A stretch of 44,245 bases of DNA from Chitinophagaceae bacterium (GTDB taxonomy: Bacteria > Bacteroidota > Bacteroidia > Chitinophagales > Chitinophagaceae): NCBI GenBank assembly GCA_947381435.1, contig CANCVE010000025.1, forward strand, positions 1-44,245, read 5' to 3'. The notes under the pieces were generated by a model. That model did no database searches and was not told the DNA's origin. It saw nothing but the letters and a program-made list of their open reading frames with translations. Of the stretch, positions 1-44,245 are shown piece after piece. Position 1 is the stretch's first letter; each line of letters opens with the position of its first letter. A program made the position numbers and the translations under genes.

Positions 1-105
1 AACCTTTATATCTATCCTTTTAAGATGCTCTTCAAAAACAACTTCCTTAATCTCCCAATCAGTTCCCAAGGGCAATAAATGCTGTAATACCGCTGACATT
101 TCCAT
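1..105 (-). CDS. Possible ISL3-type transposase, N-terminal fragment (runs off left edge)
   Basis: An ATG at 105 on the minus strand opens a frame that stays open to the window edge (35 codons). The visible peptide has a short leucine-rich start, then LPLGTDWEIKEVVFEE, then HLKRIDIKV. The pattern of a Trp-containing turn followed by a beta strand and a charged hairpin resembles the beginning of ISL3-family transposases. This is recognition from memory of the family's N-terminal pattern. The body of the protein, including the zinc-binding and DDE regions, lies outside the window. No terminal inverted repeat could be identified between 106 and 231. It could equally be another small protein. Confidence 0.4.
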   Translation of the reverse strand, partial: MEMSAVLQHLLPLGTDWEIKEVVFEEHLKRIDIKV

Positions 106-231
106 ATGCAAATCTCAATATTCTCACACAAAATTTAGAATAACCTTATTATTCATTAGTACAACTTCTGTTAATTCTACTTTCTTTACCTCCAACTTGA
201 TGATAGATTCTTTACGATCAATTAGAAGCCC

Positions 232-1293
232 CTAAAACTTCATATCCAATCCCCAATGTTCGGCAATACGTTTTGCTTCTTTAGAAGTTATTTGAATGAA
301 AGAAGGATGCTTAGGGATAGAGAAATTAGTAGTCTTCATTACACCCTCATTAAAGTGTCCAAGGTTTTTGAAGTGTATAAAATCGGACGTTTCACTAAAG
401 CCAAAATTGTGTGGTTTGATGCCGTAAATATCATATACCAATACCCATTTATCCTCACCAATACGTTTAAAAACATTGGGAGCCTCACAACCTCTTGGCT
501 CTGGATCGTACCAAGTAGAATCGTAAACATAACCACTTGCTACAGAATCGGACACTGCCTGCTTTATGCCTGCTGTACCATCGTGCGAACAATAAAACAG
601 GTGGTACTTGTTGCCCACTTTGGTAATATCTCCATCAATAAAAGGTTTGCCATTCGGATATTCGAATAGAGGTTGGGGCATTGTTTCCAGCTTAGTAAAA
701 TCAGAATTCATGTAGGCATAGTAAACTTTTTCTTTTTTATTGCCAATCCTCATGGTAAAGTAAATCATAATCTTATGCTTTACCTCATCATAAATAAGTT
801 CGGGCGCCCATGCACATCCAATATTTTCTAACTCAGGAAAAGCTTGATCAACACGTAAAACAGTGTGCGACCAATGAATCAAATCGGGAGATTTTAATAA
901 TACCAAACCACGGTTATTTCCCCAACCGTATTGCTTGCCATCTCGCTCCCACTCTGTTGTTCTATAACCTAGCTTTTGGGCGAAAAGATGTAAATCTGTC
1001 AATGCCATATAATACATGCCATCGGTGCCGCGAAGAATGTATGGATCGCGGATACCCTTTTGTTCGGCAATTGTATCTCCGGCAATGATTGGCTTGGCAT
1101 TGTTTACGTCTGTAAAACTATAACCATCCTTGCTCAACGCAATGTACAGTCCATGGGTATCATCCTTAAAATACACCAACAGGTAAGCTCCCATATCCTT
1201 CTCGACAGAAACATTTTTCTTTCTCTGTGCAAAAGCAGTTGAGCAAATGGTAATTAATAGTAAGAAAGCAAGGGTAGATCGTAGTAAAGTCAT
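232..1293 (-). CDS. Secreted glycoside hydrolase family 43 protein
   Basis: 353 residues. Residues 1-22 form a signal peptide ending in AFAQ, so the enzyme is exported. The rest looks like the five-bladed beta-propeller of GH43. RDPYIL at 82-87 carries the probable catalytic-base Asp, CAWAPEL at 160-166 is a hallmark blade motif, FIDGDI at 218-223 carries the probable pKa-modulating Asp, and GCEAPNVFK around 268-276 carries the probable general-acid Glu270. GH43 enzymes remove arabinose, xylose or galactose from plant-type polysaccharides; the exact substrate cannot be read here. The start is the first ATG, which places the signal peptide at the N-terminus. The AraC-type regulator lies just upstream on the same strand, and SGNH hydrolase and sugar transporter genes follow, so a carbohydrate-utilisation role is likely. 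The family call is strong; the specificity is unknown. Confidence 0.85.
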   Translation of the reverse strand: MTLLRSTLAFLLLITICSTAFAQRKKNVSVEKDMGAYLLVYFKDDTHGLYIALSKDGYSFTDVNNAKPIIAGDTIAEQKGIRDPYILRGTDGMYYMALTDLHLFAQKLGYRTTEWERDGKQYGWGNNRGLVLLKSPDLIHWSHTVLRVDQAFPELENIGCAWAPELIYDEVKHKIMIYFTMRIGNKKEKVYYAYMNSDFTKLETMPQPLFEYPNGKPFIDGDITKVGNKYHLFYCSHDGTAGIKQAVSDSVASGYVYDSTWYDPEPRGCEAPNVFKRIGEDKWVLVYDIYGIKPHNFGFSETSDFIHFKNLGHFNEGVMKTTNFSIPKHPSFIQITSKEAKRIAEHWGLDMKF

Positions 1294-1424
1294 TCAGTTA
1301 TATTTATTTAAAATAGAGAATTACAATTCAGTCATTACAGACTAATGCATTTATGAATAGTTTATTTATTCTTGTATCCTTAAACAATTCTCCAATATAT
1401 TGAAGGTTTAAATATTGCATTCCT

Positions 1425-2300
1425 CTACCTCCCCCTAAACCCTTTTGGAGAAACACCAATTACATTTTTAAAGGTTCTTGAAAAGTGGAAGGGGTCATCA
1501 TAACCAATTTCGGAAGCAATCTGTTTGATGGATAAGGATGTGTTTTCTAGGTATTGACAGGCATATTGCATCTTAAGAAACAAGAAATAATTGATGGGTG
1601 AGTTATTTGTTTTCTGTTGAAACAAGGTTGAATAATGCGAAACAGACAAAGAAACATGGTCAGCCAACTCTTTTAAAGCCACCGAAGTGTTCAACTTTGT
1701 TTTCATAAAAGCAATAGATTGGTCGATGGGATTATAATCATTCTGCAAGTTATTTTCTTTAAGAACTGATTGCCGAAAACTAATCAGGTAATAAGGAAAC
1801 GACAAATAAGCATCCAACATATTATCCATGTTATCGGCTATCTCCAATAAAGAAAATAGTTTATCGAAGAGTATATTCCTTTCTTCAGTATGCTTTGTGT
1901 TTATAGCCTCGTACCCTCCATTTCTTTGTAGATGATGTACAATGGTTGCTGCGTTGTCTCCTGCAAAGTGTATCCAATATATTGACCATGGATTATGGTT
2001 GTCCGCGCCATATTTGTGTGCCTTTTGTGGGGGTAATATCATCAGTTGATTTGCTTTTAAAGTATATTTTTTTTCATTAATCGAGTACCACCCTTCCCCT
2101 TTTGTACAATAAATCAATATAAATTGCTTGCAGCCTTTCTTACGTTCCCGACTATGAAACTGGGCATTGGGAAAATAACCAATGTCGGTTATGTAAAGAC
2201 TCTTGCACAAAGGATGACTCATTGCTTTCTTTAGTGTAGAAGTGGGCATGATGTATGATTTCTGCCCTTGAAAACCTTCTTTTTTATGCGTTGCCTTCAT
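1425..2300 (-). CDS. AraC-family transcriptional regulator
   Basis: 291 residues. The N-terminal part (about 40-130) has the AraC-type cupin pattern, including LIYCTKGEGWYSINEKKY and PPQKAHKYGAD, which normally senses a sugar. The C-terminal part (about 195-291) is a double helix-turn-helix; the second helix pair with IASEIGYDDPFHFSRTFKN and the ending GVSPKGFR are the family signature. It is divergently oriented to the SGNH hydrolase and MFS transporter genes, with a 115-bp spacer, and directly upstream of the GH43 gene on the same strand. Regulation of these neighbours by a sugar is a reasonable inference. The start is the first ATG; an internal Met18 is an alternative. Confidence 0.88.
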   Translation of the reverse strand: MKATHKKEGFQGQKSYIMPTSTLKKAMSHPLCKSLYITDIGYFPNAQFHSRERKKGCKQFILIYCTKGEGWYSINEKKYTLKANQLMILPPQKAHKYGADNHNPWSIYWIHFAGDNAATIVHHLQRNGGYEAINTKHTEERNILFDKLFSLLEIADNMDNMLDAYLSFPYYLISFRQSVLKENNLQNDYNPIDQSIAFMKTKLNTSVALKELADHVSLSVSHYSTLFQQKTNNSPINYFLFLKMQYACQYLENTSLSIKQIASEIGYDDPFHFSRTFKNVIGVSPKGFRGR

Positions 2301-2415
2301 TTCGTAATATTATCTATGTTTTTAGTAAGTTTTACTATTTCAAAGATGGGGGATTTATGGCAGTTTTGCATCAGAATAATAAACTTTTGCTGTCATTTTA
2401 GTAAACGATAATTAT

Positions 2416-3123
2416 ATGAAAAGAATCTGCTTAATCTTTCTGTGTATCAGTTTTGCATCTGCGCTTTTTGCTCAAACTGCTGATAGTGCTAATTATTTGA
2501 AACCTCTTTTGTTAGAGATGAAAAAGAAATGGCCTAAGAACAGAACGATTAATATTGTTTTTCATGGTCATAGTGTGCCTTCAGGATATTTTGCCACTCC
2601 AAAAGTGAATACTTTGGCAGCTTATCCTTATCTGACTTTAAAAGCAATTAAAGATAGTTTTCCTTTTGCTGTGGTTAATGTAATAACAACTTCTATTGGT
2701 GGAGAACAATCCGAAAAAGGGGAAAAACGTATGGTTTCTGATGTTTTTCCAATGAAGCCTGATTTGTTATTTATTGATTATGCCCTTAATGACAGGAATA
2801 TTGGGTTGAAGCGAGCCGAGGCTGCATGGCGAAAAATGATTGAAGAGGCATTAAAATTTGGATGTAAACTAATATTACTTACCCCAACTCCCGATACCAC
2901 TGAAAATATATTAAGTGATGCTGCTCCGTTGGAAGGCTATGCACAATTAATTAGAAATCTAGCTTTTGAGTACCATGTTGGATTGGTGGATAGCTATAAA
3001 GTATTCAAAACATTGAAACAGAATGGGGCAGATATAGCTAGTTATATGGCGCAAAAGAACCATCCTAACGAACTTGGACATCAGTTAGTGGCCAATGAGA
3101 TTAGTAAATGGTTCAGAAACTAA
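2416..3123 (+). CDS. Exported SGNH/GDSL-type hydrolase
   Basis: 235 residues with a signal peptide (1-20, ending LFAQ). The SGNH blocks are recognisable. Block I is HGHSVPSG with nucleophile Ser53 (GHS in place of GDS), block II is SIGGEQ (Gly95), block III is DYALNDRN (Asn125), and block V is NHPNELGH with His216. The usual catalytic Asp three residues before that His is replaced by Gln213, so this may be a Ser-His dyad enzyme. Such proteins often deacetylate or de-esterify carbohydrates. It lies 63 bp upstream of the sugar transporter on the same strand and probably shares its transcript. Confidence 0.8.
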   Translation: MKRICLIFLCISFASALFAQTADSANYLKPLLLEMKKKWPKNRTINIVFHGHSVPSGYFATPKVNTLAAYPYLTLKAIKDSFPFAVVNVITTSIGGEQSEKGEKRMVSDVFPMKPDLLFIDYALNDRNIGLKRAEAAWRKMIEEALKFGCKLILLTPTPDTTENILSDAAPLEGYAQLIRNLAFEYHVGLVDSYKVFKTLKQNGADIASYMAQKNHPNELGHQLVANEISKWFRN

Positions 3124-3186
3124 TCGCTGAATATTTAGTCGTAAATAAATAAACTTTAAAACCTTTTAATCAAACAGATTGCTAAT

Positions 3187-4512
3187 ATGAAAAAAACATC
3201 AAACGCTTACATCATCGGTATTTCTTTTATCTCGGCTATGGGAGGCTATCTCTTTGGCTTCGACTTTGCCGTAATCTCCGGGGCATTACCTTTTCTAAAA
3301 ACACAGTTTGGGCTGGATGCTTATTGGGAAGGCTTCGCAACGGGTAGTCTTGCATTGGGCGCCATCATTGGTTGCTTGGTAGCAGGAAATATATCGGAGA
3401 AGTTTGGCAGAAAGAAAGGATTATTAACTGCGGCTGCCATATTCGGACTCTCTTCTTTTGCCATGGCAGCTTCTCCCAATACACAATTGTTTATTGTTTC
3501 CCGCTTTTTTGCAGGTATCGGCGTAGGGATGGCTTCTATGTTATCGCCCATGTACATTGCCGAAATTGCCCCTGCATCCGTGAGAGGAAGGATGGTTGCT
3601 ATCAATCAGTTGACCATCGTCATCGGTATTCTGGTAACTAACCTCGTCAATTATTCGCTGCGCAATAGTGGCGATGACGCTTGGCGTTGGATGTTTGGAT
3701 TGGGGCTTATCCCTTCTTCCCTATTCTTTTTCGGCGTACTCTTTATACCAGAAAGCCCTCGTTGGCTGATGGGCAAAGGACGTACTGCGGCTGCCGAAAC
3801 CATCTTGCAAAAGATTGGCGGCGTAGATTATGCCAAGGAAACCATCGCCTCCATTTCTAAAACAGTAACCAATAATACCAATATTTCTTTTCAAACATTG
3901 TTCGAGAAAGCCTTCCTACCTGCTGTTCTAATAGGCATTGGCTTGGCTGTATTTCAACAGTTTTGTGGAATAAATGTGGTGTTCAACTACACAGCCACCA
4001 TCTTCGAAAGCATTGGTGCTTCTAAGGATGACCAACTATTACAAACCGTTTTCATAGGCGCCGTAAACTTATGTGTCACCCTATTGGCAATGGCTTTGGT
4101 AGATAAGGTTGGCCGCAAACCACTAATGCTATTTGGTTCTTTGGGGCTATCCATATTATATGTACTCATTTCAGTGCTCATCAGTGCCAAGTCGGCGTAC
4201 GTTTCGTGGTTTTTATTGGCGGCAATAGGAGTCTATGGCACATCATTGGCACCCGTAACATGGGTACTTATTTCGGAAATATTCCCCAACAAGGTACGTT
4301 CTGCCGCTACCACTGTTGCGGTATTGAGTTTGTGGTTAGCCTATTTTATCCTCACATTCACTTTCCCGATCTTATATGAAAAGCTGTTGGACAAAACATT
4401 TTACATCTATGCCGTGATATGTGCCATTGGTTTTGTGTTTATAAAACTAAAAGTGAAGGAAACAAAAGGCGCTTCTCTGGAAGAAATGGATGCGATGTTT
4501 AGTCCGCACTAG
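3187..4512 (+). CDS. Sugar porter MFS transporter (XylE/GalP type)
   Basis: 441 residues with about 12 hydrophobic segments. Sugar-porter signatures are present: GFDFAVISGALPF in helix 1, the FGRKKG loop after helix 2 (about residue 74), RFFAGIGVGMASMLSPMY, PESPRWLMGKG (about 189), QQFCGINVVFNY in helix 7, the second GRKPLM loop (about 309), and a C-terminal KETKGASLEEM that matches the family's PETKG ending. It should import a monosaccharide by proton symport across the inner membrane. The SGNH gene is 63 bp upstream and the divergent AraC regulator sits beyond it. The substrate cannot be deduced; a separate rhamnose permease (rhaT) is present, so this one probably carries a different sugar. 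Confidence 0.9.
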   Translation: MKKTSNAYIIGISFISAMGGYLFGFDFAVISGALPFLKTQFGLDAYWEGFATGSLALGAIIGCLVAGNISEKFGRKKGLLTAAAIFGLSSFAMAASPNTQLFIVSRFFAGIGVGMASMLSPMYIAEIAPASVRGRMVAINQLTIVIGILVTNLVNYSLRNSGDDAWRWMFGLGLIPSSLFFFGVLFIPESPRWLMGKGRTAAAETILQKIGGVDYAKETIASISKTVTNNTNISFQTLFEKAFLPAVLIGIGLAVFQQFCGINVVFNYTATIFESIGASKDDQLLQTVFIGAVNLCVTLLAMALVDKVGRKPLMLFGSLGLSILYVLISVLISAKSAYVSWFLLAAIGVYGTSLAPVTWVLISEIFPNKVRSAATTVAVLSLWLAYFILTFTFPILYEKLLDKTFYIYAVICAIGFVFIKLKVKETKGASLEEMDAMFSPH

Positions 4513-4554
4513 ATATGAGATATTAGATATGAGATATGAGTTAGGAGTTAGGTC

Positions 4555-4770
4555 AACTAGTTAGAAAACAATTCTTACCAGCTAGAAAACATTTCTAGCC
4601 AGTTGGAAAACAATTCTGACCAGTTAGAAAACATTTCTGACCAGCTAGACAAGAACTCCAGCTAGCTAGAAAACATTTCTAGTTAGCTGGAAAACAACTC
4701 TAGCTAGCTGGAAAACAGTTCTAGTTGGCTGGAAAACAATTCTGACTAACTAGAATATCAACCTGATTAG
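4555..4770. repeat. Intergenic 21-bp tandem array (array 1, ten units)
   Basis: The GAAAAC core (or a variant) recurs at 4564, 4585, 4606, 4627, 4648, 4669, 4690, 4711, 4732 and 4753, an exact 21-bp phase over ten units. The best unit is a near-perfect palindrome, CTAGAAAACATTTCTAG; most units keep the AGAA/TTCT arms while the flanking CTAG varies. Because 21 is a multiple of three, one frame reads as heptads such as QLENISSQLENNSD, but TAG stops interrupt it repeatedly, so it is not coding. It lies downstream of the MFS gene and abuts the composite inverted repeat at 4770. Confidence 0.9.
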
Positions 4771-5135
4771 CTGCTAATACATCTTTTAAAGTCGCTTAGG
4801 TCTCGCCGTCATTGCGAGGCACGAAGCAACCTTTTTTTTAAGATTAATACGCTTAAACTCATTGAAAAGGGTTGCTTCATGCCTCACAAAGACGGGGTTT
4901 AAATTTCAGAGAGGACACATCGAAAGTCAGCCTGTTAGCCTGAGGCCTTAATTAGAGAACCTCAAGTTTGTTGAAAATGACATTTCGCTTAGTCCTTCTC
5001 CATAATCTTCGCGTCATTGTAAGGCACGAAGCAACCTTTTTTAGGATTAATACGCTTAAGGGTATTGAAAAGGGTTGCTTCGTGCCTCGCAATGACGGGG
5101 AGACCTAAGCGATTTTGAAAGATGTCATTAGCAGC
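4770..5135. repeat. Composite inverted repeat with four CATTGCGAGGCACGAAGCA-type arms
   Basis: Two hairpins of about 100 bp (about 4805-4907 and 5010-5100) each have arms of the CATTGCGAGGCACGAAGCA type around a loop containing GATTAATACGCTTAA. The two hairpins are direct repeats of each other. The whole segment is also a larger inverted repeat: about 60 bp starting GCTGCTAAT at 4770 match the complement ending ATTAGCAGC at 5135, with an outer TCGCTTAGGTCTC / GAGACCTAAGCGA pair. The remaining spacer to the next gene (5136-5373) contains TTCGACAGGCTCAGCGTGA and another CGCAATGACGGGG fragment. Sequences of this kind are, from memory, common intergenic repeats in Bacteroidota; I see no gene in the interval. 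Confidence 0.8.
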
Positions 5136-5373
5136 CTGTCAAAACAGGGATAATAGGTTTAAACTGTTTGCGCTTCGACAGGCTCAGCGTGACAATCATC
5201 TTGATTTTCGATGTGATTGGTAACATCATTCACATTTTTTTTTGGTGCGCCAGATGAGAAATTCGCAATGACGGGGAGATTATGAAGAAGAACTAATCAA
5301 AATGACTTATAGACAGCACATATATAGTCATTATCATCGTTGGAATATTGAATTATTGATAAAAATAAATACT

Positions 5374-8300
5374 ATGAGTACAGTAAATGCTTGGGTAGAG
5401 TCGGTTATTATCCCTACTTATGGGGTTGGGAAGGCTGAAAAGAATCCTATTTTCTTGGAGAAAAGGGTTTATCAAGGAAGTAGTGGGGCTGTATATCCTC
5501 ACCCCGTGATAGAGAAGATTCTGGACGAAAAGACAGATGTTACCTACCAAGCTGTATTTATTGAGAATGAATATTTGAAGATAATGGTGTTGCCAGAGTT
5601 GGGAGGGCGCATCCAAATGGCGTACGATAAGGTGAAAGAACGCCATTTTATCTATTATAACCAAGTAATTAAACCTGCTTTGGTAGGACTGACTGGACCA
5701 TGGATTTCTGGAGGCATTGAGTTTAACTGGCCTCAACATCACCGTCCGAGCACGTATAGCCCGTTAGATTTCACCATTCAGGAAAATAAGGATGGCAGTA
5801 AAACCATCTGGGTAAATGAGGTAGAACAGATGTTTCGAACCAAAGGGATGGCTGGTTTTACCTTATATCCCGGTAAGGCTTATCTGGAAATAAAGGGTAA
5901 GTTGTTTAATAGAAGCCTGTTTCCGCAAACATTCCTTTGGTGGGCAAACCCTGCCGTTAAGGTGAACGATCATTATCAATCTGTTTTTCCACCTGATGTA
6001 TATGCCGTATTCGATCACGGCAAAAGGGATGTATCTTCTTTTCCCATCGCCACGGGCACTTATTATAAGGTAGATTATGCGCCCGGTACCGATATTTCTC
6101 GTTATAAAAATATCCCTGTTCCTACTTCTTACATGGCCATTCAATCTAAATATGATTTCATGGGAGGGTACGAGCATGACACACAAGCGGGTTTGCTGCA
6201 TGTGGCTAACCACCATGTTTCGCCAGGGAAAAAACAATGGACTTGGGGACATAGCGATTTTGGGCAGGCTTGGGATAGGAACCTCACAGATGAAGATGGA
6301 CCATACATTGAATTGATGACGGGTATGTTTACGGATAATCAGCCTGACTTTTCATGGATTCAACCCAATGAAGAAAAAACTTTTGAGCAATACTTCATGC
6401 CTTATGCAGAATTGGGCATGGTAAAGAATGCAACAAAAGAAGCTATGATTAACGTAGAAGTGGAGGGCAAAAAAGTAACCTTGATGGTATATGCCACTAG
6501 TGTTTATGAAGAGGCTATCATTTCTATTTACCAAAAAGAAAAGCTTTTATTTAAGAAGACTACTATTTTATCACCTAAAGATATTTTTAAACATACCCTC
6601 ACAGTAGAAGCGGTTGTTTTGGAAGATTTACGAGTAGAAGTAACCGATGGAAAAGGGATAGTATTGGTGCAATATCAACCAGAAAAGCTAGACAATACCA
6701 CTATTCCTGCTGCTGCCACCGCTGCTAAATTGCCTTCCGAAATAGATAGTATTGAAGAACTATACCTTAATGGATTGCACATAGAGCAGTACCGTCATGC
6801 CACTTATTCTCCGTTAGATTATTATCAGGAAGCCTTAAAACGTGAGCCATCCGATTACCGTTGCAACAATGCAATGGGGTTATGGCTATTGCGAAGGGGG
6901 AAGTTTGCAGAAGCTGAGCCTTATTTCAGGGAGGCTATCAAGCGTGTTACCCAAAGAAATCCGAACCCTTATGATGGAGAGGCATTATATAATTTGGGTT
7001 ACTTATTATTGTTACAAAATAGGTTGGATGAGGCAAAGGAGAAATTGTACAAGGCAACTTGGAATGCCGCTTGGCAAGATCCAGGTTACTTGGCTTTGGC
7101 ACGGATAGCATCTAAACAACACCAATATGAAGAGGCATTGGCACTGATTGAGAAATCGTTAATAAAGAATTACCATAGCCATACGGCAAGGCATTTAAAA
7201 GTGGCATTATTAAGGTTGACAAATGAATCGACTTCGGCATTACATTACATTAATCAATCAATAACTATCGATCCATTCAATTATGGGTGTCTCTTTGAAA
7301 AGTATTTTATTACCAAAGGATCAGTTGCTAAAAGTCAATTCTTATCTCTGATTGGTGGGCGCGTTCAAACCTATATTGAATATGCTTTCGACTATGCCCA
7401 TGCAGGTTTGTATAAGGAAGCAATTGAATTATTATCGCTTTATACAGAATCGAATACCGACAATATTTACCCAATGGCGTACTACTATATGGGATGGTTT
7501 AGTGAAATGTTGGGCGACGAAGCAAACGCATTGGAATACTATCAATTGGCTGCTCAGATGAACCCAGACTTTTGCTTTCCGCATCGGGTAGAAGATGTTT
7601 TGGTGTTACAATCAGCCATAAATGCCAAACCAACTGATAGCAAGGCATTGTATTATTTAGGAAATTATTGGTACGATAAAAGACAATATCCAGAAGCAAT
7701 TGATTGCTGGGAGAAGTCTAAAGCCATAGATGAAAGTTTCCCTACGGTTCATAGAAACCTTTGTTTGGCATACTACAATAAACTAAAGAATCCAGAAGCG
7801 GCATTGGCAGCTATGGAAAAGGCTTTTAAATTGGATGCTACCGATGCGAGGGTGTTGATGGAACTGGATCAATTGTATAAGATATTGAACTATCCGACTG
7901 AAAAAAGACTGTCATTATTAAATGATTATCCAGAGCAGACTTCGCAACGTGATGATTTATATCTAGAGAAAATTAGTTTATTAAATCAATCTGGAGAATA
8001 TGAATTGGCCGATAAACTATTAAAAACAAGGAAGTTTCATCCGTGGGAAGGAGGCGAAGGAAAGGTGGTTGCCCAATACCTGATGACAAAAATCGAGTTG
8101 GCAAAACAAGCTTATTTAAAAGGCGCGTTCGATGAGGCATTGAAACAGTTGGACGCCACCAACCAATATCCACACAATTTGGGAGAAGGAAAACTATACG
8201 GAACACAGGAAAACGACATTGCTTATTGGAAAGGATTGATCTATGAAAAGCTGGGCGACACTGACAAGGCAAACTATTGTTTTGAACAAGCCACAGTAGG

Positions 8301-8685
8301 CATCAGTGAACCAGTGCAAGCCATCTTTTACAATGATCCTCAGCCTGATAAGATATTTTATCAAGGGATGGCTTGGCTTAAGCTGGGACAAAAGGAAAAG
8401 GCGGATATTATTTTCAACAGGTTTATTGCCTTTGGTGAAGAGCATAGAGATGATGAGATAAGCATAGATTATTTCGCAGTGTCGTTACCAGATTTATTGG
8501 TGTTTGATGCTGACCTGGACGAAAAGAACCGCATTCACTGTACTTATATCATTGCTTTGGGCAAATTAGGATTAGGATTGCACGAAGAGGCATCTGCATT
8601 GTTTACAGAGATACTTACTAAGAATTGTAATCATAATGGGGCAAAAGTGCATCAGAAAATGATAAAGAAATTTGTTGGGATTTAA
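5374..8685 (+). CDS. DUF5107 protein with C-terminal TPR repeats
   Basis: 1103 residues from the chosen start. The frame is open from 5302, but MSTVNAWVESV at 5374 is the likely N-terminus: DUF5107 proteins begin with this kind of strand, and the 24 residues before it look like translated leader. Residues about 10-350 match DUF5107 (YLKIMVLPELGGRIQMAYDK, WISGGIEFNWPQHHRPS, GHSDFGQAWDRN), a beta-sandwich thought to resemble galactose mutarotases. From about residue 450 to the end there are many TPR-like helix pairs, for example AMGLWLLRRGKFAEAEPYF and ALYYLGNYWYDKRQYPEAI. There is no signal peptide, so it is probably cytoplasmic. The function is not established; the context suggests carbohydrate binding or processing. 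Confidence 0.85.
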   Translation: MSTVNAWVESVIIPTYGVGKAEKNPIFLEKRVYQGSSGAVYPHPVIEKILDEKTDVTYQAVFIENEYLKIMVLPELGGRIQMAYDKVKERHFIYYNQVIKPALVGLTGPWISGGIEFNWPQHHRPSTYSPLDFTIQENKDGSKTIWVNEVEQMFRTKGMAGFTLYPGKAYLEIKGKLFNRSLFPQTFLWWANPAVKVNDHYQSVFPPDVYAVFDHGKRDVSSFPIATGTYYKVDYAPGTDISRYKNIPVPTSYMAIQSKYDFMGGYEHDTQAGLLHVANHHVSPGKKQWTWGHSDFGQAWDRNLTDEDGPYIELMTGMFTDNQPDFSWIQPNEEKTFEQYFMPYAELGMVKNATKEAMINVEVEGKKVTLMVYATSVYEEAIISIYQKEKLLFKKTTILSPKDIFKHTLTVEAVVLEDLRVEVTDGKGIVLVQYQPEKLDNTTIPAAATAAKLPSEIDSIEELYLNGLHIEQYRHATYSPLDYYQEALKREPSDYRCNNAMGLWLLRRGKFAEAEPYFREAIKRVTQRNPNPYDGEALYNLGYLLLLQNRLDEAKEKLYKATWNAAWQDPGYLALARIASKQHQYEEALALIEKSLIKNYHSHTARHLKVALLRLTNESTSALHYINQSITIDPFNYGCLFEKYFITKGSVAKSQFLSLIGGRVQTYIEYAFDYAHAGLYKEAIELLSLYTESNTDNIYPMAYYYMGWFSEMLGDEANALEYYQLAAQMNPDFCFPHRVEDVLVLQSAINAKPTDSKALYYLGNYWYDKRQYPEAIDCWEKSKAIDESFPTVHRNLCLAYYNKLKNPEAALAAMEKAFKLDATDARVLMELDQLYKILNYPTEKRLSLLNDYPEQTSQRDDLYLEKISLLNQSGEYELADKLLKTRKFHPWEGGEGKVVAQYLMTKIELAKQAYLKGAFDEALKQLDATNQYPHNLGEGKLYGTQENDIAYWKGLIYEKLGDTDKANYCFEQATVGISEPVQAIFYNDPQPDKIFYQGMAWLKLGQKEKADIIFNRFIAFGEEHRDDEISIDYFAVSLPDLLVFDADLDEKNRIHCTYIIALGKLGLGLHEEASALFTEILTKNCNHNGAKVHQKMIKKFVGI

Positions 8686-8874
8686 AGTTTTACCACGAAG
8701 GACACGAGGTTAAAACACAAAGAACGCAAAGAAAATAAATACAATCAAAGGCATCGACGTTTATGATGTCTTTGTTTGTTGAATACTCGCTTAAGCATAT
8801 TCCAGTTACAAAATGATTCAACTAAAAGGATTAAGTGAATAGCAATTGCTAAACACCTGCATCACTATGGAGCT

Positions 8875-10953
8875 TTATTTTATAACCAGCTTCATCGATT
8901 TTAAAAAATTATTCCCTTTTACCTCTACAATGTACAATCCTGCTTCTATTTTATTAAAACTGAAAGGATAACCTTGCAGACCATTATGTAGAGTGATAGT
9001 TTTAGATAAGATAATTCTTCCAGCTATGTTTTTAATAATTACATCAAGTTCCTTATCATAGAGTTGTGGTAGCAAAAGAGTAAACTGCGAAGTTGCTGGA
9101 TTAGGATAAATACTAATAAAATCAAACGCTGATGTGTTTACCACTTTGGTATCATAAAACTGTTTACTTCCATCTATTTCAACGCTTTCAAGTCGATAAT
9201 AATGAGTGCCAGCAACGGGATTATTGTCTGCAACCATAAATTGTGTTGCACCATTTAATGCAGATACCTTGTCTAATAGTGTAAAATGTAATCCATCGGT
9301 AGATGTAAGCACCTCAAAATAAGCTACTCTGTCAGAACCCATTGTTTGCCATGCAACTTTAATGTTATTACCATCAGCAAATGCCTTGTAGTTAATAATC
9401 TTTATTGGCAAAGGGGTAGATATGGGTGTTATTTTCCAAAGCTCATTACTATCATCTTTATCAATATTCAAGCAGGCAGAATAGGTAGAAATATTAGCAG
9501 TAGAAGTATAGCTATTGGTGGCAGATAAGCATTGCAAGGGATGCTTTTTATTTTCCAACTTAAAATAGCCTCCTCCAGCATCCACCATCTGCCACAAAAC
9601 TTCATCCGATAATGAATCTGGCACCGTCCACTTTGCCGAACAAGTAGTATGGGTTGCCATGGATTGTGTACTATCAAAAATGAAATCAGAACATTGAAGG
9701 AAGCTACTATCTATGTTTGAAGTAATAGTTACATAGCCGTTACCCACAGGCGTAATCTTCCATTGTTGTGCGATACTAGTAGAGTCTGGAATGGCATTTA
9801 CCACAGAATCTACACCAGCTATACCATTAAAACTTTGAAGATTGTTATGCTGAAGTGCACTAGTACCCTTGGTTTTATTGTAGATAGTATAGACGCCATT
9901 AAAAGACTTAAAGTTGTAGGCATATTGTAGCCTGTTGAAGCCAGATTTATTTACAATCACCAATGAATCTGCTTTAGCATTTCCTGCAAGCATTGCATAA
10001 CAATCATTGGTTCGTAGTCCTGGCCAATACACTGCCCCCATTTTAGATTGATTTATCTGGTCTGGAACACCAACCATATACCTTATTTCGTTCTGTTTTG
10101 TATTAGTGGCTTGGCTATAAGTTCCTTCAAAGTTTATTGCATTGCACATTTCTGTTCCAAACTCGGTAACAACAGTCAATGAATCGTAGGGAGAAACACC
10201 CGTTGTTAATGAGGATGCCCAACCCGCAGGGGTAGAAATGTTTTTCCAAAAAGCATAGATGTGTCTCGAAAATAGACAACCTTTAAAGGTTGCATCAGAA
10301 GCCATTGTTGCCACATTTTCATCATACTTAGCACCACCTATAAATACCCTGTTTCGTCGTATTTCTGGATGCCTATTGAGCCAGCTTTTACAAATAGCCT
10401 TCCAATCTTTTAAGGCATATCCAAATGGTTCATTAAATATCTCGAAATACACATTCCCATTTAGTCTGTACTTATTTACCACCGAGTCCCACATTCTAAA
10501 AAAGGTAGTTGTATCTTTTTCATAGCCTACATGTGGCACACCTTCCCAGCAAGCTAAAATCACTTTAAACCCCATAGCAGTTGCCTGATCAGTTACACCC
10601 TGATAGTTATTCCACCAGTTACGATTGGCAGAATCCAAACCCAATACTGTTGCTTTATTAATGGGTAATCTTAGTGTATTTACTTCTAAAAGCTGCTTAA
10701 ATGTTTTACAAATAGTGTCCGTTTTTTTTACCACATCGGCGTAACTAAAGTTTGTATCTATACCAGACAAATACAAGTTGCCATTATTAAAATTGTCATC
10801 TACAGCAGCCCAGTTTACGCCCTTAAAAGCTGATCCTATTGTTTGCCCATATATCTGAGCATTAGTTTTAGGAGAAATTGCTACAAAAAGGAAGGTAAGC
10901 AATACAAGAAGGTGCGTAAAACACTTGGGGTTAATGGCAAATGGAGAAAGCAT
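8875..10953 (-). CDS. Secreted GH5-family glycosidase with ricin-like region and T9SS sorting domain
   Basis: 692 residues. The signal peptide (about 1-32) ends TNAQ. The catalytic domain (about 40-340) is GH5-like: NTLRLPIN on an early strand, VYFEIFNEPFG with acid/base Glu175, and LTVVTEFGTE with nucleophile Glu264. Residues about 345-510 resemble a ricin-type beta-trefoil (QQWKITPVGNGYVTI, FKLENKKHPLQCL, ELWKI), a probable carbohydrate-binding module. A fibronectin-like linker follows, then a type A T9SS sorting domain (about 615-692) with SIYPNPATSQFTL and a final GLYIVEVKGNNFLKSMKLV. It is therefore exported to the cell surface or medium. It converges with the DUF5107 gene across a 189-bp spacer. 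Confidence 0.87.
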   Translation of the reverse strand: MLSPFAINPKCFTHLLVLLTFLFVAISPKTNAQIYGQTIGSAFKGVNWAAVDDNFNNGNLYLSGIDTNFSYADVVKKTDTICKTFKQLLEVNTLRLPINKATVLGLDSANRNWWNNYQGVTDQATAMGFKVILACWEGVPHVGYEKDTTTFFRMWDSVVNKYRLNGNVYFEIFNEPFGYALKDWKAICKSWLNRHPEIRRNRVFIGGAKYDENVATMASDATFKGCLFSRHIYAFWKNISTPAGWASSLTTGVSPYDSLTVVTEFGTEMCNAINFEGTYSQATNTKQNEIRYMVGVPDQINQSKMGAVYWPGLRTNDCYAMLAGNAKADSLVIVNKSGFNRLQYAYNFKSFNGVYTIYNKTKGTSALQHNNLQSFNGIAGVDSVVNAIPDSTSIAQQWKITPVGNGYVTITSNIDSSFLQCSDFIFDSTQSMATHTTCSAKWTVPDSLSDEVLWQMVDAGGGYFKLENKKHPLQCLSATNSYTSTANISTYSACLNIDKDDSNELWKITPISTPLPIKIINYKAFADGNNIKVAWQTMGSDRVAYFEVLTSTDGLHFTLLDKVSALNGATQFMVADNNPVAGTHYYRLESVEIDGSKQFYDTKVVNTSAFDFISIYPNPATSQFTLLLPQLYDKELDVIIKNIAGRIILSKTITLHNGLQGYPFSFNKIEAGLYIVEVKGNNFLKSMKLVIK

Positions 10954-11254
10954 CGATACAAAAGTTTATATTAAAAATAGAAATGTAGGCAAGTATGCAA
11001 AGCAAACTGTTTATTAGATGCAAATATAGAGGCTTGCAAACTTCAAGCAGTTGCTTTAGGAAACGTAGCAACAAATAACATATACAAAATCATTAGTGGG
11101 TTCCATTTACAAACAGGTTTAACTAAAAGCCACAGTCATCCTAAGTAAGACTTGCGCCAAAGATTTTTTAAAATGACCTTTATAATGCAACAAAAAAACA
11201 ATAAATTCTACAAAAATATTTTTCAAGGAAAAGGCAATAAGTATAAATAGTTAA

Positions 11255-11441
11255 ATTAGATTTGGAAAACCGTATATATCAGGAACAAGAATAGCAGTAT
11301 CCGATGTTTTGCAAGGCTACCAGGTGGTCTGAAAAGGGAAAAGATAGTGGAGATTGCCCATCATTAACAAATGAACACACTAGTGCTATTCTTCAGTATG
11401 CTGCCAATAGAGAGGCTGGTATCAAAATGACAAAAACCTAA
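11255..11441 (+). pseudogene. Decayed DUF433-family antitoxin
   Basis: Frame one reads FGKPYISGTRIAVSDVLQGYQVV and then a stop at about 11333. A second frame continues GKDSGDCPSLTNEHTSAIL, then QYAANREAGIKMTKT and a stop at 11441. Joined, these match the DUF433 pattern: G-P-x-I-x-GTRI-x-V early, then LT-x-E-x-x-x-A-x-L-x-YAA. The gene is broken by a frameshift or small deletion in the middle and lacks a clear start. DUF433 proteins are usually antitoxins paired with DUF5615 PIN-like toxins. It lies in the 674-bp spacer between the GH5 gene and rhaB, where I see no other gene. Confidence 0.65.
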
Positions 11442-11442
11442 T

Positions 11443-11569
11443 ATGAAATAACTTTTAGGTGAAAATATTTTTGGGGTACCTAGTAAACACATTAAAATAT
11501 TACTATGAAAATGTTTTACATATTAGTTTTAGTGGGTTACCCAAACATATAAAGTGGTTGAGTAAATTC
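11443..11569 (+). pseudogene. Possible DUF5615-like toxin remnant
   Basis: Immediately after the DUF433 relic, ATGAAATAACTTTTAGGTG reads MK-stop-LLGEN, which is close to the MKxLLDEN start of DUF5615 proteins. About 85 bp further on, another frame reads LPKHIKWLSKFTFAFT, reminiscent of the following LPxxLVxxL helix. Position and partner family fit a decayed antitoxin-toxin pair. The match is short and crosses frames, so it is tentative. Confidence 0.25.
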
Positions 11570-11627
11570 ACTTTCGCCTTTACGTGATAGCCGCAACTAC
11601 AGATTCTATAAGTTGAAAGCAAAACGA

Positions 11628-12977
11628 CTAATACCTTTTCAACTGAATTATTTTATCTACAGGTAGAGTTTCACCATTCCACTGTTTATGAACTGCAATT
11701 GCCGCCCCAATAGCAGTAGCCTGTGCCACATAAGTACTGTAAACTTCCTTCGTTGGATAAGCCTCTGCAAGCAAATTCATGTAGATTGGATTTTTGCTAA
11801 AGCCTCCATCCACAAATAGTTTTTTAGTACTGCCTTCAATCACCAAATTGGTACTAGCCACTTGCATTTGCATGATGTCTATTATTAACTGATGGTATGC
11901 CTCTTCATAAGTAGGATATGTACTTAAATCTCTTTCTTCAAAAGAAGAAACCTTTAATCCTACTTGATTGGTTGTATTGGTGTTGTTAGGCTGAAATTGT
12001 GCAATTATTTCTGGTTGATAGGCAACTGTTTTGTAATAATCGTTTGCAACACTAAAATGTACAGCAAGCTTTTTAGTTTGAATTTCATGTTCATTACCCG
12101 CAAATAATCGTGCAGCCTTTACTGGATTACCGTGATAATCTATATAGCATAAACAGTCTTCTTTCAACTCATTTGGTGTAAGATTGTGTTTATTAAATGG
12201 GTTTAGGGTAATGCACCAAGTACCTGTAGAGATAAGCACAAATGGTTCCTGAAAACTTGCCAGGTAAGGAATAAGTGCGGCAGAACTATCATGCAAACCT
12301 GTACCACATAGTAGAGGTTTATCATTGATATTTATATTCATCATCTGATTGGAAGGATGGATAGGCGCTAGCTTTTCGCCAATGCCCTCCTGATGAACCC
12401 AATCATGGTAACGATATTCCTGAAAATTCCATAAAGCAGTATGGCAACCAATACTTGTAATATCAGAGAAGAATCTACCGGATACAAGATAGCTTAGGTA
12501 TTGCGGAAAATGTAGGGAATGTTTTACCTGAGTGAACAACTCAGGTTTTTCATTCTTTAACCTATAAATCTGAAGACCCGAATTAAGGTTTCCCAATACT
12601 GGAGAAGCAGTTTTTACTGAGAATATCTCCTCACCTCCATATTTATGGTAGAAGCCTTCCTTTAAGGTTTCTGCAAAAGGTTTCAGATAATTATAAAGAG
12701 GAGCAATTACATTTCCTGCAGCATCCAAATGAACAAAACTTGCTCCATAAGCAGAGAAATTGATGGCTTTTAAATCAAAAGCCTCCATTGCAAGAATGTC
12801 TAGAATAGACTGACGAATCCATGATGTAAGTGCTTGAACATCATCGCAAGGAAAACCATCTTCATCTAATGTTTCTGGAAACTGTTGAAGTTGTTCGAAG
12901 ACAATCTGGTATTGTTCATCAAACAGGAAAAACTTCTTATTGGTTTTACCAATATCAAATATGGCAATAACAGTCAT
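11628..12977 (-). CDS. rhaB: L-rhamnulokinase (FGGY-family kinase)
   Basis: 449 residues. The N-terminal phosphate-binding motif is IFDIGKTNKKFFLFD, and the second ATPase half has LFVDGGFSKNPIYMNLLAEA and the closing ATAIGAAIAVHKQ, both typical of FGGY carbohydrate kinases. STGTWCITLNPF marks the hinge between the domains. In this operon the substrate is almost certainly L-rhamnulose, converted to L-rhamnulose 1-phosphate with ATP in the cytoplasm. It is the last gene of the leftward rhamnose operon, 78 bp after rhaI. The gap holds a hairpin of TTAGTGGTTAG-type repeats. No obvious intrinsic terminator follows it. Confidence 0.9.
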   Translation of the reverse strand: MTVIAIFDIGKTNKKFFLFDEQYQIVFEQLQQFPETLDEDGFPCDDVQALTSWIRQSILDILAMEAFDLKAINFSAYGASFVHLDAAGNVIAPLYNYLKPFAETLKEGFYHKYGGEEIFSVKTASPVLGNLNSGLQIYRLKNEKPELFTQVKHSLHFPQYLSYLVSGRFFSDITSIGCHTALWNFQEYRYHDWVHQEGIGEKLAPIHPSNQMMNININDKPLLCGTGLHDSSAALIPYLASFQEPFVLISTGTWCITLNPFNKHNLTPNELKEDCLCYIDYHGNPVKAARLFAGNEHEIQTKKLAVHFSVANDYYKTVAYQPEIIAQFQPNNTNTTNQVGLKVSSFEERDLSTYPTYEEAYHQLIIDIMQMQVASTNLVIEGSTKKLFVDGGFSKNPIYMNLLAEAYPTKEVYSTYVAQATAIGAAIAVHKQWNGETLPVDKIIQLKRY

Positions 12978-12978
12978 A

Positions 12979-13050
12979 ATAGTGGTTAGTTATTAGTGGT
13001 TAGTGGTTAGTTAAATTGTATTTCTAACAACTAATAACTAACCACTAACA
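12979..13050. repeat. Simple-sequence hairpin between rhaI and rhaB
   Basis: Tandem GTGGTTAGTTATTAGTGG-type text on the left (12979-13002) is matched by its complement ending ACTAACCACTAACAAC on the right (13027-13050), leaving about 24 nt of loop. It fills nearly the whole gap within the operon. It may modulate distal expression or be a neutral repeat. Confidence 0.75.
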
Positions 13051-13055
13051 ACTGT

Positions 13056-14330
13056 TTAAAGTCCGGTTGCAGCAGTTTTTTCTCCTCTTGCTTTTACCAA
13101 TTGCTTTCTTACTTGTTGCTCGCGGAACAATGTAATTGGCTTGATGGCACCACCAGCAATTCTTCTTGCTTCGGCAACTATTGGGCGTACATCTGTGCGG
13201 TAAGCAGTCTGTAATATTTCTTGAGCAGCTACTACATCATTAATTTCTTGTGCAGCTTTTAATGCCTTTGTATCAACCAATAAAGCTTGTGCATAAGCAA
13301 TCATGATAGCCTCAATAGACTGCAACAAATCTTCTAATGGATCTTTCACATTGTGGCTAGCATCAATCATCCAACCTAAATCTGTTGCATGATTCATACC
13401 CTTTGCATCCATACCTTCTACCAATTCGTTGAAGATTAGGAACAATTGATAAGGATTGATAGAGCCTACAGTAAGATCATCATCACCATATTTGCTATCA
13501 TTAAAGTGGAAACCAGCCAATTTGTTTTCCATCATCAGCAAACTAACGATTTGTTCGATGTTTGCATTTGGTAAATGGTGCCCCAAATCTACCAACGTAT
13601 AAGCTTTAGGACCAAGTTTAGAAGCATACAAATATGATTGCCCCCAATCTCCTACACTCATAGAATAGAAGTTAGGCTCGAATGCCTTGTATTCTACAAA
13701 TACCTTCCAATCTTCTGGTAATGCAGCATATATTTCTTGAAGGCTTTCATATGTACGTTGCCAAGCTCCACGGAAATTTAATTGACCAGGGAAGCAAGAA
13801 CCATCAGCCAACCATACAGTTAAAGCCTTAGAACCAAGGGCAACCCCTTGTTTGATAACTTCAATGTTATGATCAATAGCTTGCTTGCGGATAGCTTTAT
13901 CCACGTGCTGCAAAGAACCAAACTTGTAGCTATGTTCTTGTGTAGGTTGGTCTTGGAAAGTGTTAGAGTTTACAGCATCAAACTTTAAACCGTGTTGAGC
14001 GGCTAAAGCTTTAATTGCAGCGGCATCGGATGGTATATCCCAAGGAATGTGTAGAGATATAGCCCCACTAGATTGATTAAGAGCATGTAGTAAACCTACA
14101 TCTTCAATTTTTTCTTCTAAAGAACGTGGTTCACCACTACCGCTAAAACGTCCGAAGCGGGTACCACCAGTACCAAGCGCCCAAGAAGGGATTGCAATCT
14201 GAAAAGCAACCAACTTATCAAGTACATCACTCAAATTGTTAATTCCTTCAGCTACAAATTCGAAACTGCGTTTGTGACCAGCAAGCAAAGAACTATTCTG
14301 TTCTTCAATTAATTGTTTATTAATAAGCAT
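13056..14330 (-). CDS. rhaI: L-rhamnose isomerase, RhaI (Pseudomonas stutzeri) type
   Basis: 424 residues, a TIM-barrel sugar isomerase. It is of the RhaI type rather than the E. coli RhaA type. Metal and catalytic residues are present in the expected spacing: Glu213 and Lys215 (FVEYKAFEP), Asp248 and His251 (LVDLGHHLP), His275 (GFHFNDSKY), Asp283 and Asp285 (YGDDDL), and Asp323 (WMIDASHN). These correspond to the two-metal site known for the P. stutzeri enzyme. It converts L-rhamnose to L-rhamnulose in the cytoplasm. The gene sits 32 bp downstream of rhaM and 78 bp upstream of rhaB, in one operon. Start: ATG at 14330, which gives the usual family length. Confidence 0.92.
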   Translation of the reverse strand: MLINKQLIEEQNSSLLAGHKRSFEFVAEGINNLSDVLDKLVAFQIAIPSWALGTGGTRFGRFSGSGEPRSLEEKIEDVGLLHALNQSSGAISLHIPWDIPSDAAAIKALAAQHGLKFDAVNSNTFQDQPTQEHSYKFGSLQHVDKAIRKQAIDHNIEVIKQGVALGSKALTVWLADGSCFPGQLNFRGAWQRTYESLQEIYAALPEDWKVFVEYKAFEPNFYSMSVGDWGQSYLYASKLGPKAYTLVDLGHHLPNANIEQIVSLLMMENKLAGFHFNDSKYGDDDLTVGSINPYQLFLIFNELVEGMDAKGMNHATDLGWMIDASHNVKDPLEDLLQSIEAIMIAYAQALLVDTKALKAAQEINDVVAAQEILQTAYRTDVRPIVAEARRIAGGAIKPITLFREQQVRKQLVKARGEKTAATGL

Positions 14331-14362
14331 AAAGCAAGTATTATTTGGTATAAATTATCTAA

Positions 14363-14677
14363 TTAAGGCATGTAAAAGACTTCCTGCAAAGGAATACTTA
14401 AGGGAGAGTTGTCAGGATTACTATCCATAATATCCTTCATATAAGCCCACCAGCGTTTCATTATTGGCGATGATGGAAGATTTTCCCTTGCCGCATCATC
14501 ACTACTGTCAAGTACTCCAAACAATATGTTTGTTTCCTCATTTAAGAAGATAGAATAATTGCTTATTCCGGATTCTTTTAGTAAAGACACAAGTTCAGGC
14601 CATATTTCATCGTGCCTTTTTTTGTATTCAGCCAGTTGACCGCTGTGAAGCTTCATTGTGAAACCGACTCTCGACAT
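14363..14677 (-). CDS. rhaM: L-rhamnose mutarotase
   Basis: 104 residues, the normal RhaM length. The family fingerprints are all present: the first strand RVGFTMKLH, then EYKKRHDEIWPEL with the catalytic His22, the central YSIFLNEETNILFGVLD, and the C-terminal MKRWWAYMKDIMD followed by PLQEVFYM. RhaM interconverts the alpha and beta anomers of L-rhamnose, providing the anomer used by the isomerase. It lies between rhaEW and rhaI in the operon. The 100-bp gap upstream contains a repeat hairpin. Confidence 0.95.
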   Translation of the reverse strand: MSRVGFTMKLHSGQLAEYKKRHDEIWPELVSLLKESGISNYSIFLNEETNILFGVLDSSDDAARENLPSSPIMKRWWAYMKDIMDSNPDNSPLSIPLQEVFYMP

Positions 14678-14679
14678 AA

Positions 14680-14767
14680 AGTTATAAGTTGAAAGTCAAA
14701 AGTCGAAAGTTGAAAGTCAAATTCCTATAAATAAAGACTATTGACTTTCAACTTATAACTTTCGACT
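14680..14767. repeat. Simple-sequence hairpin between rhaEW and rhaM
   Basis: AGTTATAAGTTGAAAGTC-type repeats (from 14680) pair with GACTTTCAACTTATAACT (from about 14743), giving arms of about 25 bp that fill the intergenic gap. Same kind of object as the 12979 and 41207 hairpins but with a different word. Confidence 0.75.
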
Positions 14768-14777
14768 GATTGAAAGA

Positions 14778-16907
14778 TTATCTTACAAAGCCCATTGCAA
14801 CACCACCATCAACATTCAATACATTTCCGGTTGATTTACCTAGCAAGTCGCCTACAAAAGCGAAACAAGCGTTAGCAATATCTACTGGCAAAATGATTTC
14901 GTTCAATAGCGTACGTTTAGCATAGTAAGCAGGCAATTCGGCTACAGTGATACCGTAAGCTTTTGCACGGCCTTCAGCCCATCCGCCGGCCCAGATGTTA
15001 CTATCACTAATAACTGCATCTGGATTAATGGTGTTTACCCTAATTTTATCTCCACCCAATTCAGCAGCATTCAAACGGCTAAGGTGTAGTTGTGCAGCTT
15101 TTGCACTACCATAACCAGCATTATTTGGTCCGCTTACCAAAGCGTTTTTACTAACTATGTTGATTACATCACCACCAATAGCTTGCTTACGCATTACCGC
15201 AACAGCAGCTTGGGTAACAAAGAATTGTCCTTTTACCAATACATCATACAATAAATCCCAATCTTTTTCAGTATGATCAGCAATTGTTTTAGAGATAGAT
15301 AAACCAGCATTGTTTACAATAATATCTACACCACCAAAAGCCAATGCAGCAATATCCATTGAAGACTTGATTTGCGCTTCGTTAGTTACATCCAAAACGG
15401 CGGTAGTGTAAGCATCCTTACCATAAAGCCCCTTGAACTCTTCGCCAGCAGCAGCCAAACGCTCAGCGTTCATATCGTTAAGGATTACGTAAGCACCTTC
15501 TTCTACAAATTTCTTAGCTATTGCCTTACCAATACCTCCTGCACTACCAGTTACTAAAGCAATACGTCCGCTTAAAGCTTTTGGCTTAGGCATACGTTGT
15601 AGTTTAGCTTCTTCTAGCAACCAATATTCAATATTGAAAGCTTCTTGACGAGGCAATGAAGTATATTCAGAAATAGCTTCAGCGCCCTTCATTACATTGA
15701 TAGCATTGATATAAAACTCAGCAGCAACACGAGCAGTTTGCTTGTCTTTTGCAAAAGTGAACATACCTACACCTCTAAATAAGATAACAACAGGGTTTGC
15801 ATCACGGATAGCAGGACTATTTGGGTGTTTGCAGGTGTTGTAATACTCGGTATACATTGCACGATAAGCTTCGAACTGAGGAGCTAGTTTAGCTTTGATA
15901 GCTTCTACATCACTCAAATCATCTCCTGCTGCAATATCCAATACCAATGGACTTATCTTAGTACGCAAGAAATGGTCTGGACAACTTGTTCCCAAAGGAG
16001 CCAATCTGTCTAAATCATTTGAATTGATATATTCTAATACTCTATCATCATCGGTAAAATGACCGATCATTTTAGTTTGAGAAGAGCAGAAGCCACGAAG
16101 GATTGGTGCCAAAGAAGCAGCTTGAGAAAGTCTTCCATCTTGAGGTAACGATTCTAACTTCTGACCACCAAATACTGGGGCTTTCTTACCAATGTTTGCT
16201 TGAAGGTAATCCGCACATTTTTCAATAACTTCCAAAGTGTTAATGTAGCTTTCGTAAGCAGTATCGCCCCAAGTAAATAAACCATGAGAACCTAACATGA
16301 TACCAATGATACCAGGATTTTCATCCAAGCATTGTTTCAATTGTAAACCTAAATCGAAACCTGGTTTTTGCCAAGGAACCCAACCTATCTTACCTCCAAA
16401 TAAATCTTTAGTGATTTGTTTACCATCTTTTGCAGCTGCAATAGCGATAGCCGCATCAGGATGTAAGTGATCTATATGTTTAAACGGAAGAAAACCATGT
16501 AAAGGAGTATCAATAGATGGTGCTTTAGAAGCCAAATCATAGATGCAATGATTGAACAATTCTACCATTTCATCTTCATGTTCTATACCACGATAAACAT
16601 TTTTAAGGCTTCTCAATTTGTCTACATACAATGCAGCAAGACCGCTTCTTTTAATAGAACCTAAATCTCCACCACTACCTTTTACCCACATAACCTCTAC
16701 TTCTGTACCTGTTAATGGATCTTTTGCCATTGCCTTACAAGAAGTATTACCTCCACCGTAGTTTGTCAATCTTAAATCCGCACCTAGTAAATTAGAACGG
16801 TATATTAACAATGCCACTTCGTCGCCCGCCATTGATGCGGCTTTAGCATCATCCCACAAATAACTAACGTGCTTAAAACTCTCTGCGCTAAATGTTTTGT
16901 TGCTCAT
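14778..16907 (-). CDS. rhaEW: Bifunctional rhamnulose-1-phosphate aldolase / L-lactaldehyde dehydrogenase
   Basis: 709 residues, two fused enzymes. The N-terminal class II aldolase domain (about 1-430) has LTNYGGGNTSCK, VKGSGGDL, the zinc-ligand stretch HIDHLHPDA (His144-His149) and GSHGLFTWG (His208). The C-terminal short-chain dehydrogenase domain (about 445-709) has the nucleotide motif TGSAGGIG at 453-460, NNAG (532-535) and the catalytic Ser586, Tyr599 and Lys603 (INIVSKNA, YGSAKAA). The aldolase splits rhamnulose 1-phosphate into DHAP and L-lactaldehyde; the second domain is expected to oxidise the latter to L-lactate, as for RhaEW enzymes. Also annotated as rhaD. It is the second gene of the operon, 95 bp after rhaT. 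Confidence 0.92.
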   Translation of the reverse strand: MSNKTFSAESFKHVSYLWDDAKAASMAGDEVALLIYRSNLLGADLRLTNYGGGNTSCKAMAKDPLTGTEVEVMWVKGSGGDLGSIKRSGLAALYVDKLRSLKNVYRGIEHEDEMVELFNHCIYDLASKAPSIDTPLHGFLPFKHIDHLHPDAAIAIAAAKDGKQITKDLFGGKIGWVPWQKPGFDLGLQLKQCLDENPGIIGIMLGSHGLFTWGDTAYESYINTLEVIEKCADYLQANIGKKAPVFGGQKLESLPQDGRLSQAASLAPILRGFCSSQTKMIGHFTDDDRVLEYINSNDLDRLAPLGTSCPDHFLRTKISPLVLDIAAGDDLSDVEAIKAKLAPQFEAYRAMYTEYYNTCKHPNSPAIRDANPVVILFRGVGMFTFAKDKQTARVAAEFYINAINVMKGAEAISEYTSLPRQEAFNIEYWLLEEAKLQRMPKPKALSGRIALVTGSAGGIGKAIAKKFVEEGAYVILNDMNAERLAAAGEEFKGLYGKDAYTTAVLDVTNEAQIKSSMDIAALAFGGVDIIVNNAGLSISKTIADHTEKDWDLLYDVLVKGQFFVTQAAVAVMRKQAIGGDVINIVSKNALVSGPNNAGYGSAKAAQLHLSRLNAAELGGDKIRVNTINPDAVISDSNIWAGGWAEGRAKAYGITVAELPAYYAKRTLLNEIILPVDIANACFAFVGDLLGKSTGNVLNVDGGVAMGFVR

Positions 16908-17002
16908 AATTCTATTTTTTATAACTTTTTAATCTATTTTGTTACTAGTTACCGGATACCAGTTGCTGGTACTTGAATCTTTTAACCTGCAACCTGAAAC
17001 GC

Positions 17003-18082
17003 CTAAGGTTTCAACGAGTTACCATAACCAACTATTACTACCGATGCAATAATAGTTGCAATACCTATTACAATGGTTGTCATTGTCTTTTTACTAACAC
17101 CTTTCCACTCTTTTAATGATAGACCCCACATGTTTGCTACCAATATTATGAACGACATGTGCAGTATCCATGAGCTTGCTCCATTACCCATTTTGCTTTC
17201 TCCCATTCCATAAAAGAAAAATTGCAAGAACCACATGGTGCCACCTAATGCACACAATAAATAGTTTTTAATTAGAGGAGATTGCTTGTTTGTATAGTCT
17301 GCAAACGTTTTGTTTTTAAAGTTTAGATACATGCACCAAACAAAGTTGGTAGTTAATCCTCCCCAAAGAATTACAACGAAAATTACATTATTCCTGTAGA
17401 GGAACTCACCCTGTCCTGGGTTTGCAGCCTTCCAGATTTCATTGGCAGTAGCTCCCATTGAAGCTCCTGCTTCAATACCAAAACTAAAGCAAGCACTTAA
17501 GCAACCAGAAATGATAGCCAGTATTAATCCTTTTACCAACTCAAATTCACTACCCGAAGCATCCACATGTTTACCATCTAGTTCTGTATCTTTCATAGAA
17601 CCAGCCTTTCCGCAGATGATAATACCAAGCACACACACCACTAAACCAGCGATAACCATAATACCCCAATGCGTAGAAAACAATTCTACAATAGTATTCT
17701 TGCCTTCGGCAGGATGATAATAATAATAAACAGAAGGTATTAATGCACCAAATACTGAGCACAATCCAAGTATGATGGAACTACCGAGGGATACACCGAG
17801 ATAACGAACCCCCAAGCCATAGGTAAGCCCACCGATACCCCAAAGCAAGCCCATGATATAGGTAGCTGCAAGAATTGAAGGAGAAGTATTTTGAATAATA
17901 TTACCAAAACCTGGTATAGTTAAATAAGCAGCAATTGGCGGTACTATTAACCAAGAGAATAGGCCACCTACAATCCAGAAACTCTCCCAACTCCAACCTT
18001 TTACCTTTTTGTAAGGTAGATAAAAACTTCCGGAGGCAAAGCCGCCAATAAAATGAAAAATTACGCCTAATAATGCTTGCAT
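17003..18082 (-). CDS. rhaT: L-rhamnose/proton symporter
   Basis: 359 residues with about ten hydrophobic helices, close to the E. coli RhaT length. The start GVIFHFIGGFASGSFYLPYK and the loop VKGWSWESFWIVGGLFSW match the RhaT family, as do LLWGIGGLTYGLGVRYLG and ALGGTMWFLQFFFYGMG. It imports L-rhamnose across the inner membrane with protons. It is the first gene of the leftward rhamnose operon, facing the divergent GntR regulator across a 720-bp control region. Its product should precede RhaM, RhaI, RhaB and RhaEW in the pathway. Confidence 0.95.
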   Translation of the reverse strand: MQALLGVIFHFIGGFASGSFYLPYKKVKGWSWESFWIVGGLFSWLIVPPIAAYLTIPGFGNIIQNTSPSILAATYIMGLLWGIGGLTYGLGVRYLGVSLGSSIILGLCSVFGALIPSVYYYYHPAEGKNTIVELFSTHWGIMVIAGLVVCVLGIIICGKAGSMKDTELDGKHVDASGSEFELVKGLILAIISGCLSACFSFGIEAGASMGATANEIWKAANPGQGEFLYRNNVIFVVILWGGLTTNFVWCMYLNFKNKTFADYTNKQSPLIKNYLLCALGGTMWFLQFFFYGMGESKMGNGASSWILHMSFIILVANMWGLSLKEWKGVSKKTMTTIVIGIATIIASVVIVGYGNSLKP

Positions 18083-18122
18083 GTACTACTATTTTTTTCT
18101 ATATGGTTTGCAAAATGAAGCG

Positions 18123-18130
18123 CAAAAATA
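18123..18130 (-). promoter_or_regulatory. Candidate -7 element of the rhamnose operon promoter
   Basis: On the minus strand this reads TATTTTTG, fitting the Bacteroidota TAnnTTTG consensus. It lies about 40 nt upstream of the rhaT ATG. No convincing -33 TTG box was found, so the call is moderate. Confidence 0.45.
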
Positions 18131-18166
18131 TAGGTAAGTAAATTCTATCTGTCATACACTGTTATG

Positions 18167-18178
18167 ATTGTTTACAAT
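18167..18178. promoter_or_regulatory. Candidate operator ATTGTTTACAAT
   Basis: A perfect 5+5-bp palindrome with a 2-bp centre, about 40 bp upstream of the candidate rhaT -7 element. Part of it (TACAAT) recurs at about 18718 near the regulator promoter. It is a plausible binding site for the divergent GntR protein; this is inference. Confidence 0.35.
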
Positions 18179-18432
18179 AGTAATATTCTACTAGTTTGAA
18201 TGATTATAGCACTATTAAACTTGCTATTCATCCCTACCATTTTTAATTCAAACATAGCTTTTATTATCACTAATTACGAAAAGTTTGTGAAAATATAGAA
18301 ACTCTTTAGAAAAAACATCAATTCCATTTTCTATTTCATTTACGAAAACGTTTTAATGCGACTATTACTTCTAAATTCCTTTTGATGCAATAGGATATAT
18401 CCATTTTCAGATGTCAATATTACCCTTCAATG

Positions 18433-18640
18433 GGAAGCCCTTACAGAAGAAATGTTCAACTGAACGGAAACGTCGTAAGCTCTTACGGATGAAATGTTCA
18501 ACTGAACGGAAACGTCGTAAGCCCTTACGGATGAAATGTTCAACTGAACGGAAACGTCGTAAGCCCTTACGGAAGAAGGGTTCAGTTGAACGGAAGTTCG
18601 GTAAGCACTTACGGAACTTCCGTTCAACTGAACATCTATC
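18433..18640. repeat. Alternating palindrome array, exact 21-bp phase (array 2, ten sites)
   Basis: Two palindromes alternate every 21 bp. Type A, GTTCAACTGAAC, begins at 18454, 18496, 18538, 18580 and 18622. Type B, GTAAGCCCTTAC, begins at 18433 (one mismatch), 18475, 18517, 18559 and 18601. The two central bases vary (A: AC or GT; B: CC, CT or CA) while both arms stay intact, so palindromicity seems to be what is conserved. The array lies in the 720-bp spacer between rhaT and the GntR gene. Frames are open on both strands only because 42 is a multiple of three. The rest of the spacer is AT-rich with no gene seen. Confidence 0.93.
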
Positions 18641-18768
18641 GTTCTAAAGTAAAATTATCATCCAAAAGAAGAAGTGGGTAAGTGCGAATCTGGTTACTAT
18701 TAACCACTTATTTAGTGTACAATAGGCAAAGTTTCCATTTACTTTAGCTACCGCGTTAGATATTATCT

Positions 18769-18776
18769 TAATTTTG
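18769..18776 (+). promoter_or_regulatory. Candidate -7 element for the GntR gene
   Basis: TAATTTTG fits TAnnTTTG and lies 27 nt before the regulator's ATG. No clear -33 box. Confidence 0.45.
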
Positions 18777-18802
18777 AAGCCACCTCACTCAAGTTTCCAT
18801 TT

Positions 18803-19834
18803 ATGAAAAGAAAGGATTTATACAGCTTTATAGACATAAATTACTATTCTGCTACACCCAAATATTTGCAGCTTGCCAACGCTATCATAAAAGCTATTGA
18901 CGAAGGCAAATTGAAAAAGGATGAGTCCCTTCCCTCTTTAAATGAACTAGGTGATGAATTTGAGATAGCCCGTGCCACGGTGGAAAAGAGTTATAAGCAC
19001 CTGAAAAAGATTGGTGTGATAGCTTCTGTGCCAGGCAAAGGATATTTCATAAAGGGAGTACAAATAAGTAATCCACTAAAAATACTAATCTTATTCAATA
19101 AACTTAGCCCACACAAAAAGATTGTATACGATGCATTCGTGGCAAACATTGGCGATACGGCTTCTTTAGATTTATTTATTTATAACAATGACTTTTCCTT
19201 TTTTAAGAAGTTATTGACCACACGCATGAACGACTACACTCATTACGTAATACTTCCCCATTTTATGGAAGGTGGCAGCCGTGTTCATGAAATAATAAAT
19301 ACGATACCTAAAAACAAATTAATACTCCTCGACAAATTAGTTCCAGGCGTTACCGGCGAATTTGCTGCTATCTATGAGAACTTTGAAAAAGATATTTATC
19401 ACGCACTCGAGGAAGCACTAGATCAATTGAGTAAATATCATACACTAAAAATTATTTTTCCTGAATACACCCACTTCCCTACTGAAATTGTAACTGGATT
19501 TGAACGTTTTTGTGATGAATATGCCTTTAAGCATCAGATTGTAAGGAACTTAAAGGAAGCCCCTATCAATGCCGGAGAAGTGTTTATTACCTTGATGGAA
19601 GATGACCTTGTAGTACTTGTGGAAAGAATATTATCTACAAAACTTATTGTGGGCAAAGAAGTGGGTGTAATATCATACAATGAGTCTCCTTTAAAAAAGA
19701 TCATCTTAAACGGCATCACTACCATCTCGTCCGACTTCCAACTTATGGGAGAAAGAGCTGCAATGGCAATTCTACATCAATCAACTTCTCAAGAGGAGAT
19801 TCCGTTCTATTTAGCTTTGAGGGCTTCTTTGTAA
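18803..19834 (+). CDS. GntR-family transcriptional regulator (probable rhamnose regulator)
   Basis: 343 residues. The N-terminal winged helix (about 15-83) is typical GntR: PKYLQLANAIIKAIDEGKL, LPSLNELGDEFEIARATVEK, and GVIASVPGKGYFIKG. The remaining 260 residues resemble a LacI-type periplasmic-binding-like sensor domain (ILILFNKLSPHKKIVYDAF, GVISYNESPLKKIILNGITT), so a sugar effector is expected. It is divergent from the rhamnose operon, so control of that operon is the natural inference. The shared 720-bp region holds candidate -7 elements on both strands and the 21-bp palindromic array. Confidence 0.88.
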   Translation: MKRKDLYSFIDINYYSATPKYLQLANAIIKAIDEGKLKKDESLPSLNELGDEFEIARATVEKSYKHLKKIGVIASVPGKGYFIKGVQISNPLKILILFNKLSPHKKIVYDAFVANIGDTASLDLFIYNNDFSFFKKLLTTRMNDYTHYVILPHFMEGGSRVHEIINTIPKNKLILLDKLVPGVTGEFAAIYENFEKDIYHALEEALDQLSKYHTLKIIFPEYTHFPTEIVTGFERFCDEYAFKHQIVRNLKEAPINAGEVFITLMEDDLVVLVERILSTKLIVGKEVGVISYNESPLKKIILNGITTISSDFQLMGERAAMAILHQSTSQEEIPFYLALRASL

Positions 19835-19854
19835 ACAATATGGGTTAAATTAGT

Positions 19855-21252
19855 TTATTGCATACCATCAACACTAAACGAAACTTTGCCATTGGCAGTA
19901 ATCATGGTAATAATAGCGTTTTGCGTTAATGATATTTTTTGTGGCCTTAGTGCATCAACTTTTCCATTTACACGCACACCTTTAGTGGGAGAATAGTTAT
20001 TCAAATAGTTTTTAAGCGTGTTATTGCCTTGTGTCAACTGATCCTTTAGTGAGAAACGGCAGTTTTCTTTTATCTTCTTAGCAATCATTCCATGGGCAAC
20101 CCAATCACCCAACTTTAGTAACTTATTTCTAGAATCTAGTACAAAATCTACTTGATCCAAATAAACTTCCTGCTTTGTACTATCATATACAGGAATGCCA
20201 GAAAGATAAAATTTACCATTTACCGATCCTGTCATACCCAACTCTACAATCATTTTACCATCCTTACCCCACAATGCTACATCTGTAATAGTAACAGACC
20301 TACTGCCCGACTCGAATGGTTTTCCTGCAAAGTTTTGTTTCATTAAAGCAGCAGCAGATTCATACGTACAAATCCCTGTAACACTTACACCAAAATCGTC
20401 AGGCAACTTCTCGGATGCTAACAACAAAAGTTTGTTTTTATCAAAGCTAAGTGTAGGTTTTGAGTTTACCGTTGTTTCTAAAAAGGCTTTTAATCCCATA
20501 ACAATACTAATCTTCTTATTGGCCACCACCGCCTTATTAGTATACAACTCTAACGGCTGCATGGCAAACCATACATGGTAATCATTATTTACCTGTACCG
20601 GCTTACTTACCTGATCTAAGGCATTCAATACATAAGGCTTTATATCCAATGATTTCTCTATTGCATCGTCCACCATCTTACCAATTCTGCCTCTAAATAA
20701 TGCGATAGCTGGTTTAATAAGTAACGTAATAGGAATATCCTTACCTGCAATAGTAATACTTGGCGATTCTACCCAATCAATGCCACCAATTTGAGTATTA
20801 GTAGTAAGTTTCCAATTGCTGAATGTAACCAAACTACTCAGTTTGATATTTCCATTCAGATTCAATTCTTTAGTATCATATAGTGATACGCCAAATTTAT
20901 CAATACCATAACGAACCTTCACCCACACTTTCAAAGGCAATACCATGGTAAGCTTCCCTCCTTTCTCGTCAATCAGTATGGGAGCTTGTTTCCATATCTT
21001 CATCATCACATTATCATCCTCTAGTTTTTCATCATCATAAATAAGTCCATTAAGGTACTTATTAGTCTGAGTTTGCAAATCGGCAACAGAAACTTCCACG
21101 GGTAAATTAAGGTATGAAGTCTGTTTATCATACACAACTTCATTACTATAACTTGGTTCTGGCTTTAGTGCCTCAATCTTTTTTGAAGAACTACAACTAA
21201 ATAAAAAACTAATTACAATTAGGGAAAGAAAGGAAAAGAACGACTGTTTCAT
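19855..21252 (-). CDS. DUF4403 family lipoprotein
   Basis: 465 residues. A hydrophobic leader ends in a lipobox-like FLFSC with Cys20 followed by Ser residues, so it is a probable lipoprotein. The body matches DUF4403, including YLNLPVEVSVADLQTQTNKY near the start, IWKQAPI, LPLKVWVKVRYG, and late sections such as LDQVDFVLDSRNKLLKLGDW. DUF4403 is thought to adopt a tubular lipid-binding-like fold, but no function is established. It converges with the GntR gene, with only 20 bp between stop codons. Confidence 0.85.
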   Translation of the reverse strand: MKQSFFSFLSLIVISFLFSCSSSKKIEALKPEPSYSNEVVYDKQTSYLNLPVEVSVADLQTQTNKYLNGLIYDDEKLEDDNVMMKIWKQAPILIDEKGGKLTMVLPLKVWVKVRYGIDKFGVSLYDTKELNLNGNIKLSSLVTFSNWKLTTNTQIGGIDWVESPSITIAGKDIPITLLIKPAIALFRGRIGKMVDDAIEKSLDIKPYVLNALDQVSKPVQVNNDYHVWFAMQPLELYTNKAVVANKKISIVMGLKAFLETTVNSKPTLSFDKNKLLLLASEKLPDDFGVSVTGICTYESAAALMKQNFAGKPFESGSRSVTITDVALWGKDGKMIVELGMTGSVNGKFYLSGIPVYDSTKQEVYLDQVDFVLDSRNKLLKLGDWVAHGMIAKKIKENCRFSLKDQLTQGNNTLKNYLNNYSPTKGVRVNGKVDALRPQKISLTQNAIITMITANGKVSFSVDGMQ

Positions 21253-21336
21253 TAATTTAAAATGGTTTATGTATTATTGATTAAATGATTTGAATGAAAA
21301 AAAAGATTGATGTAAGTTTTACTACTAAAGAAGGAC

Positions 21337-21467
21337 ATTTTACCACAAGGAACACTAAGCTTTTAACCAAGAATAGGTATATATATTATTTTTTGTGTTG
21401 AAATATCAATTAGGACACAAACTCTCTGTGTTCTTTGTTTTTTTCCTTGTGTACTTTGTGGTAAAAT
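21337..21467. repeat. Long-range inverted repeat upstream of DUF4403 gene
   Basis: ATTTTACCACAAGGAACAC at 21337 is matched by GTGTACTTTGTGGTAAAAT ending at 21467 (16 of 19 positions pair), with about 90 bp between. Related wording (TTTACCACGAAGGACACGAG) occurs after the DUF5107 gene at about 8690. Likely a dispersed intergenic repeat; no gene inside. Confidence 0.6.
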
Positions 21468-21491
21468 GCTCATGAGAATAAATTAAAAAGC

Positions 21492-21908
21492 TTAGAACTG
21501 ACTATTATAGATGCTCAAGGCTTTATTTAAGTGTTTATTTGCTTTGCCATCAAGGTGAATACTAATAAAAATTGGCACAAAAGAAGCTGCAAACAATTTA
21601 CCACTAAGGTTATTATTATTATTCAAAGTAGCCAAGCCGCCTACAATTCCTGCAAACCAAAAGATCATTGGAATCTGAGAATATTTCTTACATGACTTAT
21701 AACAATTAAATTCTTTGAAAGCTGCTGGATTATTAATTAGTCTATCACTCAAATCGCAGAAAGGATGTATCTGACTATTTTGTGTAAAGCCCTGTTTGCC
21801 AACAAATATTTGATTAGGTTTCAGCAATTTTAAGGTACCAGAAGCATCTTGAGCAATAGCACCTATTGCAATGTTCATTATTACTATTAATAGTACTGCT
21901 TTTAGCAT
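21492..21908 (-). CDS. Small exported protein of unknown function
   Basis: 138 residues, not recognised as a named family. Residues 1-19 form a signal peptide (ending IGAIAQ). The middle contains two Cys pairs, PFCDLSD and NCYKSCKKY, then two hydrophobic stretches (IPMIFWFAGIVGGLATL and LFAASFVPIFISIHL), and it ends with HLNKALSIYN. The NKALxxYN ending resembles many uncharacterised Bacteroidota exported proteins. Composition is normal for the neighbourhood. Confidence 0.6.
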   Translation of the reverse strand: MLKAVLLIVIMNIAIGAIAQDASGTLKLLKPNQIFVGKQGFTQNSQIHPFCDLSDRLINNPAAFKEFNCYKSCKKYSQIPMIFWFAGIVGGLATLNNNNNLSGKLFAASFVPIFISIHLDGKANKHLNKALSIYNSQF

Positions 21909-22650
21909 GTTAAACTGTTTTGCGCAAAAATAGCTTTGTTCACTATATAACTAGCTGTTAAATAGTAGTTGGATTAATAACTCAACTTCCGCATATTTAT
22001 CAACACGATAGTAAAGCGTTTTCATTCAACACATTAAATACATAGAAAAATAAGGTAAGAAGCTTTGCACTTTAAGATCAAATAGTTGGGAGTATAAAAG
22101 TGATACTTTATATACAATGTGTCCTTTTATTTTTCAACCAAGCAGACTATGTTCCTTATATGCCTACTTAATAACTTGCTATTTAACTTTTTCAAAATAA
22201 TGTTGGCCAATGCTACGAAGTGGCATTCCTTATGTGTCCTTTTTCTTAACCCATTTGCAAATAAACCCTATGTTGCCTACTATATAACTTTTACCAAAAA
22301 TGTTAGTTAATGCTACGAAGTAGCATTAACTATGTGACCTTTTCTTAAACTATTTACAAGTAAAACCTATGTGATCTATGTCCCTATGAACCCTATGTGT
22401 TGAAACTCTTTACTTCTCCATAAGTTATATAACTTGGAAACATTTGCCCCCCAAATTTTTGACTATGTGCCTATGCAATCTATGTGATGAATCTCTTTAC
22501 TTCTCCATAAGTCATATAACTTTAAAACATTTTCCCCTAATCCTTAACTATGTGTTTAATTTTACTAAATGTGAAAATATATGCGTAACATTAGTTACTA
22601 ATTGGAAGATATGAATTTTACAAATGTTGTTGTGTATTCATAATAATAGG
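21909..22650. other. Repeat-rich spacer, no gene seen
   Basis: AT-rich spacer with degenerate CTATGTG-type repeats between about 22110 and 22560. A segment of about 40 bp (CTATGTGTTGAAACTC followed by TTACTTCTCCATAAGTTATA) occurs at 22393-22435 and, less perfectly, at 22480-22522; a third, inverted copy is at 33461-33510. A 63-codon open stretch at 22119-22310 overlaps these repeats and is not considered a gene. Confidence 0.6.
22305..22331. repeat. Perfect 12-bp stem hairpin with GAA loop
   Basis: AGTTAATGCTAC, GAA, GTAGCATTAACT. A related but weaker copy (CCAATGCTACGAAGTGGCATT) lies about 96 bp upstream. No downstream T-run suits a terminator, so its role is unknown. Confidence 0.6.
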
Positions 22651-22741
22651 GTCGCATAAAAGTTTTTCGCTTTATAAATTATGTTGCGAATGTAGAAACG
22701 CATATCAATGCGTCTTAAAAGCGAAAATCTTTTATGCACCC
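22651..22741. mobile_element. 91-bp hairpin MITE, copy 1
   Basis: Ends CGCATAAAAG and CTTTTATGCACC with arms of about 24 bp, and an inner hairpin AGACGCAT/ATGCGTCT (one base altered here). Flanked by the 9-bp direct repeat AATAATAGG at 22642-22650 and 22742-22750. It contains no coding capacity, so it would need a transposase elsewhere in the genome. Confidence 0.88.
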
Positions 22742-22779
22742 AATAATAGGGTTAAAACCAGATTACGCAACAGACTCGT

Positions 22780-22787
22780 TATATTTG
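22780..22787 (+). promoter_or_regulatory. Candidate -7 element for tRNA-Val
   Basis: TATATTTG fits the Bacteroidota consensus exactly and lies 15 nt upstream of the mature tRNA 5' end. Confidence 0.6.
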
Positions 22788-22802
22788 CCGCCACTATCAT
22801 TT

Positions 22803-22880
22803 GGATCGCTAGCTCAGTTGGTTTAGAGCACCACGTCGACAACGTGGGGGTCACTGGTTCGAGCCCAGTGCGATCCACCA
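22803..22880 (+). tRNA. tRNA-Val(GAC), CCA encoded
   Basis: A complete cloverleaf of 78 nt including CCA. The acceptor stem is GGATCGC/GCGATCC with discriminator A. The D-arm is GCTC-AGTTGGTTTA-GAGC, the anticodon stem CCACG/CGTGG with loop TCGACAA, the variable loop is short, and the T-arm is ACTGG-TTCGAGC-CCAGT. The anticodon at loop positions 34-36 is GAC, valine. Position 33, normally T, is C here, and T32-A38 can extend the stem. A TATATTTG promoter element lies just upstream. Confidence 0.93.
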
Positions 22881-22972
22881 TCCTAACCTTATACTTTTAA
22901 ATTCTCTTGAAGTCAACTTAATTGCATACAATATAGATCATTTGTAAATGCTTTTCTAATTGTATTTAATCC

Positions 22973-23063
22973 GGGCGCATAAAAGTTTTTCGCTTTATAA
23001 ATTATGCTGCGAATGTAGAGACGCATATCAATGCGTCTTAAAAGCGAAAATCTTTTATGCACC
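22973..23063. mobile_element. 91-bp hairpin MITE, copy 2
   Basis: Same element as copy 1, with the 9-bp target duplication ATTTAATCC at 22964-22972 and 23064-23072. It lies between tRNA-Val and the DUF4395 gene, ending 40 bp before that gene's candidate -7 element, so it may have altered the upstream promoter region. Confidence 0.88.
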
Positions 23064-23102
23064 ATTTAATCCCTACAAGATTTATAGATTAATTTAGAAA
23101 CC

Positions 23103-23110
23103 TATATTTG
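23103..23110 (+). promoter_or_regulatory. Candidate -7 element for DUF4395 gene
   Basis: TATATTTG, 18 nt before the ATG. The region where a -33 box should lie is just downstream of MITE copy 2, and no clear TTG box is visible. Confidence 0.5.
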
Positions 23111-23128
23111 CCTTTCAAATAATGGTAA

Positions 23129-23563
23129 ATGAGTATTACAAAAGCTAATCAGACAACAACAAATGAAAGTAAAGTACGACTAATAGCTTTTTTCGTATTC
23201 TTATCGAGTATAGTTTATTTAGCAACTAGCAACATCATCTTTCCTATTATCCTTGTAGTAGATTTCTTTTTACGTTCCTTCAATTTCGGACTTTACAGTC
23301 CATTTGGCATAATTAGCAATTGGGTAATAAGAGGCTTAAAACTTTCAGTTAAGCCTGTATATCTTCCTCCAAAGCGTTTTGCAGCCAGAGTTGGATTATT
23401 ATTTAGCTTTTCTATACTCATTCTACATTTACTAAGTGTTTCTGCAATTGGTATTACAGCCGTGGCAGGTGTACTTACGCTATGCGCTGCACTCGAAGCA
23501 TTTTTAAGTGTTTGTGTAGGTTGTTATGCGTATAGTTTTCTTATTCAATTAAAGGGCGCATAA
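23129..23563 (+). CDS. DUF4395 membrane protein with MITE-altered C-terminus
   Basis: 144 residues with four predicted membrane helices. It matches DUF4395: VVDFFLRSFNFG, PPKRFAARVGLLFS and ALEAFLSVCVGCYAYSFL with the family's conserved CVGC. The role of the family is unknown. The final codons GGC GCA TAA belong to MITE copy 3. Removing the element and one 9-bp duplicate would restore a C-terminus ending QLKLSK with a stop at 23664-23666. The insertion therefore changed only the last three residues and provided a new stop. The protein is probably still functional, because the change lies beyond the last helix. Confidence 0.85.
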   Translation: MSITKANQTTTNESKVRLIAFFVFLSSIVYLATSNIIFPIILVVDFFLRSFNFGLYSPFGIISNWVIRGLKLSVKPVYLPPKRFAARVGLLFSFSILILHLLSVSAIGITAVAGVLTLCAALEAFLSVCVGCYAYSFLIQLKGA

Positions 23564-23645
23564 AAGTTTTTCGCTTTATAAATTATGTTGCGAATGTAGA
23601 GACGCATATCAATGCGTCTTAAAAGCGAAAATCTTTTATGCACCC
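23555..23645. mobile_element. 91-bp hairpin MITE, copy 3 (inserted in DUF4395 3' end)
   Basis: Flanked by the perfect 9-bp duplication CAATTAAAG at 23546-23554 and 23646-23654. It starts GGCGCATAAAAG and ends TTTTATGCACCC. The TAA within GCATAAAAG is the present stop codon of the DUF4395 gene, and the whole hairpin follows as the 3' untranslated region. Confidence 0.92.
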
Positions 23646-23666
23646 CAATTAAAGCTTAGTAAATAA

Positions 23667-24086
23667 AAGTATTTTATTTGGCTATCTTCAGACAATTCTT
23701 TACAGTTAGTTTTAGAAAGTTAAAAACCACTCTTTCAAACAAAAATCTGTACAATCTTCGCTTAGATCTCCCGGTTTATCCTCCTTTGGGCTACCGTTAG
23801 GACACATCTTTATAGTTAGTTTTTGAAAGACCTCTTCGACAATTGCTTTGTGATAAAAAAGAGTGTCTTCTATTTGATTTCTCTGTTTTTTCTGTGCCTT
23901 CTGTGGCAAACATTTTATACAATTATGTAGAATTTCTTTGCCACTGAGGCACTGAGGTAACAGAAAAAGAGAAAGAATGGATTTCCGAAGAGGTCTAATA
24001 ATAAAAACCACACTTTGTTACTCAGATTTGTACAATCTTCGCTTAGATCTTCCAGTTTATCCTCCTGTGGGAGGAGGTAGGAGGTG
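23667..24086. other. Spacer with a duplicated segment, no gene seen
   Basis: A segment of about 65 bp containing GTACAATCTTCGCTTAGATC and then TTTATCCTCCT occurs twice (about 23715-23785 and 24001-24073). Between the copies an imperfect inverted repeat is built from TTTCTCTGTTTTTTCTGTGC and its degenerate complement around 23878-23976. A 99-codon open frame crosses this on the minus strand but coincides with the repeats and shows no protein-like features. Confidence 0.5.
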
Positions 24087-24097
24087 GGTCTAAAGTA

Positions 24098-24385
24098 TAG
24101 GGCAAACGCATATAAATTTAAAATGATTAAAATAGCCTAATACTCGCATCTTCACCAGTCCTTACATAAGCCACCTTAGGGAAATCCGGTTTTAGCGCAG
24201 CTAAAATTGAGAAAAATCCGAAGGGATATTTTTCTCAAAGGGTTAACCGTAGTGGCGTTGTTGCTTCTTTGCCCCTTTAGGGGTTGGGGCAGCTTGCCGG
24301 CTTTGAGGCAAAAAGATTTGAAATGAATCAATTTATTCAGTTTAGCCATAGTTCTATCAAAAATAAATTTATATGCGTTTGCCCC
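24098..24385. mobile_element. 288-bp non-autonomous element with 21-bp perfect terminal inverted repeats
   Basis: The 21 bases at 24100-24120 (starting GGGCAAACGC) are the exact reverse complement of 24364-24384 (ending GCGTTTGCCC). The element is bounded by the direct repeat GGTCTAAAGTA at 24087-24097 and 24386-24396, a likely target-site duplication of 9-11 bp. No coding frame is present. The interior holds three hairpins: TTTTAGCGCAGCTAAAA, GAGAAAAATCC paired with GGATATTTTTCTC, and GCCCCTTTAGGGG. The terminal sequence differs from the 91-bp MITE, so it is a separate family. Confidence 0.82.
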
Positions 24386-24404
24386 GGTCTAAAGTAAAGA
24401 AATG

Positions 24405-24495
24405 GGCGCATAAAAGTTTTTCACTTTATAAATTATGTTGCCAATATAGAGATGCATATCAATGCGTCTTAAAAGTGAAAATCTTTTATGCACCC
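24405..24495. mobile_element. 91-bp hairpin MITE, copy 4 (diverged)
   Basis: It carries several substitutions relative to the other copies and has an imperfect flanking duplication (AAAGAAATG / AGAGAAATA), consistent with greater age. A change in the left arm (CGC to CAC) is matched by the complementary change in the right arm (GCG to GTG). It sits 8 bp to the right of the 288-bp element's target duplication. Confidence 0.8.
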
Positions 24496-24540
24496 AGAGA
24501 AATAGTATTGGACCTCTTCGACAATATAGCTAATAACAAA

Positions 24541-24571
24541 AGAGGCTATCACAACAAATGTGATAGCCTCT
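24541..24571. terminator. Strong bidirectional intrinsic terminator
   Basis: A 13-bp perfect stem, AGAGGCTATCACA with TGTGATAGCCTCT and a 5-nt loop, flanked by AAAA on the left and TTTTT on the right. It ends the leftward transcript of the 24601 gene and would also stop rightward readthrough. Confidence 0.88.
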
Positions 24572-24600
24572 TTTTATAATGCTAAATTATAACTCATCAA

Positions 24601-24861
24601 TTACAAATTATAACTTATTCCTCTCTGTTTTAATTTCTTAGCAGCATAACTAATTCCACTTGCAGCAAGCATCAAACTCATGCCGCCATCAAAGGGAACT
24701 ACTGGTCCTCCATCTCCTATTGGACCATTGCCCGGTGAACCAGGACCACCAATACCTGGATCATCAGCAGGACTTTGGCCATTCACATTTACAGCAGTGA
24801 AGCAGATGCCAATCACCAATGCCAACCCTACTAACTTGGCGCTTTTTATAATCGTTTGCAT
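24601..24861 (-). CDS. Small exported protein with PID-CTERM-like tail
   Basis: 86 residues. A signal peptide (1-28, ending VNGQ) is followed by a Gly/Pro/Asp-rich linker (DDPGIGGPGSPGNGPIGDGG). A short C-terminal segment, VPFDGGMSLMLAASGISYAAKKLKQ, has a PxDGG motif, one hydrophobic helix and basic residues. This layout resembles the short C-terminal sorting/anchoring tails described in Bacteroidota (PID-CTERM-like; from memory). It follows the giant surface-protein gene by about 90 bp on the same strand and precedes a strong terminator, so the two may be co-transcribed. A role with the giant protein is inference. Confidence 0.65.
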   Translation of the reverse strand: MQTIIKSAKLVGLALVIGICFTAVNVNGQSPADDPGIGGPGSPGNGPIGDGGPVVPFDGGMSLMLAASGISYAAKKLKQRGISYNL

Positions 24862-24904
24862 ATTCTTAATGATTAATGTTTAATGTTTAAAAGTTAATGT
24901 TAGT

Positions 24905-24935
24905 AGGTTAGTGATTAATAATTAATCACTAACCT
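24905..24935. repeat. 15-bp perfect stem hairpin between giant gene and small gene
   Basis: AGGTTAGTGATTAAT and its exact complement ATTAATCACTAACCT around a single central base. It lies in the gap between two co-directional genes; flanking ATGTTTAATGTTTAA words are of the same simple kind. It has no T-run and may attenuate or be neutral. Confidence 0.7.
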
Positions 24936-24954
24936 CTAATCATTAATCTGAAGT

Positions 24955-27900
24955 TTAGGGTTGAACTGAAAGATTTGTTTGATTAACCAATAAACCACTT
25001 GCAGTTTCTCTGATAGTTACACTGTAAGTACCAGCAGCCAATGTTTTGTTTACAGTAATTGCATGACTTGCACTTCCACCTGCGTGGCTGATAGCAACTT
25101 CTTGCACTCTTTGTCCTAATACATTGTTGATAGTAACTGTGTATTTACCAGCAGCTACATTACCAAATGATACAGTAAGAGCTTTACCAACTAATGGGTT
25201 AGGGTAAACTGAAAACTGTTTACTGTTTACTGTTAACTGTGCAACATTGCTATAGCTAACTGTACCAACTTCGCTAATTGCTTTGATACGGTAGTAGTTG
25301 GTTGCGGCAGTTGTATTGTTATCAGTAGTTGTGTAAGTAGCAGTGGATGTATTCTTAGCACTTGCTTGACCTATTTTCACGAAGTTCTTAGCATCTGTTG
25401 ATTTCTCAACTTCAAATCTCGAAACTCCCTTCTCTCCTACTGTATTCCAACTGATAGTTGCAATCTTGTTGTTCAATTTTGCAGTGGCTACAATGCTGTT
25501 TACAGCTAGTGTAGTAGGTTTGAATGCAATGCTGAACCTGTTTTCGAAACTACCAGCAACTTTTGCATCTACTGTAAACTTGAAGCTGTTTAAGCCACTA
25601 GTTAAGGTTGCAGTAGTGCCTTTGTAACTATCTACTAGGTAAGGTGCAAAACCATTTGCTGAATAAGTAGTTGCATCGATATCTAATTGATAAGCTGTTC
25701 CGCTAATATTACCGATGTTAACAGGAATTTTATCAGTAGCAGTAGCAGGTAATCTACCATCAATGCTAAGCGCTTTACCCTTATCGGAGATAGATAGGTT
25801 ATCATTGTTGTTACCAAACTTGATAGCATCCTGAGGTCCGTAAGTAGCATTTGTGAATGATTCATGGAAGGCAATTGCAGCAGCATCAACATTGTTGTAT
25901 GTGTTGCTAGCATCTTGTTTCAATAAGCTAATGTAGATTTTGCTTAATGGGGCAGCAGCACCAAACACAGCAACTTTTGCAACACTTGTAGCCTTAGCAG
26001 TTTCTTTAATTACAACTGTTGGGCTAGAAGCACTTGTTTGTACAAAGAATGCCTGACCCGGTTGAATATAACCAGAGGTAGTATTGCCAGCATAAACAGA
26101 ACCCGTTAGGGCATTGTAAGCGGCATAGGTACCCGTGCTTCCAAATTTAGTATCATAATAGTAGTAGCTACCATTGATGTTGCTAGATGCACCATAAACC
26201 GTAGTAGTGCTGCTGTTAGTACCAGTTCCAGTACCCCATTGTATTGGAGCAATGTACGGATTAGCAATCATACTGAACTTACCAACAGTACCATTCAAAC
26301 CATAAGCTGATGCTTGATAGGTAGAACCAACAGATGTATTTGTAACACCACTTGTAGCATAAGTTACAGTACCTGTTATTACATTACCTGTAGAACGAAG
26401 TACAGTTGAGTTAACCATACGAAGACCAATATTGTAATAGTTTACAATTGGCGTAGTAGCTAGGTTAAAGCTTCTATCTCCTCTTACTAATACCCTGTAC
26501 CCAGTGAATGGTTCAAGATTAATTGTCTTCGTGTTATAGATACTGTCAACTTTTCCAGCAGCATATAAAGAATAAAAAGTACCATTTGAATTAGTGTATG
26601 TAAATGCAGAAGCTACACCATTGATACTATAATCTAAACCAACAGAGTTAGGTGCAGGTTGAGAACTGTAATTTGCAGCATTCGCATCAGTTGCACTTGG
26701 ACCAGTAATGAAGATACCCTTACCACTAGTAAATGCACCGCCTTCTTGCCAGTTATTGAATATAGAACCAGCATTATTAACCTGAGGTGCTAAATCTCTG
26801 TAACCACGGAAACCAGCAGGAATATAACGCTCTACTATTACGGTTCCTGAAATTGTACCAGTATTTCCACTTGTTCCATAAGCAGCAAGAGTACCTGTAT
26901 TTGCTATACTTGTAGACTTGAAGGTTACTCTGCTATTGGTAGTTAAAGCACCACTTTGTAAAGTAAGTACTCCACTAACATTAAACATATTTCCAGCAGT
27001 TACAGAAACACCACCAGAAGTATTGTTGATGGTAACATTTCCAACTGTACCTGAACCAGTGATGGTTTGTGCAGAAGTCGTATTTAGCAACAAAGTTCCA
27101 TTTCCAGAAATTGTACCGTTATTTACTAAATTACCTTGAACAGTAAAGTTAAAATTACCTAGAGCAACAGTTACATTAGTAGCAACTGTTAATTTCAAGC
27201 AGTTCAATGCCTTTGTCAACGTGTAGTTACCATTGATCGTTGCATTTTGGTCTCCCAAATCTGGATCACCATGATCCCAACTACCAACACCGTTAGTAAC
27301 AGTCCATGTAGTACTGTTTGAAGGTATTACTGCACTAGAATTAGCGCTCAGATATCCTTCGCCAGAACCATTTGTTGCAGACACTTTGAAGGTGTAACTT
27401 GTTCCGTTAGTCAGACCTGTTACATTAATGTGATAAGGAAGCGTTAAGCTAGAAACATTTGCAGAGGCAGATGTAGCAGCAGTACCACTACCGTTTGCAT
27501 AAGCATATACTTTATACGATGTAATTGCTGTAGTACCAGTATAAACAGGTGCAGAGAATGAAACATCTACAGCAGCAGAACCATCAGCTAAACTACTGAT
27601 TGACGGAGCATCAGGAAATGCTTGAGGAGTTGTATTGAAAATAACAGATAATGGGCCAATGTTTACTGGAACAACGGTAGCAGAACTAGATTTTCTCCAA
27701 GGAATAACCCTGATTGTCAATGTATTTCCATTAGTAATTAATATTGGCGTTGGGAAAACATAGTTTGTTACAGATAAATTGCCATTACCTAATCCAAAAT
27801 CATTAGTATTCACGATGGTCGAAGCACTAGTAGCAGAACTTGTATTGGTAGCCGTTGAAATCTTAGTAAAGTTTGTACCATCAGTTGAATAACCAATAAC

Positions 27901-30900
27901 ACCTTCCATACCATTACCATTTGCTAAAACAGGAATTGTAATTGCAGAAATATTGATATCCGTATTGTCTGCAGGAGTAACTTTGAAATCAATTGATTTT
28001 GCAGCAACCAATGCCAAACCAGGAGCGGTGGTTAATCCTGCAAATGTAGGATCGGCTGTAGAAGTAGAACCATCCGCAACACTACCCGGGAATACTTCAT
28101 TATAAGTTACACCATTACCATTAGTACTAGTAGTATAATTTGTAAGAGTTGGTGTAGTTGCAATGATACTTCCAGACGTGTTTGGAGTTAAAGATGCAGC
28201 AGTCCAAGTTGCTATTGCATTACCAACTATAAATGAGTTAGTTGTAGCTGTAGACAATGAAGCACCATTAGGGAACACATTAATTACGCCGATATTTTTT
28301 GTACCAGCAGTAACTACATTAGCAGCAGCAACTGTAGCTGTCAATTGAAACCCGTTTACAAAAGTGGTCGTTAATTGTGTACCATTAAAGGTAATCTTAG
28401 AACCAGTTGTGAAATTTGAACCATACACCGTAAGTGTAAAGTCTGCATTACCTGCTACCACACCCGCAGGCGATAATGCCGCTATTGATGGGGTTACATT
28501 TGTAATAGTATAGGTTTGGTTTACAGTTGAGGCAGGAACCGCTGCACCAGTATTATACACTCCAATTGCAACAGTATTGTCAGTTATTACATTACCTGCA
28601 ACAAGAGAAGCAGGAACAGCAGCTGTTAATTGTGTTGTACTAATATAAGTAGTTGTAAGCGGTGTACCATTCCAAGTAATAGCTGATTTACCATTAATGA
28701 AGTCGGTACCATTTACAGTAAGCGTGAAGGCAGTAGTATCTACTTTTGAAGTAGCAGGAGAAATACTAGTAACTGAAGGTGTTACAGGAATACCTGCAAT
28801 ATCAAAAGCAAGTGTAGTTGATGTTGGGAATAAATTACCATTATCAGCCGTTAAAGTTGCATTGAAAGCGCCACCTGAAGTAGAAACATAAGTTCCAGTT
28901 ATTTTACCTGTAGAAGCATCAAGTGAGTATCCAGTTCCTGTTAATCCACTTGCAGAATAGGTAACAGAACCCTGCGTTGTTGTTGCTGCAAGAGTGTAGA
29001 TTGGAGAACCTGCAGTATAAGTAACTGCCGCATCTCCACTAACAGTACCAGTAGCACTTGTTATAACTGGTGAAGGATAAGAAGCTGTTGAAGTACCGGC
29101 AATAACCACATTTGCAAGAGTAATTGAAGCTCCCGACATAAAGGTTGATTTACCAATAGGAATAACTCTTACACTGATAGTTGAACCAGCAGGAACTATG
29201 ATTGGTGTAGTATAACTAAATATATAGGTAGAACCTGTAGGAATGAATCCTGAACTACCCACAATATCAGTAAATGTAGAAAAATTGTTTAAAGAGTAAG
29301 CAACCCTAAAGCTTGTACCTTGAGTGGTTGTACTATTTGTAAATGGAATAGTGATATTTCTAACTGTGAAATTATATCCAGCATTAGCAGCAGCATCAAA
29401 TTGAATATATCTAGATGCAGCATCACTGTTAATACCAACAAAATTGCTGTTGATAGTAACTGCATCAGCAGGCCAAGTTGTAACTGTACCAGATAATGAT
29501 GGTGTATACCTCATACCTGTAGCACCACTAGTAGTAGTATTGAATATTGCGTTTGCATTACTTGTATTAATTGGTAGGATACTAGTAGACCCTGAAGTAT
29601 TTGATAATGTTCCACCAGTAACATTTGATGCAGAAATTGGCGCACCTGTACCAGTAACAAGAATTGTAGCACCAGATAATGCAGTAGTTGGCGTAGATGA
29701 AACAACAAAGTGTGTAGCATCTGTAATGCTTGTTACAGTAGTACTTGCTGCAAAGGCACCTGTACCTGATGAAACTGTAACTACAGAACCTGTTGGAAGA
29801 CCTACTGTACTTGCACATGTTACAGTAGTAGTAGAACTACTTGCCGCAGTCAAGGTCATAGTAGAACTAGCATTGAACGCCCAAGCCGCACCAGCACTAT
29901 AAACAGTGAATGTTTGAGTAGCTGCTGAAGCATGTGTAATATTTGCACCAGTATTGGTTACTCCTACTGCATTTGTTCCAGCTACTGTTAATAGGGAAGA
30001 GGACAATGTTGCAGTAAGTGAGGTAGCAGAAACATAAGTAGTGGCTATTGGTGTACCATTCCAAGTAATGGAAGAAAGCCCAGATAGGAAGTTGGTACCT
30101 GTTACAGTTATTACAGATGTATTTGCTCCAGCTACTGAAGCTACTGGAGATAAAGCAGTAACAGTAGGAGTAACAAGTGTAATTGTATAATTTGTAGTAT
30201 TAGAAGAACTACTTACTGTTAGCGGAGTTGAGGGACTAGCATTTGTACCACTATTAGTAACTCCTACAGCAACGGTAGGCGAAGATGCAGTATTAGCAAC
30301 CAAAGAAGCTGGAACTGCGGCTGTTAACTGCGTAGAACTTACAAAAGTGGTAGTTAAATTACTGCCCGCCCATGTTACGGTAGAGAAACCGTTATCAACA
30401 AAGTTGGTACCGTTTACAGTAAGTGTGAACGCCCCAAAATCTACAGCTTGTGTAGCTGGAGAAATACTTGTTACAGTAGGTACATCCAAAACAGTTATTG
30501 TTAAGGTAAATGGAGTTGAATTACTTAAACCTGAGCCAGTATTAGTTGCAGTAATGGTAACGGCGTACGACCCAGAAGTACCAGCTGAAGGCGTACCTGA
30601 AATAACACCAGATGTTGTATTTAAAGATAAACCAGATGGAAGTGATCCACTAGTAATAGCAAATAAGTTTGCAGCAGAACTTGTAGCGACAGTGTAACTT
30701 AAAGCAGTACCACCAATTAAAGCAGTGGCACTTGAAGAACTATTTATATTAGGAAAATTTCCTTCCACATAAGTAAATGACCTTGAAGCAGAGCCCGCAA
30801 CATTCACAGCATTAATGGTAATAGAGGAAGTGCTTGCAGTTCCTTGAGAAGTACCTGAAATTGTACCTGCGGTTGAGCTACTATTACTTAATGTTAACCA

Positions 30901-32766
30901 TGCTGGTTTACCAGATGAAGTAAGTGAAGTAATGTTGGTACCTGTTAATGCAATGTTCACTGCAGAACTAAGAGAGAATGTTTGATCTGCAATTGAATTT
31001 AATGTTGGCAAAGGATAAACAGAACCATTAGTACCCACTACAAATGAATTTGCTGTTGTATTTGCGGGTAATGTATATCCATTGAATCTAGCAGTAAATG
31101 GAGTTGAAGAAGTAAAACTTGATGCAGTTGCCAAGTTTCTAGTGATGTTAGCATAACCTGAAGTTCCGGTAGTTAAAACACCTAATTGAGATGTAGAAGC
31201 TATACCAGTAGCTGCTGCAGTAGCACCAAATGTAATATCTGAAACCGCACTAGCAGTTGATGAAGTAATACTCCACTCGTAAGGGATACAACTAGCACTT
31301 GTAAGAACATCGGTGGTTGTAAGAGGAGCAACTGCAACAGTAAATGATGCAGGTGAACCTGTAGTATTTGCAAAAGCTATAGGGGTATAAACACCTACAC
31401 CAGCTGTAGCTGTACTGTAACCAATAGGTACATTTATACTTGACGTAGAAGGATTAGAAACTATAACAGTACCGCCAGTAGTAGCTCCAGCAGCATAAGC
31501 TGTTGCATTAACCCCTTCTGCTATTAAAGAAGTTGTACTTCCACCAGAAGGTGAACCAGACATTGTTATTGTCTTTCCATTCAAATATATAATCCCTTGA
31601 GTAAATGTAGAGTTAGCATTTATACACAAATTATTGTTTAATGTCAAACTTTTTGAAAGAGTTGTACCACCAACCTGATTCATTACAAAATTTACAAGAT
31701 TGGTTGTACCAGGTATTGAATTATCAAAGTATGAACCAGATGCGAAGTTTATACCAGCAGAACCATTTAATGTTATGCTACTATTGCTACCTGCAGCAGC
31801 ATTTCCATTTGAAGCACTTCCTCCTCCTCTTATAGAAAGATTCTGGCTTGAACTAATTAAAATATAGCCACAAGACAGGGAATATCCATTCAAGTCAAGC
31901 AATTCACAAACAGTAGAACTATTACCTTTTATTCTACATGATGTTGGCAAACTTGAATTTCCTTGAAGTTGCACCCATGGAGAAAGTGTAATGTTTGGTG
32001 CACTAGCATTAGTAATGTTTGTGTACATTTTTTGAGCAACACTTGTTGTACCTAAAGATGCGTTACCCAAAGTAGCACCAGAGTTAACTGTTGCTGTTGC
32101 AACGCTACTTCCATTAAACTTGATAGTACTTGAATTATTTGTTCCAGTAATTGTACCTGTTGCAGCTTGACTAGCAGCAGCATTCCCAGCAAAGTTTAAA
32201 GTAAATTGTACTGTTGAAGGTCCAGTCATTGCAATTGCACCTCCTGTCATAATAAGATTACCAGTAACGCTAATAGTAGAACCCCCTGCAGAAGTAGAAG
32301 TGGCTGCAAGTGTAAGCGTACCTCCTGTACCAATAGTTAAATCACCAACAATGCTCGCTGCAAAAGTTGCTTGAATAGTTAAGCCAGTTGAAGTTCCACT
32401 AACAGTAACAGGGCCTGAAAAGGCAGAACCTGTATTATTAATTGTAGCTGTACCACCAGAAACCGTCAGAGAACCTGATGTGGCTTGAACAAAAATAGAT
32501 GCATTGGTAGTTAATGCAGCACCTACTACTATAATTACATCAGCAGAGGTAAGTCCAGTAGGGTTTGTATAAACTGTACCACCGTTAGCCGCAGCTGAGT
32601 ACAAAGTACCAGTAACAGCATAACCAGAACTAAGCGTTACTGAGCCAGTAGTACCAGTGTAATACGTAGTAGCCGAGACCACATTAAATAAACCTGCTAA
32701 TAGCAGCAGGAGTAACAGGCTGCGCTTTTTGGAGGCAGCTCCCATTTTGACAAGCAAAGTGTTCAT
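24955..32766 (-). CDS. Giant T9SS-secreted multidomain surface protein
   Basis: About 2600 residues. The frame extends to 32808 but opens with TTG; ATG at 32766 (MNTLLVKMGAASKKRSLLL) or 32775 is more likely, and TAAAAA lies about ten bases before the 32766 ATG. A signal peptide ends VVSA. The N-terminal 550 residues are Gly/Thr/Ser-rich repeats suggesting a beta-helix. Next come Ig-like putative domains (SGSLPSGLSLNTTSGVISGT), about four IPT/TIG-like domains (SISPAT, TLTVNGTDF, ITWNGTPL), and a fibronectin III domain (SYKVYAYANG, GLTNGTSYTFKVSATN). A C-terminal region has VSRFEVEKSTDAKNF and a type A sorting domain (SVYPNPLVGKALTVS). It is probably an adhesin or matrix protein; no catalytic motif was seen. 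Confidence 0.88.
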   Translation of the reverse strand: MNTLLVKMGAASKKRSLLLLLLLAGLFNVVSATTYYTGTTGSVTLSSGYAVTGTLYSAAANGGTVYTNPTGLTSADVIIVVGAALTTNASIFVQATSGSLTVSGGTATINNTGSAFSGPVTVSGTSTGLTIQATFAASIVGDLTIGTGGTLTLAATSTSAGGSTISVTGNLIMTGGAIAMTGPSTVQFTLNFAGNAAASQAATGTITGTNNSSTIKFNGSSVATATVNSGATLGNASLGTTSVAQKMYTNITNASAPNITLSPWVQLQGNSSLPTSCRIKGNSSTVCELLDLNGYSLSCGYILISSSQNLSIRGGGSASNGNAAAGSNSSITLNGSAGINFASGSYFDNSIPGTTNLVNFVMNQVGGTTLSKSLTLNNNLCINANSTFTQGIIYLNGKTITMSGSPSGGSTTSLIAEGVNATAYAAGATTGGTVIVSNPSTSSINVPIGYSTATAGVGVYTPIAFANTTGSPASFTVAVAPLTTTDVLTSASCIPYEWSITSSTASAVSDITFGATAAATGIASTSQLGVLTTGTSGYANITRNLATASSFTSSTPFTARFNGYTLPANTTANSFVVGTNGSVYPLPTLNSIADQTFSLSSAVNIALTGTNITSLTSSGKPAWLTLSNSSSTAGTISGTSQGTASTSSITINAVNVAGSASRSFTYVEGNFPNINSSSSATALIGGTALSYTVATSSAANLFAITSGSLPSGLSLNTTSGVISGTPSAGTSGSYAVTITATNTGSGLSNSTPFTLTITVLDVPTVTSISPATQAVDFGAFTLTVNGTNFVDNGFSTVTWAGSNLTTTFVSSTQLTAAVPASLVANTASSPTVAVGVTNSGTNASPSTPLTVSSSSNTTNYTITLVTPTVTALSPVASVAGANTSVITVTGTNFLSGLSSITWNGTPIATTYVSATSLTATLSSSLLTVAGTNAVGVTNTGANITHASAATQTFTVYSAGAAWAFNASSTMTLTAASSSTTTVTCASTVGLPTGSVVTVSSGTGAFAASTTVTSITDATHFVVSSTPTTALSGATILVTGTGAPISASNVTGGTLSNTSGSTSILPINTSNANAIFNTTTSGATGMRYTPSLSGTVTTWPADAVTINSNFVGINSDAASRYIQFDAAANAGYNFTVRNITIPFTNSTTTQGTSFRVAYSLNNFSTFTDIVGSSGFIPTGSTYIFSYTTPIIVPAGSTISVRVIPIGKSTFMSGASITLANVVIAGTSTASYPSPVITSATGTVSGDAAVTYTAGSPIYTLAATTTQGSVTYSASGLTGTGYSLDASTGKITGTYVSTSGGAFNATLTADNGNLFPTSTTLAFDIAGIPVTPSVTSISPATSKVDTTAFTLTVNGTDFINGKSAITWNGTPLTTTYISTTQLTAAVPASLVAGNVITDNTVAIGVYNTGAAVPASTVNQTYTITNVTPSIAALSPAGVVAGNADFTLTVYGSNFTTGSKITFNGTQLTTTFVNGFQLTATVAAANVVTAGTKNIGVINVFPNGASLSTATTNSFIVGNAIATWTAASLTPNTSGSIIATTPTLTNYTTSTNGNGVTYNEVFPGSVADGSTSTADPTFAGLTTAPGLALVAAKSIDFKVTPADNTDINISAITIPVLANGNGMEGVIGYSTDGTNFTKISTATNTSSATSASTIVNTNDFGLGNGNLSVTNYVFPTPILITNGNTLTIRVIPWRKSSSATVVPVNIGPLSVIFNTTPQAFPDAPSISSLADGSAAVDVSFSAPVYTGTTAITSYKVYAYANGSGTAATSASANVSSLTLPYHINVTGLTNGTSYTFKVSATNGSGEGYLSANSSAVIPSNSTTWTVTNGVGSWDHGDPDLGDQNATINGNYTLTKALNCLKLTVATNVTVALGNFNFTVQGNLVNNGTISGNGTLLLNTTSAQTITGSGTVGNVTINNTSGGVSVTAGNMFNVSGVLTLQSGALTTNSRVTFKSTSIANTGTLAAYGTSGNTGTISGTVIVERYIPAGFRGYRDLAPQVNNAGSIFNNWQEGGAFTSGKGIFITGPSATDANAANYSSQPAPNSVGLDYSINGVASAFTYTNSNGTFYSLYAAGKVDSIYNTKTINLEPFTGYRVLVRGDRSFNLATTPIVNYYNIGLRMVNSTVLRSTGNVITGTVTYATSGVTNTSVGSTYQASAYGLNGTVGKFSMIANPYIAPIQWGTGTGTNSSTTTVYGASSNINGSYYYYDTKFGSTGTYAAYNALTGSVYAGNTTSGYIQPGQAFFVQTSASSPTVVIKETAKATSVAKVAVFGAAAPLSKIYISLLKQDASNTYNNVDAAAIAFHESFTNATYGPQDAIKFGNNNDNLSISDKGKALSIDGRLPATATDKIPVNIGNISGTAYQLDIDATTYSANGFAPYLVDSYKGTTATLTSGLNSFKFTVDAKVAGSFENRFSIAFKPTTLAVNSIVATAKLNNKIATISWNTVGEKGVSRFEVEKSTDAKNFVKIGQASAKNTSTATYTTTDNNTTAATNYYRIKAISEVGTVSYSNVAQLTVNSKQFSVYPNPLVGKALTVSFGNVAAGKYTVTINNVLGQRVQEVAISHAGGSASHAITVNKTLAAGTYSVTIRETASGLLVNQTNLSVQP

Positions 32767-33339
32767 GTTAACCATTTTTAATTGTTGTGAAATTTTATTG
32801 AGAAGCAAAATATAAACGTATTTAATTGTTAACTATTAGGGGTTACTTTTTAGAGATTTGTGTAAATGACAAAAACCCATACTTAATAAAGACGGGTTTG
32901 AAGTGCTTTTCTTGTAGCGCAATCGTTATCATTATTTCATTTTTAGTAACCTTGTTCTTTGTAAAAATCTTAATCAAAACCTATACTTTTTTAATAAACT
33001 ATAATCAGACCAAAACTCCTCCCATTATTTTTATTAAACAAAAGGAGATTGTGCTTAAAGCTAGCCCGTGTGAACTGTTAAACTGACATTTATTATTCGT
33101 TTCATGTGTGGGTATTATTCCAATATAGCTAAACAATAGGCAAATTTGAGAATATGAATTGTGGTAACTGTCATATACTGTCCTACATTATTATACTTAT
33201 ACCTAAAACTTTTATACTTTTTTTTCTTTATTCGGAATTTTCTGCTATTTCGTTTTCGTTTTTAGCTTATAATCTGTACGTATACAAATTTATCAACAGT
33301 ACTTATAGTAAAACAATAATCTAATACCTACTTTAAAAA
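32767..33339. other. Leader and spacer upstream of giant gene, no gene seen
   Basis: AT-rich, about 570 bp. An 86-codon frame on the plus strand (32826-33086) has no recognisable features and is not called. ACTGTCATATACTGTC at about 33166 resembles CTGTCATACACTGT upstream of rhaT (about 18150); significance unknown. Confidence 0.4.
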
Positions 33340-33430
33340 GGGCGCATAAAAGTTTTTCGCTTTATAAATTATGTTGCGAATGTAGAGACGCATATCAATG
33401 CGTCTTAAAAGCGAAAATCTTTTATGCACC
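33340..33430. mobile_element. 91-bp hairpin MITE, copy 5
   Basis: Flanked by the perfect 9-bp duplication CTTTAAAAA (33331-33339 and 33431-33439). Nearly identical to copies 2 and 3, suggesting recent movement. It lies about 9 kb from the cluster of the other four. Confidence 0.9.
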
Positions 33431-33460
33431 CTTTAAAAAAGTGGCTGATGTCTCTACATA

Positions 33461-33510
33461 TATAACTTATGGAGAAGTAAGGAGTTTCAACACATAGGTT
33501 AATAGGCATG
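33461..33510. repeat. Dispersed repeat, inverted third copy
   Basis: TATAACTTATGGAGAAGTAA followed by GGAGTTTCAACACATAGG is the reverse complement of the segments at 22393-22435 and 22480-22522, with a few mismatches. It sits between MITE copy 5 and array 3. Confidence 0.7.
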
Positions 33511-33512
33511 GG

Positions 33513-33897
33513 GTGAACCATAATTACAGTAACATCGAACCCTAACTACTGTAACATCGAACCGTAACTACCGTAACATCGAACCGTAACTACTGTAACA
33601 TCGAACCCTAACTACCGTAACATCGAACCCTAACTACTGTAAGGTCGAACCGTAACTACTGTAACATCGAACCCTAACTACTGTAAGGTCGAACCGTCAT
33701 TCATGTAACATCGAACCTATAATTTGTAACATCGAACCATCACTACTGTAACATCGAACCGTAACTACGGTAAGGTCGAACCGTCATTCATCTAACATCG
33801 AACCTACAATTTGTAAGATCGAACCCTCATTCATGTAACATCGAACCCTAACTCATGTAACATCGAACCGTAACCAAAGTAACATCGAACCGTTACA
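33513..33897. repeat. 22-bp tandem array with 13-bp conserved core (array 3, about 18 copies)
   Basis: The core GTAACATCGAACC (variants GTAAGGTCGAACC three times and GTAAGATCGAACC once) alternates with a variable segment of 8-9 nt such as GTAACTACT, CTCATTCAT or TATAATTT. Most units are 22 bp; two are 21 bp. The core has no strong dyad. Stop codons occur in all frames examined. It lies immediately upstream of the flippase gene, whose ATG is 112 bp away. Confidence 0.92.
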
Positions 33898-34008
33898 GAA
33901 ATATGGAGTTAGAGATAACTTATTTACCCTATTTCAATCAATTCAAGTGTATGTTTTAAACTATTCCATTACTTTCACGCTCGGCAAGGAGCCTATCTAA
34001 TTAGTAAA

Positions 34009-35304
34009 ATGAAGTTTGAGAAAATATTACAACAAGGGCTTATATGGAGAGGATTCCAGTTTAGTGCCGTAATATTTTTAAATATTGTTCTCAGCAGATA
34101 CTTGCAGGCTGCAGGCGCAGGATGGGTGTATTTTCTGACGAACTTCTTTTCTTTGGCAGTATTGGTGGGCAGTATAAACATTGATAGTGCATTTGCCTAT
34201 TTTTTCGCTAGCAAAAATATTACTGCTTCTGCCCTATCGTGGTTTGGCATTGCCTTTACGATTGTAGTTTGTACTTTACTTGTTCCGGCATTTAAAATTT
34301 ACTTTGCTTATTATCCGGTAGCGCATGTTCCCACTAGATTGGCTATTAAATATGGAGAGTATTATGCAATTGGGATTGTATTGGCTAATTTGTTTGCAGG
34401 ATTATTTTATTCGCAGAAGAACTTCTTTTTACCAGGATTCACCTTGGGGTTCATTAACTACTTACTATCTTTTTACATTATTTATCTACGCAATACCCAT
34501 GTGCCGAGCAGTTATGTTGTGGATACCTATTTTATTGGCTTCACGCTACAAGGAATTGTGATTGCCATGCTATTTATTATTAAGAACAACGTATTCTCTA
34601 ATTTCCAATTGCCAACTATTGTTCAACTGAAACAATTGTTCCGATATTCGGCTATCTCCTTTACTGCAAACTTTATCTACTTTTTAGTTTGTAGAATTGA
34701 CTATTGGTTTGTGGAAAATTACAGAAACTCATCCGAATTGGGTAATTATATACAGGCTTCTAAAATGGGACAAATGCTTTTATTGGTTCCACAAATATTA
34801 GCTAGCGTGATATTGCCACAAATAGCTGAAGGCCTTAATATGGAAATAGTGACCAGAAATATATTGGTGATGTCTAGATTGTTGATGCAACTTTTTGTAG
34901 TACTAATAGTTTTGGATGTGCTGTTTGGACAATTGCTTTTTACAGCCGTGTTTGGAAAAAGTTTCGACACCATGAACTTGCCCTTTTTGCTACTGTTGCC
35001 CGGTATATTATCTTTATCGATATTAACTTTATTCTCAGCATACTTTGGCGGAAAGAACAGATTGATAGTCGATGTGATTGGTGCATCAGTTGCATTACTT
35101 TTTGTAGTTATCTGCAATTATTCTTTTACTAATAAATATGGTATAGCCGCAGCAGCCATCATCAGTAGTATTGGCTACACCATCAACCTTTGGTATTCGG
35201 CATTTATATTCTTTAAAACGGAAACAGCTTACTCGGTAAAGGATTTTATGCAATGGAAAGCTGCTGACTATTCATTGATAAAAGAGATACTAAAGAAAAG
35301 CTAG
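34009..35304 (+). CDS. Polysaccharide flippase, Wzx/MOP superfamily
   Basis: 431 residues with about 12 hydrophobic helices. The N-terminus (KILQQGLIWRGFQFSAVIFLNIVLSRYL) and the organisation, with a polysaccharide-biosynthesis C-terminal half containing LLLPGILSLSILTLFSAYFGG, fit O-antigen or capsule flippases. It should move lipid-linked glycans across the inner membrane. No glycosyltransferase genes are adjacent in the window. Array 3 occupies the upstream region. rnpB begins 24 bp after the stop codon on the same strand, so flippase transcripts may run into it. Confidence 0.8.
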   Translation: MKFEKILQQGLIWRGFQFSAVIFLNIVLSRYLQAAGAGWVYFLTNFFSLAVLVGSINIDSAFAYFFASKNITASALSWFGIAFTIVVCTLLVPAFKIYFAYYPVAHVPTRLAIKYGEYYAIGIVLANLFAGLFYSQKNFFLPGFTLGFINYLLSFYIIYLRNTHVPSSYVVDTYFIGFTLQGIVIAMLFIIKNNVFSNFQLPTIVQLKQLFRYSAISFTANFIYFLVCRIDYWFVENYRNSSELGNYIQASKMGQMLLLVPQILASVILPQIAEGLNMEIVTRNILVMSRLLMQLFVVLIVLDVLFGQLLFTAVFGKSFDTMNLPFLLLLPGILSLSILTLFSAYFGGKNRLIVDVIGASVALLFVVICNYSFTNKYGIAAAAIISSIGYTINLWYSAFIFFKTETAYSVKDFMQWKAADYSLIKEILKKS

Positions 35305-35327
35305 GCGTAAACTCCTTATTTTTACCG

Positions 35328-35682
35328 GGCTACAAACTCGAACTATCGCCTCAGATTTATTTTGGGGAGGAAAGTCTGGACAGTATAGAGCAATCCACCG
35401 GTGAAGAGCCGGCTTCTTAATGTAGATTGAGAAAGAGCGAGTGCCACAGAAAATAACTGTCCTGAGTAATTGGGATGAGGGTGAAAATGTAGGGTAAGAG
35501 CCTACGATGTATCGTAGTAATACGGAACATGGGTAAACCTTGGGTACTGTAATGCCACGTATAGAAACGCTTGAGGGCGGCTCGCTCGATGTTTCAGGGT
35601 AGGCAGCAACAGGTAAACAGTAATGTTTATCGCAGATAAATGATAGTTTAGAAACAGAATCCGGCTTATGAGGTTTGTAGCA
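35328..35682 (+). ncRNA. rnpB: RNase P RNA (bacterial class A)
   Basis: The conserved regions are in order: GAGGAAAGTCTGGAC near the 5' end, CCACAGAAAATAACTG, GGGTAAGAGCCTACG, ATGGGTAAACC, AGGCAGCAACAGGTAAAC, and the universal 3' ACAGAATCCGGCTTAT. The ends pair as helix P1, GCTACAAACTC (35329-35339) with GAGGTTTGTAGC (35670-35681). A run CACCTTTTTT follows, fitting termination. Length is about 355 nt. This is the catalytic RNA that trims tRNA 5' leaders. The ends are estimated from the P1 pairing. Confidence 0.95.
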
Positions 35683-35716
35683 CCTTTTTTCAGTGAACAG
35701 TTATCAGTGAGCAGTT

Positions 35717-36553
35717 ATGATTCAAAAATCATTATTCATATTACTAGTTGTGGGTATTCTAGCTGGATGCAGTTATAAGCAATACCCAACTCAGGTAGTT
35801 CAAACCAAAATAGTACACGACACTGTTTTTGTAAGGCTTCCGCCAATACCTATTGTTCCACCTTCTACCACTAACCCAATAGATTCTCTTTTATATGATG
35901 CACATACTGCTGGCACCCCCAACTTTAATTTGAGGAAACCGAATTATGTCATCATTCACCATACGGCTCAAGACAGCTGCGGACAAACATTTTATACCTT
36001 CAACCTTGTACGCACTAAAGTAAGCGCACACTACGTAATATGTAGGGATGGCACCGTGCATCAATTACTGAATGACTACCTTAGGGCATGGCACGCAGGG
36101 ATTAGCAAATGGGGTAATAATACTGATATAAATTCTTGCTCTGTAGGGATTGAACTAGACAACAACGGTAAGGAGCCTTTTTCGGGACAACAGATTAACG
36201 CCCTTATTACCTTATTGGATACCTTGAAAAAAAATTACGGCATACCCGCCTCTAACTTTATTGGCCATTCGGATATAGCACCTAGAAGAAAAGATGACCC
36301 AAGTATTTTTTTTCCGTGGAAGGTATTAGCACAAAAAGGATTTGGATTGTGGCAAGATAGTATAACCCCATCGTTGCAAGTAGATAGCAACTTTAAACAT
36401 TTGGATGCATTGCGAATAATTGGGTATGACACACATGATTCTACCGCAGCAATCATTGCCTTTAAGCGTCACTTTTTACAGGACGAATCATCGAAAACAC
36501 TGAATGAATGGGACATAAAAACATTATATAACTTGTATAAGAAATACTTGTAG
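35717..36553 (+). CDS. N-acetylmuramoyl-L-alanine amidase, Amidase_2 lipoprotein
   Basis: 278 residues. A lipoprotein signal ends in ILAGC with Cys18. The Amidase_2 (AmpD/AmiD-like) domain spans about 70-205: NYVIIHHTAQDS (zinc His81 or His82), SAHYVICRDGTVHQLL, RAWHAGISKWG, SVGIELDNNG (Glu146), and IGHSDIAPRRKDDP (zinc His184, with Lys192 and Asp194). It would cleave the bond between MurNAc and L-Ala of peptidoglycan or muropeptides from a membrane anchor, like AmiD. The C-terminal 65 residues (LDALRIIGYDTHD, WDIKTLYNLYKKYL) look like a small peptidoglycan-binding helix bundle. It follows rnpB directly. Confidence 0.9.
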   Translation: MIQKSLFILLVVGILAGCSYKQYPTQVVQTKIVHDTVFVRLPPIPIVPPSTTNPIDSLLYDAHTAGTPNFNLRKPNYVIIHHTAQDSCGQTFYTFNLVRTKVSAHYVICRDGTVHQLLNDYLRAWHAGISKWGNNTDINSCSVGIELDNNGKEPFSGQQINALITLLDTLKKNYGIPASNFIGHSDIAPRRKDDPSIFFPWKVLAQKGFGLWQDSITPSLQVDSNFKHLDALRIIGYDTHDSTAAIIAFKRHFLQDESSKTLNEWDIKTLYNLYKKYL

Positions 36554-36608
36554 TAGTTATGAGATATTAGACATTAGTTGTTTTTAGAATAAACAAAGAA
36601 AATACATT

Positions 36609-37049
36609 ATGGATATTACGATTAATACACCTGCACTATTGTTTCCGGCTATTAGCCTGGTAATGCTTGCTTACACAAATCGGTTTCTGGCATTATCCAG
36701 TAGAGTAAGATCGTTGCATGAACTTTATAAGAAACATGAGAATCCAAACATTATTCATGGACAAATAAAAAATATGCGCTACAGGTTAAAACTTATAAAA
36801 AACATGCAAACACTAGGGGTATCTTCCTTTCTGTGTTGCATATTATGTATGTACCTTATTTACTTACAAGTAATGCTTTTTGCCAACATTATATTTGCTA
36901 TTAGCATGATTTCCTTTTCTGCTTCATTGATAGTTTCTTTGATAGAAATAAATTTGAGTACTAAAGCCATTGAATTGGAGCTAAGCGATATGGACGGACT
37001 TGAAGATCCATCAGTCATAGAATACTTGAAGAAGAAGTTTGATAAGTAG
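36609..37049 (+). CDS. DUF2721 family membrane protein
   Basis: 146 residues. The opening PALLFPAISLVMLAYTNRFLALSSRVRSLH is the DUF2721 signature. Two further hydrophobic helices (about 70-120) and a charged C-terminus follow. It is an inner-membrane protein of unknown function. It lies 55 bp after the amidase on the same strand and ends at a clear terminator. Confidence 0.85.
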   Translation: MDITINTPALLFPAISLVMLAYTNRFLALSSRVRSLHELYKKHENPNIIHGQIKNMRYRLKLIKNMQTLGVSSFLCCILCMYLIYLQVMLFANIIFAISMISFSASLIVSLIEINLSTKAIELELSDMDGLEDPSVIEYLKKKFDK

Positions 37050-37083
37050 TAGTTAGTTGTTAGTTATTACTGATTGAAAACTT

Positions 37084-37122
37084 AAAAGGGACGTGGGATG
37101 TTTAATTCTCATGTCCCTTTTT
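37084..37122. terminator. Bidirectional intrinsic terminator
   Basis: AAAAGGGACGTGGGA pairs with TTCTCATGTCCCTTTT (two G-T pairs) around an 8-nt loop, with T- and A-runs on both sides. It separates the convergent DUF2721 and 844-residue genes. Confidence 0.85.
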
Positions 37123-37149
37123 GATGTATCCTTTTATCAATCTCCTCTC

Positions 37150-39684
37150 CTATTTAGGTTTTGTTGTATCAGCAGGAACCACAATTTTATTCCCATTAAT
37201 GGTATCTGAAGATGGCTTAGTAATACTACTATCTGAAGGAAGCTTTTGCTTATTAATTGTACTGTCAGTTTCTGGTGGCACTACAGCTTCTACTCTTTGT
37301 CTGCCGGGTTTACTTTCCACTGGTACTACAGGTGGGGCTACGGCAGTAGAATCTTTTTCAGCAGCAGGAACAACAGCTTGCTTAGTAGAATCTGTTGCTA
37401 CAGGCTTAGTTTCAACTGGAGGTGTTGGTGTATCCTCCTTAGCTTTCTCTTCTACCTTAGGTGCTACTGGCTGAACAAAAGCCTTAATTGTATCTACCAC
37501 AACAGGTTTAGTCTCAGCAGGAGGTGTTGGAACAACTTCCTTAGCTTTTTCTTCTACCTTCGGCTCTACAGGAACAACAGCCTTAATTGTATCTGCCACA
37601 ACAGGTTTAGTCTCAGTAGGAGGTGTTGGAACAACTTCCTTTGCTTTCTCTTCTACCTTCGGTACTACTGGTGGTGGGGCATCGGGTTTAACAACAGAAA
37701 CTGTATCCTTAGCAACCTTTTCTTTTAAAGCAGCACTATCAATTACTCGTTGTCTTCCACCATTTGTAGATGCTTCTGGCAATGCAACTTCCTTGGGAGT
37801 TACAACACTATCTTTTGGTTTGGTAACAGCAGGATTAGCTACAGGAGGTTCTACATTTGTAGCCGGAACTGGTGCTGGTGTAGGCTCAACCTTAGCAGCT
37901 GTATCTTGAATGACCTGTTCTATTACTTTACTGCCCTTTTTCTTTTTAGTATCTTTTTCACGTTTCGCATCAAGCTTATAATCTCTTATTGCAGCTATAC
38001 TATCATCACCTGATAGTCCCTTTGTAATTGTAGCTATTGTTGCATCATCCAGTTCATCCACTCCTTTCTTTTTCTTCTTTTCATTTTTTGAAGCTTTAGC
38101 AGATGGAGGCGTAATGGCAGCTGGTGCAACTTCTGTATTAGCAGGCGCAGTTGGGGCTACTACAGGCTGCGAACCAATAGTAGAAGTAGCACTATCCGAT
38201 GACTTGCTATCTGCATTTCCAGTAGGATTTGAGGATGATACATTATCTTGAGTCACTACTTTTTCAACTGGACTCCCTTTTTTCTTCTTCTTATCCTTGC
38301 TATTATTCTGTTTTGCAATAGACAACTTATACTCTCTAAGCGCGTTTACACTGTCTAAACCAGTTAAACCATTGGTAACTTGTGCAATAGTAGCTTCATC
38401 AATTTCGTCCCCTTTCTTCTTTTTCTTATCCTTTACCTTAACATTATTCTGCATCGCAAGTTCCAGCTTATATTCTTTCAATGCATTTACACTGTCTATA
38501 CCTGTTAATCCATTAGTAACTTTTGCAATAGTAGCTTCATCAAGCTCATCTCCTTTTTTCTTCTTCTTATCGGTTTTTCCTGCAAAAATAGGGATAGGAT
38601 TTGCAAGTCCTGTACTATCATTAGGATTAATAGGCATTGCTCCATTAGATTTATCGGGAGCGCCCCTAGTTTGTTTAGAACGCTTAGTGGCCAGCGCCCC
38701 CATAAGGAATTTTCTAATTGCCTTTACACTATCTGTTGGAGAAAGTCCTTGGGTGAGTGAGGCTATAGTTGTACTATCTAGTGATTTTTCTGCTTTGATA
38801 AAACGTTTATCCTTCTGCGCCTTCTCCATAGCAAAATAGGACTTTATTGCATTCATACTATCTACACCTGACAAGCCATTTGTAATAGAAATTAGCGTAC
38901 TGTCATCCAAAGCAACACCTCCCTTTTTCTTCCTTAATTCAACTTGGAGTTCCTTTTGGAGTTTATTTATCTTTTGTACTGCGAAGAGGCTATCATCTCC
39001 GGTCAGATTGGTAGCAATTGATGCTAAACTATCTAACATTTTTTTAGACTTCAATTTTTTTGCACCTTTCTTAGAGTCTAGCATTTGCAACAAATCGAAG
39101 TTGTCCTCCACCTTATTCTGAGCTACCTCATTTGGGTCAAGCTTTTGGTGCCAATCTTTAGGTTTGGCTATGCTATCTAACTCCTTTATCTCCTCGGGTG
39201 TCTTGGCGCAGTGCTCTTGTTTAACACTATCTAGTGCACACCATTCTATGGGTATTTCAATTCTGGTTTGAACATATTGGCCTTGGTTGGTTTGCATCAT
39301 GTTTTCTTTCTTTACAAATCCAACAATACTTCCACCTACAAAACGCAACATTACCTTTACAACATAATCTTCAAACACATCATTTTTATCTTTCTCAGCA
39401 TAGCTTTCATGAAAATCTTCACCGCCTTGCATGGCGGAATCCATGTCTTGCTTTGTGTACCTTCTAATTCTTTTCACCATCGACTCTGGTAAGCCGATTT
39501 CAGAAAGCTTATGAATTACTGGTGGCCATTTTTTCTTACTGAGTCCTTTATGAGACGACTCGTCTTCGAACTGTGCGTAGGAACTTACGAAGTGTAAAGA
39601 GAATATAAAAAGCAATATAAGTTTCAACAAGCGGCGAAACTTATATCTTTTTTGCATTAATGGGCTTGTTGTGTATGCGTTCAT
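37150..39684 (-). CDS. Exported repeat protein of unknown family (six LDxxTIAxITxGLxGxDS units)
   Basis: 844 residues; not recognised as a named family. A signal peptide ends SSYAQ; Met10 (39657) is an alternative start. A globular N-terminal part (about 45-190) includes KVMLRFVGGSIVGFVKKEN. Six repeats follow at about 216, 258, 301, 380, 427 and 544. The consensus is LDxxTIAxITxGLxGxDSxxAI, mostly followed by Lys-rich linkers such as DKKKKKG. The last 170 residues contain three Pro/Val/Glu-rich repeats of about 33 residues (KVEEKAKEVVPTPP) and RQRV occurs twice. The low-complexity C-terminus suggests an extended, possibly wall-spanning, segment. It is followed on the same strand by the cobalamin adenosyltransferase at 105 bp upstream; no functional link is evident. 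Confidence 0.8.
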   Translation of the reverse strand: MNAYTTSPLMQKRYKFRRLLKLILLFIFSLHFVSSYAQFEDESSHKGLSKKKWPPVIHKLSEIGLPESMVKRIRRYTKQDMDSAMQGGEDFHESYAEKDKNDVFEDYVVKVMLRFVGGSIVGFVKKENMMQTNQGQYVQTRIEIPIEWCALDSVKQEHCAKTPEEIKELDSIAKPKDWHQKLDPNEVAQNKVEDNFDLLQMLDSKKGAKKLKSKKMLDSLASIATNLTGDDSLFAVQKINKLQKELQVELRKKKGGVALDDSTLISITNGLSGVDSMNAIKSYFAMEKAQKDKRFIKAEKSLDSTTIASLTQGLSPTDSVKAIRKFLMGALATKRSKQTRGAPDKSNGAMPINPNDSTGLANPIPIFAGKTDKKKKKGDELDEATIAKVTNGLTGIDSVNALKEYKLELAMQNNVKVKDKKKKKGDEIDEATIAQVTNGLTGLDSVNALREYKLSIAKQNNSKDKKKKKGSPVEKVVTQDNVSSSNPTGNADSKSSDSATSTIGSQPVVAPTAPANTEVAPAAITPPSAKASKNEKKKKKGVDELDDATIATITKGLSGDDSIAAIRDYKLDAKREKDTKKKKGSKVIEQVIQDTAAKVEPTPAPVPATNVEPPVANPAVTKPKDSVVTPKEVALPEASTNGGRQRVIDSAALKEKVAKDTVSVVKPDAPPPVVPKVEEKAKEVVPTPPTETKPVVADTIKAVVPVEPKVEEKAKEVVPTPPAETKPVVVDTIKAFVQPVAPKVEEKAKEDTPTPPVETKPVATDSTKQAVVPAAEKDSTAVAPPVVPVESKPGRQRVEAVVPPETDSTINKQKLPSDSSITKPSSDTINGNKIVVPADTTKPK

Positions 39685-39789
39685 TTAAGATCATTATCTT
39701 GGAAACAAAATAAAAGTAATTTGTTCGACATTACGAAAATAATCTTAAAAAATTATAATTGTTGTTATAATAAGTTGCAAAATGGGGAG

Positions 39790-40380
39790 TTATGATACTA
39801 CATGACCATTTAATTTCTGCGAAATCCTTGGTTTCCACTTTAATTCTGTTGCTCCAGATTGTTGACTGATATATCTAGAGAGTACAAAAAGATAATCACT
39901 CAATCTATTGAGGTATTTAATAACTAACGGATCTACATACAATAATTGTTCTTTCATGTTTACACAACAGCGCTCGGCACGCCTACAAACGCATCGTGCT
40001 ATGTGTGCAGTGGATACAGCCACACTCCCTCCCGGCAAAATGAAACTTTTCATGGGAGGCAAAATTTCGTTCATTGAATCTATTTCAATCTCTAAAAATT
40101 CAATATCAGATTCATTCAAATCTGGAATCTTCATTAATGGTTCCTTATCTGGATCGCAGGCAAGGGAAGAACCGATTGTAAATAGCCTGTCTTGTATTTC
40201 TTTTAGGGTACAATTAGTTTTTTCATCTTCAAAATAATCACTCACTAAGCCAATGTAGGAATTAAGTTCATCTACTGTTCCATAAGAATCAATACGAATA
40301 TGACTTTTAGACACTTGTGTGCCACCTATCAAAGATGTCTTTCCTAAGTCACCAGTCTTAGTGTAAATTTTCAGTGCCAT
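39790..40380 (-). CDS. Cob(I)yrinic acid a,c-diamide adenosyltransferase, PduO type
   Basis: 196 residues. The N-terminal ATP-binding motif is YTKTGDLGKTSLIGG, and the family helices FILPGGS, CVCRRAERCC (Arg133, Arg134, Glu136) and YLNRLSDYLFVLSRY (Asn158) are all present. It adenosylates cob(I)alamin to adenosylcobalamin in the cytoplasm using ATP. Length is typical for PduO/MmaB. It stands alone here, with no other B12 genes, so it probably serves salvage for B12-dependent enzymes encoded elsewhere. Confidence 0.93.
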   Translation of the reverse strand: MALKIYTKTGDLGKTSLIGGTQVSKSHIRIDSYGTVDELNSYIGLVSDYFEDEKTNCTLKEIQDRLFTIGSSLACDPDKEPLMKIPDLNESDIEFLEIEIDSMNEILPPMKSFILPGGSVAVSTAHIARCVCRRAERCCVNMKEQLLYVDPLVIKYLNRLSDYLFVLSRYISQQSGATELKWKPRISQKLNGHVVS

Positions 40381-40476
40381 GTATCAGTAACGTTGGAGGT
40401 TTAATGAAGTATTTATTTCTTTTGATTACCTTCAACAAAAGAAAAATAAAAAGGTTTGGTATTGTAGTAGAGAATA

Positions 40477-41196
40477 TTATGAGTGCGATTCTCTTTTGGC
40501 ATCCATAAATTGGCTATGACTTTTATCGCTTTCTATTAATCCATCTTTCAACCTTACCACCCTGTGTGCATAAGAAGCAATGTCTTCCTCATGCGTTACC
40601 AATACAACTGTATTACCCCCTTCTTGAATCTTGCCAAAAATCTCCATTACTTCAATTGACGTTTTGCTGTCAAGGTTTCCTGTAGGCTCATCTGCTAGCA
40701 ATAGTGCAGGATTATTAACCAAGGCTCTAGCGATAGCAACACGTTGTATTTGCCCACCACTCAATTCATTACTTTTATGATGGCTTCTATCTGCTAGCCC
40801 CACTTTGCGCAAGGCTTCCATTGCTCTTTCTATTCTATCCTTTTTATTTATCCCAGCATATATTAAGGGCAAGGCAACATTTTCTACGGCAGACAAACGA
40901 GGCAATAAATTAAACTGTTGAAACACAAATCCTATCTCTATGTTTCTTACCTCGGCCAAGTCGTCGTCGGCCATTTTACTAACGTCTTTTCCGTTTAGAA
41001 TATAACTGCCTCCAGTAGGAGAATCGAGACAGCCGAGAATGTTCATTAAAGTGCTTTTACCACTTCCACTAGGTCCCATCAATGCAACATATTCGTTCTT
41101 TTTTATGCTTAAGGATATACCTTTTAATACAGGTACTGCTTGCGCTCCCATGAAATAGGCCTTTTCTATACTCTCTAAACGAATAATTGTTTCCAT
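40477..41196 (-). CDS. ABC transporter ATP-binding protein (MacB/LolD type)
   Basis: 239 residues. Walker [10 protein letters not shown] is at 41-49, followed by the Q-loop [17 protein letters not shown], signature [15 protein letters not shown] and Walker [14 protein letters not shown], with the switch His in [10 protein letters not shown]. The sequence is of the MacB/LolD/FtsE class, which usually partners a FtsX-like permease. No permease gene is present in the window, so this ATPase is encoded apart from its partner. Confidence 0.92.
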
Positions 41197-41206
41197 TTTC
41201 TTAGTT

Positions 41207-41285
41207 GTTAGTGGTTAGTTATTAGTTATTAATGATTAGTGTATTCATTTGCTATCTAACCACTAATTACTAACAACTAATAACT
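41207..41285. repeat. Simple-sequence hairpin between gatC and ABC gene
   Basis: GTTGTTAGTGGTTAGTTA on the left is matched by TAACAACTAATAACTG and CTAACCACTAATTA on the right. It fills the gap between two co-directional genes and shares its words with the 12979 hairpin. Confidence 0.7.
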
Positions 41286-41291
41286 GCCTAA

Positions 41292-41582
41292 TCACTTCTT
41301 TATAACTGTGGGTACCTTAAAGAACTGGTCATTTTTAATTGGAGAATTGAGCAACGCCTCTTCTCTAGATACACTTCCTTGCACCACATCATCCCTTAAT
41401 GCATTTACTGCATCGCCCATGTGCAAAACAGGCTCTACACCTGTGGTATCAAGCTCATTAAGCTTATCTACAAATGATACCATGTTTTGCAAATCAGATG
41501 TATATTCCTTAATTTCTTCCTTTGTAAAATACAACCTTGAAAGGTGTGCTAGCTTTTCTACTATTGCGGGTGTTACTTCCAT
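41292..41582 (-). CDS. gatC: Asp-tRNA(Asn)/Glu-tRNA(Gln) amidotransferase subunit C
   Basis: 96 residues from the ATG at 41582. The frame continues upstream only through a TTG, and the leader there has no GatC similarity. GatC hallmarks are VEKLAHLSRLYFTKEEI, LQNMVSFVDKLNELDTTGVEPVLH, NALRDDVV and the C-terminal FFKVPTVIKK. With GatA and GatB (not in the window) it transamidates misacylated Glu-tRNA(Gln) or Asp-tRNA(Asn). It lies upstream of the ABC ATPase gene on the same strand. Confidence 0.93.
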   Translation of the reverse strand: MEVTPAIVEKLAHLSRLYFTKEEIKEYTSDLQNMVSFVDKLNELDTTGVEPVLHMGDAVNALRDDVVQGSVSREEALLNSPIKNDQFFKVPTVIKK

Positions 41583-41848
41583 AAGAAACAAAAATAAATG
41601 AAGAGCGTGATGTACAGCAATATTTGTTTTACACAAGGATAAAATAGAGTACGATTAGACGCTATACCCACTTTCTTTAGCTATTATCCGCTTCACTTAA
41701 TTTATCTTTAACCGTAAAATTTAAGTTATGCTTACTATTTTTAGCTTCTCCATCCTCTATTAAATGACTATTTTTATACAACATCTAATCTCTAAATACC
41801 TTAATTTTTTTTCATAATGCCCTGCTGGAAGCATTGAAAGTATTTGTG

Positions 41849-43003
41849 ATGCCGATAATTCATCATGTTCACTCACTAAAATCCAATTCATACAGACAAG
41901 ACAGTAGCAGTTATCACCCATTGACTTTAATCAAGGTGATGATTTATGGTTATATGACCAATATTTACAGTAGCCGTAAATTAGAGTAAGCCACTGCTCA
42001 GAATGCAGTTTTCATGTGGTTGTGCGGCATGAATACCCCCGACCACAATACCATCAACAACTTTAGTGGGAAGAAATTGCAGGGGCCATTGAAGTCCATC
42101 TTTGTGGAAACGGTAAAATTGTTGTCAGAAAAGGGTTTATTGAGTATCAAAGATGTATTTACAGATGGTACGAAGCTAGAGGCAAATGCCAACAGGTACA
42201 CATTTGTATGGGGTAAGGGCATCAAGAATAATAAGGAAAAAGATAGCCAATCAGTTGGAGGAGTTATGGTCTTATGCACAAGGAGTGGCAGCGGAAGAAA
42301 TGAAAGACACTACACCCACCACCATTGCAGACATAGACAGCGCAAAGTTGAAGGCAACGATAGAAAAGATAGATGTGGCACTAAAGGATAAGCCGGTAAG
42401 CAAACAAGTGAAACAAAAGCTGGATTATGCCAAAAAGAAATGGCCAGAAGCTATTGACAGGTATGCCGCACTAGAGGCAATAATGGGAGATAAACGCAAT
42501 AGCTACAGCAAGACAGATACCGATGCCACTTTCATGTGCATGAAGGAAGACCACATGGGCAATGGGCAATTGAAACCTGCCTACAATATGCAAATCAGTA
42601 CGAGTAATCAATTTATAACTAATTATACCATCCACCAAAATACAACGGATCCCAATACCTTAAAAGTGCATCTGAATGAACATAAACGTTGTTATGAATC
42701 AATTCCAACAGCAGTAACAGCAGATGTCCGTTGAACTGCGTTTGCCATAAATCACAAGGAAACAGGTTAATAGAGATAAACCATAACCTCAATAGACATA
42801 ATAAAGAAGCAAAAGAAAACCTACAATCAGAACAGGGTATTGCACATAGAAAAAAACGATGCCATGATGTGGAACCTGTGTTTGGCAACAGAAAAGGCAA
42901 TCATCATTTTAAACGCTTTATGCTCAAGGGCAAAGAAAAGGTGACCACTGAAACAGGATTATTGCGCTTAGCCCAAAACTTTAGAAAGAAAAATGCGACC
43001 TAA
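41849..43003 (+). pseudogene. Broken IS1182-type transposase
   Basis: The pieces of an IS1182-family transposase read MPIIHHVHSLKSNSYRQDSS, TLIKVMIYGYMTNIYSSRK, a TAA at 41987, and [38 protein letters not shown] with the DDE-region Asp follows, then a frameshift at about 42230 into [15 protein letters not shown]. The next frame carries [27 protein letters not shown] and ends at 42734. The C-terminal FGNRKGNHHFKRFMLKG and TGLLRLAQNF follow in another frame, with about 100 codons missing in between. The terminal repeats were not identified. The element is inactive. Confidence 0.85.
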
Positions 43004-43171
43004 AAAAGGAAGAAATCCTCTTTTATTTACTCATTAAATATAAGGCAGTATGGGAGTCGTTTCAAAATGTAACTTCAAACAAAAAACTAATCAAACAGAT
43101 AGCGCTCTATAAAAAATGAGGCTGCGGAAAAATTTACTTTTGAGAAAGCCTCTTTGATAGTTAATAAACGC

Positions 43172-43209
43172 TTCTGGAACATTAAAACACGTGTTTTAAT
43201 GTTCCAGAA
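43172..43209. repeat. Perfect 38-bp palindrome without loop
   Basis: The 19 bases from 43172 (TTCTGGAACATTAAAACAC) are exactly complemented by the next 19, with no spacer. The flanking bases do not extend it. It lies in the 351-bp interval between the transposase relic and the end of uppP, which otherwise shows no gene. A loopless palindrome is less typical of an intrinsic terminator and no T-run follows. Confidence 0.9.
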
Positions 43210-43354
43210 ACAGGTAAATCAAATTAATAAAGGACTAATATTAATCAAAAAACAGAAGAAATAGACGTAAGTAGTGTGCTGAAAATTAAATTGGGTTAAC
43301 AAACATTTGCAAGTTCATTACCCCAATTTAAAATTGAATTACAGTTCAAAGAAA

Positions 43355-44152
43355 CTAAATAATACCCTTATATATTAATGCCAAAACTACACTTCCTAAA
43401 ATAATACGATAGATACCAAACACACGGAAACCATGTTTTTGTAAATAACCAATAAAGAACTTGATGGAAAGTAAGGCAATAACATACGCAATGATAGAAC
43501 CGATGGCAAGGGTACCCAAATTTGAAGTATCGGTTAGTACTGCTGGATGCTCTTTATGCAAATCCAAAAGGCTTTTTGCAGAGGCGGCAAACATGGTAGG
43601 CACAGCTAAAAAGAAAGAGAACTCTGCGGCAAGGCTTCTGGTAAGTTTTTGGCTCATCCCCCCCACAATTGTTGCTGCACTACGGCTAAAGCCTGGCAAG
43701 ACAATAGATAATACCTGAAAGCAACCAATGGTAAGTGCTTTTGGATAAGTTATTTGCTCCTCTTCCGTAAATTCATTTTTATTAAATAATTTATCTACAA
43801 ATAGTAATAGTATGCCACCGCCTATCATAACACTAGCTATAAATGTTAAGTTACCCAATGCTGAGTCAATATGTTTTTTTAATAATACACCAAAAACAAT
43901 GGCTGGAAGAAGGGCTAGAATAAGTTTAATGTAAAACTTGGCTGATTTGAAATTGAGAAATTTTTTCCAGTAAACTGTAACCACACTCAGGATAGCCGCC
44001 AACTGAATTACTACTTCAAACATTTCTTCAAAAGAATCTATCTGAACACCAATAAGTGGGTTGGTAATCTTCATGTGGGCTGTAGAAGATACGGGTAAAA
44101 ACTCGGTTAGGCCTTCAACAATGGCGATAATTACTGATTGAACTGTAGTCAT
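43355..44152 (-). CDS. uppP: Undecaprenyl-diphosphate phosphatase
   Basis: 265 residues, about eight membrane helices. The first conserved block is VEGLTEFLPVSSTAHM (residues 12-27), with catalytic Glu residues and Ser, and the second is LPGFSRSAATIVGG (about residue 160), carrying the phosphate-binding Arg. It recycles undecaprenyl pyrophosphate to the monophosphate carrier for peptidoglycan and O-antigen synthesis at the inner membrane, and commonly confers bacitracin tolerance (bacA). The nearby flippase and amidase also act on the envelope, but are not in an operon with it. Confidence 0.95.
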   Translation of the reverse strand: MTTVQSVIIAIVEGLTEFLPVSSTAHMKITNPLIGVQIDSFEEMFEVVIQLAAILSVVTVYWKKFLNFKSAKFYIKLILALLPAIVFGVLLKKHIDSALGNLTFIASVMIGGGILLLFVDKLFNKNEFTEEEQITYPKALTIGCFQVLSIVLPGFSRSAATIVGGMSQKLTRSLAAEFSFFLAVPTMFAASAKSLLDLHKEHPAVLTDTSNLGTLAIGSIIAYVIALLSIKFFIGYLQKHGFRVFGIYRIILGSVVLALIYKGII

Positions 44153-44245
44153 AATGGGGGTTTGTATTAATAATGTTTGAATTAATTAGTTACACTTCAG
44201 GTATCTTACCACCAAGTATACAATGAAAAACAAAGAACACTAAGA

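Follow-up and report, generated by a model that had tools for sequence, protein, structure and literature searches.

Mostly intergenic tandem arrays with one two-turn period and many sequences in a genus of Chitinophagaceae

Twenty-one bases make up two turns of the double helix, and the iterons of plasmids and phages are direct repeats spaced about two helical turns apart, which bind protein on one face and use one word at one replication origin. In chromosomes, the BrickBuilt minisatellite or MITE of Porphyromonas gingivalis is intergenic and consists of tandem imperfect 23-nt units without spacers, its 19 dispersed copies sharing one word and carrying a leader, a tail and small inverted ends, as described in an excerpted account (PMC4596501). 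Heptamer tandem repeats, as an excerpt on these presents them, are widespread in prokaryotic intergenic regions and have one preferred period, with a function that is not known (PMC6344855).

The arrays described here lie in a window of 44,245 nucleotides (the whole stretch of DNA that was analysed, contig CANCVE010000025.1 of a Chitinophagaceae bacterium), in the rest of the same genome, designated G000, and in its relatives. Unlike iterons, they amount to scores of chromosomal arrays with many words. With BrickBuilt, in so far as the excerpt describes it, they share a host in the Bacteroidota, an intergenic position, dispersed copies, spacerless tandem units and the presence of both conserved and variable unit positions, and some also sit in MITE-like elements; they differ in that many unrelated words have one period, that flanks are not shared by most of the arrays sampled and that arrays of 42-bp inverted dimers are common (PMC4596501). 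The REP, BIME and REPIN repeats associated with RAYT proteins are likewise intergenic, clustered and palindromic, with several families per genome, but a fixed two-turn tandem period is not mentioned for them in the excerpts at hand, and here RAYT-like genes are few and unlinked to arrays (PMC3116915, PMC3733652). Heptamer repeats are similar in being intergenic with one preferred period, and 7 x 3 = 21, but their words and spacing differ, and the 22-, 41- and 43-bp arrays found here are not multiples of seven (PMC6344855, in excerpt).

A sequence-only reading of the window had proposed three intergenic arrays of different sequence with a 21-22 bp period. All three were found in place by Tandem Repeats Finder, no ORF of 80 aa or longer covers any of them, and they fall into three separate single-linkage word clusters. 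Array 1 (4557-4755; like the features below, given without strand) has a period of 21 with 9.5 copies, 76% matches and no indels, a 42-bp higher-order period and a word composed of CTAGCYAGCTAG plus GAAAACATT. It lies downstream of a gene that we take to be sugar-porter-like (3187-4512) and is immediately preceded by heptamer repeats of AGATATG and GAGTTAG (4511-4552, Tandem Repeats Finder), which are a separate class. Its word recurs at C9, C13 and C89 of the G000 genome, with no match in 59 other genomes (one congener, the remaining 58 coming from different genera within the family), and its strand symmetry is 0.57 against 0.40 in column-shuffled copies (p 0.01). Array 2 (18432-18640) contains ten palindromic sites that alternate between GTTCAnnTGAAC-GGAA and GTAAGnnCTTAC-GGAA, the nine spacings between them all being exactly 21. 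Tandem Repeats Finder places it at 18435-18616 with a period of 42, degenerate copies continuing to about 18635, and its unit is a largely self-complementary 42-mer, from whose period the 21-bp dyad spacing follows mathematically. At its right end is a 54-bp near-perfect palindrome (18580-18633), which agrees with its reverse complement at 93% along the 54 bp, and the array is flanked by what are presumably RhaT-like transporter and GntR-like regulator genes. Ten palindromes had been claimed for each of these two arrays; the number stands for array 2, while for array 1 it is the 21/42 period and the strand symmetry that were borne out. Array 3 (33515-33893) has a period of 22 with 17.3 copies of the word GAACCGTAACTACTGTAACATC and a higher-order period of 87 bp, and is not strand-symmetric (0.35 against 0.32 in the control, p 0.17). 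Elsewhere in the genome its word recurs at C15, where 359 bp match colinearly (79%), and in shorter matches at C50, C20 and C2. At gathering scores Rfam gives a single match in the window, RNase P (35330-35684), so a known RNA element was rejected, as was CRISPR, since the array units abut without unique spacers.

Sampling 844 kb (17%) of the G000 genome gave 63 arrays, one long coding array included, or 75 per Mb; they are mostly intergenic, with many unrelated words and periods of 21 or its multiples, 41-44, or 22. The period histogram is sharply peaked at 21, 42, 63 and 84, and 137 long tandem rows were counted against none in a first-order Markov copy of the same 844 kb, so that the excess at 21-22 bp over a shuffled control is sharp in the sampled 17% and is also seen at 41-44 bp. 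Of 70 arrays, 14 lie for over half their length within an ORF of at least 100 aa, and some of those are probably real coding repeats. Strand symmetry was found in 51/91 arrays, comprising most 42-bp ones, one third of the 21-bp ones and none of the five 22-bp arrays tested (array 3 included). Since any dyad in an array of period P forces another at P/2, the idea of a literal 10.5-bp dyad lattice was not retained. The word cluster with 17 members is loose, as 35 cross pairs arose in a reversed-sequence null, compared with 140 in the real data. From the word-cluster, curvature, dyad-lattice, symmetry, flank and terminal-repeat counts we dropped heptamer arrays, period-87 arrays and the one long coding array, the first two also from the density counts; low self-identity arrays were dropped from the overdispersion, autocorrelation, curvature/indel-free and symmetry counts.

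Arrays are also present in related species, at 33-73 per Mb (small samples) in nine sampled congeners, among them G005 with 33 arrays in 486 kb. Three sampled congeners (G004, G008 and G012) have no array or one doubtful one, and 79 loci of other named relatives (locus L106 excluded) yielded five arrays in 1.32 Mb, or 3.8 per Mb. The arrays are thus a class concentrated in one genus of the Chitinophagaceae, which marks their clade limit. The sequence-only reading had named two outcomes that would refute it, a period distribution lacking any excess at 21-22 bp and arrays missing from relatives, and neither was encountered.

Direct evidence on spacing comes from the array-2 word, which occurs at seven places in G000 and in four other species (5/13 genus genomes, with no match for a reversed control). 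Elsewhere in G000, array 2 has four near-full-length and two partial matches, in which similarity ends at the array edges, and at three sites the arrays are orthologous, keeping their place in up to four species. Across 16 arrays of this word, 117/120 site spacings are 21 or 42. At the three sites, all of one word family, with arrays located by a fixed-spacing pattern and the non-homologous G000 right flank of site B left out, the orthologous arrays differ by 414 substitutions and one indel other than a multiple of 21 (five bases, near an array end), against 357 substitutions and 20 such indels in their flanks (Fisher p 4e-6 if every pair counts as independent, 0.009 when each site supplies a single pair). 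Substitutions therefore run about as fast in the arrays as in the flanks, and whole-unit indels of 21 and 42 do occur. This comparison is less biased than the proportion of arrays without indels (48/79), a count that is skewed by the tendency of Tandem Repeats Finder to detect too few arrays with indels. Between orthologs, core/spacer identities of 0.83/0.80, 0.73/0.79 and 0.72/0.62 give the palindrome cores no clear advantage in conservation, which tends to argue against strict sequence recognition. In two species a different 21-bp word occupies one internal slot, in phase, of a GGTATACC array. At these three sites phase is conserved and sequence is not, in direct support of the earlier proposal of selection on spacing. 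Its further wording, that this was so rather than by shared ancestry, went too far, since arrays built of one word are related by descent, both from locus to locus and between species. There are also lineage-specific arrays; array 2, for one, does not occur in the corresponding rha gap of G005, where the sequence adjoining the transporter gene is kept.

The reading we prefer, at a probability of roughly 45%, is that the arrays are protein-docking platforms on one helix face. Selection would hold the sites, and hence their phase, on that face, and a predicted dimeric protein, DNA-binding or architectural, or else several such proteins of one small family, would dock every two turns and stack cooperatively along the array. 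The step is about two helical turns (21 bp), or four (41-44 bp) where the unit is an inverted dimer, and the different words would reflect sequence variation that the protein tolerates, or binding by related proteins. The enrichment in divergent promoters for which the sequence-only reading proposed a test is not seen, and similar densities in tandem, divergent and convergent gaps (4.7, 5.9 and 5.3 arrays per 10 kb) indicate that arrays are not promoter elements; as they are indifferent to gene orientation, we think a role in local chromosome structure (compaction, bridging or insulation) more likely than control of neighbouring genes. More tentatively, the arrays may form a chromosome-wide structural docking system that evolved in this genus, some 350 per genome by extrapolation from the 17%, with helical phase rather than sequence as the conserved signal, a predicted reader assembling every two turns, and array-poor sister species having lost that reader or never gained it. 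If selection acts on phase alone, these genomes would contain natural experiments by the hundred in the reading of helical geometry by a bacterial DNA-binding protein. They would also supply a ready assay for a nucleoid or insulator protein, in which right and wrong phase are compared, and comparing the species of the genus that carry arrays with those poor in them would help to find that protein. Intergenic minisatellites, usually taken as junk or as markers, would moreover prove able to keep a fixed architecture. Phased curvature, also raised by the sequence-only reading, is modest at most (mean rank 0.38 against column-shuffled arrays, 86 arrays, by a wedge model) and was set aside as an explanation.

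A somewhat doubtful alternative is that the arrays are mobile satellites, that is non-autonomous MITE-, REP- or BIME-like elements spread by a transposase that recognises their palindromes, the 21-bp step reflecting transposase or hairpin geometry. The same-word relatives of arrays 2 and 3 at several loci, with similarity ending at array edges, would fit this, as would the absence of array 2 from the G005 gap. Arrays at L206, L210 and L211 of G005 lie inside an element of 705-725 bp whose terminal inverted repeat measures about 22 bp, and in two other array pairs the common sequence, which takes in the array, runs to 484 and 473 bp. Such element structure is seen only in a minority, and a universal MITE origin was rejected: terminal inverted repeats (score at least 14) are not enriched, surrounding 5/95 arrays against 4/142 control gaps, aligned copies of the array-2 word are without common ends, and for 36/194 flanks the sample contains a relative from the same genome, four of these representing one locus sampled twice and seven adjacent arrays. 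A REP-type tyrosine transposase-like gene does lie 429 bp from one array, but of ten places with RAYT/Y1 genes three have an array within 1.5 kb, chance alone giving about two at 75 arrays per Mb (several loci being cut by contig ends), and RAYT as writer or reader of each word was dropped on this ground. Mobility also sits poorly with the orthologous places kept in up to four species, and leaves the bar on non-21 indels unexplained.

Neutral minisatellite growth, by slippage or unequal exchange in existing 21-bp steps so that the period persists without function, appears unlikely. The higher-order periods of 42, 63 and 84 and the whole-unit indels of 21 and 42 are as unequal exchange would give, and the flank-like rate of change in array interiors agrees with it. 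The founding periods of 21-22 are left unexplained, however, and homogenisation that erases one-base indels should erase substitutions too, yet these match the flanks. A mutational 21-bp duplication step was likewise rejected, as isolated two-copy duplications (at least 88% matches, away from arrays, not heptamer-like) show no excess at 21 after filtering (1/9 non-coding); a further 25 short rows at 21 in the period census, mostly failing the duplication filters, were not itemised.

That each array is a multi-site operator through which a dedicated repressor controls the adjacent genes is very improbable, for although array 2 lies between transporter and GntR-like regulator genes and G006 has its word beside the same transporter gene, the G005 rha gap retains the transporter-side sequence with no array, same-word arrays (of the array-2 word) flank unrelated genes, divergent gaps are not clearly preferred and 50/124 neighbour relations lie downstream of a gene end.

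As to the protein predicted by the docking reading, no candidate was identified among array neighbours or sampled proteins, the neighbours read (21 of 124, ten of the 21 scanned) being ordinary genes. No expanded DNA-binding family was seen among the sampled proteins, and one dedicated transcription factor per word was therefore rejected. Reverse transcriptase was rejected as a generator, PF00078 having no match in G000 or in seven other genus genomes, each of which had yielded one or more arrays in its sample. The number of HU copies does not increase with that of arrays. A HU copy with VDFGTF, not VGFGTF, is present in 8/8 array-bearing genomes read (G000, G001, G002, G005, G006, G007, G010 and G011, with G003 and G009 outside the count and the status of G002 resting on one 78-bp array), and a copy with VGFGTF in the three array-poor congeners; the variant is at best a weak lead, because the back-translated motif pattern also occurs in 21/96 other genera sampled, where it may not be HU.

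Two further observations concern the columns of the arrays themselves. Variable columns are overdispersed in 21/38 arrays, which duplication history can cause, and this was not used as evidence. Conserved columns cluster within arrays, with a mean autocorrelation of 0.12 against -0.04 (55 arrays).

Tandem Repeats Finder places array 1 of the window at 4557-4755 (period 21, higher order 42), array 2 at 18435-18616, with degenerate copies to about 18635 (period 42), and array 3 at 33515-33893 (period 22, higher order 87); as the sequence-only reading had proposed, all three are real, are located between genes and fall into different clusters of words, that is, of repeat-unit sequence families. 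The source genome, G000, comprises 4.88 Mb in 231 contigs, one of which is the entire window, and a comparison of one protein puts it nearest, among named relatives, to a Chitinophagaceae MAG (83%) and to Sediminibacterium species and MAGs (about 75-81%). With the same program, 41 stretches of this genome, window included (844,245 bp, 17%), gave 137 long rows (at least 60 bp and at least 2.3 copies), including 49 at period 21, 32 at 42, eight at 63 and four at 84, together with seven at 41, six at 22, two at 43 and one at 44. Heptamers contributed eight rows at period 7 and six at 14, and every remaining period one or two. The excess at 21-22 bp and its multiples is borne out against a shuffled control, since a first-order Markov copy of the sample yielded no long rows and eight short ones. 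Rows outnumber arrays because they overlap; merging left 63 arrays of at least 76 bp, or 75 per Mb, with heptamer and period-87 arrays left out, and under a simple ORF rule, and with heptamers counted in, 14 of 70 arrays lay more than 50% inside an ORF of at least 100 amino acids. Intergenic heptamer repeats are plentiful in the window (for example at 4511-4552, 12980-13053, 24866-24948 and 41201-41285) and are a separate class, described across prokaryotes at large (PMC6344855).

Arrays are also present in related species of the genus. Counted by the rule that gave 63 in G000, and in samples whose small size makes the figures rough, the congener G005 held 33 in 486 kb (68 per Mb) and eight others between one and three each: G001 two in 47 kb, G002 one in 24 kb, G003 three in 59 kb, G006 two in 47 kb, G007 two in 60 kb, G009 one in 29 kb, G010 two in 27 kb and G011 three in 42 kb. 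Three congeners were array-poor, namely G012, with a single doubtful array (periods 9, 44 and 53) in 120 kb (Poisson probability of one or none 0.004 if the density were 65 per Mb), G004, with none in 37 kb and 4 kb more without any repeat row, and G008, with none in 18 kb and 20 kb more without any repeat row. Other named relatives, mostly Chitinophagaceae, gave five arrays in 1.32 Mb (79 loci), and seven genomes from other families of the order, counted somewhat less strictly, gave two in about 323 kb, of which one is a heptamer array. An HU copy carries the motif VDFGTF in eight genomes and VGFGTF in the three array-poor ones (L283-L300 and L303-L309); the motif pattern is present in other genera too.

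The strongest evidence of selection on spacing comes from sites carrying the array-2 word, where phase is held despite drift of the sequence. The word was found in five of the 13 genus genomes (seven places in G000, two in G002, three each in G003 and G005, one in G006), in which a reversed control pattern had no matches, and it occupies three orthologous sites: A in G000, G002, G003 and G005, B in G003, G005 and, by its left flank only, G000, and C in G000 and G005. Across 16 arrays, 117 of 120 successive site spacings were 21 or 42 and one was 22, the remaining two, of 5 each, being secondary matches at array ends. The indel test, which covers this single word family at loci found by a fixed-spacing pattern (37 bases, in arrays about 200 bases long), aligned orthologous arrays pairwise and gave 1610 matches, 414 substitutions and five gap events (42, 5, 21, 21 and 21 bases). 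Their 120-bp flanks had 1577 matches and 357 substitutions, and not one of the 20 gap events there was a multiple of 21. For non-21 indels per substitution the Fisher p was 4e-6 when every pair was counted as independent, an assumption that does not hold, and 0.009 when each site supplied a single pair. Identity was about equal (79.5% in arrays, 81.5% in flanks), and palindrome cores were not consistently better kept than spacers between orthologs. Together with the scarcity of non-21 indels this indicates that array sequence drifts while its phase is held, a finding that also makes strict recognition of a word less likely. A counter-example is the gap of array 2, between genes labelled RhaT-like transporter and GntR-like, which in G005 has no array though the transporter-adjacent sequence is kept; in G006 an array of this word lies on the opposite side of the transporter gene. 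Corresponding gaps elsewhere hold arrays of different words in both species (L048 and L218; others judged by eye) or, at L055 and L208, of the same word.

Strand symmetry, scored against column-shuffled versions of each array (p of 0.05 or less), was found in 51 of 91 arrays: 28 of 35 at period 42, eight of 12 at 41, three of four at 43 and the single one at 44, with 11 of 34 at 21 and none of five at 22. Much of the 42-bp class is thus made of inverted dimers. The palindromes reported every 21 bp in array 2 are present, but their spacing is a consequence of its self-complementary 42-mer. Conserved columns are clustered (mean neighbour autocorrelation 0.12 versus -0.04), and palindromy reaches p below 0.05 in 23 of the 55 units. 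One array is mosaic: in the word AAAATGGTATACCA (GGTATACC arrays), a quite different 21-bp word occupies, in phase, one internal slot, and also one end, of an array in G000 (L226, G000:C178) and of its G005 counterpart (L225, G005:C14; orthology judged by eye). A separate G005 array is composed of a word similar to the foreign one.

Period lock, clade limit, place, symmetry and conservation of phase at three sites are established. The reading we favour, at a probability somewhat short of even (about 0.45), is that a protein would dock every two turns, on one face of the helix.

That the arrays are mobile satellites is a good deal less probable. Array words do recur at several loci, with flanks mostly not common to the copies: array 2 is matched nearly in full four times and in part twice elsewhere in G000, similarity stopping at the array edges, array 3 has one colinear match of 359 bp and three shorter, and the array 1 word has four places in G000 and no match among 59 other genomes. 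A minority of arrays lie inside dispersed elements, among them an element of 705-725 bp with three copies in G005 (L206:15918-16621, L210:11738-12443 and L211), a 21-bp array in its middle and TTAATTCTACTTTGACAnATTA as terminal inverted repeat, seen most clearly in L210; two more element pairs, one in G000 and one in G005, include the array in shared parts of 484 and 473 bp. Against mobility stand the bar on non-21 indels and the lack of shared ends, none being found among aligned array 2 copies. Among known kinds the arrays come nearest to BrickBuilt, a minisatellite/MITE of P. gingivalis with a single 23-nt word in 19 copies, a leader and a tail (PMC4596501); searches of open-access literature, outside which most subscription journals and preprints fall, listed no description of 21-bp or helically phased intergenic bacterial arrays.

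A neutral process that is itself locked to the period is less probable again, since isolated 21-bp duplications are not in excess. Operators are very improbable: the expected enrichment in divergent promoters failed to appear (5.9 arrays per 10 kb of divergent intergenic DNA, n=19; 4.7 in tandem, n=34; 5.3 in convergent, n=8), of 124 relations between an array and a neighbouring gene, 74 put the array upstream of the gene's start and 50 put it downstream of the gene's end, and the neighbours look ordinary (21 read, 10 scanned, three of the latter without a Pfam match), all of which counts against promoter elements. One family of mostly large proteins supplies eight of the 124 neighbours, any other at most two.

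Further features were noted. A RAYT-like transposase gene (L058:13990-14631; NCBIfam REP_Tyr_transpos, 50.8 bits, below the family cut-off of 80) is 429 bp from a GGTATACC array. At 4800-5100 of the window CGTCATTGCGAGGCACGAAGCAACC occurs in inverted pairs, which resemble CGTC-tagged REP palindromes. A dispersed repeat of about 100 bp at 33332-33440, which looks like a young MITE, has at least 33 more places in G000 at 90-100% identity, a lower bound from 40 scored of 113 candidates, four of them within the window (22644, 22965, 23551 and 24400). A second, of word CTATGTGTTGAAACTCTTTACTTCTCCATAAGTTAT, lies at 33435-33508 and, partly in tandem, at 22376-22554, with 11 more matches on seven other contigs. 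The window also encodes a bacterial RNase P class A RNA, at 35330-35684, and at 42014-42734 two ORFs overlap in different frames, presumably a broken transposase gene.
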